From Tipula vernalis (Eukaryota > Arthropoda > Insecta > Diptera > Tipulidae): a stretch of 64,000 nt of DNA. The notes under the pieces were generated by a model, which saw only the letters and a program-made list of their open reading frames with translations, was not told the DNA's origin and searched no databases. The DNA lies in assembly GCA_958295665.1 (NCBI GenBank), contig OY282560.1, positions 274,214,177 to 274,278,176 of the forward strand, in the 5' to 3' direction. Shown piece by piece: positions 1 through 64,000 of this stretch. Made by a program: the position numbers and the translations under genes. The stretch's first letter is position 1. Each line of letters starts with the position of its first letter.

Positions 1-1
1 A

Positions 2-550
2 GCAGTTAAAAAATCTAAGCTGATCCCCCAGTGAAAAAAGTGCCAAGTCTACGGACACACGCAAAACTTTTGTAATAAGGAGCCCAGATGCGTGAAATGT
101 GTAGGAAAACACCGTACGGCTGAATGTACGAAACTAAAAGACACCCCACCAAAATGTGTTAACTGTGGAGAGACACACCCAGCCAACTACAGAGGTTGCA
201 TTGTTATAAAAGAGCTGCAAAAAATTCGCAACAAAACAAGGGAAACTTCAATAATTACCAGGCCAGAAATTAACTCAGCCTCAACAAGAATACCGACAAA
301 TTTAAGGCCACACCAAACATTAATCCAGCCATCAAGAACTAATCCAAATGTAACATTTGCTGATGTACTATCTACTGGAAGTTCGAGAAGACAACATAGT
401 TCTCTTTTATTAAATGATTCAAATAATAACCAAACTAATAAAATACTACAAGATATTCTTGATAGACTTAGTTCACAAGAAGAAAAGCAAGAAAAAGCCC
501 TTATATCAATCCTACAAAGGATCACTCTACTCGAAAAACATGGCAAATAA
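2..550 (+). pseudogene. Jockey ORF1 (gag-like, CCHC zinc knuckles), partial
   Basis: Frame 2 is open from the window edge apart from a TGA at 32-34, and ends at TAA 548-550. Cysteine/histidine knuckles are visible: one beginning KCQVYGHTQNFC (about 41-76), one CVKCVGKHRTAEC, and one CVNCGETHPANYRGC. Such knuckles in Jockey ORF1 bind the element's own RNA and DNA in the ribonucleoprotein particle. The C-terminal part is Asn/Thr/Ser-rich and ends in a Gln/Glu/Lys-rich, probably coiled stretch. The gene overlaps ORF2 by 11 bases. The N-terminal half is outside the window. The in-frame TGA just before the first knuckle marks it as broken. Confidence 0.85.
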
Positions 551-3205
551 TTTAAAAATTCTTGCATGGAACTGCAATGGTATATTGCAACGACAAAATG
601 AAATACAACTATTTCTTGATTTAGAAAAAATAGATATATGTTTATTATCTGAAACACACCTTACTACTCAAAGTCATATAAAAATCCGCGGTTACGAAGT
701 TCACTCAGCAGTTCATCCTAATAATAATGCACGAGGGGGCAGTGCCGTGATTATAAAAAAAGATATTAAATACCATCTGCAACAAAAACTTGAAAGTGAT
801 GAAATACAAGCGTTAGCATTAATACCCGCAACCACAAGTTAGTGGTATCCGCAATATATTGCCCACCTCGATATAACATCAAAGAGAATGCTTATACTCA
901 GTTCTTCAAGCAGCTCGGTGAAAAATTTGTAGTCGGGGGTGACTTCAACGCTAAACATACTGACTGGGGATCAAGACTAACCACAACTTAAGGGAAAGAG
1001 CTTCATCAAGCAATAATTAAATACAACTGCAACTGGCATTCTACTGGAAAACCAACTTATTGGCCCAGTGATCAAAATAAAATACCAGACCTAATTGACT
1101 TCTTTATAACAAGAAAAATCCCGGTTGATTATATACAAGTGCAGGAAGGATTGGACTCCACATCTGACCACTCCTCTATTCTAATGATAATAAGTGATAC
1201 AGTAATTACTAATGATAAACAGCCACTGTTAACAAATAAATATACTGATTGGAAAAAGTTCAGGAATGAAATAAATAATAGCATCATTTTAAACACACAA
1301 CTTTCATCAGAAGAAACATTAGAACAGGAAGTGGAAAAGCTCGTCAAGGACATACAGGTAGCGGCGTGGAAAAGTACTAACACAACAAACAAAAAAATAG
1401 CTGGCAAATGCTATCCAATGGAAATTAAATCACTAGTTATAGAGAAGAGAAGTACCCGTAGGGAGTGGCAACGTACACGAGACCGAACCGTCAAAAATAG
1501 ATTAAATAATTTAACACAACGAATACGTAGAGAAATAAGGGAATTTAAAAATAAATCAATAAATTCATACCTACAATCTCTCACCAATGATAAAGGTAGT
1601 GATTATTCATTGTGGAAAGCAACCAAATATTTGAAAAGGCCAGTTATGCATATACCACCAATAAGAACAAATAATGGTCACCTGGCTAAAAGCAAAGAAG
1701 AAAAAGCAGAAAAATTCGCGGATCATCTCGAGCGTACCTTTCAGCCAAATTTAACAACACTTAACCAACATGATATATTGTTCGAAAACCAAACAACTAT
1801 CCTGAGACAGGAAATTCCATTAACTAATGCTAAAGAAGTAAAACAAGTAATAAAGAACCATGTAGTACTTAAAAAATCACCAGGATATGACCTGATAACT
1901 GGAGAGATTCTAAAACAACTACCTAATAAAGCTATTAAAAAAATATCGGACATAATTAATGCTTCCTTCAGACTCCGTTATGTCCATCTATCTTGGAAAT
2001 TTGCGGAAGTGATAATGATACCTAAGCCAGGTAAGCCACCAAGTGAACTGGCCTCGTACAGGCCAATATCACTTCTTCCAACTATGTCAAAACTATTTGA
2101 GAGATTGTTATTAAAACGAATTAAACCAGAAGTTGTAAAATCAGGAGCTGTTCCGTCCCATCAGTTTGGATTTAGAGAGGAACACTCCACAATCGACCAA
2201 GTCCATAGAATAACAGATATAATAGAAAAATACTTAGAGGAAAAAAAGATTTGTTCAGCTATATTTCTTGACATAGCGCAGGCATTTGACAAAGTCTGGC
2301 TAGATGGTTTAATATTTAAATTGGAGAAAACTCTGCCATTTGAGTATTGCTAACTGCTAAAGTCATACCTGAATAAGAGATATTTTAGAGTTAAACAGGA
2401 AGGAGTTTACTCCAGTATTAAAGAAGCTAAAGCAGGAGTCCCGCAGGGGAGTGTCTTAGGGCCTTTCCTTTTCGTACTGTTTACTAGCGACATACCGCAG
2501 ACGAGCAATACAACTATCGCCACGTTTGCAGATGACACTGCAATTCTAGCTGTTGGTGACACAATCGGTGAAGTCACATTCAAACTACAAATAGCCGTAA
2601 ATAATATACACGATTGGCTAGCTAAGTGGAGAATTAAAGTGAATGAATCGAAGTCTACTCACATTAACTTCACTAATAGATCAATAGAACCACTACCTGT
2701 GACTCTCAATAATATCTCTGTACCACATGCCAATCAAGCAAAATACCTTGGTATGAACCTTGATGCAAAGTTAAAGTGGAAAGTACACGTGAAAAAGAAA
2801 GCAGAAGAGCTTCAGTTAAAATATAGAAAAATGTACTGGTTAATTGGAAGAAACTCTCAGTTATCCATTCATAATAAACTTCTGCTTTATAAACAAGTAC
2901 TCAAGCCGGTCTGGACATATGGTATTCAACTATGGGGATGCACCAAAATCAGCAATCAACAGATAGTTCAACGATTTCAAAATAAAGTCCTCAGAGGAAT
3001 TGTAAATGCCCCTTGGTACACTCGTAACAGTGACCTTCATAGAGATCTCGGAATAGACACAGTCGCAAGTGAAATAAAGAAATGTGCTCAAAAACACCAG
3101 GAGAGGCTCCATCATCACCCTAACATCGAAGCTGCAAGACTACTTCATCAAGAGGGTATAATAAGAAGACTCAAAAGACTAAAACCTTTTGAGTTGCCTG
3201 AATAG
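540..3205 (+). pseudogene. Jockey ORF2: APE endonuclease plus reverse transcriptase, broken
   Basis: The start is ATG 540-542, giving MANNLKILAWNCNGI, the usual beginning of an APE-type endonuclease. LLSETHL (about 640) carries the catalytic Glu region, and GGDFNAKHTDW (about 930-965) and TSDHSSIL (about 1160) are further endonuclease motifs. The RT follows: PKPGKPP and YRPISLLP (about 2020-2080), FLDIAQAFDKVW with the first catalytic Asp (about 2265), GVPQGSVLGP (about 2440) and FADD (about 2528), then a C-terminal region to the stop at 3203-3205. Lesions: a frameshift at about 838-842, TAA at 989-991, and TAA at 2351-2353. Otherwise frame 2 is continuous from about 842 to 3205, so the copy is not very old. 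Confidence 0.92.
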
Positions 3206-3399
3206 TCCGCACAATGCAACATCAACCAAAACAACACTTTATGTAAAGAACACATATGAGTGCTTTATTATTATATTGTCAGAGTCAAACGCTGTTAGTC
3301 AAAAATGACTAGTTACTTTGTAAAAAAATTTTATTGTTATCATAAATAAAATTATTAAAAAAAAAAAAAAATATCGAACAATCGTATCCTTCGAATAGG

Positions 3400-3900
3400 C
3401 TCTAAAATTCTCGAATAACATCGAACTATCAAATACACTCTACTAAAATCTAAAACATACTCGAATAATCTCGAAAATCTCGAATAACCTGACTGTTTCG
3501 TAATTGCATTTTTTCCTTATATTTACAATAGTTTTTCAAAATAAGCCTGCAAATTTCATTTTTATTTACCGTTTACTGGTAATCAAAAGATCTACTAAAT
3601 GACAAACTATAAATCGAATGAACGCTAATCGGTTATAGAGATTGACTGGTTTAGCTCAAGTGAGGGAAACAAGAATTTATTTTCAATCGCGTTTATGTAT
3701 TTTTCTAGTTTCTTCTTAATTTTTATGAACATCACAATGATACATCGCAAACTGCAAACACCAGCAGGTTACTGGCTTAACTGTACAAGCTCCCTTTTTC
3801 AAATCAAATTTAACATTTTCTAATTAAAACTTGATTTGTAAAAGTTTGAATTTTTTTGGCTAAAGGCTCAATTTGATTTGTAAAAATCAACCCAGCAAAC
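3400..3900 (-). repeat. LTR-like dispersed repeat, inverted relative of 42700-43350
   Basis: The reverse complement of this stretch aligns by eye with 42700-43350. Shared blocks include ACCAGTAAACGG, TTTATAGTTT, AAACCAGT..TCTCTATA, TTCTTGTTTCCCT and TTACAAATCAAGTTTTTATT-like sequence. Near 3400-3490 it has recurring TCGAATAA/TCTCGAA motifs. The related copy directly abuts a gypsy integrase remnant, so a solo LTR of the same gypsy family is the best guess. Divergence is considerable. Not seen: clear TG..CA ends or a target-site duplication. Confidence 0.5.
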
Positions 3901-4386
3901 AGAAAAATCGTTGTCGTTTGATGTCGAAAGCGTTTATTTTAAACGAGCTTAGCTAATTTTCTTCTAAATCTAAATATCGATCAGAACCGGAAAGAAACGA
4001 TTGACTCTGTCTTTGTTTGTCACAATCTATTTATATACAATGAAATTTCGAAAAAGGTTGCTGTTTCGCCATGACAACTTAAGAATAAAATCATTTTGTG
4101 CATCAGTTTCTTTAAACAAAAGATAAGAAGAATTCAATTAGATTGAGGCGAATCACATAAATTAATAAAATACATAGTTTACATCCAAGTGTAAATATGA
4201 ACACAATTTTTTTTTTATAATTAATTACTTTTTAATAGATTTATAAATAGAGATTGCCTAGATAGAAATATTTTCCAACTACATATTTAGACTAATTTAG
4301 AATTCTGTAATCGACAGACGAGAATGGTAGAACGTTAAATAGTATTGTATAAATTAAAACTACGATAACACATAAATTGGAAAACA
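3901..4386. other. 5' flank of the transporter gene
   Basis: AT-rich intergenic sequence directly upstream of the transporter. It should contain the core promoter and 5' UTR, possibly with an extra non-coding exon, but I cannot single out a convincing initiator or TATA element. No ORF or repeat stands out. Confidence 0.35.
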
Positions 4387-6718
4387 ATGAATTACGGTTT
4401 GATCAGGACATTTCGTATAATAGGATTAAGTCGACCCAGTAAAAGTAAATATAACATTTTTGATATGGTTTATATGTATGTAAAAATAGTGTCCGCATTC
4501 TACAATAAAATTGTTCGTCGTACTAGCGTAAACGGAAACATTTTAGTGTTAACATTTAAACAATGTGATAGTTTTTTTCTAGCCACCAAATTGTATCCAA
4601 TTGAATTTGCGGATTTCGAAAAGGCCATCGAATCAACTGATTATGGATGTTTTAACTATTTATTGTTATTAATTAGTGTACCGTGCTGTTTTACAAGTGT
4701 GTTTGCAACAACAACCGCATCGTTTATATTGCCTAGTGCACAATGTGATCTAAACCTGGAATTGGTTGACAAAGGTGCTCTTAATGCCATTACATATGCA
4801 GGTAAAAATTTGAAATGCAGACATTTGTTAACATTTTGCTTTAATCGAATGGTATTTTTAGGTATGATATCATCTGCCTTTTTTTGGGGATATGTTTCTG
4901 ATGTTCTAGGACGGAAGAAACTGTTAGTTTATGGCTACTTAGTGAACACACTATGTGAAATTACGTGTGCGTTTAGCCAAAGATTTTGGTTTTTAATGCT
5001 TTTTAAATTTTTAGGTGGTGCAGTGTAAGTTACTCGGGCTCATACTCTAAATGAGGTAACAAACAAAATTTTTGATTTTTAATTACAGTGTAAATGGTCC
5101 ATTTGCGGTTTTACTGTCGTACTTATCAGAATTTCATGGAATAAAACACAGATCAAGGATAATGATAATTGTAGGAGTTTTTTCCAGTTTGGCCACTATA
5201 TTCTTACCACTTTTAGGAATGACCATTTTAACTCGTTCTATAAATCTTATAGTTATTCCAAATTTTATAAGTAAATTCTAACCATTTGAATTTCAACTTT
5301 TTTTTTAAAGTTATACCTTTTTGTTTCAGCCCTACATTCATGGCAAATATTTTTATTAGTGTGCTCTATACCGACCTGTGTTAGTGGCGTTTTGCTGTCA
5401 CTTTATCCTGAAAGTCCTAAATTTTTGATGTCACGCGGCCGAAATGATGAAGCCCTCGCAATTTTACAAACTGTATTTAGTATTAATACTGGCCTTCCGA
5501 AGGAAACTTATCCAGTAAATATAGATTATATTTGGAATTTTAATTTTTAGCATCAATCGATTTATTTTCACAAACAGGTTAAGTCATTGATAAACGAATT
5601 AGAAGTGTCTAGTGATTTAAATGCAATTGAAACAAATGGAGGTGCCACTTTATCAGTTATTAATAAACAGCATAAAGGATTTAAAGCATTAAGCCAAGGA
5701 TTATCTCAACTGTCACCTATGTTTAAAAAACCACTTCTCGGGGTTTTTCTGCTTACGTTCACGATACAATTTGTCTTACTATTCGGGTAAGTAAACAAAA
5801 TTAAGTTATTAAATTACGCTAACACGCTAATGGATTTTAGCGCAAATACCATAAGACTGTGGATGCCACAAATTTTCGCCGGATTTTCAACATTTGAAGA
5901 ATTAACTCACGAACGAACCGTTCCATTGTGTGTAATCGTTGAAAACTATTTGGGTAAAAAAAATTCGGCTCCATTATTAAAATATGATGCTGACGGGAAT
6001 TGCATTTCAGTAAAAACACGAATTGTATACGTTTTATTTTGTACCTTAAGTAATTTTGTATATGTTTGCAGGTTTACTCTGATGAGACTTATTTAAACTC
6101 CATTTATATGGGTATCGTGACGCTGGTGGGATATTTTCTAGCCGAGAGATTGGTGAATCCAATTGGAAATAAAATTATTTTGAGTAAATTTGGTGTGTAG
6201 TGCTTTTTAAACATATTTGTATTAAAAATGTTATTATTTTCTATAGTTGGTGGATTATACATATGTGGAGCAGTTTCTATTGGAATGTATTTTGCTAACA
6301 ATTTAATGGTAACACTGGCTTTATCTTCAATATTTGTGTCATTAGGAAGTATTGCTTCGACTGCCTTAATTGGAATTGCTCTTAATTCTGCACCCACATC
6401 ATTAAGGTAATCTCTTTGCAAATTTTAGTGTCAGATTAAAAGTTTTCATTTATACCATTTTTCACAGGACAACCATGATAGCACTTACAATGATTTTTGG
6501 TAGACTAGGTTCAATTATTGGAAATTTACTTTTTCCCCTTTTAATCCCATTAGGATGCCTTCCTCCATTTTTAATTATCGGTCTTTTAATGTTTGGTACG
6601 GTGTTTGATTGAAATATAAGTATGTAAACGCATCTAATTAATTCAAAAATTTTATTTTATAGCAAATGGCGTTTTATGTATTTTTATGGAGGACACAAAT
6701 ACTACACCTTTGCAATAA
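4387..6718 (+). CDS. SV2-like major facilitator superfamily transporter, 10 exons
   Basis: Exons from GT/AG sites and phase: 4387-4801, 4862-5024, 5089-5270, 5330-5514, 5578-5786, 5841-6009, 6072-6183, 6247-6406, 6468-6595, 6663-6718. They total 1,779 nt, or 592 residues plus TAA, with every phase consistent. Family marks: FADFEKAIESTDYG near the N-terminus, the MFS loop GYVSDVLGRKK after TM2, PESPKFLMSRGRNDEAL in the central loop, and a short hydrophilic tail ending TTPLQ. The long loop with conserved Cys between TM1 and TM2 and several hydrophobic helices fit the synaptic-vesicle-2/SLC22-like group, membrane transporters whose substrates are mostly unknown. No lesion was found. The first 60 or so codons are uncertain: an acceptor-like TTTTTTTCTAG at about 4572-4582 could mean the true start lies upstream in another exon. 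Confidence 0.85.
4802..4861 (+). other. 60-bp in-frame intron without stop codons
   Basis: The donor is CAG|GTAAAA and the acceptor TTTTTAG|GTATG. The 60 bp are a multiple of three and contain no stop, so a naive ORF reads straight through. Removing them joins NAITYAG to MISSAFFWG, restoring the continuity expected in SV2-like proteins between the first loop and TM2; the read-through residues are polar and Cys/His-containing where a helix is expected. Confidence 0.8.
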
Positions 6719-8080
6719 GAGAAAAAATGTAATTTATTAATTAATACAGATAATACAACTTTCTACTAGAACAACTTGAAATGAACATAGTTTCAGTGAA
6801 TAGTACTACGAACAAAAATATTTTACAATCGAAAATGTTCGCCGCATCCCAATATTCTGTGAAAATATTTTGGTACCTCGTTTGCTTTTCCCAGTGAAAA
6901 TATCATCTTTAATTCGGTAAAATTACTTTCACACAAAAATAGCTGAAAACACCCAAAAATAAATTTCGGGAGATGATGAGCTTGATAAGCGCCCTATATC
7001 GAAACCATACCCGATTTAAATTTATGCAATTTTTAAAAGTGGTTCAATACCATCTAGACCTGAGTGATTTTAAAAAATGGTCGATCTGGATTATAATGAG
7101 TGCTTTTAAAAATTCACAGTTGTAACAGTCGAAAAAACTGAACAGAAGTCACACAGCGTTAATTGCTGTCTGCATTTGTATACGTCAAACTACGCAAATA
7201 AAATCTGCACAAATCTGGCTGTTCAAGTTATTCACTATAGTATATTTTTCGAAAAACTTGTTACATTCAAAAATTTTGCTTTTTGAGATTTTTTTTTTTG
7301 ATGTAAACTATGTCTCTGCGTTGTAGGGGATCAATCGCTCAGAAACGATGTCCACAAAAAATGTTATAAACTAATCTATTACAACTTTTAAATAAATAAA
7401 GGTAACGCCAAATTGTACACTAAGAATATCAATTAGCATAAGCCGGTGGGACCGTTTCAACGGCAATTTGACCAACATAATTCCGTGAGATCTCAACTAA
7501 TTTGGACGTTTATCTAATAAATAAAGGTGTAGATCATAAATGATCTAGGGAAGTTGGAAACTCTCAAAAAATTGGGCGAAAGGGCATTCGAATAAGATAA
7601 AATAAAAATGCCCAAAACCGCTGCTACGATTAGATTCGAGTGTACTTTTCCAACTGGTAACCTAAGCAAAACGTAGCCTATGCCGCCGAGTCTATAAATA
7701 TCTAAGTCCAAGTAGTAAAAGTATCTGCGCATTCTCAAGACCGGTGAGGCGAGTAAGGTAAAACATACCTCGAGAAAAGCGTTCCGGCAAGCATTTTCTG
7801 CGCAATTCTGTACGAACTACCAACCAATAATGGATGTGAAGTTTTCCACAACTCCACAGATTCTATATATGTATTAGTTTCACACTGCTAAACTAAATTC
7901 CAATTGGAAAAATTACGATTCATATTGAAATATTTAGTACTAAAAATGTAATTTCATTACAAAATCTTTCGAATAAACGTGATTTCCGGTGAAAGTAAGA
8001 CCATTCAGAGGCAATATTAGTGGAATTTATTCAAAATAATATAAGGACCATAAAAAAATGAATCCAAACCATAGGCAAGT
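6719..8080. other. Intergenic, no gene seen
   Basis: About 1.4 kb between the transporter stop and the left outer inverted-repeat arm. It is AT-rich with no convincing coding frame. The transporter 3' UTR and polyadenylation site must lie at the start of this stretch. No recognisable element or repeat was found. Confidence 0.4.
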
Positions 8081-8189
8081 GGCGTAAATGACATTTAACA
8101 ATTGTTAGTCTTAATCGCCAGAAAAAATGTCTAGTTTAAATTAATTCTTGATTTAAGAAATAGTTTATCGGCATAATGGACCACAAGTT

Positions 8190-8990
8190 TAAGTAAAGCA
8201 GCTACTCCATGTACTATCGGATCCCAAGTTCAAATATCTAAATAGTAGTAGGTATAATTCGGTCAATGAACGATTTCAGACGGAGTCTCAATTAGTACCT
8301 AAAGTTTCCATACGAATTTATTCCCATGGGTAGAAGGTAGTTTTTAGGCTCGATGGATGGAGTAGTAGGCCAACTACTACAGGTACTATCAGAAATTGAA
8401 TCCAAATCTCTGGCAAGGAGTGCTAAGGCCTAATTATCAGTTTCAGCTAAAATCTTAATTGGTATAAAAAGTTTCCAGAATAATTTATTTTCCTGGATAT
8501 GGGGTAGGTTTAAGGCTCGATGAACGGAGTAGTAGGTCAGCTACTACATGTACTATCGAAAAGTGAATTCAAATCTCTGGCAAAGGATGCTAAGGCCCAT
8601 TTATCAGTTTCAGCTAAAATCTCAATTGGTATAAAAAATTTCCAGGATAATTTATTCCCCTGGATAGGGAGGAGTTTTTGGGCTCGATGGATATAGTAGT
8701 AGGCCAGCTACTATATGTACTATTGGAAAGTGAATTCAAATCTCTGGCAAGTGGTGGTAAGGCCCATTTATCAGTTTCAGCTAAAATCTCAATTGGTATA
8801 AAAAATTTCAAGGATAATTTATTCTTCTGGATAAGGGGTAGGTTTTGGGCTCGATGAACGGAGTAGTAGGTCAGCTACTACATTTACTATCGGAAAGTGA
8901 ATTCAAATCTCTGGAAAGAGGCTAAAAAAAGTGCTAAGGCCAATTTATCAGCTTCATATCCATATTCATCAATAATTATTTATATTTTCT
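8190..8990 (+). repeat. Tandem array, about 5 units of about 167 bp, each with a hairpin
   Basis: Anchors recur with constant spacing: GGCTCGATG at 8348, 8513, 8681 and 8848, and TCAGTTTCAGCTAAAATC starting 8437, 8604 and 8771. Each unit has a self-complementary core, GTAGTAG-gtcag-CTACTAC, followed by ATGTACTATCGG. The first unit (from about 8190) is the most diverged. The right arm has about three units (about 33900-34330) in inverse orientation. Confidence 0.85.
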
Positions 8991-9439
8991 AATTACTGGG
9001 TTCCATTTAACGTGGGAAAGTAAACACAAGTACTTCTGACTGCACGCAGCTACTCTTGCTAGATTTTATGAGTAGTTTGCTTTTTGAATTTATGGCGATT
9101 TCGTTACCAGAATATTTAGTAAAACCAATCCATATTATTTTAATGCAATAATAATGTTTAACAGCAAACAATAATGTTTAAAAACAAAATTTTAATGCAA
9201 TAATAATGTTACGTAATTAATTAATTATTTAAAAAATCGAGTTTCAGACATTTTTACAAAAGTAAAACACACGCCCTCTTTTAAGCAAAACCAAATATTT
9301 CAGCACTTAGCAGAAACATTGTGTAGAAAATGTAGTACATATGCCCTAACAGAGATGTCACCATATCGACATATTATAGACACATTTGTTTTGATTGCAT
9401 AAAACAAACAAATGTATATTAACTTGTATATGATAAGAT

Positions 9440-9735
9440 AGACGAGGCAGTAAGGTGATAGAGTGGAGTGAAGAAGGTCTGGAGCTCGAATCTAAGCAAA
9501 GCCAACGAACAATTTGTTTTTAGATGAAAAATTTTGAATTGGAGATAATCCGAGAAGATTAATCGGGATCGAGATCGCTACAAAAAAAAAAAATTTGGTA
9601 TAAAATTCGTGGAAATAAAAAAAAATCAAATTTTTGCTTAAAAAAAAAAATAAAGTCGGAAGTTTGTAGAATCGAACTCCAAACTTTTCGCACAACACTC
9701 CTTTATCTTACCACCCAACCACTCATCTATACATA
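9440..9735. repeat. Paired tRNA-promoter-like segments (possible SINE remnants)
   Basis: On the minus strand near 9735-9665 there is GAGTGGTTGGGTGGTAAG followed about 30 bases later by GGAGTTCGATTCT, resembling Pol III A and B boxes. On the plus strand near 9445-9490 a similar arrangement ends GGAGCTCGAATCTAAG. The two face each other around an A/T-run core. The same structure occurs in the right arm (about 32325-32610). This is a weak call from promoter resemblance only. Confidence 0.3.
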
Positions 9736-9814
9736 ATTTCCACTCAGTTTTTCGTTTAAATACTGATAAATTCGGACTTGGTGAAAAATCGCTTACACAT
9801 TTTTGTTATTTTAC

Positions 9815-9965
9815 CGGGCGAACGGAATTTAAAAAACAACATAATTGTCAGCAACGTGACATTATTTTGTATCAAAGCGTGCCACTTCAAGTTATGTGAC
9901 ACTTGAACATACAAAATAAAGTCATATTGCTGACAATTGTACCTTCTTGTAATTTTTGTTCGCCT
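9815..9965. repeat. Small hairpin MITE inside the left arm
   Basis: The ends GGGCGAACGGAATT and AATTTTTGTTCGCCTG are near-complementary. Inside, ACAATTGTCAGCAA / TTGCTGACAATTGT and ATTATTTTGTAT / ATACAAAATAAAG form a long stem around a loop at about 9875-9905. The same hairpin is at about 32085-32235 in the right arm, so it predates formation of the inverted repeat. Confidence 0.65.
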
Positions 9966-10631
9966 GTTAAAATGACAAAATATTTTTTTTTTAAATTATG
10001 CTCACCTGGTAAATGAAAATTAACTTTTTTTAATTAAAAAGGCAATCAATAACTCTAGTGACCCAAATAGAAAATTTGGAGCTTTTTATTACAAAGAGAA
10101 ATCCTTCAGCCCGCGTGGATCGAACTATTACCACAGAATATATATAAACAGAACAATATCTTCTATTGCGCTTTAATCCTAAGTTTGTGAACAAATATTT
10201 AAAATATGATTTAGAAGAGATAGAAAAACAATTTTGTATGGAATCAATGAAACAAAACAAAAATACAAAAATGTTTGTACCCACCTCTTTGTTTTGATCA
10301 ATAAAAATCAGTACAATTTTAAAAGGAAAGGGAAATCTTTACACTTTGTAATGTGTTTAAAAGAGATAGACGTTCATAAATAATTTTTGATTTTGGTCTA
10401 GTTAGCTTTGCGAAACTTTAAAATCAAATCAAAAAATAAACAAAGGACCACTTATTGTTTTTGATGACGAGATATCTATCTATCTATAGTCCCAGGAGCA
10501 CCGAGCTACGCTCGTTCCGAATTACATTAGCGTTTGTTACACGTTCATGTCACTGAGTTTCACCTCATTCAATTGAGCCATATGTTAGTTCCATTTAGAC
10601 TGTCGATTTTCCAGAAAAATTTCCGACACTC

Positions 10632-10895
10632 ATGTTTGAATCCCATTTTATACTAAACAAATCCCATTCTATACAATTCATCCCAATTGAAAGGAAATGG
10701 TTTAATTCTATTGAAACTAGAATAATATTCATATTCCCATTTTACAATCCCATTTTCATGGTACATACCGAGTTCTATCGAAATCGGTTGAGAAATTGCT
10801 TTGGTCCATTGGAATTGGCCATTTTACAGAACCTATACGATCCATATTTGGAACTAATTTATGATCTCTATATAATTCTCAAAAATCACAATTGA
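10632..10895 (+). other. Open frame shared by both arms, probably non-coding repeat
   Basis: An 87-codon frame that is almost identical to the frame at 30470-30736 on the other strand. It matches no family I know. Parts of it, such as ATCGGTTGAGAAAT and TTGGCCATTTT, recur inside the unrelated pogo-type MITE at 53045-53738 in both orientations. That favours a repeated DNA motif over a protein gene. The two frames differ by a three-base change near the start and a few substitutions. Confidence 0.35.
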
Positions 10896-11055
10896 ACAAA
10901 TAAAAAAAACAAAACACAATGCAATATCAATAGCAATAACAACAATTAGATTTCCTTTGTTAGAAAATAAAATAAAAATGAAACCCGAACCTCTCCAGAA
11001 AGCCTACTAAAATATTTTTCCAAGAAATCAAAACCCATTACAATTTCTTCCTTTC

Positions 11056-11272
11056 TTTTAGTTTTATTGGCAATTCAATGCAGTAAGGTTTATGCGTTTC
11101 GTTTTTTTTTATTGGCAATTCAATGCAGTAACATTTATGCAACTTCCTAAAAATAAACGATTATTTGATTAAACTAATTTAGGTTCAAATGTTAAGATTA
11201 GCTTACGTGTTAAAGTCCTGCAAGCACTACTAATTCCTTTAGTAAAGCTCAATAACCTTTCATTTTAATCAC
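11056..11272. repeat. Direct repeat at the junction of left arm and Helitron 3' flank
   Basis: ATTGGCAATTCAATGCAGTAA occurs at about 11068 and again at about 11112, separated by a T-run. Similarity to the right arm stops at 11055, so the Helitron 3' terminus probably lies in this interval. On the minus strand an ACTAA lies at about 11058-11062, compatible with a CTRR end, but the next base is A rather than the expected T and no clear terminal hairpin is seen. Confidence 0.35.
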
Positions 11273-12597
11273 TTATGTTGTATTTAATACATCTTTCCAT
11301 ACAACATTGCGCGTGTGACAAGGATTTTCAGGTGGTAACAGGACTTTCAAACTGCTTAGTCTCTTTACACGAGAAAAAGCAACGTAGAGCATTCCATGCA
11401 TAAATACAGATGTGCGCAAGTCGACAGCAACAAATTCAAAGGTTTGGCCTTGAACTTTATGTATGGTCATAGCGAATGCTGGTCTAACAGGAAATTGATG
11501 CCGTTGCATTGTACATCCAAGCTGACATTTACTTGAGTCAAGCGTTATTCGTGGAATATGCACTTCCCGGCCAGATTTTTCACCAGTTATTATATTTGCT
11601 ATGATGATATTATTGCAGAGCTCAGTTACAATCAGCCGCGTCCCATTACAGAGTCCTTCTGAGACATCCAAGTTGCGTAATAACATTATAATGGTATTTT
11701 TTTTCAACTTCAACTCATGTGATGGCAAATCAGAAATTTCGATTGTATTGAGGAATTCCGATGTGAACTGAAGTGCTCCTTCTGGTTGATCTTTTAGCGA
11801 GTCGTAGCTTAAATAAACTTTGTAGTCTCCGGGCAGTCTTTCTATAATCTCGGCGTTAATCTTATTTACATGTTTATTCAATGGCGCAAGTATTGTTCGA
11901 TCCTTCATACCCTCATAATTTCTATTCACGAGGCAGTCTCCGAATACTTCCTCGATTAAATTACCATTAGAAATTATTTGTTGTGTCAGTCTTATTTCGT
12001 CCATCTCATTTGTCGGAAGTTCCCCATTACCAAGTTGCAGCAAATATTTTGCAAAATCGGTCTGCTCGGGATCAACACGCATATTATCCACCAATGAGAA
12101 GAAAGTAAAGTTTTTCCATAGGCCACTTCTTTTAATTGACAAATCCAATAGTTCACTTCGATTTGCTCGAGGCTGCACGGGTAGACATTGGCGAAAATCT
12201 CCTCCTAAGACTACAGTTTTACCTCCAAATGGTAAATTCGGATCTCCAATTGCTCTTAACAGCTGATCCATATTGTGAAGTCCGTATTTTGGCAACATTG
12301 GTGCTTCATCCATAAAAAAAACGTCAACTTTGGCTAGTTCAGAGGCTTTACGTGATCCAGGTTTTATATTAGAAATTGAATCTGCAGTTAACGGCACCTT
12401 TAGACCAAAAGTCTTGTGTACTGTGCGTCCATTAGGTAGCAGAATCGACGCAATCCCGGTAAAGGCCATACACCTTACATTGTAATTTCGGCCACAAAGC
12501 AAGTGATACAGGGTTTTGTAGATGAAAGTCTTACCAGTTCCACCAGGTCCATCAATAAAAATACATTTTGACCCAGGGTTCGTACCTTGAAGTGTAT
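11273..12597 (-). CDS. Helitron protein, PIF1-type helicase region
   Basis: About 441 codons without lesions. Walker A is GPGGTGKT (DNA about 12530-12555); Walker B-like VDVFFMDEAPML follows at about 12305. GGDFRQCLPV is the PIF1 motif III, and FAMTIHKVQGQTF with VAFSRVKRL are the C-terminal helicase motifs. It ends NVVWKDVLNTT. This SF1B helicase would unwind donor DNA during rolling-circle transposition. The part is complete and undamaged, but in this copy it lies downstream of two stops. Confidence 0.9.
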
Positions 12598-12839
12598 CTA
12601 AAATGATATTTTTTTTTTATAAATTATTTAGCATAAAATTTATTTAATTTATTTAGTTTATATTTGATTAATAATTAAGTTGTTTTTTTATTGATGTTTT
12701 TGTTTATTTTATTATTAACTTTAACATTTATTTTATTTTCTGAAAACGGTATCAAAAAGTAGGGTAAATAATAAAATAATTAAATTAAAAATAAAAAAAT
12801 ATTAAAACGTTTAAACAATTAATTAAATTATGTATCTAC
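12598..12839 (-). other. Intron between Rep and helicase parts of the Helitron gene
   Basis: On the minus strand the donor is TTAG|GTAGAT at 12839 and the acceptor TTTTAG| at 12598. Removal leaves one base plus two, restoring codon phase and joining EIVRTVL to DTLQGTNPGSK, the expected lead-in to the helicase Walker A. The 242 bp are strongly AT-rich, unlike the flanking coding DNA. An AT-rich insertion is the alternative, but the exact phase match favours an intron. Confidence 0.75.
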
Positions 12840-15123
12840 CTAATACTGTACGCACAATTTCAATCTGCCTTCCTTCAAGAAGCGTATACATTTGCATTCC
12901 AATAGCAGTCGAATTATTGACGTTTAAAATTGGCTGATTTGGGTCATTCTCGTAATCATCAATATCATCCATACCGAATCGTTGCACCCAGGAACGAAAG
13001 TTTCTGCCTTCTGTAGCTTCAGTATTTAATTTATACGCGATAATTCGATAAGCTCGTTTGATTCCATCTTCGGCAGACCCACCATTTAGAATAGCTTCAC
13101 GAATATAATCTTCGGCCAAATCTTTTTTAAACATGTCCCACAGACGCTTCGGGTTTTCAGGAGAACCAAGAATAAGAATCTGTGTAAACAACATTCTCAT
13201 TGCTCTAGGCATCTTCGATAAGGCAGATTCTCGCAAACCTTCTATTCATTGTTGATCATCATATACAAGTCCTCGTGCCAGACAAGCTTGTTGGTACGTC
13301 ATATACGAAATACCATTAAATATTAAAAGATCTTCAAAACTTATTGGATTCTTAACATGAAATAACAGTAATCGTAAATGAAATAGTTCAGGTTGTGCAA
13401 CAAAATTGACAGTATGAATTCGGCCAATGACGCGCAAACGACGTGTTCTTTTTACCCATTCACTTGACCTACCCACCCATTTGAAGTGTTCGGGCATTTG
13501 CCAATAGTAGTGGTAAACCACTCCTTCGGGATTTTTATTCAATATACGAATTTCTTCTTCGCGTCTTAGTGCTTGATTATGTTGGAAATATGCGTCCAAG
13601 GTTGAATTCTTCAATCCGATGTCTGCTAAATCTTCTTGAGCCTGATCGATATTTGCGATTCTATATTGACCAGATAGATGGATATTTAATCGTTGAACAG
13701 CGTGGCTCTTTTTTTGTATTTCGTTACCTAATAATCGCCAGCATGCTTCTGGTGGAGTTATACATCTGCCTTCTACATAAGTGTCCGCTTCATTATAAAT
13801 CAATCTTCTTTGGCCCTCATCTATCCTGATAGAAGCGCAATCATGACCCTTATAGATATATTTATAAAGATATTTCACAGCACGAATACTTCCTACATAT
13901 TCAACATTGATATGACAATTATATTTTTTTAATAGATAAGCGTTATAGGGAGCCACATGGCGATTATCCATCGTTATTCGGCTGCCACTCATGTCCTTGC
14001 GGTAAACAGCATATTCATGTAAAAATTCAGGGCTGTGCGGATCTAACTTTGGATCGTAGCGACGTCGATACTTTGGCTTTTCATCATCTATTAGCGACGT
14101 AATTTGTTGGAAAGGCATAGGAAATGCAAAGCGGCATTTTACACGTCCATTCTTGTCGACCATACACGATAGCTCTCCGCAAGGATTATGAATCATCCAT
14201 TTTAATACTCGTTCACGCAATAATGAATCGTTATTGTCGGGAATTTCGGCTGAAATTAAGTCGTCAAGGTCTTCTGGATTAAAAATTTTGTCTTTAGGAT
14301 TCATAATCAACAACATGTGCATATGTGGTAGACCCCTCTTTTGAAATTCAAACGTCAACACATAAGCAGCAACCTTACCAAATATTTGATTTTTATCCAA
14401 TTCTTCTATGATATCATCAAATTTGAGCTTAGCAATTCTAGTAACGAGATCAGGCCGTTCTTGACTTAGTTGTTCAAAAGTTATACCATTATCGGCGACA
14501 ATACGAGTCGCTTCTTTTATTTCTGGCCAATTGGGATTGCAGCTCATAGTAATAAAAAATTCTGGCGACCCAAAACGACGAACAATAGCCATAGCATCTT
14601 CGAAGTGTTCAGTGTAGTACCGCGTTGATCCAGAGAAAGACGATGGTAGTATGATTTTCTCGCTAATTACAGCGTCCTTTTTTCTGGCCAGTTCGTTGAG
14701 AAAATTTGTAACTCCAGTGTATTGTTCAGCAAGAATCTTCTTTTGATTAGCCTTAATCCATTGGATACGATCACGTTCAACCCGAATGTAAGTATCAACG
14801 AGATACTGTTGGAAAAGTCCACCACCAAAATGTAAGGCATTAAAGTGAGTTTGACGTAAATCGAGGTCTGGTATAGCTGTTTCAGGCTGAAGGATCTTAG
14901 CATGTTGTGGCCGAAAGGCTATCCGATACTGTGCCAGTTCCTGTCGCGTAAGATGTGGGCGACTTGGGTACGGTTGTCGTAATTGCATATCAATTGAGAA
15001 ACCAAAGGTTCCTTTTGGGTAGAATAGCGGGTAAGTAAACGGTTCCACACGATTGTCGATATTTTTCAAAGTAATGACACGTTTACAGCGCTGGTGCACT
15101 ACCATTTCATTGTCCGGAATACT
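12840..15123 (-). pseudogene. Helitron protein, Rep (HUH nuclease) region and linker
   Basis: Rep motifs: FQKRGLPHMHMLLIM contains the metal-binding H-x-H (DNA about 14310-14345), and KYLYKYIYKGHD (about 13845-13880) carries the two candidate catalytic tyrosines, so this is a two-tyrosine HUH enzyme that nicks and joins single strands. SCNPNWPEI and GRIHTV are other family blocks. A TGA at 13246-13248 interrupts the frame, which continues as IEGLRESALSKMPRAMR and runs to TLLEGRQIEIVRTVL at the intron donor. The catalytic residues are intact. Confidence 0.88.
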
Positions 15124-16476
15124 TTAATCAGCATTAAGTGTGAGAACGGCACATACTTCGTTAGATAAGGGAACGTTAAATCGTCTATAATCGGCGCCTT
15201 GGGGCAATGTAAACAACAGCCGGATCTGTGGAGGCATTACTCCTTGTGCAACGGCATTCTGGTTAGTTTGTTCTTCTACTTCTCGCATCATCATATAGCC
15301 CTTAGCAAATTCATTCTGAGAACGAATAATTCGTTCTAGCACCTCCATAAGAGCATGGCTGACTCCATGATTGATAGGATGATCAAGTCGCTCGTTAATT
15401 GCGTGTTCAGAATCCAAAAAGTACATTTGACCATATTGTGGTCGTTCTGATTCACCTTGTGTGTTTTGTGTTGGATGAGCTGCTAAATTCATTTTGTGAT
15501 AAACTTGTCCGGCAGCAATAAAGCTATATATACCACAACTGTTGTTAGTACGATCATCGTTCACATTAAATGAAGCCAACGCAAAGCATGCATTTAAACT
15601 TCGGATTCGTTTGTGGAATTCTTCGGCGAGCGGATGGCATTTTAAAAAGATACGTATTAATTCGTTTGGGAATAATGGTGCTTCTAGTTCGATACGACCG
15701 TGTAAGCAGCAATCTCCAAAAGAGTTACGATCAGTTCGATTAGATACACGTTTTTGGAGAAAATGAAGCGCTCCACAGTGAATGCACGCAACGTCAAAAG
15801 AACCTAAGCTATGGTATGATACATCAGCTGTGACAGCACGCCGATAGGTCTGCAAATTATTTTCCAAATTTGTAACATATCTAGCATTACGACGGCGTTG
15901 TTCTTCCAACCGCTGTTCATGCCTTTCATTGGTTACATCTACCCGTTGATGACTTTCACGTTGCTGCCTGTGTTTAAGTCGCTGCACCCTTTGTTCATTT
16001 GTTTCATTGATCCGTCGTTGGGTTGCACGTTGTTGTAATTCATCAAGACGCTGTTCTCGCTGTTCATTTGTTTCGTTGAGCCGTCGTTGGGTTGCACGTT
16101 GTTGTAAGTCATCAAGACGCTGTACCCGTCGTTCATTTATTTCAGTGGCACGCAGTTTAAATGCATTTTGTTTAAGGCCTTCGAGTCGATTCGCATGTTC
16201 TACAGGAGTTTCAGCGAATCTTTTCTGTCTCTTTATTATATTATTTTCAGATTTTGCTTGTTCTGAATTGTGTTTTCCAATATCAGAGATCATTTTGATA
16301 CATTTTGTTTTAGCAGCTCGTAATGGTCTTGTATACATTAGATTATCTATTGGACTCACAGTTGCTCTTGATGGTCCTGGGTTATTTATACGCAGATTTA
16401 GTTCTTCGTTACTTACCAACGTGTTCTTTTTATTATTACTAAAATCTTCACGTTTCTTAGGACGTCCACCAGGCAT
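15124..16476 (-). pseudogene. Helitron protein, N-terminal region
   Basis: 450 codons from MPGGRPKKREDF, an AT-hook/nuclear-localisation-like start. Residues of about 110-190 form four degenerate repeats of about 24 residues with cores such as RATQRRINETNEQRVQRL (DNA about 15900-16140), charged and probably helical. A CIHCGALHF and CCLHG pair (residues about 230-255) looks like the Helitron zinc-binding motif. The region ends at an in-frame TAA followed directly by SIPDNEMVV in the same frame, the start of the Rep part, so this is a single gene with a nonsense mutation. Confidence 0.85.
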
Positions 16477-16562
16477 ATTTTATAAAGCTGTAGATAAATG
16501 TAACACAGTTTTAAGCTTCAGCCAACTTTAAAATCACACAACAATTTATATAATAAAAATAC

Positions 16563-17880
16563 TCATACAATCATTCGATATTTTCTTTTCATTTGTAACA
16601 ATGTTTTATACCACAGAAAACCATTTTTTGCGCACAAAAATATTTTTTTAACATGAATTAGAATAAAATAAAATCCCCGAAATATTCCTCTTCGGATCGC
16701 GGGGCGAGCCATAATCCTCGTAAAGTGAAAATTGATAGCCCTACCATCTACTTTTCCAATGGCAGAGGTCTCGTGACTAACAAAAACTGCGCACATCAAC
16801 ATCCCGCATGCGCGACATACTAGTATTAACGGAAACACATCATCTCTCAGAATATTTATAAGAACGAATTCTACTCCAAACACTACCAATTCGAACAAGC
16901 TTTCGAATTACACCGTTGACTGTGCATCTTTATTAATAACCACATACCGTACTAAAGCACAAAAAGTATGAAATGATGTATTCAAAATTTCACTTCCTAA
17001 CGAGCTTCTATGTTTAATCAATATCGCTCAAATGGATTTAGAAACCAAGATCTTCTTCGAAAATTTGTCAAACAAATGTGATGATATTCGCAATACACAT
17101 CCCCAGTACAAACTAATTATCATTCTCTTTGGTCCCAATCTGAATACTAAATTTTTTTCAAAAGGAGAAACCAAAGCTGCCAAACAAAATAAAGCTGCAC
17201 ACAAGAAATACAAGCACAACGATATTTCCTATAAGGAATACAGCACGATACGGAATAATTGCTAAAAAATCTGTAGTAAGGGAGTGAAACGAGAAGAAAA
17301 CATTGTAAGATTTAACGAAAAGGAGAAAAAAATATGCATAGTTTCACGTAAAAGTGGAAACGAATACAAATTTGTAACGAGAGATCATATCCCCGTGGAT
17401 TGTGACTTAATTCGTCTGCATAGTGTTCAAAAAAGTAATAACCTGAAATGGAACGAAAAACACGTCATTATTGCACTGACCAAATCAACATCCAAAAAAC
17501 TAGGTTTCTTCAATCGATGCAGAAGGTTTTTTAAGTCGCATAAAAATTCTCCAAATAAAAGACCTTCATCTGACCATGTAACGAATATTTCTGCCAACCC
17601 TAGACTTGCTCAACAACTAGACAGTTTACAGCACCGTAGGAATGTCGCAGAACTCTGTGTTTTAAAGATACGTGCATGGTAAATGCTCTGCAGAATTATT
17701 TGAGAAAATATTACCATTCGTTACGACCTATGTGCATTGGCTGTTCCTCTTGTTACCCTAGCTAGGGTAACAAGAGGAACAGCCAATGCACATAGGTTTA
17801 TGGTAAAATTACCAGAACCTCAAACTGAGGAAATTAAGCGTGAATTCATGTGTCGAACATCCATTAAGTGAAATTCGTGA
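16563..17880 (+). pseudogene. LINE ORF2 remnant with internal deletion
   Basis: Near 16810-16850 a frame reads DILVLTETHH, like an endonuclease block. From 17032 the frame runs through FFSKGETKAAKQNKAAHKKYK, the basic linker between endonuclease and RT. After a TAA at 17263-17265 it continues to KKLGFFNRCRRFF and LDSLQHRRNVAELCVL (about 17495-17670), typical of the C-terminus of non-LTR ORF2 proteins. TRGTANAHRF and KREFMCRTSIK follow to about 17875. The catalytic RT core is missing. The clade is not assigned, and the stretch 17284-17480 is not recognised with certainty. Confidence 0.55.
17726..17797. repeat. Perfect 72-bp palindrome, no spacer
   Basis: Left arm 17726-17761 is the exact reverse complement of 17762-17797, with centre CCCTAG|CTAGGG. 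The right arm reads in frame with the LINE remnant (TRGTANAHR), so the left arm is a secondary inverted copy that replaced or was inserted in LINE sequence. Confidence 0.97.
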
Positions 17881-18785
17881 AAACATTTAAGGCAGTTATC
17901 AGCATTATTTATCATACTTGAAGAAACAGAGATTATCATACTTGAAGGATCGCACATTGGGTGCGGAAGCTTTGACAGTTACGAGAAGTTATAGAACCGT
18001 CTATAAGTTTGGTCCGCACCCAATTTAAAACAACATTTAAAAAAAATATACAAAAATTAGTATTAAGAAAGAAAAGTTCAAAATAACGAAAAGCAGAAAA
18101 AATAATATATCTATAAGTAACAGTGTTGATGGCATTACCAAAACTTTCGCAATTGTATATATACAAGCCTTACTATTGCGATCATACGCAAACACACTCA
18201 AAGAATTTACCACAATTTTTTCATACAAATCGTATTATTTTTGTGGTTGTTTCAATTTTGTTGTTGTTCCGCTCGCACAATACTGATGTAGCACAGTACT
18301 GAATAGTGGTAAGAAATGTGTCGTATGTATTGATTAAGTTAGGCTTTGTATAAATATCGAAAGTTTTGGCATTACTGATATTCCGAAAAAAAAATTAAAA
18401 ATGCGTAAGAGGATTTCGAACTGACAACATTTCTAATAATGAATAACAAAGAAAAAACATCAATATATTATTTCCGGCTGAACAAGCACAGTAATAAATA
18501 TCGACTCTTGACTTTGTATTGACTAATCATACAGGATTGATTTATAATATAGAGACTCGTAATAAGCTCAATTCAGATCACATACCACTACAATTTGAAA
18601 CTAAATTAATAAAATTAGAAACTGCGCCGATGGTACGTTTGGCAATTAGAATCGAATTATAAAAAGCAGACGACATATAACAAAAACATTATTGAAAATA
18701 TAGTTGATATTGTCCTAAATTCAATTATTAACCAACTATACGAGTATTTATAATAAACAATTATTTGTTTTTAAATTTGTCTGTA
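17881..18785. other. AT-rich spacer with an 11-bp inverted repeat
   Basis: No gene seen. ATTGGGTGCGG (17956-17966) and CCGCACCCAAT (18014-18024) form an inverted repeat around a 47-base loop, possibly a decayed MITE or template-switch scar. Confidence 0.4.
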
Positions 18786-18992
18786 TTTTTTTTTTTTTCG
18801 CTGGCGCTACATCCCATATAGGGATTTGGCCGCCTCATGTGAGGATACGTAATCATTTTTTCTCGCGGATAATGATTGATTAATTCATTGTTCCTAAACC
18901 AGCCGTGACAGTTTTGTCACCCACCGGGAATCGAACCCGGGACCTCCGGAGCTTAATGCAAGCATTCTAACCACTGTGCCACCGGGGCGGCG
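18786..18992 (-). repeat. tRNA-derived SINE, minus orientation
   Basis: On the minus strand the head reads GCCGCCCCGGTGGCACAGTG, then GTTAGAATGC, then CCCGGGTTCGATTCCCGGTG. These are a good Pol III A box (GGCACAGTGGTTAG) and a perfect B box (GGTTCGATTCC) in tRNA-like spacing. A body with GGCGGCCAAATCCCTATATG follows, ending TAGCGCCAGCG plus an A-run. It pairs with the copy at 19449. Confidence 0.88.
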
Positions 18993-19448
18993 TTTGTTTG
19001 TAATGCTGTATTTAAATATTAACAGTATGCTATTTATAATTAAATATTATTATATTGTATAGTATTAGAAGTAATAATTTTCATATAACGGGCTTAGTCG
19101 AAGTGTACATTTACAAAATGAATTTAAAAACAGGAGGAAATTAAATTCTTTGTACCTAATGGATTTTAAAGATATTGAATATCTTAATTTTCCTGACCAA
19201 TAATTTAAGAAATATACTTTTAAAACCACAATTCAACTTACAATATGCGATTGAGCGACACAATATGCGATTTATTGAAAACTGAGCAAATTTCAAAATT
19301 ATCCATTAAATTGTGATGTTTATAATTATATTGTACATATATTATCCATTTAGTATGGTTAATCATCAAGTTTAACAGAATTAAATATTTAGATAATCTA
19401 TGTATTTAAATAATAAACACATTTTTCAGTTACACATTTAAATTCATT

Positions 19449-19652
19449 GCCGCCCCGGTGGTACAGTGGTTAGCATACTTGTTTTAACCTCCGGAGGTCC
19501 CGGGCTCGATTCTCGGTGGGTGAAAAATGTTCACGGCTGGTTAAGGTCAATGAATTAATCAATCATTATCATCCGCATGAAAATTCTGATTACGTATCCT
19601 CATTTGAGGCGGCCAAATCCATATATGGGATGTAGCGCCAGCGGAAAAAAAA
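19449..19652 (+). repeat. tRNA-derived SINE, plus orientation
   Basis: Same family as 18786-18992 in the opposite orientation, about 460 bp away. The head is GCCGCCCCGGTGGTACAGTG with B-box GGGCTCGATTCTCGG, one change away from consensus. The body and the tail GTAGCGCCAGCGG plus A-run match the other copy. Two SINEs facing apart in this way could fold into a hairpin if transcribed together. Confidence 0.88.
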
Positions 19653-21340
19653 TATATAAATTAATTTAAAAATAATTATTTATACACTTCTTAACTAGTT
19701 TCACAACGATTTAACACTATAATAATTCTCGCTATAAAAGTCGAATTTTAAGGCAAAAATAAATTAGTCAAAATCCTTCCATATAAAAAGTTAGTTACAT
19801 GTCGTAACTTATATTTACATATTAATAAAGTGTCATTAAAATATAATGTTTTAATGCAAAGTATAAATAAACATTGCACATTTCAGAATCTTTAAATTAA
19901 ATTAATACTAAAATAGCTACATAATGAATAATCTTATCGCTTCAAACAAATTAAATTTATTTGAAAAAACTTTTACTTACTTAATTTTAATACACTTTAT
20001 AAATAAAAAAATTCACATAAAATAAATATGAACTACTGTTAAAAATATTGTTTGTATATAATTGTCACTATTATAGCTATATGAAAGCTTTTACACAAAC
20101 TGACTGCGAGCTTATTTTTAATAAATAAAATGTTTAGCTATCACTGTCACTATTATATAATATGTTAAATATTAATTATTCAATTTATTTAAAGTTTTGT
20201 ATTTTATTTTATAATTTAACAATATATTTAATTACATTTTTTCATTTATATTTGTATAAGAATAAGAATAATAATAACACATCTCAATATTAAAGAATAT
20301 TGAAAATTAAACTGACGATGACAAAACATTTGAAATCTAACGAACATCTGAAATTATAATATTTGAAATAATCATCAAATACGAAGCAGAGTGCGTTTCA
20401 TGACATCCTTGCTCTATCAACATTATTCCGCAATTGACGATTGGATAAGTTGAGAAAGCACTACCTATCGGAAAAAAATGAAGCTGTTCACCCATAAGCC
20501 GATTTTTGTTTATATGGCGTTATATGGAAAAATTCATGATTTGAATTTAATATTTCTAAATTAAAATCGTAATATTTTGATAATATAGCGCATCTAATAT
20601 ATAGTTTGAAGTATGATTTTTGTATACCGAACGGAATATCCCATACTTTGTCATTTGAAATAGGGGAAATATATTGCTGAATATTGCATATATTTGTTGT
20701 AAATTAGAGTAACAGAATACAAGTTTAAAAATGAATTTCTCTATAAATTGATATATGAAATAAGTTTTTATTTTAAATACCATATTTTATTATAGTCATG
20801 TATTATTTATTTTATATAACCATTAAAAAAAATAATAATAAAATTTTAAATATAAGTTTTTTTTAACATGTAATAGTAATATAAACCATTATAGTGACGT
20901 CTTTAGATACTAATAAGGTTTATTAAAACAACAAGCATCATTTTCGTTCTAATAATTAGTCTTTTACCACTTTTATTAATATTTTAATGAAAATTCTTCT
21001 GCTTTTCCATAGTATATTTCAAAAGTTTGTGGGTGAGTTAATTTATTTTTTCTCCGCTAGAGCACACCCTACAATCGTCAATCGTTATCGTTCTATCATC
21101 ATCATCATCATCATATAACCAAAACACCAACACATATACATACATATATTGTTTTGCATTCTCTCAATTGTTTTTTTTTATTGTACCGTACGGTGTACAG
21201 TTAAAATAGATTTTGGTTTAGTACTTCGTTTTATGTTATGTACATACTTACAGACATTAGCAATTACACAATGTATGTAGATATTAGAAGCAACGAATTC
21301 TATTTGAAAACTCATACAAAATGTTAGAATATCCTTGAAA
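19653..21340. other. AT-rich spacer, no gene seen
   Basis: About 1.7 kb of very AT-rich sequence. It includes a short ATC repeat at about 21097-21114 and TACATA-type simple sequence near 21130. No coding frame, TIR or known repeat was recognised. Confidence 0.5.
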
Positions 21341-21479
21341 ATTTTGTGTTGTGTAAGTTTTACTTTTTATAGTTTATTTATTAGAATATAATATAATATT
21401 AGTTTTATTTTTAGCTTATATTTTATATTTCACCATACGCCACTCAATCATAATTAGCAAGGGATTTATTACCAAGCGG

Positions 21480-22425
21480 GCAAACAAATTTTGATACATA
21501 TTCCGAACTTCTCGAAATGGGTGCTGGAATATACTTCGGTATGGAGTTTCTAAGCGTAGTAGCTGGTGTCACGGCTAAAGATAAACATTTCAAAGAGGTT
21601 AAAAATCATTAAGACTAAAGTTATACTTAAGCGCGTTTTTTTATTCGCTCCGGATAGCTGCTATCGAGAGCCGTCATTTTTATACGCCTAAATTTAAATT
21701 TGACGCGCTATTTATTGGTAAACTAAACTTATTTAACATCAAACTATCATTTTTAATTCAATTGTTTAGCGAAAACTTGATATAAAAAATATTTGGCTCT
21801 ACCTATTTATACGGAGCGCTATCCGGAGCCACTTTTCATATGACGGCTCTCGATAGCAGCTATCCGGAGCGAATAAAAAAACACTACAACTTAATATCAA
21901 AATTCCGTAAAATGTTAAATACTTCTTCAGTACCACCACATTCTTTAGGCACATTTGGATTATTCTTGAGGCTGCCTGCATATTGAGATGTGCTACTGCG
22001 CAATAAAATAAAAGCACAATGCTGAGAGATGGCGAAAAAGTGAAATTTATAGTCTGTTGCTAACCTCATCACTCCCAACGCTACCATTTTAAGTATTCCG
22101 ATAATTATTGGATTGTTCATCTCTGACAACCGATGATGGTGTTGTTGATTGAAGTTGACGCGGTACATTTAGTTCTGAATTATTTGAACGTATTCACGCA
22201 TTCACAATTAAGTGGTTTGCAAACGGAAATTTCATCATAATTAAAAACTACCACTTGTAGCACTGGTGAGCAAATAATATTGTGCATTAAAGTCATGTAT
22301 ATTGGGCTAAAGGGCTTACTGGTTTTGTTACCGGATCCACCCAATAATCATGGAACGTTGAACAGGCGCTGCTACAACCAAAAACCGAAGAAGAACATGT
22401 TACAATACTATATGTCAAAATATTC
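21480..22425 (+). pseudogene. BIRC6/Bruce fragment, copy A
   Basis: Reads NTSSVPPHSLGTFGLFLRLPAY before a stop, then DVLLRNKIKAQC (about 21915-22020). It lacks part of the middle present in copy B, next to a 252-bp MITE insertion at 21633-21884. Multiple stops and small deletions. Recognisable only through copy B. Confidence 0.65.
21633..21884. mobile_element. MITE with 44-bp terminal inverted repeats
   Basis: The ends are TTTTTTTATTCGCTCCGGAT.. and ..ATCCGGAGCGAATAAAAAAA, and complementarity extends through GCTGCTATCGAGAGCCGTCA. It is inserted in BIRC6 copy A and absent from copies B and C. The length is 252 bp and no coding is present. Superfamily not assigned and target-site duplication unclear. 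Confidence 0.85.
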
Positions 22426-22440
22426 TTTAAAATTGTGTGT

Positions 22441-23655
22441 CGTGTAAGTTTTATTATTTTAAGTTATTTATTCCATATTCTAATTAGTTTTCGTTTTAGC
22501 TTATATGAATATTTTACCGGCCGCCACTCAATCTGATAATATAGGTAGCAAGTAATTTATTATCAAGCGGCAAACAAATCGTGATCTAAGTTCCGAACTC
22601 CTCGATATATGAGTTGGAAAGGGTTTCGGCATGGAATTTCTAAGCGTAGCAGCTGATGCTGTTGTTAAAAATAAACGTTTCAAAGAGGTTAACAAATCAA
22701 GACGCTATAAAGACTAAAGCCATAATATCAAAATTTCGTATGAAACACGATGAGATACATACTATGCCACAATTTTCTGACTGTTTACTACAACCGTTCC
22801 TGCACGTACTGGTGCAAACCTAACGAAAAAATGACGTTCCAGGCATCTGATTTTGTACCATTATCACCGCCACTATAGATATATCTAGTCGAGATGTATT
22901 ATCTCTATTAGCGCATTTCCTTCCGATAGTATATACCGAGAGTGCTAAGATAATTATTGATAATTCAGAATAGGAAAGATCTAAAGGGAAGTTTGTTGGC
23001 TAAAATTGACTAAAAAAGTTGAACCAAATTATGAAAGATACGAGGACGTGAATGATACCTTGACAGAAACATCGGATAAAATATCAAATATTTCTTCAGT
23101 ACCACCACATTCTTTAGCCACATTTGGATTATTCGTGAGACTGTCTGCATATTTAGATGTGCTATTGCGCGCTAAAATAAAAGCACAATGCTTACTACGC
23201 TTAGTACTTGGTGTTACCGGAAATTATGAAGAAGTGAAATTTAAGTCTGTTGCTAACCTCATCACTTACCAACGCTACCCTATTAAGTATTCCGATAATT
23301 ATTGGATTGTTCATCGCTGACAACGGATGATGGCGTTTGTTGATCGAAGTTGACGCGGTTTGATCGAAGTTGACGCGGTACATTTAGTTCTTAATTTTTG
23401 AGCGTATTAACGCATCATTCACAATTGAGTGGTTTGCAAACGGAAATTTCATCATAATTAAAAACTACCACTTGTAACACTAGTGAGCAAAAAATATTGG
23501 ATAATAAAAGTCATGCATATTGGGCTAAAGGTACTGGTTTTGGTACCGAGTCCACCCAACAATCATGGAACGTTGAACATTCGCTGCTACAACCAAAATC
23601 CGAAGTGGAACATGTTACAGTACTACATGTCAAAATATTCTTGAAAATTGTGTGT
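22441..23655 (+). pseudogene. BIRC6/Bruce fragment, copy B (best preserved)
   Basis: BIRC6/Bruce is a giant cytoplasmic/membrane E2-E3 ubiquitin enzyme that restrains apoptosis. A frame at 23006-23320 reads SVPPHSLATFGLFVRLSAYL, then KAQCLLRLVLGVTGN, which fits the conserved segment before the E2 domain. Further on, AYWAKGTGFGTEST with WNVEHSLL and VEHVTVL (about 23515-23625) matches the block that follows in BIRC6. Upstream, SRDVLSLLAHFLPIVYTES (about 22885-22945) may be the preceding part. Frameshifts and stops separate these blocks, so it is not functional. An intron-like GT..AG stretch (about 22443-22500) suggests genomic rather than cDNA origin. Confidence 0.72.
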
Positions 23656-24640
23656 CGTGTAAGTTTTATTATTTTATGTTATTTATACTATATCCTAATT
23701 AATTTTCTTTTTAGCTTATATGAATATTTTACCGGTCGCCACTCAATATGATAATATAGATAGCAAATAATTTATTACCAAACGGGCAAACAAATTGTGA
23801 TATAAGTTCCGAACTCCTCGATATATGAGCTGGAATGGGTTTCAGTATGGAAATTCTAAGCGTAGCAACTGATGTTCCGGTTAAAAATAAACGTTTCAAA
23901 GAGGTTAAAAAAATCAAGCCGCTATTAAGACAAAATTCATAATATCAAAATTTCGTATAAAACTCGATGAGATACTACTATGCCTCAATTTTCTAACTGT
24001 TTCCAATTAACCGTTCCTGCACGTCCTGGTGCAATCTTAACGAAGAAATGACGTTCCAAGCATCTGATTTTGTATTAAAATAAAAAACTAGTGTTTTTTA
24101 AATAAACAACAGTATAAATAAATTTTTTATTTGTATTATTTTTCACAAATGATTTTGTACTATTATCATGACCGCTAGCCCGCTACAGATATTTTCGAGT
24201 CGAGGTGCATTATCTCTATTAGCACATTTCCTTCCGATAGTATATACCGAGAGTGCTAAGATAATTATTGGTGATTCAGAATAGGAAAAATCAAAAGGGA
24301 AGTTCAATAATCGGGGAATTGGTTGAAGTTGAACCAAATTATGATTTTTACGAGGACGTTGATAATACCTTGATGGAAATATCGGATAAAATATCAAATA
24401 TTGTTTCAGTACCACCGCATTCTTTAGCCACAATTGGATAATTCTTGAAACTGCCTGCATATTCAGATGTGCTATTGCGCGCTAAAATAAAAGCACAATG
24501 CTTACTACTCTTACCTTGTTTACCGGAGATGGTGGAGGAATAAAATTTATAGTCTGTCGCTAGCTTCATCACTCCTAACGCTACCACCATTTGAAGTATT
24601 ACGACAATTATTTTATTTGCTCTACTAAACAACCACCGAT
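23656..24640 (+). pseudogene. BIRC6/Bruce fragment, copy C (runs into the palindrome)
   Basis: Matches copy B from the GT..AG intron-like start through the PPHSLA block (about 24412) and the AQCLL block (about 24495). Its last part, from GCTACCACCATTTGAAG at 24580, lies inside the left palindrome arm and so is repeated in inverse at about 29140-29201. Stops throughout. Confidence 0.62.
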
Positions 24641-24852
24641 GACGCTTGAAACCAAAAAGCATCCACCAGTCAACGGTGTTTTAATAAAACTTCTTTTTAT
24701 AGTTGCGTGAAAAACGCTTTAGTAAAAAAGTGAAAGTACCACCCAACGTATCCTATGGGGTTGTCATTGATCCAAACATTTATACTGTTGACAATGGGCC
24801 CTTGAAAAGAAAAAACTAAAATAATTTTCAAAACTTAAACTATTTTTATTAA

Positions 24853-25470
24853 TCAATTTATTGTATCATCATGTCGTGTTGCTGTTTCAGCCAACGCTAA
24901 CATGGCTAAAGCGGTAATACTTCGTACATTTCGGTGTTCATCAATTAAACCATTTATTATCACTTCGATCAATAGCTTGATAATACAAAATGAAATCGCG
25001 TTTATTCGAACAGCGATTTGTTGTACGATTTTTATGCCAGTATAACGATCTTGCCATTTGGTACTCTGGCAGACCACCTTGAGGAACGATAATAATGTTG
25101 GAATGCCAAAAACAATTGCGACCACCACAAAAGCATGTGCAATGGTATTTCGTATATACGCCTCTATATTATCGATATCGGGACGCATTGCAGAAATCAT
25201 TGCTGTTATACCGGTCGAATTTACTATTTTTGAGATTATCTCGTAATCTTTATATTCCTTAAGTTCAGGGTCATAAATAGTTTCTATAATTTTCAATAAC
25301 ACAATATCTAACAGATATTTATCATAATTTTGTGCATCCACAAGCGAAGGATTAGTATCGCATTTTATTTGAGGAGTTACATCCCATCGATTATGCCGCG
25401 TTGGTTTTGATACTCGTACCTTATTTTGATTTAAGAACGATTTTTTATGTGATATTTTATTTTTATATAT
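24853..25470 (-). pseudogene. SF3B1-derived fragment, left palindrome arm
   Basis: Mirror copy of 28314-28931 with the same translation over the 162 residues starting DAQNYDKYLL. SF3B1 is the HEAT-repeat scaffold of the U2 snRNP that grips the branch-point helix. The fragment contains ISAMRPDIDNIEAYIRNTIA and TGIKIVQQIAV, closely matching the SF3B1 HEAT blocks. Upstream in frame lies NRWDVTPQ, an RWDxTP motif of the SF3B1 N-terminal region. No ATG precedes RWDVTP after the last stop. The two copies point away from each other. Confidence 0.82.
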
Positions 25471-25631
25471 TTATTCTATTCCACTCATTTTCGTGATTTT
25501 TTGGTCAAGAAAATCACTGGAATAATTAAATCCTACAATTGAAAATTGAATCCAATATTTCCAGAAAATTATTTCAATATCGATTTCATATAAATTTTCA
25601 AGATTCTCGCTCGAATTAATGATCCTTCACC

Positions 25632-25633
<2 letters not shown>

Positions 25634-25718
<85 letters not shown>
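25634..25718. repeat. (AT)n microsatellite, left arm
   Basis: About 85 bp of uninterrupted AT dinucleotides. The mirror copy at 28119-28146 has only about 28 bp, so the two arms have drifted independently since duplication. Confidence 0.98.
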
Positions 25719-25723
<5 letters not shown>

Positions 25724-25904
25724 TTCCCAAATTATACCTACGTTTACTGATATACATACATTTACCGTAGCTTAAATGTAAATGTAGTTTTTGTAGTTAA
25801 TTCTTGATTTTTGTGAACGTAAATGTCATAATTGTGCCTTTGCAACACAAATAATTTACTATAATAGCCTAAATGTAGCTTACAACTTTTACATTCATCT
25901 TTTA

Positions 25905-26093
25905 TTATTATTCAATCATACATGCCATATAAATTTGAAAAAAAAAAACGAAAAAAAAATTTATCTCAAGAATGTAATTTTCGAGGTTCGAACTACGATC
26001 TAAAATTTTAAAATCCACAACGCTAACACCTAGACTACTGCGGCATGGGAATTTGCCGAAAAATTTCTTGGTTTTATAAAAAGTTTTGAGCAT
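25905..26093 (-). repeat. tRNA-like SINE candidate, left palindrome arm
   Basis: On the minus strand GCCGCAGTAGTCTAGGTGTT then AGCG resembles a Pol III A box (TAGTCTAGGTG), and 30-40 bases on GTAGTTCGAACCTCG is a good B box. A T/A-run follows. A second SINE family, distinct from the one at 18786. No second copy outside the palindrome was found, so support is moderate. Confidence 0.5.
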
Positions 26094-27742
26094 TCTACTA
26101 AATTATATAATATGTAGATAGATTTACACAATGTGACGTATCCACATAGAGAAAGATAAAATTTGTCAGATCTTTCTGTAATTTGGTATACAGATGAAGA
26201 AAAATATTCTAAGAATAATTTCCTTTACATCATATCGGAAAAATCACGGAAAATGCGAGAAAATCACGAATTTCCACTCTGGAAAATTCGTCGGGAAAAG
26301 ACTAAAAAAAAATATGCTGATCATCCAACATTAATTTAAATTTTTTTTTTTGTCGTGATTTTTGAAAAATGGACATCCATGAAAAAAAAATCATAAAAAA
26401 AAAAATTAAATACATCCCAACTTCCGTATGCTGCTAACTACGCCAGCTGTACTATTTAAAAAAATCATCAAACATTCTTTTCTATAAAAAAAAAATACAC
26501 AATACATATCGCTCATTTGCTGCAACAATGACACAATTTAAAAATAACAAATGTTATAATTTGAGAGACATTTCCGTTTGTCTTGTAGTGAGATTTATAG
26601 CTTTAGGTGTGTCGTTATATCAGTTTTAACTATATTAAAAAGCCGATATTTCTCTATAAATAAGTCAAAAACGACCGATTTTGAGTTATGCCATTGTGGT
26701 AGCAAATGAGCGATATACAATTGACCATTTTAGAGATGGCGCTGTAAAATTTGGATAATTTTTCCAGAAGGCTTTACAGAGTTTTCCCAGACTTGAGACC
26801 AGACTCAATCGCATTTTCATGGCAAAAAGACATTATATAGCCATTTTACGTCAACGAAATCGGTCTGGAAGTAGTTTTTCGTGCGGACATATATACATAC
26901 CCGCAATTATTGGCTCGTTTAATAATTAAAGGGATTAAATGAGCAATAATTGCGGGTATGTATATATGTAAATATGTCCGCACGAAAAACTACTTCGAGA
27001 CCGATTTCGTTGACGTAAAATGGCTATATGATGTCTTTTGCATGAAAGTGCGATTAAGTCTGGTCTCAAGTCTGGGAAAACTCTGTAAAGCCTTCAAATC
27101 TGGAAAAATTAATCCAAATTTTACAGCGCCATCTCTAAAATGGTCAATTGTATATCGCTCATTTGCTACCACAATGGCATAACTCAAAATCGGTCGTTTT
27201 TGACTTATTTATAGAGAAATATCGGCTTTTTAATATAGTTAAAACTGATATAACGACACACCTAAAGCTATAAATCTCACTACAAGACAAACGGAAATGT
27301 CTCTCAAATTATAACATTTGTTATTTTTAAATTGTGTCATTGTTGCAGCAAATGAGCGATATGTATTGTGTATTTTTTTTTATAGAAAAGAATGTTTGAT
27401 GATTTTTTTAAATAGTACAGCTGCGTAGTTAGCAGCATACGGAGTTGGGATGTATTTAATTTTTTTTTTATGATTTTTTTTTCATGGATGTCCATTTTTC
27501 AAAAATCACGACAAAAAAAAAAAAAATTTAAATTAATGTTGGATGATCAGCATATTTTTTTTAGTCTTCGCGATTTTCTCGCATTTTCCGTGATTTTTCC
27601 GATATGATGTAAAAGGAAATTATTCTTAGAATATTTTTCTTCATCTGTATACCAAATTACAGAAAGATCTGACAAATTTTATCTTTCTCTATGTTGATAC
27701 GTCACATTGTGTAAATCTATCTACATATTATATAATTTAGTA

Positions 27743-27935
27743 GAATGCTCAAAACTTTTTATAAAACCAAGAAATTTTTCGGCAAATTCCCATGCCGCAG
27801 TAGTCTAGGTGTTAGCGTTGTGGATTTTAAAATTTTAGATCGTAGTTCGAACCTCGAAAATTACATTCTTGAGATAAATTTTTTTTTTCGTTTTTTTTTT
27901 CAAATTTATATGGCATGTATGATTGAATAATAATA
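27743..27935 (+). repeat. tRNA-like SINE candidate, right palindrome arm
   Basis: Mirror of 25905-26093, with the same A-box-like TAGTCTAGGTG and B-box GTTCGAACC. Confidence 0.5.
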
Positions 27936-28114
27936 AAAGATTAATATAAAAGTTGTAAGCTACATTTAGGCTATTATAGTAAATTATTTGTGTTGCAAAG
28001 GCACAATTATGACATTTACGTTCACAAAAATCAAGAATTAACTACAAAAACTACATTTACATTTAAGCTACGGTAAATGTATGTATATCAGTAAACGTAT
28101 GTATAATTTGGGAA

Positions 28115-28118
<4 letters not shown>

Positions 28119-28145
<27 letters not shown>

Positions 28146-28146
28146 G
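28119..28146. repeat. (AT)n microsatellite, right arm
   Basis: Short counterpart of 25634-25718, about 28 bp. Confidence 0.95.
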
Positions 28147-28313
28147 TATTTAGGTGAAGGATCATTAATTCGAGCGAGAATCTTGAAAATTTATATGAAA
28201 TCGATATTGAAATAATTTTCTGCAAATATTGGATTCAATTTTCAATTGTAGGATTTAATTATTCCAGTGATTTTCTTGACCAAAAAATCACGAAAATGAG
28301 TGGAATAGAATAA

Positions 28314-28931
28314 ATATATAAAAATAAAATATCACATAAAAAATCGTTCTTAAATCAAAATAAGGTACGAGTATCAAAACCAACGCGGCATAATCGATGG
28401 GATGTAACTCCTCAAATAAAATGCGATACTAATCCTTCGCTTGTGGATGCACAAAATTATGATAAATATCTGTTAGATATTGTGTTATTGAAAATTATAG
28501 AAACTATTTATGACCCTGAACTTAAGGAATATAAAGATTACGAGATAATCTCAAAAATAGTAAATTCGACCGGTATAACAGCAATGATTTCTGCAATGCG
28601 TCCCGATATCGATAATATAGAGGCGTATATACGAAATACCATTGCACATGCTTTTGTGGTGGTCGCAATTGTTTTTGGCATTCCAACATTATTATCGTTC
28701 CTCAAGGTGGTCTGCCAGAGTACCAAATGGCAAGATCGTTATACTGGCATAAAAATCGTACAACAAATCGCTGTTCGAATAAACGCGATTTCATTTTGTA
28801 TTATCAAGCTATTGATCGAAGTGATAATAAATGGTTTAATTGATGAACACCGAAATGTACGAAGTATTACCGCTTTAGCCATGTTAGCGTTGGCTGAAAC
28901 AGCAACACGACATGATGATACAATAAATTGA
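28314..28931 (+). pseudogene. SF3B1-derived fragment, right palindrome arm
   Basis: Open from 28314 to TAA 28929-28931, about 205 codons. The first 40 include VSKPTRHNRWDVTPQ, matching the RWDxTP ligand motifs that in SF3B1 bind UHM splicing factors. About 25 residues later comes a HEAT block: YEIISKIVNSTG, ISAMRPDIDN, FGIPTLLSFLKVVCQSTKWQ, TGIKIVQQIA, and ITALAMLALAETATRHD. In SF3B1 hundreds of residues separate these regions, so this is a join of two distant parts or a heavily deleted retrocopy. It has no internal stop or frameshift and no intron within the HEAT part, but also no start codon. Captured pseudogene most likely; a small antagonist-like protein is conceivable but unsupported. 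Confidence 0.82.
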
Positions 28932-29219
28932 TTAATAAAAATAGTTTAAGTTTTGAAAATTATTTTAGTTTTTTCTTTTCAAGTGCCCATTGTCAACAGT
29001 ATAAATGTTTGTATCAATGACTACCCCATAGGATACGTTGGGTGGTACTTTCACTTTTTTACTAAAGCGTTTTTCACGCAACTATAAAAAGAAGTTTTAT
29101 TAAAACACCGTTGACTGGTGGATGCTTTTTGGTTTCAAGCGTCATCGGTGGTTTAGTAGAGCAAATAAAATAATTGTCGTAATACTTCAAATGGTGGTAG
29201 CAATCAATGGTAGCACAAT

Positions 29220-30400
29220 CAATTGTGACCGGTCTTGATTTCGAAAAAAATAGTTTAGGGGGTTCTTCAGTGGAACTCGGGCTCCTTTGTAATTTTCACG
29301 ATGTTGGTAAATATTGGTAAGAAGTGTTTTTAAGTGGTATAAGGTGATCCCCATTGGTCTTGATTTCAGGAAAATTCAGACTCCATTTTTATAGTTTTAA
29401 TGATTTTGTTGAAAATTGGTAAGTATGTTTACCAGTCCAGAGTGTCATCCATTGGAACTTGGGTTTTTTAAATTTTAACTATTTTGTTAAAAGTTGGTAA
29501 AGAGGGTTTTCGAGTGCCACGAAGCGATTGTGATGGGTATAAATTTTTGGAAAATTCGTTTAGGGGGTTCTCCAGTTGAGCCCGGGCTTCTTTTTTTTAA
29601 TTTTTACATTTTTGGTAAAAATTTGTGAGCGGCTGGGTGCCAGACAGAGATTGCAATGGGTCTTGGTTTAAAAAAATTAGCTTAGGGTCTTTCAGTGGTA
29701 TCCGGGTTCCTTTTTTCATTTTAACAATTTTGGTAAACATTTGGTAATGAGAGATATTCGAGCGGCAGGAAGCGATCGCCATGGGTATTGATTGAAGTCA
29801 AATAGGGTTTTGAAAGGTCTGCAATGGGTGTTGATTTCGGGAAATATATGTTTAGAGGGTCCTCCGGATGTTCGAGGTCCATTTTTTAAGTTCAACGATT
29901 TTTGTAATAATTGGTGAGCAGGGATTTTCTAGTGTTAGGAAACATTTGCAGTGGACTTTGATTTCGGGAAATGTCGTTTAGTGGGTCCTCTAATAGGCCT
30001 GGGGTTCGTTTTTTTGAATATTTTTTTATTGATCATAATTGGTGAAAGAGAGTTTTCGAGTGCCAAAACGCGATAACACCGGGTATTGATTCTTAAAAAA
30101 AACGTTAAGGAAGTTCTCGTCCGGTGAGCCCCTGTTTGCTTGGTTTTATCTTACTTTTTAACTTACTACCGGTTTCTGAAACGGTTATTTGATTTTTATT
30201 AATGTTGGTTGGGGTGGTTTTATTTCAGTAAAATTCGTTTAAGAGGATCCTCCTATGGGAATTCATATTTTTATTATTTTCTTTTATTAATAGTAATTGG
30301 TTAGATGGAAATTTTCTAGTGAAAGGAAGCAATTGTAATGGGTTTTGATTTCTTGGAAAAATATTTTAGTAGGCTTTCTGGAGAGGTTCGGGTTTTATTT
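29220..30400 (+). repeat. Degenerate tandem array, about 125-bp units, 9-10 copies
   Basis: GGTCTTGATTTCG-like anchors occur at about 29231, 29356, 29536, 29658, 29783, 29826, 29953, 30081, 30211 and 30341, spaced mostly 122-130 bp with two irregular steps. Each unit also has TTTAGGGGGTTC..CAGTGG and TTTTGGTAA..TTGGTAA..GAGTTTTCGAG blocks. The array joins the SF3B1 palindrome to the right outer arm. Only its last unit (from 30321) has a counterpart in the left arm. Confidence 0.8.
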
Positions 30401-30469
30401 TCTAACAAAGGAAATCTAATTGTTGTTATTGCTATTGATATTGCATTGTGTTTTGTTTTTTTTATTTGT

Positions 30470-30736
30470 TCAATTGTGATTTTTGAAAATTATATAGAGA
30501 TCATAAATTAGTTCCAAATATGGATCGTATAGGTTCTGTAAAATGGCCAATTCCAATGGACCAAAGCCATTTCTCAACCGATTTCGATAGAACTCGGTAT
30601 GTACCATGAAAATGGGATTGTAAAATGGGAATATGAATATTATTCTAGTTTCAATAGAATTAAACCATTTCCTTTCAATTGGGATGAATTGTATAGAATG
30701 GGATTTGTTTAGTATAGAATAATGGGATTCAAACAT
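30470..30736 (-). other. Mirror of the 10632-10895 frame
   Basis: An 88-codon frame nearly identical to the one in the left arm: one residue longer near the start and a few substitutions, such as NG for NC before FGPLELA. Same conclusion: repeated DNA rather than a recognisable gene. Confidence 0.35.
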
Positions 30737-31000
30737 GAGTGTCGGAAATTTTTCTGGAAAATCGACAGTCTAAATGGAACTAACATATTGCTCAATTGAA
30801 TGAGGTGAAACTCAGTGACATGAACGTGTAACAAACGCTAATGTAATTCGGAACGAGCGTAGCTCGGTGCTCCTGGGACTATAAAATTATACAAATAAAA
30901 GTGAAATGATACATAAACACATACACAACCTTATTCAAGTTTTGTTTTTGTCTTTATTATTTGTTTGATATGATTTGGTATTCCGTTATCGAAAACAATG

Positions 31001-31537
31001 ATGGCTGGTCTCCACTTGTATATTTTTCTCTTGACAAAAAATAAATGACAAACGGCTCGTGACATTTTTTTTACCACTACTAACATAAAGAATATAGCTA
31101 ATTTTTCTCTTTGAGAATAAGAAAAAAATTTGAATTTGGTTCGTTTTTCGAATAATACAATTTTTTCGCATATTACTTTTGTATTCCACGATTTATTATT
31201 TGTTTTATTTTAATAACACAAATTTTATTATATTTTGACCTAAAATTCATTAAAAGGACAAAATTTTGTGAAAAAAGAATGAAAATTTCATTTTATTTGT
31301 CAAAATATTCAACATGAAATTGAGCATAAAATACAATTTATGCTCAAATGGCACAACGTCGTGACAAAAATATTGAATATTCTGATCTTTTCCTCTCTTG
31401 ACAAAATTTCAATGCGCATGCTCAAATCCATTTTTGTGTATGTATTTTGAAAAATGTACTAAAAATTGTCATGAGGAAAAAAATGGACTAGATTTTTTTT
31501 TTGTCAAGAGAAAAATACGAAAGTGGAGACCAGCCAT
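31001..31537. mobile_element. MITE inserted only in the right outer arm
   Basis: The ends TGGCTGGTCTCCACTTGTAT and CGAAAGTGGAGACCAGCCA are inverted repeats that continue through TTTTTCTCTTGAC / GTCAAGAGAAAAA. The left arm has the uninterrupted site CACTTATTG, so this is a clean insertion of about 537 bp, flanked by TTA/TCA, a possible 3-bp duplication with one mutation. No coding potential. Confidence 0.82.
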
Positions 31538-32916
31538 AAGAGGTCCTTTGTTTATTTTTTGATTTGTTTTTAAAGTTTCGCAAAGCTAACTAGATCAAAT
31601 TCAAAAATTATTTATGAACGTCTATCTCTTTTAAACACACAGTACAAAGTGTAAAGATTTCTCTTTCATTTTAAAATTGTACTGATTTTTATTGATCAAA
31701 ACAAAGAGGTGGGTACAAACATTTTTGTATTTTTGTTTTGTTTCATTGATTCCATACAAAATTGTTTTTCTATCTCTTCTAAATCATATTTTAAATATTT
31801 GTTCACAAACTTAGGATTAAAGCGCAATAGAAGATATTGTTCTGTTTATATATATTCTGTGCTATTACCATAAGAGAGCAGATTAAAACCATAGAGGTTT
31901 CTCGAGTTTGATCCCCGCACCTGAAGGAATTTTTTTTTTGTAATAAAAATCTCCAAATTTTCTATTTGGGTGGTTGCCTAGAGTTGCCTTTTAAAAAAAG
32001 TTTATTTCTATTTACCAGGTAAGCAGAAATTAAAAAAAAAAATTTTTTTCATCAAAAATCGCAAGAAATTTTTGTCATTTTAACAGGCGAACAGAAATTA
32101 CAAGAAGGTACAATTGTCAGCAATATGACTTTATTTTGTATGTTCAAGTGTCACATAACTTGAAGTGGCACGCTTTGATACAAAATAATGTCACGTTGCT
32201 GACAATTATGTCGTTTTTTAAATTCTGTTCGCCTGGTAAAATAACAAAAAGTTGTACGCGATTTTTCACCAAGTCCGAATTTATCAGTATTTAAACGAAA
32301 AACTGAGTGGAAATTATGTATAGATGAGTGGTTGGGTGGTAAGATGAAGGAATGTTGTGCGAAAGGTTTGGAGTTCGATTCTTTAAACTTCCGACTTTAT
32401 TTTTTTTTTAAGCAAAAATTTAATTTTTTTTTTATTTCCACGAATTTTATACCAAATTTTTTTTTTGTAGCGATCTCGATCCCGATTAATCTTCTCGGAT
32501 TATCCCCAATTCAAAATTTTTCATCTAAAAACAAATTATTCGTTGGCTTTGCTTAGATTCGAGCTCCAGACCTTCTTCACTCCACTCTATCACCTTACTA
32601 CCTCGTCTATCTTATGCAAGTAAAAATACATTTGTTTGTTTTATGCAATCAAAACAAAATGTGTTTATAATATGTCGATATGGTGACATCTCTGTTAGGG
32701 CATATGTACTACATTTACTATACAATGTTTCTGCTAAGTGCTAAAATATTTGGTTTTGCTTAAAAGAGGGCGTGTGTTTTACTTTTGTAAAAATGTTTGA
32801 GGCTCGATTTTTTAAATAATTAATAATTAATTACGTAACATTATTATCGCATTAAAATTTTGTTTTTAAACATTATTATTGCATTAAAATAATATGGATT
32901 AGTTGTACTAAATTGA

Positions 32917-33736
32917 ATAATACCCGTGGCAGTGGACTGTATTTTAATTTTACCTGGATTTTATGAATTTAATTTTTGGCTTCGTGGAATTGATGGACCA
33001 ACAAAAACTTGCTTGTGTGCGTCGTATCGTTCGCAATTAATTTTTTATTAAAACACCTTTCTTTTTTATCTTATTAACATTTATTATTTTTACTATTTTT
33101 AACTTTTAGGTGTGTTCACGTTAGCGGATCTTCCAAAAAAGCATTTGTTTTCATTCAAAATTTTTGTTTCACAAATTATTTACTAATCCATAGTGACATC
33201 TGCCCTTTCAGATTCACAACATTCGTTTTCCTATAATGTTAGTACAAAATTTGTTCAATGTTATCGCATTACTCTATTACATAAATTTCCTCCATTTTTG
33301 GATCTGTCAAATTTTTTTTTATGTCAACAAAACATTCATAATGATAAGTTTTATATAATACAAATAGTAGTTAATTAATTATAATAAATTTAAACATATG
33401 ATACATTTTTAGATAACCAAATAACAATTACATGAAGGAAACCAGTTAAGTTGGGCTATAATTATAATCAGATAAGTATAAAATTGGTACATAATAAATA
33501 AAATTATTCTTTGTTTCTTTTCTGGAATCACCGTAACCCACAAATATATAGAATTCGACACTTGCGATGAATAGGAAATTGGTACATATAATTTGCACAA
33601 ATTGGATTGCTTCGATCGTCAATCAGCTGTTTTCTTCAGATAAATATTACGTGCTTATTTGGTTTCTCTAAGTAGTGATTCATTGTGTTTTGCTTCGTTG
33701 TTAGCTTAGGGCTGATAATCCAGGATATTGAACATA
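32917..33736. mobile_element. Insertion of about 820 bp present only in the right arm
   Basis: Similarity to the left arm stops after GGATTAGTTGTACTAAAT and resumes at ATTCTGGTAACGAAATCGCC. The left arm has these two sequences contiguous. The inserted DNA is AT-rich, without convincing inverted ends or ORF, and its class is unknown. Confidence 0.6.
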
Positions 33737-34439
33737 AATATTCTGGTAACGAAATCGCCATAAATTCAAAAAGCAAACTACTCATAAAATTTAGCAAGAG
33801 TAGCTGCATGTAGTCAGAAGTACTTGTGTGCACTTTGCCACGGTAAATGGAACCCAGCAATTAGAAAATATAAATAATTATTGATGAATATGGATATGAA
33901 ACTGATAAATTGGCCTTAGCACTCCTTGCAAGAGATTTGAATTCACTTTCCGATAGTACATGCAGTAGCTGACCTACTACTCCGTTCATCAAGCCCAAAA
34001 CCTACCTCCTATCCAGGGGAACAAATTAGTTTGGAAGCTCTAGGTATTGAGATTTTAGCTGAAACTGGTAAATGGGCCTTTGCACCCCTTGCCAGAGATT
34101 TGAATTCACTTTCCGATAGTAAATGTAGTAGCTGACCTACTACTCCGTTCAACGAGTGCAAGAAATACCCCCTCTCCAGGGGAATAAATTCGTCTGGAAA
34201 CTTTAGGTACCAATTAAGATTTCATCTGATATCGTTCATTGACCGTTAACACAAACTTCTAGATATTTGAACTGGGAATCCGATAGTACATGTAGTAGCT
34301 GCTTAAAACTATTGTCCAATATCCCGATTAACGATTTCTCAAACCAGGAATTAATTTAAACTAGACATTTTTTCTGGCGATTAAGACTAAAAATTGTTAA
34401 ATGTCATTTACGCCGAAAATGACGTATTAGCTCGGATGG

Positions 34440-34790
34440 GTGATTGCGCCAGATTATGTTTTAAAAATTTGAATCTTTACTTTCTTTGGCGACACATTTT
34501 TTTGACAACGGCTTAGAAAACAGCTTGTATAGTTGGATCAATGGCTAAACAGTCGTTCAAGGAAAACCCCGATGACGATTTTGCCGACCCATCAAACACC
34601 ACCCTCAATTTCGTGGTTGAGCTGGCACGCTTGAGGAATCCATAATACGGAAAGTAGTATCCTCTGTGCACATTGGATTGATGTACTTTTTCCATATGAT
34701 TGAGTTTCTGATACTCTATTATACAATCTTGGTACAGATTTTGGAAATCACGAGTAAATCGACGTTAAATACCTCTTAATCATTGAACAG
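34440..34790 (-). pseudogene. BEL/Pao reverse transcriptase fragment
   Basis: On the minus strand: LNHMEKVHQSN, GYYFPYYGFLKRASSTTKLR, VVFDGSAKSSSG and SLNDCLAIDPTIQ, the finger-subdomain start of a BEL/Pao LTR-retrotransposon RT, including the conserved TTKLRVVFDGS block. A stop follows and the polymerase catalytic YxDD region is absent. An old, short fragment. Confidence 0.85.
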
Positions 34791-34849
34791 CAGAGTTTAT
34801 AGAATTTCCCAAAATTTGAGGTGATTTCATAAAAGGGAAATTTACAATA

Positions 34850-35210
34850 AGCCGGTCTCTTGTTTGAAGTTTTCGGAGAACACTTATCATCTTTGTTTCT
34901 AAGCTTGTTATTGATTCTAATTCTAAACTCCAGACCGATTCTTTCTTTGTCAAGCGATTTGGATAATTTTGATGCTTTAACGCCTGGGCATTTCTTAATC
35001 GGGATACCGCTGAGTTCACCTCCTGAGACAGATAAAAGCAACATAAGCGCAACACAGAGGTGGACCCTGCTTTCAAAAATGATTCAAGGATTTTGGAAAA
35101 TGTGATCTTGGAATACTTAACCAGTCTACAACAAAAGTCCAAATGGATACTACTGAGAGCAAATTACGAGATTGGTCAGCTATTTCTTTTCACAAAATGG
35201 TCAATGTGAA
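34850..35210 (+). pseudogene. BEL/Pao integrase C-terminal fragment
   Basis: On the plus strand: NSRPILSLSSD, FDALTPGHFLIGIPL, TQRWTLLSKMIQGFW and, after a frameshift, EYLTSLQQKSKW (about 35108-35145), the typical end of a BEL/Pao integrase. It lies head-on against the RT fragment on the other strand, so two insertions or an inversion are involved. Broken. Confidence 0.85.
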
Positions 35211-35779
35211 GGATAACAGATACCCATCCTCATACCCATCCTAAAAACACTATCTTCAAGAGACCTATTACAAAGATAAGTCCTCTTACAACAATAAATA
35301 TAACATGTACAACAACAACATCTAAATAAGTTAATACACGTGCAAGTACTGGTATGTCACATATTTTATTTCATTGATGACCTTAGCTATGTAAGTTTTT
35401 TATATTAATTATGCTGACTAGTGCACCTTTATAATCATATAAATTTATGATTTGCACAGACAATGGTTTTATAAGCGATATTTCTGTAAATATTCGCACA
35501 TTGATAAATTTCGCACATTGATAAATTTTCACCAAAATTTCAAAAATATCAAAAAATCCAATGTTTGTTTAATTTTCTTGAATGCAGATTCAAAGTCTAT
35601 TTCAACACCTATCCAGTGGTACCATTTTTGGACTTTTACCGTGTCAAAAAAGTGATTTTTGGGGTCAACATCTGAAGTACATGTTTTTTGTGAATTTATC
35701 TGCATGAAAATTAGTGGTAAAAATCGAATTAAAACATGGAAATCAGCAAAAAAACATTTTTATTAATAAGAAATATTCC

Positions 35780-36600
35780 CTCCCCTAGCCCGAATGACAG
35801 CTTGCATTCGATATTTCATCAATTTCACCAAATCTTGAGGTATCGCCTCCCATTTCTCTGCGATCGCATATTGCAGCTCCTGGAGACTCGTTGAAACAAC
35901 ATCTCTGGCTCAACCCCTTTTTTTCAGCTCGTCTCATAAATGTTCGACGAGATTAAGCTCCGGGCTTTGAGCTGGCCGCTCCATAACGGGCACATCCACC
36001 TCTTGAAGGTACTGGTAAACTATACCAGCCGTATGTGGTCTCGCATATCCTGCATTAACACGAAGTTTTCACCAATAAAACCGGCGAAAGGTACGACGTA
36101 GTCCTCGAGTACTTCATCAATGTACCGTTGCCAAGAAAATCCTCTTGATCGACGGCCAGTATTCGCTCCGGAGATGAACACAAGATCTATCTTCGCCTAC
36201 AATAACATGCCTCCCTAGAACATGCATGATCCACCGCCATATAAGACTCGTTCTGCAATGCAACATTGTGCAAATCGCTCTCCTGGTCTTCTATACACTC
36301 TTCCTCGCCCATCGTTGCCATGTAAATACATCCTGCCCTCGCCAAAGAACATGACTGTTCTACATTATTCTTCTGTGCAATCCAAATGCTGTCGAGCGAA
36401 CTGAAGGCGGGCTCGCCGGTGGGCTGGGGTCAATTTCGGCCCCTTTGCTGGTCTGTGTGCAGTCAGATTATATTCTTGAATCGTCTTCTAACTGTCCACT
36501 GACAGACTTCGGATTCACGAACTTCTTGGAGCCGCTGTCCCAATTGAACCGCATTCAAACGACGATTTATTATTTTGTAAGTACCTTCAAGAGGTGGATG
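35780..36600 (-). pseudogene. Tc1-type transposase, broken
   Basis: On the minus strand: VQLGQRLQEVRESEV (second helix-turn-helix), GRVYRRPGERFAQC (about 36290), GGGSCMF, RYIDEVLEDYVVPFAG, NFVLMQDMRDHIR (second catalytic Asp region) and, near 35950, the family block around ERPAQSPELN corresponding to WPAQSPDLNPIEH of DD34E enzymes. Tc1 transposases cut and paste DNA at TA sites. Several stops and frameshifts are present and the N-terminal DNA-binding helix is incomplete. Confidence 0.82.
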
Positions 36601-36840
36601 TGCCTGTTATGGAGTGGCCAGCTCAAAGCCTGGATCTCAATCCTATCGAACATTTATGAGACGAGCTGAAAAAATTAGTTCAAGCCAGAGATGTTGTTTC
36701 ATCGAGTCTCCAGGAGTGCAAAAGGCGATCGCAAAGGAATGGGAAGCGATACCTCAATATTTGGTGAAAACTTTGGTGAAATCGATGAAACATCGAATGG
36801 AAGCTATCATTCAGGCTATGGGACGGAATACTTCTTATTA
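36585..36840 (+). pseudogene. Second, inverted copy of the Tc1 transposase C-terminus
   Basis: On the plus strand: EVDVPVMEWPAQSLDLNPIE followed by a stop in place of the W of HLWDEL, then DELKKLVQARDVVSSSLQE. This is the same segment that sits on the minus strand at about 35780-36010. It belongs to the right inverted end of the element. Confidence 0.85.
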
Positions 36841-37225
36841 ATAAAAATGTTTTTTTACTGATTTCCATGTTTTAATTCGATTTTTACCACTAATTTTCAT
36901 GCAGATAAATTCACAAAAAACATGTACTTCATATGTTGACCCCAAAAATCCCTTTTTTGACACGGTAAAAGTCCAAAAATGGTACCAATAGATAGATGTT
37001 GAAATAGACTTTGAATCTGCATTCAAGAAAATTAAACAAACATTGGATTTTTTGATATTTTTGAAATTTTGGTGAAAATTTATCAATGTGCGAATTTTTT
37101 TGCACCCAAGTGTATAAGCCAAATGAATTATTGAATAAATATTAGTTTCTACACAACTATCAACGTGTTTCTGTCTAGCACTGACCAACAGCAAGCGGGA
37201 AATATTCTCAACAAGTCAACTATCA

Positions 37226-37819
37226 GTGAGAGTTTACGACCATTTTCTGACGAAAAATTTTCAACAGATTAAAAATATTTTATATGGAAAACAAAAGAAT
37301 TATGTTCGAAATTGAAAATTTGTTTACGAAATAGACTACGTCGATTGGTTGCCTGTTGAAAATTTTTCATCAGAAAATGGTCGTAAAGCTGAGTTCATAC
37401 TTCAATTTGTTCGTTCATTCATTCATTCAAACATTTTTTTCGACCCATCATATTGCTCAAAAATGACAAATTGTTTCTTCTGAATTTTTTCATAAGAGTA
37501 AGTTTAACTTTAACTTTTTGATTGAACGAACAAAGAGTGAAAGAGAAAACATGATACAAAAATGAAAAATTTTCAAACAGAAAAAATCAAAAATAAAATA
37601 TCATTGAGTTTTCCATCAAACAAAAACAAAAAAAACAAATTAAATCACCACAATATTTAAACATACACTTGGAAACAATTCGAACAATATCACAAACGTC
37701 AAAAAATTAAAAAAATTTCAATAGTAGATGGCGACAAAATCGTTCTGTAATTTTACCATAGTATGAATCGTCAAAACAAAATTACTGAATACGAACAAAT
37801 TGAAGTATGAACTCAGCTT
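37226..37819. mobile_element. Nested MITEs (inner 37386-37819 with 29-bp perfect TIRs)
   Basis: The inner element starts AAGCTGAGTTCATACTTCAA (37386) and ends with its exact complement TTGAAGTATGAACTCAGCTT (37819); 29 bp match perfectly. Just to its left a separate inverted pair, TTTACGACCATTTTCTGA.. (about 37227) and ..TCAGAAAATGGTCGTAAA (37387), spans about 160 bp. No coding. Confidence 0.85.
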
Positions 37820-40800
37820 AAACTCGCACTCTAATTTATGATTTGACTAAAGTTACAAAAAAGTTAAATCAAAAAACTGTGTTAATTACTATTCCAAGGA
37901 ATACTATTTACTGAATTACCGTTCAGTAAATCTATAATTAAAATCATTTGGCAAAAAATTGTCTCAAATTCTCTTCTTATTTGAAAACCAATTATTGTAC
38001 GATTAGAGTAGGCACTACTGGTTGTTTAATATGAGTGCTAAACGTCACTTCTGCAACTCCGAAAAAATGCTACCGTATTATCATTTTTCCGATGTTTAAA
38101 ATTCTATCGAATTAAATCGAATTTTGCGACCTTGCGTATGTAACTATCAGCTATCCAAAGCACAGAATTCTTCAGATTTCGTGTTAACACTCACTGTTAG
38201 AATATCTTGACAAATAAAGATCATTGTACCAATTCTCTCAAAATAATGTATCAATTTGCTCCGGGTCATGTATTAGCAGATACATATATTTTAACATTAA
38301 TCCTGAAAAGTTGAGCTGTTCCCGTTGGAACACGTTTCATCGGTATCTTCAGCCAGAATAATTTTATTTTTGTCGGATAATTTGATGCAGATTTTCAAAA
38401 TTTACATTTTCGCTAATACCAGCTTGATGAACTGATAAGAATAATTTCGCTGGTAATACAAAAACATTGTCAACAAAAAATATTTTTTAAGTAAATTATT
38501 TGCTTTCGGTCACCGTCAACGAATTATTTTATCTACTTTAATAAATTAAAATTTCATTCAAATGTGAAATTTTACTACAAATATTGTACCTATTCGTAAT
38601 TTAAAATAATTTAATGGAATATTTTTATCAAACGGAACTTGCCTTGTGTACTGATAAGAAAACAAAACAAATTGTTGACAAAAATTCACTTGATAAGAAT
38701 TAATTTTATATCGAATCATTTTATTATGTGCATACCACAAAAATTTAAAAATAACCGGACAATACTTGTATAATATTTACTTGTTTGTATATTTAGCTGA
38801 ACAGACGAAGACATATAGACTTTATTTAGTGACAGTAGGTACAGGTGAAGTGTAGTTATTGTGATTTAAGCAAATACAATTTTGTTCTGTTTATTTAGAA
38901 TACATTTTACGCGAAGGGGAAACCGTATTATCAGTAGTTTTATGCACTTTATTTATTTATTTTTTATTTTTTTTTTTTTAGATAACCCGTGACCTTCAAT
39001 TTATTATAAACTCGTTAAAATACCCTAATTAAACAGCTTATTACAGCACTATAAGTGGTTTGTTCTAAGTATCTAAAAACATATTTTGATAATTTTTACC
39101 CGTGTTGTAAAATGATTTTGAGTTTTTTAATTTAATTTGCCTAATTGAGTTTCCTAGAAATAAGATAACCATAGCTTTGTTTATATTTTGATTGAACACT
39201 CCGTATGATTGATTTGGGCTTTTTGCCTTAGCTATTGATTGGCCGATAACGCTTAAAGTATTAAGTAAGCCAAAATATTAAGTAAACCAATACTAAATGA
39301 CATTTATTGATTTTTTTAAGCCAAAAAGATATAAATAAATATTTGATGATTTGAGTGACCATTAAGTAAACAGTAACATTAACATAGAAATTATTATTTT
39401 TCAACGATCAAGTGTTACATTTAAATTAAAAATCTAACGTTAAGAAGAGTAATTGTAATTATGACTATAGCCTCGTGATCTAGTAGTTGAATAATCTGAA
39501 AACTGTTAATATGAATAAGAAGATACAAACTAAATAGGAAATCGTTAAAAATGTTACGTGGTTTGTTCCAATTTTTTTTCCATTATTAATATGAGTTTAT
39601 TATATGATCGTGAAATTAGGAAATTTGAAGATAAATTAAATTAATTAATTACATGCAAGAAGGCAAAGAATGGCCTCCTTTTCAAAACGCGACTCTACGT
39701 TTTTTTTTATAAACAATAAAGAAACCATTTGAAATGTGTACGTTACAATACGATATGTTCCCCATTTTCATTAATTATTTTTTCTAGCCTTTTAGATAAG
39801 GAATTAATAACAAGGAGAAGAAGGTCAGTCGTAATTTTACTTACGTTCAACGTACACCCACCCGATTTTTGAAGTGTAACTATTTTAGGCAAATATTGAA
39901 ACGAAATTTTGTGAAGGTCGTGTAAGTGTAACCATGTAACCAGAACCATCTTGATTTTAATAGAGCCGGCATGTGAAAAATGAACTTAAAATCAGGGACA
40001 TAGGAAAACTAAAAAAATAATTTATGTTTATAGAGTTTGTATGAAAAAACACGATTTCGAGTGACGATAAAACGTCAATAAAAAGTTAAACCCCGTTAAA
40101 TAATTTTTTGTGAAATCGCTAAAAAACAACTCAATGTCTTACTCATTTAAAACATAGGTTCTCAAATTTCCCTATTTTCCAGCAATAATCAAAAGAAAAT
40201 ATGGGAACTTAAATTAAAAACCATTCTACAACAATAACAATATTTAATAAAAAGAGAAAATTCGTAGTAAATACATTTGCCGCTAGTTGACACTACTAAA
40301 GTAGAACGAAACTGCTTCACGTTTTCCAAAAGGTGGCGACACTAAAGACACCAAAGGCAAACTCTTCATTCATACGTATTGTAATAAATAGCCGACCTTA
40401 CGGCCGTCCGTTAACAGATGCCCAGTAGTCACCATCTGCAGCAATATGCCGGCAATCGCACAGTCTGGGGTGTGGGGTTGTGGTGGTGCCCTTTCTGGAT
40501 CAAAAGTGCTGCCTTAGTGAAACCATACCAAAAAAAAATCTTATACACACTCACATGCCGTCACGTTCACCTCCTAAAATATAATTCAATAATCTAACAC
40601 TTCATTATTCCATTACTACAACCAATACAATTTTAATTTAAAAAAAATAATAATTTTACAATAACAAAATACACTATCGTTACGTTAACAATACTAGGAA
40701 TCTTATAAATTTTCGTTTTTCTAGTAAGCAGCACACAAGCATGGCTACCAAAAAAAAAATCCACAATTACTCCCCGGTCCAGTTTATGAGTCAGCAGGGT

Positions 40801-42128
40801 CCTCCGAAACTCGATAACCAAAATCTGTAACGACACAAAGAAGCACCCAAAAAAAGATACAAAAAAAAATGCATAAGATTAATACAGAATTAATTATGGT
40901 GTACAATAAAAATAACAAAAGAAAACCGCGTAGTTGTAGCAATTACCTCAATGATAGATATCAGTTAATCCCCAACTACCCGTATTACGGTTCCATGAAT
41001 AGACCCCTGCGGTGGTGGTGACTCTACACGATTCAGCAACGCACAATCCCGTTGACTATGTTTGTTTTTCCGTTCTCCGTAGCTCGGTTGCACCACGCCC
41101 CCGCGTCTCACGTTCCAATTTTTTTATCGCTCGATTTCCACTTCCAAATGAAATTCACCGATTGTTTGATATCGGCGTATAATACAGATGCGGTTGCTTA
41201 TGATGGGTATTTGACGGCACGAATTATTGATGTGTGCCAATTATTTGGTAAATTACACATCATACCCCACTTTAACACAAGCAGCTATTCCGTATCCGAA
41301 TATAATATTTGTAAGCACAGTATTAGTAACTGATTTCCTGGATTATCCGGGTAATTTTCTTGAGTTGATTTTTCTTTTACGTTGATTTTATTTTTTTTAT
41401 ATTAAGTTTAACTTTAATTTTATTTAACTTATTTCAGAATTTATTTTTTTATTTGTTCTTTTCGCTGTCACATTACCCATCGATCACTCGTACGTCCGTT
41501 TTTTCTTCACCTCCTCAACCACGACACACACGCCACACAATTGAAACGACAATTCCACACACAAACATCAAAAACTGCGCCATCTGACCAATTTCACATG
41601 ACTTACATAATTATTATCGCAGCCTCAAACCCAAAGGGAAATTATCAAAGATGCACAACTTTTATCTTGCCATAATGCATTTTCGACCCATTGGCAGCCA
41701 TGACTAGGCGCAAGGTCTATTCGTTATAGTATCACAGCTTTCTCTTTCAAACACTAAAATGGACACAACCGATAAACTAAGTACTAATAATGTTATACAT
41801 AATTATTTAAACAAATATTTATAAATAATTTAAACTAAATAAAATTGTTATTAAATTATTTTAGAAAATATGAAAAAGGAATTAAAAGCATGACATTTGA
41901 ACAAAACATTTCAATCACTGTGATACATTGGAAATAATTTGCTACTCGCAAATTTTTGTAACACTAGTAAAACATAATCTCAATTTAAATAAAATTGCTA
42001 GATTTTAATCAAAAATACGTTGTTCTATTAATAATAATAAGTAATAAAACATTAAACAACAAAATCATTAAAATATTTTTACGATTTAACAATTGCGCAT
42101 CGTAGCACAAACATAAACAAAAATTATG
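37820..42128. other. Intergenic, no gene identified
   Basis: About 4.3 kb. Most is AT-rich. A more GC-rich stretch at about 40370-41640 has C-rich blocks and a 93-codon frame at 41052-41333 that shows no family features. A promoter or 5' UTR of a gene lying elsewhere cannot be excluded. No splice-linked coding pattern was found. Confidence 0.4.
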
Positions 42129-42325
42129 TTTTTAACCCTAATCGAACCGACATATTTTTGTTCTGTCAGTAAATTCAAATTTTAACTAGATGTCAAGTAC
42201 GTTGTATGGAAATGTTTCAAAATAAAAAACATACAAGTTTACAACTAAATTAACATTATTTTGAAAATCGATGCATTTACCAAATAAGCCAAAAAGGCAC
42301 AGCTTGGTTGGATTAGGGTTAAAAA
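42129..42325. mobile_element. Short MITE, 20-bp TIRs
   Basis: TTTTTAACCCTAATCGAACC at the left and GGTTGGATTAGGGTTAAAAA at the right, complementary with one mismatch. It is flanked by ATG on both sides, a possible 3-bp duplication. About 197 bp, non-coding. Confidence 0.7.
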
Positions 42326-42699
42326 ATGACGTTTCACACAACCAAAATTGGTATAGAGCCATCTAGTAGAATTTTTTAAACTAAAATCCTTCTGCCGTTG
42401 ATTATTTGCGTAACCACTTCTAACATCATCCTCTAACTACCATCACTTGAGAATGAGTAGTTGTGAGTAGATATACGTACTTGTGAGTAGTTTGTTAACG
42501 CCAATGGAATAGGCTAGATGGTAGCTCAGATTAAGCTTAATGTGGACCACCCTTACCAATTTGCAGAACCGAACATTTTTAGAAAATTTTTAAGAAAAGG
42601 CGGTGGTCTGTAGTTTTTAGAGAAAAAAGAAATCGTTCCTGTTGCTATTAGATATTTTCTTAAGACGGGTCCAACAATTTCTTCTCGGTTTTAATGTTT
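42326..42699. other. Spacer, no gene seen
   Basis: Includes GAGTAGTTGTGAGTAGATATA-like short direct repeats near 42450-42495. Nothing else is recognised. Confidence 0.4.
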
Positions 42700-43350
42700 A
42701 CTGGATTGATTTATTTGTAACGCGCATTTTGCACTCCAAATTCATCTATTTTGCGCATCAAATTCAACCTTTTACAAATCAAGTTTTTATTAGAAAAGGT
42801 TGAACTTGAATTTATGACAACTGTTTCTTTTACAAAGGGATTTGTTAAAAAGAGCTAATACTAATCTGAAAAACAACAAATTGTTGAAACTTTATTCCTA
42901 GAAACATACCTAACCACGACGGAAAACAATTTCTTGTTTCCCTGGTTATTAGCGCCTTTGTCTTAAAGGGGATTCAACGGATACTCGAGCCAAACCAGTA
43001 AGTCTCTATAATGAATTCGTTCGTTTTATAGTTTCTCATTTACCGAATCTTTTTTATTACTGGTAAACGGTTAATAAAAACTAAATTTGATGGTAAACAG
43101 TTTATTTTGAAAAAGTATTTCAAACATAAGAAAATTGCTAATTCCAAATTAATTTTGCAATTGATGATGGTGTTTTTTTAGCTTTTTTTTGGTAAGTTCT
43201 GCTGTTTCATATTCCCTTGTTTGGGATTTCATGTTTTAATCAATTTTTAAAATTTCTCGAGATTATTGCATTGTAGCATGGAAATGGAGTGCATGATATT
43301 CGAGACTTAATTGGAGTTTCGGGAGAGCCAGGTTATTGAGATTTTCGAGG
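42700..43350 (+). repeat. LTR-like repeat adjoining the gypsy integrase
   Basis: Inverted relative of 3400-3900. Shared blocks are TTACAAATCAAGTTTTTATT, TTTCTTGTTTCCCT, CCAGTAAGTCTCTATAAT and TACTGGTAAACGG. It directly precedes the gypsy integrase remnant, so an LTR or its flank left after internal deletion is plausible. Ends not resolved. Confidence 0.5.
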
Positions 43351-43364
43351 TTATTCGAGTATGT

Positions 43365-44184
43365 TTGACGTCACACAAAATCACGTCATGACAGATTCCA
43401 AATTCCACCTGGACGTTTCGAAAATATTCACATAGATATTGTAGGACCAATTCTTCCGTCTAATGGATATGCTTACCTACTCACCTGGGTCGATTGCTTC
43501 TAAGCCTACTGAGTTAAAAGAACTCCTTGGCTTACATCGGATACGAACAACGGCTTACCACCCACAGGCCAATGGCATGGTCGAACGCTCCACCGGCAAC
43601 TCAAAGCCGAGCTAATGGCCAAAAGCAACACAACAAATTGCAGCTCGGGAATTCCAATCACTTTACTTGGTATTCGAGCAAAAGTGAAGGAGGATCTTAA
43701 TTGCTCACCAGCAGAACTAGTTTACGGTCAAACCATCAAACTACCCGGTGAGTTCTTTATCGAAAATCCTCTTTCACCCATTTCAACCACCGACACAGTC
43801 GTTGACCAACTACGGCAAACAATGCGAACCTTGTACCAAAATCAACTCGTCAGTCCAACCAAGACGACGTTTTTATACCAAAATCACTCAACACTTGCGA
43901 TTTTGTGTTGGTTAGAACAGACAAGGTGCGAACAAGATTATCAAGTTATACGCCGATTGCGCCAACATTTCATCGTATCGATTAATGGAAAAAACCATAA
44001 TATTTCAATCTATCGATTCAAACCAGCATACGGAATTCTTAGTTCGGCTGATCAAATATCAAGCCATCAACCACACAAATTCGATTTCAAATTAAATTTC
44101 AGGTGTACATCTCCCTTATCTACTTTTGAAATGTTAAATAAATTTCCAGGCGTACAGCTGCGTTTCAACTTTGTACTAAAATAA
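43365..44184 (+). pseudogene. Ty3/gypsy integrase remnant, internally deleted
   Basis: FENIHIDIVGPILPSNGYAY with LLTWVDCF carries the first catalytic Asp region (about 43410-43500). A stop and a deletion follow, joining to LLGLHRIRTTAYHPQANGMV, the catalytic Glu region, in another frame (about 43520-43585). From 43615 a clean frame continues with ITLLGIRAKVKEDLNCSPAE and LVYGQTIKLPGEFF, the integrase C-terminal part, to a TAA at 44182-44184. The segment between the two Asp residues is missing, so the enzyme is dead. Confidence 0.88.
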
Positions 44185-44459
44185 GGTCTTTAATTAATGT
44201 CTTTGCCATGCTGTCAAAAAACTATATTTTTTTTATTAACACACTCTCGTTCTATTTTCCAAGCTCGATGCATCATCGTCAATTTCGTAGAATAAAACTA
44301 AAACTAAAAGGTGATTAAGTAAATAGTATTTTGGTAACAAAATGATAATTTTCACGTGTACCACGAAAATGTATAGTGGCGATTAATACGATTGACCCGC
44401 GTCTGTATTTAGTTTTGAAAGTTTATTTATCGCGTATTTAGTGGTGGTGGATTTTCTTT
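44185..44459. other. Spacer after the gypsy remnant
   Basis: AT-rich, no ORF or repeat recognised apart from GTGGATTTTCTTTTAACACG at its end, which recurs at about 51060. Confidence 0.4.
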
Positions 44460-45540
44460 TAACACGTATTTTGATTGATTGATTGATTGATTTCGAATGT
44501 ACGGCCAAACATTAAGCAGGAGATCCCGGAAAGCGCCGGGCCCACCGTACACCCATTTTTACATTTACTTGGAAGGATAAGGAAGGATATTAGTAATTGT
44601 TTGAGATCGACCAGGTTACAAACACCGTTACAGTCAATAGTTAGTAAATTTTGTGTGGTAGGATGGGAAAGGTATGTTAGTAATGACAGAATTGGTCCGG
44701 TTTCCCGGTGGCCAGTTTCAAACTACTGTTAGTATTCGACAATCACAATTGGTTACTTTATTAGTTGATCATTTCTCTGGAATCCGGGGGCTGGAACTCA
44801 GGACTCCCTAAATTTTTTATCAGGACTTAAAAATTATTAATGTTATAATTCCCAGGCGACTCTGAAAGTTCAATCCAATTAATAAAACACCATAATACCA
44901 AATTTTATTACTTAAATGAATAATTTATGTAACCGTATCTTTAGCATCCCCATGCACACATCATACACCCATTTTCACATACCAACCAAAACCGATATAG
45001 GTTATTGATTTATTACCCTAAATCTTAATTAAAAATTATTAATGTTGCCATTTCCCTCAGTCCGCCTTTCATTAATTTACCTGATAAAGTATTTAAGAAA
45101 TTTAAAATTACTAAGCTAAGATTATAATTAATCCTTATAACAATAAATATAAAATTAAAATAAAATAAAATAAAATTGAAATTAAACTTTAAAATTAATA
45201 TGCAATTCCCAGGCGATTCTGAAAACTAAATTTAATTAATAAACAGCCTAATAGCAAAATTTTATTTCTTAAATGAATAATTAATATAACAGATCTTTTG
45301 TATTAGTTGGGACAGACTCGACCCGTTTACAGACCGCAATGCGATCGATAGTTAGTAAATTTTTAGTGGAATATATAATAAAAGTTAATACAAGACAGCA
45401 CAATCTAGCTACTTTATTTGTGATCATTTCTCTGGAATCCAAGCCGGATACTCAGGACTCTCCACATCTAAATCAGGGCTTAAAATTTATTAATGTTGTA
45501 GTTTTACCCCTGTCCACCTTTCACTAGTTTACCTGATAAA
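44460..45540 (+). repeat. Local direct repeat family (two partial copies; a third at 50100-50520)
   Basis: GATTGATTGATTGATT, AAACATTAAGCA, GATGGGAAAGG, TAGTTAGTAAATTT and TGATCATTTCTCTGGAATCC recur in order. TTCCCAGGCGA(C/T)TCTGAAA followed by TTAATTAATAAA occurs at about 44850 and 45207, and TAGTTAGTAAATTTT at 44638 and 45350. A shorter relative lies at about 50100-50520. Non-coding, unclassified. Confidence 0.6.
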
Positions 45541-46062
45541 AACTTACTAAAATATTTAATTTTAAATGAACAGCCCCTATTTCATAGTTTATGGACCTTC
45601 TATATCTAATTAATTATTTATTACATACTACAACAATAATTAACTAAACGTTAAAACCATTCAAAACATAAATTATAACTTAAACTAATCTATCTACATT
45701 AGTCAAGTTTCCTATCAATGCAAGCACATGTCGCAAATTTATAAAACCACTGTTGTGCAAAAAACAACCAAAATATGTCTGCCCTGCGGTAGTATTTTTT
45801 TTTTTTTTTTTTTTTTTTTTCTTCCATTCTTTTTTGCTTTCCCTTCTGATTGTGAATTCAAGCCCATCTATTCCCATTGACATCGAAATTTATTTTGACA
45901 TCCGAAACGATTTAACATACTTTTGAATCATCCATTGCACGCAAACAAACCTGTTTCACTCATAATATTCAGATACTATGATTTAATTAAATGTATTCCA
46001 GACACTTATACGTAAAACATTTATCAAACCATCCTGTTACGCATTGCCTCTGCACTATCACT
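45541..46062. other. Spacer with a T-run
   Basis: AT-rich, with a run of about 25 T at 45796-45820, perhaps the A-tail of a minus-strand retroposon. No gene is seen. Confidence 0.45.
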
Positions 46063-46960
46063 TTATCCTAAGTCGTCATATTCAAATTCTGACTCGTTTA
46101 TAGGAGCATTCTCTTCCGAAGGCCTTGGTAAATTGACTATTTTAATAACTTTGATAGGTTCATACCTGAGCACCCTTTCTCCTAAGAGACAGCGAAAATT
46201 GTTCTTCATTACACCTATACACCTCTCTTTGGGATTTCGGGCTTTTTCATGCAATGAATTATATTGAATTTGTCATTAGGATTGTGATATGGGGTCATCA
46301 AATAATGTTCTAATAGGAACCCTGAATCGCCAAGCAACCATGTGTTACGTTCCCCATTTTCAAAAGCCGCTTGCAGTTTGCGCCAATCTTTTGAAACCCG
46401 CCACATTGCCGAATCGTGGATTGATCCCGGAAATCGAGCACAAACCGAGAGGATTAACAGGTCATAATTACATATCAATTGCACATTCATCGAATGGTTT
46501 CCCCGCCGATCCATAAAAATGTGTTCGTTTTTCACCGGGTGCGATAATACGTGTGCAATCAAAGCAGCCAATTACACCGCGATGGCTGGTCTTCTCAAAA
46601 AAACCTTTGTTTGTAGGTGCATTTTGCCCGTTCGTCTGGGAACTTTATATATGTTTCGCAGATCGTTTCTGATCTCCGTTGGAAACAACCAATTGGTCTG
46701 TGCTGTGTAACGATACATCAGCATGGCTGCTAACCTCGTCTCTAAGGCTGTATTTCACTCTTCCATTCTACACCGACGTTTTATTTCATTAATCAAATAT
46801 TTAAAAATATCTTTGGATACACGAAATGATTCTAGAAATCTAAAATCGAGGTTACAATCATCAAATAAGGGGCATTTTTATTAAAACATGAGTAACCAAC
46901 TTTTGATTTGATAGATCCATAAGGTTATATCGATCCCTTAAAAATGTTCTTTCGAGGTAA
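46063..46960 (-). pseudogene. HARBI1-like (PIF/Harbinger) transposase, broken
   Basis: On the minus strand: FRFLESFRVSKDIFKYLINE (about 46840), ETRLAAMLMYRYTAQ, VIGCFDCTHV (first catalytic Asp, about 46555), NEHIFMDRRGNHSMNVQLIC, ARFPGSIHDSAMW (second Asp region), WLLGDSGFLLEHYLMTPY, and after a frameshift at about 46240 NPKERCIGVMKNNFRCL (Glu region). This order is that of HARBI1-type DDE transposases, which cut and paste at 3-bp targets. Stops and at least one frameshift are present. I saw no terminal repeats nearby. Confidence 0.88.
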
Positions 46961-47129
46961 TAATCAACGTTGTCCGTCTCGTCATCCGCAGGCCCGTTAT
47001 CGACTATACACAAATAATTAAAGCCACAGCAATATCCATCATAAATTGCATTTTTTAAAATAAAATCTTAAACAATTAATATTTATTTAAAGCTTGTATA
47101 ACAACGAAATGTCAAATTAAAATTGTTGT

Positions 47130-48645
47130 TGTTAATTCAGCTTCGAAAAATGGTGGCCATATTGATCACTTTGGAGTCGAAAATTTTACAATATGCCAAC
47201 TATCACTTTTTTGAATCGACTTCTAAAGTCGATTCAAATGAAAGTGATGGTACAACATCCCAGCCCAGGTTCGACAACTTGCTTATGAATTTAGGAAGAA
47301 GTTAGAATGTCGCTTTTGCCCATCTTGGGATTTAACAAAATGTGTAGGTGTGATGTTTGTAAAAGAAATAAAAACATCAGTTTGAGGAAACCAGAAAATA
47401 CTAGTGCTGCCAGATAATTTTCTTTCAATAAGACTGCTGTTTCAGAATTTTACGGAAATCTTGAAGATTTTTTGAAAAGGTACAACTTTACCGCTGATTG
47501 GATAGTAAATTTTGATGAGACAGATATTACAACAGTCCTCAACACGCCTAAGGTTATGGCGGAAAAAACCAGCGCCAGGTCGGCCAGATTGCGTCAGTCG
47601 AAAGAGGTGAACTCGTAACATTTGGGGGCTTTATAACAGCGATTGGAAATACAATTCCGGCCGTATTAATTTTCCGAGAGTCCATTATAAGAACCAGATA
47701 TTTATAATCACGAGCTTTCGCAAGATGGTGCAGCAGATGCAAATCCTCAAGCTATAGCTTCCAGTTTATATCGTAGCGAGCCAGAATCGGATGAACTATC
47801 AGTGCCAACTCACATGCATCCAACACCAGCTCGAATGAATCTTGAAGACACCATCATTGAGCATCTTAAACCGACACCTTCAACATCGAAATCCATTGCT
47901 ATAACACCTGAATCTGTTAGGCTATTTCCAAAAATCGTAAATTCAGTTGTAAAGAGAAAGAGGAAAGAAAGAGGGAAGTGAAGAATCTAAACCGACACAC
48001 CAGAAAAATCAAGACTCAAAGCTTTGTCAGATTTAAAGGAAGAAAAACGGCTTATCAGAGACAACGCGCAAAAGAACTCAAATCAGCTAGAAAGTTGTTA
48101 AATTTGCATCCAAAAACTGCTGGACGAGCGAAGCAAAGAAAAAAAAACCAAAATATTCTGAAATAGAAAGTGACTATACAAGTGGATCTAGCGATTTTGA
48201 AACTAAGGATTCATCATCAGACTTAAACTTTAGTTTATCCGACGATGATACTTCTGATCATGAGCTGACGATTCCTATTCAGCCGAATCAAGACAATTTA
48301 AAAGAAGGAGATTTTGTCATTATTAAATTCGGAAAAAACGACTAACGTTAAACACTATGTTGGTAAAATTCTTTTCAAATATGATGGCGCTGAATATCAA
48401 GTTTCCTGTTTAAGGAAGAAACCATCTGGAATCTTTATATTTCCGGATGTAAAATATGAGACGTCGGTGAACATATCAGACATTATACTACGGTTGTCGA
48501 TGCCAACTCTTTCTTTTTATAACTTATTGATAAGTTACAAAATAACTTATTTGCGATTAATTTTAATTTATCTACTTAAAGTTAAAACTATTTTAAATGT
48601 GATTTTTTTAGTACGTTACGTTATTGTATGCTACAGGATTTAGGA
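47130..48645 (+). pseudogene. pogo/jerky-type DDE transposase, broken
   Basis: WIVNFDETDITTVLNTPKVM (about 47500-47560) is the first-Asp block of Tigger/jerky-type DDE_1 enzymes, and the next frame gives GQIASVERGELVTF. TPESVRLFPKI (about 47910) and the basic TDTPEKSRLKA-like region follow. The tail has SSDFETKDSSSDLNFSLSDD, GDFVIIKF, then after a frameshift TTNVKHYVGKILF, EYQVSCLRKKPSGIFIFPDV and DIILRLSMP (about 48340-48510), the C-terminal domain widespread in insect copies. The catalytic core is largely deleted between about 47640 and 47760, and frameshifts are numerous. Confidence 0.82.
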
Positions 48646-50099
48646 AACATAAATATGTTATTACAATTATTGAAATAAATTTTATATAAAACAACAAACA
48701 CTGGTTTCATAAAAGTAATCGTCCAACTATATGTATCAAAGTGCCCCATGCATTTTTATCACATGCATCAAAATGACCCGTACCTGGGGTAAATTGATTC
48801 GAACCTTACTTTGTAAACCAATTATGTAAAGCTTTTGATTTTATTAATCTACACCAAATATTAAATCAAAAATGAAAATAGAACAATAACCCCTTCATTG
48901 TAACGTATAAATTTTATGGTTTGTTTATTTTTAAGTTATTTTGTCAAAGCTAAAAAAATAATTAATCAATGTGCCCCTACTATAGTTAAAACTTTCAAAA
49001 TCTGAAACAATCTGTAGGTTAATAGCTTAACAAATTTAATTCAGATCTACTCCCAATCTAACCTCTCATTAAGCCAAAAGCGCAAGAATCTTCCGGTAAC
49101 CCATCTAGAAATGTTAAAATTTATTATAATTCATATCTCTGAAAATTGAAATGAAATTAATCAGTAGTTTCCAAGCAACATCCAATAAACCGTTATTTAA
49201 ATTTAAATTTAGACTCTTAAACAAAGTATAAATTAACAGTTCCTACTTCTGGAAATCTATTGCTGATTCAGCACTCAACATGTTAAATAATAAAGTCATA
49301 ATCCAATTCACCAATTCACCTAAAGTTATATCACAATTTCCAGTAAAAATATAAAAACTGTTACAGAAAACGTCCGGTTCGAAAACTAAACGAGCATAAT
49401 TGCAAAACCAAAACACTTTAAATGTATTCGATTTAAAATCGATTTACGAATCACAAATAAAATCACTTTTAATTTAATTATTAAATTATTAAAATAAAAT
49501 ATGTGATTTTTTCATAAAAATTTACAATTTATGTACATTTTTACAAAACAAAATATTGATACATTTTATATTACTATCACGACACTGTCATGGCAGAAAT
49601 AATGATGTTAGATCATCACTTTCCATTTTGATTTTCTTATTGTTCATTCTATAACTAAATTCCAATAGGAATTGCGTAAAAGAGACAGTCGATAGTTTAC
49701 TCAATACAAAATGAACTTTTCATTTTGGTTTATATACGCACATCCATTTTGTATATAAAAATCATAAAAAACAAATGGCATGTTTGATGTTTACGTTCTT
49801 ACTATTAAAAGAAAGACCAACCATATATCCTGCATATATCCCTCCTGCATTCTTTGATTGGCATGGCACATACATAATGCACCCGTTTATACACAAACAA
49901 ACACAAATACCTTCGAGAAAGAGATGTCTTATGTAGGCAAACAACAAGCACTGCACTCACGAGCATTATTTAATCCAAAAGCATTAAATTTAAAGAAAAT
50001 TTGATAAAAACCTGGCAAATGTTCCGGATAGACACATTTTATGCTTCACTCGGCTATTTTTTAAGCAATTTTCCAATTATACCCCACACTATTTTCACA
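48646..50099. other. Intergenic, no gene seen
   Basis: AT-rich throughout. Phrases such as AAGTGCCCCATGC and ATCAATGTGCCCCTA recur near 48740 and 48970, suggesting the 3' region of the preceding transposon. No convincing ORF or TIR. Confidence 0.4.
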
Positions 50100-50520
50100 A
50101 ATTTTGATTGATTGATTGATTTGATTGATTGCGATGTACGATCAAGCATTAAGCAAGTCTCCCGTATTATAAATGCGAATACCACAACCACTATACTCAT
50201 GTTACACAACACGACACCATTCTTCATGAAGCCAAACCCCGTAAAGAAAGGCGCCACACATCGATTAACCACATAAGTCTAATAATTGTGATATCCGCCC
50301 CTGGCCAGGCCGCCGTCGTACACCTTTTTACATATAACAAGATCGAGGGATGGGAAAGGAATGTTAGCAACAAAGACTCAACCCGGTTCCAGACACCTAA
50401 GTAGTTGATAGTTAGTAAATTTGTTAGTAATATATTTTTTAGTAATTTATTTAACACAAGACAATACAATTTTAAAGTTCATCTCTACTGCTCCAACCTG
50501 TAAGAAGACACAATGACAAC
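50100..50520 (+). repeat. Third copy of the 44460-45540 repeat family
   Basis: Contains TTGATTGATTGAT, CAAGCATTAAGCAAG, GTACACCTTTTTACAT, GAGGGATGGGAAAGG and TAGTTAGTAAATTTG in the same order as at 44460-44650. The ORFs across it are not supported as coding. Confidence 0.6.
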
Positions 50521-51831
50521 ACATATTACCGCAAACTCTTTTTTTTTCTGAAAAGCTGTAAACTATTATTATTCCCCTCCACCATTTTTTCCATCGGCGG
50601 TTGTGAGAGGGGGGCGAGATTTCGTTCCATCATCATGTTCCCATGCGGTCACCCAAATTTGTACTAACTGTAGGTAGTGTTGCTTGACTTTGTTGATGAA
50701 ATCGTTGCGTCTCTGCTGTCCCTGCTACTCGCCCCCCTACCACACTATTTTCACAAATTAAAAAGAAATTAAAAAATGATTTGTCTCGACTGTGTTTTTT
50801 TTTATACGCCATTTTTAACAAAGTTATTTTTTTGTATACAGGAAGATTTTTTTAATTTAAAATATTCACTATGAACCCTTTTTATTATCAAACAAGATCA
50901 CGTTGTATTTATTTGTTTATTTCAACACACACACACACACACAAGGCAACAACTAACAAACACTTTTTTTGAATTTACATCGAAAATAAAAATACAATTT
51001 AATTTACGCAGGAAGACAAAAAAACACGTCCTCTGCGTTCGAGATTTCATCGCGCACCTGTGGATTTTCTTTTAACACGTATATCAATTAATTTGGATTA
51101 ACTTGAAGATATGCGGAAATGAAATGAAATGAAAATCTACCCGATAAATGGCAAAAGATCATAGAAAGTAATGGCGAATATTTCGATTATTAATCTCTGT
51201 AACAAGTGTAACAACTTTTGAAAAAAACCAAAGTTGGTATTTTTCGTCGGTTAACCAGACCGCATATTTGTAACCGGCTAGGTTTCAGTGGGTCGGGCGG
51301 GGTTATTCCTGGACCAGAGGAGAGCTTGTAAATGCGGTATTAATGAATGGAGGAAACAAATTAACTTCACTGTACTGAGCCTCAGCATCACCGGTTCATC
51401 ACCAATATAACGGAGGAATATTTACTCAATCATAATAGAAACTAGGTGTAAATATTTTTAAACATTTATTCAAAAATAACAACGAATGTGAATAAAAAAA
51501 AAATAATGGAGGTGTCGCCAACCCACGACTTTCTTTTACGAACAGAGAATTTCGAGAAATTTTATTTATTTTTTTTAATTTTTATTTTTTTTAAATTTTT
51601 GGAAACATTTTGTATTAAGTAGTTTTTTGTAAGCCTTATACTTGTTAAGATATTTCCAAAATAAATTGTCTGGACCAAGGGAGTGGCCAATCCGTCCTTT
51701 TATTTACATACGGAATATTCCGAGGTCACGTGATCAATATTCTATTCCTTCTCTTCTTTCTGTGGAATGAATAAAAGAAAACACCCAATAATAGGTATAC
51801 TATATAGATTTGTTTCTGTAGACTATGAATA
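50521..51831. other. Intergenic with a (CA)n microsatellite
   Basis: ACACACACACACAC at about 50925-50943. GTGGATTTTCTTTTAACACG at about 51060 repeats the sequence at 44448. 51240-51420 is less AT-rich, with GGGTCGGGCGGGG. No gene is supported. Confidence 0.4.
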
Positions 51832-52099
51832 CAGGTAGCCCCCGAAGAACACGATTCATTCGTTCCGTGTTGTTTGAAACCGTGTTGCTCGAGACTACAA
51901 AACACAACGAATGAAAACATGAAACGAATTTTTTTTTTTTGTGAAGCGCGAGCAAGAGAATACATATGTATGTATTTTATTCTTTTTCAAAAGAATAACT
52001 CGAAAATCGTATAGTTTGAAACCGTGTAATTCGGGGGAAGGTATCCGTGTTCTTCGAAACTCGTGTTCTTCAAGTAGCGTGTTCGTCGGGGGTTACCTG
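51832..52099. mobile_element. pogo/Tigger-type MITE with TA target-site duplication
   Basis: Starts CAGGTAGCCCCCGAAGAACA and ends GTTCGTCGGGGGTTACCTG, 22-bp inverted repeats with two mismatches. Flanked by TA on both sides (51830-51831 and 52100-52101). Internal CGTGTTCTTCGAAACTCGTG-like repeats. 268 bp, non-coding. CAG-type ends plus TA are typical for pogo-family elements. Confidence 0.9.
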
Positions 52100-52101
52100 T
52101 A

Positions 52102-53044
52102 CTAGATTCCACAATTTTAATATATGCTCAGAGGGTCAATTCTCGTTCTATGAAAAAACCTAATGAAAAAAATGTTTCCATTCACACAATCAGCGACCAG
52201 CTGGGGTAGCGATATAAAACAAATCAAGCAGTTACTTGCCATATAAAAATTATCGACCTGCAAACAATTGGTACGATTACGAAAATAATAAGAAAGATAT
52301 AAAGGGCCGAAACCTCATGAGGTGCTCAGAACTTCGGTCTTGATTAATTCAACTACCAAATCAATTCCGAAAATGAATCTCTTAAATCAATCTTCAGCTC
52401 AACCTCCAACTCAATATACAAATCAACCTCCATCTCAATCACAACATAATTCTAAACGCAATCACCAAATTAACCGCCAACAAAACCCTCAAATCAATCA
52501 CCAAAATAACCCCAAATCAACTTTTAAATCAACCCTTAACCTAACTCCAAATCAACTCTTAAATAATTCCTCAACCTAACAACTCACTTAACCCCCATGC
52601 AGGCTAACTAAATCCTAACTCAACTTAGCTCGTACCAAATCTCAACCCTCTGTTCAACTCATACCGTCATACCAACGTACCATCATCCATCACCATCATA
52701 AAACCATTCCGCCACCATCACCAACACACAATTCTTATACACAAACCATCATTCCATTATAAATACCATCATAACATCATACCTCCATACCATCATACCG
52801 TCATCAAAAATCAACTCAATTTTTGGAGTTTTAGAAATTCCTCTGTAGTAAATTTAAACCTGATTATCATCTCTCAAGAAGGAGATGAATATTTGAGATA
52901 TAAACAGTGACCTTTTTTAAGTTTTAAACAATATTTGTGTAAAGTTTGGTTCAACTCGGTCAATGCGTGGACATTTGTTTAAATATCACACACATATAGT
53001 ATACTGTACATATACATATATAAACACTCACTTTTAATTAAATA
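52102..53044. other. Spacer with purine-poor low-complexity DNA (52320-52810)
   Basis: Degenerate repeats of AAATCAACC/CAACCTCAA and then CATCATACC/CACCATCA run along the plus strand from about 52320 to 52810 with very few G. The 85-codon frame at 52322-52579 (Asn/Gln/Pro/Ser-rich) is a by-product. The rest is AT-rich. Confidence 0.6.
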
Positions 53045-53738
53045 CAGTGAAACCTCATTTCAACGGACACTCAATTTAACGGAATCCTCACTTCAACGGA
53101 CAAACTTTTAAGTCCCATGCAACTGAAGTTTTTCAATGAAAACCTCCCTTAGATAAGCTGACACTTTATTAGAGCGGACACTTCAAATTGAAACTTTTAC
53201 ACTTCAATTTGTTCCTTTTTCACTTCAAATTGAACCATTAACATCTCAAATTGAACTTTTTACATTTCAAATTGAACCTTTAGCAAATTATATGTATGGC
53301 CAATTCGGATGGAACTTGGCTATTTCTTAGCCGGTTTTAGTGAAATTTGATATCCACGATAGAAATGGGATTCTTAAATGATTTTTAGCTGAAGTTAAGG
53401 AATATGGCAACAACTTTATCTAAAACTCATTTAGAACCCTATTTCAGCCAAGTTCCATCTTACTTGGCCATATTCCAGAACTTTATCTAAAAATCACTTT
53501 AGAATCTAATTTCCAACGCACATGTCAAATTTCATCATAATCGGTTGAGAAATAGGCAAGTTTCGTCCTAATTGGCCATTTTCCAAGAATTCGTCCAAAA
53601 ATTTTTTGAGAATCCCATTTCCATTGGAAACGTTGGATTTCATTTAAAGCAGATAAGATAAAGAATCCCAATAAAAGTTTTATTAAAAAAATCACAAATC
53701 CTCACTTTAACGAACAACTTACTAGTGGGGTTTCCCTG
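53045..53738. mobile_element. pogo-type MITE, 694 bp, with internal repeats
   Basis: Begins CAGTGAAACCTCATTTCAAC and ends GTGGGGTTTCCCTG, flanked by TA (53043-53044 and 53739-53740). Four or five copies of ACTTCAAATTGAACCTTT-like sequence lie at 53185-53285. A motif with GGTTGAGAAATA..AATTGGCCAT is present in both orientations (about 53290-53350 and 53515-53585) and is shared with the outer arms of the 26 kb block. Confidence 0.78.
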
Positions 53739-53806
53739 TACATAGATTGCTCAACTGCTCACTAAACACTTTAAATAATTATTACTGCTTTTTGTTGCCC
53801 TTATAG

Positions 53807-55620
53807 ATGTCTAACAGTCATAAGGTGAAAGACTGTAACACAATTATTCACGGCCAATTTAAATATTCCGAAGAATAGGATAGAAATGTCTGCAATCATT
53901 GCAACATGGCCATAAAAGGCAAACATACTGGAAACTTAAAACAACAGCTCAAACGATATCAATCATAGCAATTCAATCAAATTGAATCAGGTTCACAAAA
54001 ACAAAATCGATCTCTATACGATTATTATGGCAAGGAGAGCCAAAGTATGGAAATAAAATTAAAAATATCGGAGTGTGCTTGTTAGTGCTTTAAAATGTTC
54101 CGTTAATCGACACAACATTATTGACGAAATAAAAAAGAGAGCTGCGGAAATAAAACATACTAATAAGGAAATGATGAGAAATAAAATATATTCACTTAAA
54201 ATGGACAGCGCAGTTCGGATGGATAGATCCATTCTAGGCATTATCATCCAATTCAAATTTGCATTAGAACATTGAATATGGTAGAACTAACAGAAAGACA
54301 CACTAGCGAATACATACTTCAAAAATTATTATCATCTCTCGAATCATATAACCTGGATATTAAAAATTGGTACACATTTACTTCGGACAGTGGTGCTAAC
54401 ATGCTGAAAACCACAAAACTGCTACAAATAGCAGAAAAAGAGAACGTTGAAAACCAAAGTGACGACGAGAGCCAATATAACGATGAGAACTACGACGGGG
54501 ATTATTCTAAAATTTCGAATACAAATTCAATATTTTTTGACGAAGAAGATGTCACCGAAAAATTTATCAGGAATAATAATAAATTCTTAGTTGGTATTCG
54601 CTGCATGAATCACACGCTACAATTGGCCGTTAATGATATTTTTATAGAAAAAGCGTTTAGCCATGCAATAAGCCTGGCACATGTTATTGTAAAAAAATTG
54701 AGAGTGCCATCTGTGATGAGTCTTTTGAAAAAACGCGGGTTCAAGAAACCTATTCTCTGTAACACAACAAGATCAAATTCAGTGTTCAATATGCTCGAGA
54801 GATTGTTAGAATTAAAACCTTTTTATGAATTGTTTGCAGATACATTTCCGGAACTAAAGCTCCGAGATTATATTTGAGCAACAATTCCAAAAATCGTAAC
54901 AGTTTTGAAGCCTATTTATTCTGCAACGCTACACCTACAAAACGATCAACTGACTTTAAGTCAGGCTTTCGCTATTTGGACAATGTGCTATGAATCTATT
55001 TCTATAATGAAAACAAACCTAGCAACTTTGTTAGCCAAAGCAATAAAGATTCGAGGGGATAAACTTTTTAAAGGGACCGAAGCTTGTCCTATTTTGGCAG
55101 CAGTTTATTTGGATCGAAGGTACCAAATACTTTTATCAAAAGAAATGAAAAACAGAGCTGTGAATCATTTATGTGAGATGTACGCATATTTAACTAAACC
55201 GAAGGAAAAATCTAGAATACTCACTGATGACCTAGCATCAGGAGAACTAAAGGAAACTTCAACAGACGGCGGAAGTGGCGAGGAAGACATACTGGAGCAA
55301 CGCATGAGTTCAATCGAAAAGGAATGTGCCAATGCGGTGGTGTCTGAAAGTAACACTGCTAGTGTTAATCTTAATATTGAGGAAATTTTGCAATCATTTA
55401 ATGGAATTCAACGGCTTTGAAAAGATGAAAACATTTTCGAATATTGGAGCAAACTGAAAATTAGCAACAATAGTTCTGGCCGCGCCAGCTACGCAGGTTT
55501 CGGTTGAAAGAAGTTTCTCAATCTTAAAATTCATTTTGTCTCCATTAAGATCGTCTATCGACGCTAATTTATTAGGTGATATTTTAATAATTAATTTGAA
55601 TGAAAAATTCAAATGAAAGT
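53807..55620 (+). pseudogene. hAT transposase with degenerate BED zinc finger
   Basis: ATG 53807 follows a splice-like TTATAG. A BED-type finger, CNHCNMAIKGKHTGNLKQQL, lacks the usual histidines (Q and Y stand there). TAG at 53876-53878. Then YTFTSDSGANMLKTTKLLQI (catalytic Asp region, about 54370-54435), RCMNHTLQLAVNDI (the CxxH block, about 54600-54640), and after a TGA at 54876 LAAVYLDRRYQ (about 55100). VSVERSFSILKF (about 55500-55535) with IDANLLGDILIIN marks the hAT C-terminal dimerisation end. An acidic insertion (about 54450-54560) is unusual. Few lesions, so fairly young. Confidence 0.9.
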
Positions 55621-55739
55621 TTCATTATGTTATATTATTCAAAAGGCTGATGTGAGAAATTGAATTATTTTCTGTATTTTTTATTTGGATTAAAAAAATT
55701 AACCACTGCAGTTTGATTTAAATTTTTAATAGAATATAT

Positions 55740-55878
55740 AATACCGAAACCACGGTATATCACCCATGCCATGGTTTGAAGCTTGATCATACCGTAGACC
55801 CATACCGTACCACGGTTTTACATCTTGTGAAACCACCAAACCACACCATACAATATTTTTCCGTGGTTCCCAGCCCTG
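55740..55878 (+). mobile_element. hAT 3' subterminal region and right terminal inverted repeat
   Basis: Recurring (A)CCACGGTA/TACCGTGGT-like motifs lead to the end TTCCGTGGTTCCCAGCCCTG at 55878. CAGGGCTGGGAACCACGG, its complement, is a standard hAT end. The expected left partner is not visible before 53807, where a pogo-type MITE lies. Confidence 0.75.
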
Positions 55879-56519
55879 TTACAAACTGACTCAACTCACC
55901 AAATTTAATTTGATCGAACTCAGACTACTTTCAGATAACTTTCAGCCAAGTTGCCGTTTACGTGTTGAATTTAACTCGGACGTTTTCAGTCAGATCACTT
56001 TCGGTTTAACATGTATCTTTAGTATATAGTATGTGTCACAAATTACTGAAACTTTACATATGTACATATGTATAACTTTGAAATGGTTTGTGTTATGATT
56101 ATTTTCTTTTCGCCGTAGTCTTTATCAGTATATGACACGCATTTGTGTCAAACGGATTCAATGAGAAAATTCATATTTCGGGAAACCCCCTATATCGGTT
56201 TAGAGAAAAGGGATAACGATTCATTTAGCGTTTTTATGTTAGTTTATCGACGATTTTTGTCTAGTAAAGAGGTATTGTTTGCATTATAATATTTATACTT
56301 AGAATTTTTGGTGTTATAGTGAAAAATTTATTATTTTTAATTCAAAACTAAATTTTTGAAGTGTAATCAAAATTAATCAAAGTTATTTGTGTGGTACACA
56401 CAGTTGTAAAGTAATAATTTTATTTTTTCACTCTCCGATTTTCTAATTTGGGTGGGTTTCAAGTTAATTGCAGATTTTTTCTGTTGTTCTGTTATAATAG
56501 CGGTTTTTAAGGAATTTTT
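55879..56519. other. Spacer, no gene seen
   Basis: Between the hAT and piggyBac remnants. Contains degenerate TTTCAG..AACT(C)GGA repeats near 55920-56010 and AT-rich DNA. No element ends recognised. Confidence 0.4.
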
Positions 56520-57645
56520 GCATAATGGAAAGTCGAGAGAAAGCGCATGCAGCTTGCACGTAAATCTGACGAATCTCAATTTGACTCCAGCAATACTGAA
56601 ATAGTCTTAGAAGATTCGGGCAACAGCTTTCGCATCTAAGACACTGACAGCATGTTATCTGAATGCTCTGTAGAAATTGACTTGCAAGAGGTACCAGTCC
56701 AAGAAAATGTTGTTGAAAACAATAATGATGGGTGGATTGATGTTTAGCCTGAAATAACTAAGCAGAATTGATCTACTACCAACCGCCGAACAAGTAGAAT
56801 ATTTCAGGAAAATATTTGACGATGTGTTGCTCGAGAAAATAGTTACTTGGACTAACGCACCTGCTAAATTCATTATTGAGCATGCCATGATTAGCCAATT
56901 CAAACCTTCGTCGAAGCCTTGTGTCTACTAATACCTCTAAATAGAAAACCATTCGGCCAAAACTGGGCTTTATGTTAAAAATGTGTTCGCGCAGACAATG
57001 AGCCAAATAAGGTTTGAAAACATCCTTTTATTCGTTTTATTGACCTGGCAGAGCATTGGTGAATGATCAAACTAATATATGTGGAACATTACGTTCGAAC
57101 AGGAAATGCAATCCCCCTCAAGTTATAAAAAATAAATTAAAGCCAGGACAAATTTCATGGCGGCGAAACCGCAAGAACGTCATAGTGTTAAAATGGAAAG
57201 ACAAGCGAGACGTTTTGATGATTTCTACCAAACACAAAGCCGAGCTTATTAATTTTATAACAAATAGACTAAAACGATGGTATATGAAAATTTTTATTTT
57301 CAGATACTGGACATAGCAATATGGAATCGTGTTGGATATATAACAAATTACAACCCAATAGCGACAATTGCCACATCAAGAATTTAGAGAAAAAATTATA
57401 TCCTCGTACTTAGGGCATATTTTAGCCCGGTAAAGGAGCCTAAAACGTGCAGGAACTTTAACTTCAAATACAACACATTTCCCAAGCATGGCCAACAGCC
57501 GCAGGAGGTGCCGCATGTGTTACAAAACTGGGTTGCGAGTAAATACGTGTGTGACACATGCAAAGATTCTGAAGGCGAGTTGATCGGTCTCTGCTCCATC
57601 GGTCCATATCCATGCTTTCGACTAAGGTATACCCAATAAAAATTT
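56520..57645 (+). pseudogene. piggyBac transposase, heavily decayed
   Basis: An acidic N-terminal part (DSGNSF, EVPVQENVVENNNDGWIDV, about 56610-56745). ICGTLRSNRKCNPPQVIKNK and VIVLKWKDKRDVLMISTKH (57078-57240) are diagnostic piggyBac blocks containing a catalytic Asp region (KDKRDV). A Cys-rich tail with CRMCYKTGLRVNTC and GLCSIGPYPCF-like residues (about 57500-57625, in several frames) corresponds to the C-terminal RING-like zinc finger. Many stops between 56745 and 57050. No TTAA-flanked ends found. Confidence 0.82.
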
Positions 57646-57739
57646 TGATTTTTTTTTCTTTTTCTTTTTATTAAACTGAAACTGAATTACGCTTATGTAT
57701 AATTTATTTGTAAATAATAATTAACTCTTTAGAAATCTA

Positions 57740-58110
57740 AACCTAATTATGCAATTTCTTTGTACACCTTAAAATAATTTATGTCCCATCTAAGCCTCAT
57801 ATTTATATATAACCATGTGTTTCGGTTCAATTCGTATGGCAGGTACCCGACCCTCTTGACGCACAGGTTCCAAAAGCTTTTCAAATCTCCGCCTTGACCA
57901 TAGAAACAGGTTGGCGCAAAAAATTCCAAATCAGACAAACCGTTTTCGAGATACCGTGAATAACGACATCCAGACAGACGGACGGACACTTTTTTAGACT
58001 CAGGGACTTTCAAAACGCCGAGAAAAGTGGTTTTGGACCCACAAAATTTTCCGCCATTTTTGATAGGGTTTCAATACTTTGGTCTTTTTAGACCGAAGTA
58101 ATTCTTCGGC
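57740..58110 (-). repeat. Unclassified repeat-like segment with GACAGACGGACGGAC
   Basis: CATCCAGACAGACGGACGGA after CGAGATACCGTGA is a motif common in the untranslated parts of insect transposable elements. An 88-codon minus-strand frame (57747-58013, CFYGQGGDLKSFWNLCVKR) overlaps it. I cannot say whether that frame was ever coding. It sits between the piggyBac remnant and the second LINE. Confidence 0.4.
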
Positions 58111-58699
58111 GATAAATGAATAACCGAACTTCAGTTTTCTTATGAAAATGAAGAACTTCAGATTTCATATTAATTTTGACATCCCGGAAGCTGAACAACT
58201 TATGAACTCAAATCGACATTAACCTACCACCTCGTGATATGGGATGACAATTAATTCCAAAAGGAAATTAGAAAAATTAAAGTCTAGGGGTTATGTTTGT
58301 AAATTAATTTAGCTATCATATTGAGCTAACAATGTCAATTATAACAAAATATCAATAGACCAAACAATTATATGTTACCTATTACGATTATTATAAACAA
58401 ATCTAGTTAATAAAATGCCATTTCTTCTTTACTCGCCTTGTTTTCCACAACACATTGAGAGTACTAATTGGACTCACATTTCTCTTTTTTAAATAATGGC
58501 TTATTTCGCGTGCCACACCAATTCCGTATATGTTTTTGAAGGTCTAATATTTAGGTGGTGTTACAAACAATTGTCTTTGACCGTTCTATCTCTTATTATT
58601 CTCTTAACATTCATATGTGAAAATACAAACGCACAACGGTACGTTGAAGGAAAATATGTCATTTCAGCAGTTCTCACTAGTTGACGGCACTAAACGTCG
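58111..58699. other. Spacer upstream of the second LINE
   Basis: AT-rich. The 58496-58684 frame has a hydrophobic stretch (LSLTVLSLIILLTFICENTN) but no family features, and may belong to the 5' UTR of the LINE. No firm call. Confidence 0.35.
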
Positions 58700-58821
58700 A
58701 AGTAGACTTATTTTAAATCTAGCGATTCAAATGTTGAAAATATTTTAACACCAAATAATTTTGTTTCACAAAATCAAATTGATTTGATAATTTCCCATTT
58801 CCCCAAAAACATTTTCCAATT

Positions 58822-59211
58822 TTGTTTTGTAAGAATAACCACATTCGTGGTTCGTTTTGTCTAACACCCGTGCCACATATTTGTGATCTCTGCCTTATGA
58901 AGCCACGTAAAACTTTATTTGTTTCTCGACTCCATAAAGATGTTTCCGAAGCTGTAATTTTGGATTATCTTAAAGATAAATTTAACATTGAGGATGTAAA
59001 CTGCCAGCGTATTATATCTCGACGGATTAATGATGCAGACCGTAATTTTTCGTCATTTAAATTATATGTGGACGTTACGGATTTTGAGAATTTATTACAA
59101 CCTAATTCTTGGCCTGCTGGGTCATTAATTAAAGAATTTGTAATTTTTAATAAGGGACGAACCAATAAATCGAATTTTCCCGTTCTTCAACGAAACCAAC
59201 CAACTCTTTAA
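58822..59211 (+). pseudogene. LINE ORF1-like protein, C-terminal part
   Basis: Cys/His-rich start (CKNNHIRGSFC, HICDLCLMK) then KTLFVSRLHKDVSEAVILDY, DRNFSSFKLYVDV and NSWPAGSLIKEFV. This RRM-like domain after a zinc-binding motif is found in ORF1 proteins of several insect LINEs and is thought to bind RNA. The N-terminal part (a zinc finger or PHD region in related elements) is not recognised upstream. Confidence 0.65.
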
Positions 59212-59252
59212 CTGATGCCAATCGTTTTGATAAACAAACTAATCATTATAAT

Positions 59253-61958
59253 TTGACGTCTCCGAGATTATTTTATCGTAATGTTGGGCGTATGTCGTCT
59301 AAGTCAGCTGAATTTTTAAACTTCTTTTATTCAACGGATTTTAAATTTTTTGCTCTTGTGGAAACTGGATTTCATGAGGAGATCTTTAATAATGAGTTCT
59401 TTTCTGATGACTTTGTCGTTTATAGATGTGATAGATCTATTTTAACAGCACTAAAAAAAGTGGAGGTGGTTTGCTGTTTGCAGCCCATTCTTCTATGCAA
59501 AGTGAGCTGGTTGTAGTACCTGGATGTGGCTCTATTGAATTTTTATGTGTCAAAGTTTTAATTTGTAATAATTTATTTTATTTTATAGTTTTGTACATAC
59601 CACCTAGCTCACCTACTGATGTTTATTTGAGTCATGTAGATTGTACATATATGTGAATTGGTTAATATAATTAATTATAATGATACTTTAGTTGTATTAG
59701 GTGATTTTAATTTAGGTAATATTCATTGGTTGGTTGATAGTGAAACTGAGTCTTTGAGGTTACTCCCTTCGGATATTCTATCCGCAAATGATGCAGCGGT
59801 GGTGGATGCACTGTTCAGTTTCAATCTCAAACAAGTTAATTTATTTTGTAATGATAACAATTCGTTTTTAGATTTAATTTTTGTTAATAATAAGGAATAT
59901 TTGTCAGTTCATGAGTCTTTGACATCTTTCAAGGAAAATGATATTCATCATAATTCCCTCGAGATTATATTTCATGTTGGTAATCGAGATGATAAATGTC
60001 GGGTTTTTTCTTTTGATGATTCGTTTTATGATTTTAAAGAATGCGACACACATGGTCTCTCTGAATATCTCCGTGGCGTTTGTTGGGATGATTTTTTTCG
60101 AGCCAATGATGTTAATGAAAATGTAAAAAATTTTAATGACTTACTATTTGTTGCTTTTGATAAATTCGTACCTTTGAGGAAAAAAACGTAACTATAATTA
60201 CCCACCATGGTTTGATTCTGATTTGATCAACTTACGTAACCGTAAAAATAAAGCTTACTATAGATTCAGATCCAATACTTGTCAACTGAATAAATCCAAA
60301 TTTGTTGATCTACGTGAACAATTTTAATCTGTATTTCATTCTAAATATTGTCAGTATATAAGTGTGATTGAAACTAATATCAAACAAAACCCTAAAACAT
60401 TTTGGAAGTTTGTTAACGAAAAACGTAATACAACTGGCTTTCCATCGGTAATGATTTTTAATGGAGGTAAACTGAGCACGGTTCCTGAAATCTGCGAGGG
60501 TTTTGCTAGTTTCTTTCAATCGGTATATAAAGTTAATTACGGATCCTTTAAAAGCGACCCTACTGTTAGTAATTGCCAATTTAACATTCCATACCTAACA
60601 ATAACTGAAGATGACATTTATGAATATCTGTCAGATTTTAATGATGGATGTGGGCCTGATGGGATACCTTCGTCAATACTTAAATGTGTGAGCTCATATA
60701 TTGTAACTCCACTATGTCATCTTTTTAACCAATCATTAATTTCTGGACAATTTCCTACAGCTTGGAAAATTTCTCACATTGTTCCAATTTACAAAAAGGG
60801 TAACCGTTCTGATATATCAAATTATCGTGGTATTTCAATTCTTTCGTCTATACCAAAACTTTTCGAATTAATTGTGTCGAAACATTTGTTATTCCATACT
60901 AAAGAGATAATTTCTTGTTTCCAGCATGGTTTCACTAGTGGAAAATCTACGACTACCAATCTGTTGCAACTAACTAAATTCACTATTGAGTCACTTGAAT
61001 CTAAAGGCGCCCAAGTTAATTCAATTTACTTTGATTTTGCTAAAGCTTTTGATTCCATCGACCATAAAATTATTATTGAAAAACTTTCGATTATTGGACT
61101 TGATCCAAATTTTCTTAAATGGATTTCTTCTTATCTAGTTGGTAGGAAGCAGTATGTTCTATTGAATGATGTTAAGTCAGATTATATCTATTGTCATTCA
61201 GGAGTCCCTCAGGGGTCCCATTTAGGCCCAATTATATTTCTTTTATTCGTGAATGATATTCCTAATATTTTTAAATTCTGTAAATGTTTATTATTTGCTG
61301 ATGACTTGAAGATTTTCAAGCATGTTCAATCTGTAGTGATGCTGAGATTTTGCAATCTGAAATTAATATATTGTCTAGTTGGTGCTCAAAGAATAAATTG
61401 TTCATCAATGTACAGAAGTGTAAGGTGATGTCGTTTTTCAGAACACTCAATCCAAATATTGTTAATTATTTTTTTGATGGAGATCTACTTTGTAGAGTAA
61501 CTTCAACTGTTGATTTAGGAGTTTTGTTTGATCAGAAATTAACTTTTGCGTTACACATAGATAAAATAATATTAAAGGCCAATTCTATGTTAGGTTTTAT
61601 TTTTAGAATGACAAAGGATTTTATGGATGCATTTTCGTGTGTTAGTCTATATACTTCTTTAGTAAGATCTCACCTTGAATATGCTGTAGTGGTTTGGTAT
61701 CCTCATCAGGATGTGCATATTGCAAGATTGGAATCTATTCAGAAACATTTTACTATCTATATGGCCAGGAAGCTTGGTCATTTATCTGATCGTCATCTAC
61801 CTATGTGGGAACAGGTGCGAAGTCTCCCATCGTATGTGATTCGGTGTGAGTGCCTTCACATTGATACGTTGGCTAAACGCCGAAAAATTGCCTCTGCCTT
61901 GTTTGTTAGTGATTCTCTTAGTGGCCGCATTAAGTGCCCTGAACTCATTTCTGCTTAG
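59253..61958 (+). pseudogene. LINE ORF2: endonuclease and reverse transcriptase, broken
   Basis: Starts LFYRNVGRMSSKSAEFLNFF with FALVETG (catalytic Glu region). A frameshift at about 59450 (A-run) leads to VVLGDFNLGNIHW (about 59694) in the next frames. RT blocks: VPIYKKGNRSDISNYRGISI (about 60783), IYFDFAKAFDSIDHK (first Asp), GVPQGSHLGPIIF, LLFADDLKIF (FADD, about 61290). A further frameshift at about 61340 leads to NILSSWCSKNKLFINVQKCK and the C-terminal region ending ELISA (61958), with a possible continuation to about 62160. Frameshifts or stops also occur at about 59655, 60190 and 60327. Confidence 0.9.
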
Positions 61959-62302
61959 AGCATTGATGTACCTACCAGAAGCTTGCGTCCAAGGGAATTT
62001 TTGTTTGTTGTCTTTCATAGAACGAATTATGGTTCCAATGAACCAACCAAGTCAATGGCTAGAATTTTTAATGAATTTTACCATTTATTTGATTTTGAGA
62101 GATCCAGAGTGTGTTTTCGGAAGGAAATTGGTAATTGCAATTTTTAATCTCATTTTACGTTTTTAAAGTTTTCGTTTTTTCAGGTAATGTTCCGTATTGT
62201 TAGTATTCTTTTTATTTCTTTTTAATCTATAATAATTCTTTTTTTTTTACTATTCATTAAGTTTTTAACTGTAGAATATATGTAAATAAATAAATAAATA
62301 AT

Positions 62303-63146
62303 GGGGTTGCCACTCCAAAAAGGCCGATATTAAATCCTCCTTTTTCAGAATTTCTTCTCTTCTTTCAAAAGGTGCTGCAAAAAATTTGAACCTGAAATAC
62401 CGTTCACGATTCAGTTTAAATTGGGAATAATTGTGAAATTAATACGTTATTGTTTTGTTATTTATTACCAATATTATCAATCGGGGAGGAGAGGGATACT
62501 GATGTGATTACCCCTCCCAACGTTTTATTTTGACATTTAAAATTGATATTTTTCGAATTATATTAATAAAAGTAAATTCGAGGTTATTGTCCGACTTTGG
62601 AACTTTAAGGAAATTTACGCTTTATACAAAACCTATCACTTCATAACCTGAAAACGCATAAGCTCCATAACCCTGAAGTCCCATGACAGTATAACTCCAA
62701 CATCCTATAACCTCAGTAATCCAATGTTCCAACTTCAACATCCTATAACCCCAGATAACCCTATAAACTTAAAAGCCCATAACCCTACAACTCTTAAATG
62801 CAACAAAAAAATACTTTGAGGTGGACAGTTAAAACTTCACGGCACCACATCTCTATAAGTCCATCACCTTTCAACTTGTAACCCACCCTATAACCGCATA
62901 ACCCTATAACCCTAAAATGCACCAATAAATGAACTTGCACATAAGACCTGAGTTCTGAGTCTGACCGGTAACGGTCAGCAAAGTCCCTGGATCATGCCGC
63001 TCAGGCCGTCATGGTCGGCATATGGAAAAGTACGATGCAGGGAGTTGGAACCCCAGTATCGGCAGCCGGTCAAGGTGAGAAATCAAACGACCGCAGCTCT
63101 ACATCGGTGGGTAACTTGGCCTTTGAAGAGTATAGTGTCAACTCGA
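62303..63146. other. Spacer with degenerate ATAACCCT repeats (about 62640-62920)
   Basis: CATAACCCTGAAG, CCTATAACCTCAG, CCTATAACCCCAGATAACCCT, and CATAACCCTATAACCCTAAAA form a scattered cryptic repeat. No gene is seen. Confidence 0.5.
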
Positions 63147-64000
63147 ACAAGAAAGACATCATGCAAGAATTGCGTAGACTCTTTCTGCGTTGTTTGTGGA
63201 GAATATGTTGTGAATAAACTTAGAAAGTTAATCACAGATGTACTTAAAAGTAAATACCAGAACTTTTTTGGTATAGAAACAAGTGAAATGATGAATCATT
63301 GGACTCCAAAAACGATATACTTAAGATGCTTCTTGCAACTTAATAAACAAAAGAAACGGACATTTGCTTCTCCAATGATCAGGCGGGAACCAAAAAATCA
63401 TGAGAAGGATTGCTATTTTTGTTTAACGAAAAGTTTTGGGCACAACCGAAAAACAAAATCTTTGATTTCTTATGCAACTGCTGAATCTGTGACTCGTCTT
63501 ACCATTCTTGAAGCTGAAGAGAGTAACAAAAGTAATACTACTAGCGACGAATATAACAGTGCAATGTAAATGTCGGATATCGATGCTGATGACGTCGCAA
63601 AGATGAAACATCAGAAGAATCAGAAACACGACTAATAAAATTCCCAATGGGTTCTCTCAAGAAGAGCTTAATCACTTATTTCCAGATGCTGGCCTTTGAA
63701 AATAAATTTCTGAACTAATGGCGTCAAGATTAAAAGAGAAAAATTGCCTAGCTCCAGAAACTCGTATAACATTTTACCGCGAAAAATACATCCAATTTAA
63801 AAAATATTTTACGGATGTAAAAAATTCAGTTTACTGTAATAATATTGAAGGACTAATAAATGAGAATAATGTTTCTTATGAAGCTAATGACTGGCGTTTA
63901 TTCATAGATTCTTCAACACGTAGTGTAAAAGTAGTCTTGCTTCATAATGGGAATCATCTTGCTTCGCTACCTGTTGGTCATTCGGTTGTGTTTAATGAGA
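63147..64000 (+). pseudogene. Conserved uncharacterised arthropod protein family, cut by window end
   Basis: From about 63150 the frame reads KNCVDSFCVVCGEYV, KYQNFFGIETSE, MIRREPKNHEKDCYFCLT. After a stop at 63567-63569 and frameshifts come ELNHLFPDAGL, SELMASRLKEKN, KYIQFKKYF, WRLFIDSSTRSVKVVLLHNG and ASLPVGHSV (to about 63995). A protein with exactly this order (Cys pair, CYFC block, RLKEKN, FIDSSxxSxKxVLLHNGN) is widespread as uncharacterised copies in insects and other invertebrates and behaves like a repeated, TE-associated gene; this is from memory of the family and no function is known to me. Several lesions here, and the 3' part is outside the window. Confidence 0.6.

Follow-up and report, generated by a model that had tools for sequence, protein, structure and literature searches.

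Gene capture by Helitrons is a known phenomenon, and the captured gene pieces are usually viewed as passengers. Foldback elements such as Galileo have long inverted arms with tandem units, as does the outer layer of the locus described here. SF3B1, a piece of which is carried at this locus, is one of the most conserved splicing factors, and the housefly gene Mdmd derives from a splicing factor. The foldback element Tetris has duplications of 8-10 bp (PMC4079207).

The window, a stretch of 64,000 nucleotides from Tipula vernalis (contig OY282560.1), contains a 26 kb structure in which the initial annotation suspected a large foldback-like element, or Helitron-driven capture inside one, collecting gene fragments. 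The structure is at least three mobile elements, one inside another, and not a single gene-collecting foldback element. The joint explanation, to which we assign a probability of about 0.84, is that a foldback-like element (FB) was split centrally by an insertion, within which lies a head-to-head pair of Helitron-like copies carrying SF3B1 and BIRC6 pieces. The features are as follows (window positions, strand).

7828..10131, plus: FB left half, whose last bases are the left copy of the target-site duplication
8286-8925: tandem units of 163-167 bp in the FB left half
10125..10131, plus: left copy of the target-site duplication, CTATTAC (a further C, as eighth base, is ambiguous)
10132..10488, plus: left inverted end of the inserted element, CACAGAATATATATAAACAG...
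10489..26926, minus: long Helitron-like copy, 16.4 kb, with Rep-helicase
10489..10514, minus: 3' terminus of the long copy, hairpin CGAGC-GTA-GCTCG then GTGCTCCTGGGAC (minus strand, 5'-3')
11273..16479, minus: Rep-helicase frames (Helitron_like_N, PIF1)
18753..19683, no strand assigned: two inverted tRNA-SINE-like copies in the long element
21314..24612, plus: BIRC6 fragment, three tandem units of about 1.2 kb each
24853..25470, minus: SF3B1-derived open frame, copy 1, 205 codons
26934..30879, plus: short Helitron-like copy, head-to-head with the long one
28314..28931, plus: second copy of the SF3B1-derived open frame, with the same sequence as copy 1
29217..30400, plus: degenerate tandem array with units of about 120 bp
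30880..31861, minus: right inverted end of the inserted element
31862..31868, plus: target-site duplication, right copy CTATTAC
31862..34414, minus: FB right half, the same element as the left half, truncated at 34414

A split foldback-like element

The inverted arms with tandem arrays of the initial annotation are present, at 8081-11055 and 30321-34414, with 163-167 bp units at both outer ends. Each arm is a composite of three layers, namely an FB half (to 10131), the inverted ends of the inserted element (10132-10488, 30880-31861) and the 3' parts of the two Helitron-like copies (10489-11055, 30321-30879). Divergence between the arms is patchy, running from outside to inside through 1.5% (8081-8147), 20.5%, 5.0%, 4.6%, 2.2% and 0.9%, with 0.4-2.0% in the palindrome, which fits layers of separate history. 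The left arm does not begin at 8081 as had been drawn, since homology with other genomic copies reaches 7827/7828 (it begins at 7827, 7943 and 7828 in L038, L040 and L041), and the right arm is truncated.

The whole-genome search with the arms that the initial annotation had proposed gave 1387 candidates for the arm core, of which 40 were scored; these are 93-96% identical and mostly full-length or nearly so. The arms are thus found not only here but in many dispersed copies. At least six of the seven non-window loci L002-L008 have two arms in inverted orientation, and in five of six inverted loci (L002, L004, L005, L006, L007) the left half directly abuts the inverted half at 10133|31862; the sixth, L003, has its junction near 31994. 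FB shares its long inverted arms, internal tandem units and multiple copies with foldback elements. Its ends are asymmetrical in L038-L041, and its right half in the window has an extra 822 bp (32914-33734) that are absent from L007.

In the window, an insertion of 21.7 kb with CTATTAC on either side divides FB at its centre. CTATTAC(C) is single in the intact centre of L007, which reads GAACTATTACCATAAGAG, and double in the window, identifying an insertion with a 7-8 bp duplication. The two ends of the inserted sequence are inverted and 97% identical (10132-10455 versus 31536-31861); within the right one, at about 31001-31537, sits a small inverted-repeat element with 46-bp ends that interrupts it. 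An element with inverted ends would have entered the FB centre and generated the duplication.

Pfam gave no match to a transposase domain, P-type/THAP included, in six frames of 8081-11272 and 16480-31481 or in the three minus frames of 32880-33762, in agreement, within these intervals, with the initial annotation, in which no transposase had been found for the outer arms. No exact flanking repeat occurs at 8081/34414. Eighteen near-repeats occur there, where chance gives a mean of 4.2, and the best of them is 10 bases long with one mismatch; as 22 of 300 random pairs reach 10 or more, they were rejected as a target-site duplication. Because FB homology extends beyond 8081 and the right arm is truncated, this comparison was not made at true ends, and the earlier finding of no target-site duplication describes those two positions, not the ends of the element. 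The outer block has a hairpin and a subterminal inverted match of 12 bp with one mismatch, and a HINE was also considered for it; this was rejected because the element extends past 8081 and is a foldback. The exact 29-base pattern of the tandem unit had no match in viral_contigs or genome_contigs.

Two readings treat the 26 kb structure as one unit. In the first, it is a single foldback of the Galileo, Tetris or housefly M-V kind whose middle domain collects gene fragments, in keeping with arms that have tandem units, are multi-copy and come in inverted pairs; the housefly offers a precedent (PMC11252125), with a 31 kb palindromic locus that has tandem blocks, a 9-bp duplication and gene cargo. 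However, with five of the six inverted FB loci empty where the window holds its insertion and L003 joined close by, an interior bounded by its own CTATTAC duplication and gene fragments that also sit in copies with other flanks, this reading is extremely improbable. The second, in which a segment of ordinary genomic DNA was duplicated once in inverted orientation, draws on small repeats that are common to both arms in kept order and on divergence that drops inward, the outermost 67 bp excepted. It is refuted by copy number, as the outer arms and both tested parts of the inner element are dispersed repeats, and its chance is practically nil. The nested arrangement retains part of the original proposal, in that the outer arms do belong to a dispersed foldback-like family and the host fragments are carried by a Helitron-like element. 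The foldback itself did not collect them; the element in which they lie is separate from it, with ends of its own and many copies in other flanking sequence. The locus illustrates that insertions nested in one another, together with two elements placed head-to-head, can mimic a giant foldback element.

The Helitron-like element and its copies

Between the arms, the pieces of BIRC6 and SF3B1 and the Helitron that had been annotated were all identified, the last by its Rep-helicase, and so was the inner 4.6 kb palindrome (24580-29201), which is near-perfect with almost no spacer. This palindrome consists of the fused 5' parts of the two Helitron-like copies. The long copy has its 5' end at 26926 and its 3' end at 10489 and is colinear with other copies; the short one has no Rep-helicase, and its BIRC6 piece is almost wholly deleted. 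Canonical TC ends are absent from both at their meeting point. An assembly artefact was judged unlikely, as substitutions and indels of 30, 8 and 6 bp distinguish the two palindrome arms. Two copies fused by their 5' ends would form such a palindrome, perhaps through fold-back template switching.

In the genomic copies, the 5' end reads TCTATATTATTAAACGAGC, with the TC start of Helitrons and flanks that vary among the counted ends. The base before it is A at 27 of the 31 ends counted, which come from both gene-bearing and gene-free copies (four of the 31 are second ends within one locus); the remainder are three tandem junctions (C) and one T. The 3' end is GGGAC in all seven single ends listed, each followed by T, and in three tandem junctions, and not the CTRR of Helitrons; some gene-free relatives seem to finish ...CACCTAG ahead of a second 5' end. 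A hairpin, CGAGC[G/A]TAGCTCG, sits 13 nt ahead of the 3' end, as in Helitrons. No direct repeat was seen by eye at the flanks of the three copies with both flanks (L012/L034, L018/L031, L020/L035). Insertion between A and T without target duplication is that of canonical Helitrons, and the A|T flanks differ from the TT insertion of Helentrons and HINEs. Head-to-tail tandems of about 4.64 kb occur in L013-L015, joined GGGAC|TCTATATT.

A genome search with the SF3B1 piece gave 212 candidates, and the 40 scored, the window's two included, are all 100% identical after rounding; the 5' region gave 686 candidates, 40 of them scored. A protein search with the SF3B1 frame found one relative, P0001 (E 7.4e-22), and 150 of the 214 candidates from the search with P0001 were scored, comprising one native gene and 149 element-like places (again with the window's two). 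Internal deletions among the gene-bearing copies form a series that breaks at 24703, 24040, 22979, 22282 and 18917. Positions 18917-26926 are colinear at about 99% with L036/L011, and likewise with L044/L016 and L045/L023 in the fetched parts. The first SINE-like copy is cut at 18917 in L011, L016 and L023, which identifies these as deletion derivatives; they have part of the array beside the 3' end, a part that the window's long copy is without. Rfam and tRNA scans gave no match.

Gene-free relatives have the first 1.37 kb of the element and the 120-bp array in common with it. Homology stops at 28305 in 12 of 19 non-window loci of the 5'-region search and at 27796 in L058; L053, also gene-free, passes from the shared 5' part into the same array of about 120 bp units that the gene-bearing copies have. 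The Helitron-like element would have acquired a coding piece of SF3B1 and a genomic piece of BIRC6 inside its body, by a filler-type capture rather than by read-through past its 3' end. The BIRC6 piece would have been tandemly duplicated and then decayed; stops and a frame change were seen in the unit examined, the fragment probably retains an intron, and an inverted-repeat element at about 21635-21888 interrupts unit 1. The 16.4 kb form with the Rep-helicase would have yielded short internal-deletion forms, and these would have spread in recent times, entering between A and T without duplicating the target.

Pfam places PF14214 (E 1.1e-53) and PF05970 (E 4.5e-49) in 11273-15123 on the minus strand, a Rep-helicase whose frames are broken here by stops and a frame change. 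Among the fetched copies, that of the window alone has SF3B1, BIRC6 and the Rep-helicase together. Positions 11103-20996 are colinear with L068/L063 at 98-99%, through the Rep-helicase. The Rep-helicase segment thus travels with 18917-20996, which accompanies the gene-bearing part in L011, L016 and L023, and is tied to the gene-bearing element; the tie is by overlap, as L068 is cut at 20996. The Rep-helicase would be what drove the spread of the gene-bearing forms.

The segment 11056-18916 could instead be an unrelated Helitron inserted in a non-autonomous gene-bearing element. Homology in L063 ends at 11103, short of the window junction at 11056, the segment occupies the place where L011, L016 and L023 have the array, and the minus strand has CTAA, an end of the CTRR type, at 11058-11061. 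Set against this are the 98-99% colinearity of L068/L063 from 20996 to 11103 and the SINE-like copy cut at 18917, which marks the shorter forms as deletions, so that we consider an unrelated insertion improbable. A different role for the palindrome, as a hairpin-RNA locus making small RNAs against host SF3B1, is brought to mind by its near-perfect 2.3 kb arms with host-gene sequence, like Drosophila hpRNA loci (PMC10317233). However, the piece is only 68% identical to native SF3B1 over aligned codons (71% in the best 347-column local alignment), and the layout is already explained by two element copies meeting, making this role highly improbable.

Coding history of the SF3B1 piece

The carried SF3B1 piece has 60% amino-acid identity to the genome's own SF3B1, with its open frame kept and no stop; the first ATG in frame occurs only at about codon 91 of the 205. 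Over 122 codons, dN is 0.277, dS 1.24 and dN/dS 0.22, and identity at codon positions 1, 2 and 3 is 72, 82 and 50%; neutral evolution, simulated to match position 3, yielded 63 and 64% at positions 1 and 2 and about five stops. Both dN/dS and this final simulation use native SF3B1, replacing an earlier simulation with the human protein as ancestor. The low dN/dS, the third-position bias and the lack of stops together indicate that the piece long evolved as coding sequence, which would then have happened within the element.

The frame shows no visible constraint since the recent burst. In-frame stops occur in three of five copies picked by the 5' region (L057, L059, L062, L065, L067), and the alignment of these copies, with L022 (the same copy as L050) as a sixth row, has 13 of 618 variable columns in the frame against 8 of 333. 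In 17 copies selected in another way, none of the 618 frame columns is variable, compared with 36 of 373 beyond the frame; this apparent invariance was rejected as evidence of selection, because these copies were picked by similarity to that very frame. For the 149 SF3B1-bearing places, no stop is listed in any matched part, and the frame is intact in 123; the latter figure is biased, since at least the stop-bearing L065 is missed.

A capture with such a coding history is unusual among Helitron captures. It is conceivable, though on balance unlikely, that a HEAT-repeat protein derived from SF3B1 is encoded by the element itself. The host-gene piece, captured long ago (about 1.2 in synonymous divergence from the present host gene), would have stayed under protein-level selection in a master element and would have helped it, e.g. 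by altering the splicing of element or host transcripts; present copies would then be a recent burst with a decaying frame. Given the open frame and coding-type substitutions of the SF3B1 piece and its presence at some 150 scored places, the use of captured host genes by mobile elements becomes directly testable.

Comparison with known systems

Among the closest systems are insect Helitrons with captured gene fragments, e.g. Hel1 (PMC6544945), which are alike in the 5' TC, A|T insertion, lack of target duplication, 3' hairpin, Rep-helicase, internal captures and near-identical bursts. The window element differs from them in ending with GGGAC and not CTRR, in an SF3B1 capture that was under coding constraint before the burst, and in having a form of 16 kb that carries two host genes alongside the 120-bp array. 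Helentrons and HINEs, including DINE-1 (PMC4067079, PMC7492417), share the rolling-circle type, tandem repeat blocks and short palindromes near the ends, whereas insertion here is at A|T and not TT, and the Pfam scans made gave no endonuclease domain. The outer layer of the structure resembles Tetris (PMC4079207) in its long inverted arms with tandem units, but the gene cargo of the window is not part of the foldback family. Finally, the male-determining M-V palindrome of the housefly (PMC11252125) is alike in layout only, with an inverted structure of about 30 kb, tandem blocks at the ends and duplicated sequence inside; the gene there lies within one transposon-like unit with 9-bp duplications, whereas the cargo of the window is borne by a separate Helitron-like element.

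The outer layer and the block inserted in it

The composite is best explained by nested mobile elements (probability about 0.84): two foldback-like halves (7828-10131 and 31862-34414) around an inserted element, which itself holds two head-to-head Helitron-like copies, a long one on the minus strand (10489-26926) and a short one on the plus strand (26934-30879). The inverted arms, tandem units and palindrome described in the initial annotation are all present in the window. The genome-wide search it proposed was run with the arm core (9170-9988) over 1.27 Gb in 340 contigs, where the window is C3:274214177-274278176, and returned 1387 candidate places. The 40 of these that were scored match at 93-96% identity across most or all of the core and sit on the three large contigs, where several form closely spaced inverted pairs. 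The arms are inverted relative to each other in six of seven fetched foldback loci outside the window, the orientation rows of the seventh (L008) being seen only in part. The arm junction is the equivalent of 10133|31862 in five inverted loci and lies near 31994 in L003, and left-arm homology to other copies reaches out to 7827/7828. We assign the outer layer to a foldback-like family whose arms contain tandem units.

The intact foldback centre of the copy L007 reads GAACTATTACCATAAGAG, and in the window CTATTAC flanks 10132-31861 on both sides. Thus 21.7 kb entered one foldback copy, making a 7-8 bp duplication. The inserted block starts CACAGAATATATATAAACAG and finishes with the inverse of CACAGAATATATATAAACAG; its inverted ends agree at 97.8% of the 322 columns compared.

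Several neighbouring features deserve mention. The right arm has an 822 bp segment (32914-33734) with ATTTA at both borders, absent from the left arm and from L007, and the stretch adjoining this truncated arm (34415-35200) reads, by eye, like a BEL/Pao reverse transcriptase fragment. At 35506-37098, an inverted repeat (~520-bp arms, 91%) surrounds sequence that, by eye, resembles remnants of a mariner-type transposase; it has no convincing target duplication in the window. Left of the composite, 4369-6096 holds exons for an MFS transporter, either a gene or a pseudogene.

The palindrome and the parent element

The palindrome centre (26927-26933) is the meeting point of the 5' ends of the long and short copies, both of which miss the first bases of the canonical 5' end there. 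Compared with 17 other copies over 991 columns, the two carry one change unique to them and disagree at four sites, which favours a common recent origin or later conversion. The palindrome may have formed by fold-back during rolling-circle replication, or through such conversion.

Other copies have the 5' part in common, starting at 26926 and ending at break points 24703, 24040, 22979, 22282 or 18917, beyond which they run into a 120-bp array or its last unit and then the final 0.57 kb, itself shortened in L032 and L029/L030. The 18917 junction, common to L011, L016 and L023, truncates a SINE-like copy found complete at 18753-18991 of the window, so these three forms derive from a longer parent by deletion. 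Between 20996 and 11103, a stretch that spans the Rep-helicase, the window is matched colinearly at 98-99% by a second locus (L068 with L063); through its overlap with the gene-bearing copies, the Rep-helicase is assigned to the same parent element. The minus-strand copy is the only one seen to unite all parts, and its Rep-helicase frames are broken.

At 18753-19683 the mobile element carries a pair of inverted tRNA-derived SINE-like copies (85% identical), which thus multiplied along with it. A perfect 72-bp palindrome without spacer (17726-17797), within an apparent non-LTR retrotransposon remnant, matches L068, the second long copy, at 100%.

Host gene pieces and their coding history

The SF3B1-derived frame occurs twice in the window:

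24853-25470, minus strand, SF3B1-derived frame of 205 codons
28314-28931, plus strand, SF3B1-derived frame of 205 codons

It matches human SF3B1 residues 589-719 (E 1.9e-37; 69/130 residues identical). The BIRC6 piece aligns, in two frames interrupted by stops, to residues ~4120-4326 of the solved chain. Past the second BIRC6 match lies a GT...AG-bounded stretch (~23659-23714) that resembles a retained intron, in which case the piece would have been copied as DNA. In a 5'-region search, 12 of 19 non-window loci match only to 28305, L058 only to 27796, and six include SF3B1 (L050 being the same copy as L022). Because gene-free relatives share the 5' part, and one of them (L053) runs on into the same 120-bp array as the gene-bearing copies, the host pieces were probably acquired within an already existing element, at a point between its initial 1.37 kb and the array.

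The native SF3B1 gene lies at C3:364122194, with an open frame of 1110 codons. Among 214 candidate places, 150 were scored, namely this gene and 149 element-like places that include the window's two; by reading of the match table, exactly 205 codons are kept in 123 of the 149. No cellular paralogue of intermediate similarity was present among the 150. Over 122 codons, element and native gene share 60% amino-acid and 68% nucleotide identity, with 72/82/50% identical at codon positions 1/2/3 (dN 0.277, dS 1.24, dN/dS 0.22). A simulated neutral lineage with ~50% identity at position 3 retained ~63/64% at positions 1/2 and 38% amino-acid identity with 5 stops, and only 1% of 200 runs were stop-free. 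Since neutral runs miss the observed codon-position pattern, amino-acid identity and lack of stops, the piece evolved as constrained coding sequence through much of its past. In copies picked regardless of frame, variability is the same inside the frame (13/618 columns) and outside it (8/333; six rows), and three of five such copies carry in-frame stops. The first ATG of the frame comes late, near codon 91, and the frame may now be a passenger.

Element ends and likeness to Helitrons

The gene-bearing element begins with TCTATATTATTAAACGAGCAATAATTGC. The preceding base is A at 27 of 31 counted ends, C at three (tandem junctions) and T at one, with an extra TCT at nine of the 27 A-preceded ends; this count pools gene-bearing and gene-free copies, includes four second ends within a locus and excludes window or duplicate loci (L009, L010, L029, L048, L050), while L020 was unmatched by the search pattern. 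At the 3' end a hairpin, CGAGC[G/A]TAGCTCG, is followed by GTGCTCCTGGGAC, with T next in all seven listed single ends (two in the window, L028, L031, L033, L034 and L035). L013-L015 hold head-to-tail copies with a period of ~4.64 kb and the junction GGGAC|TCTATATT. By eye, no target duplication accompanies the three copies with both flanks.

Five gene-free loci (L052, L055, L056, L060 and L064) show ...CACCTAG, a CTRR-type end differing from GGGAC, and then a second 5' end, ~2.2 kb after the 5' end.

In the open full-text literature (subscription journals lie outside it) no report of an SF3B1-carrying Helitron was found; some papers name both terms once or twice. The CTRR terminus is absent from the gene-bearing element ends despite its other Helitron features, and we therefore class the element as Helitron-like with a non-canonical 3' end, rather than as a plain Helitron. 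With Helitrons it has in common its 5' TC end, A|T flanks, 3' hairpin and freedom from target duplication. Gene capture by Helitrons is well documented (PMC6544945).
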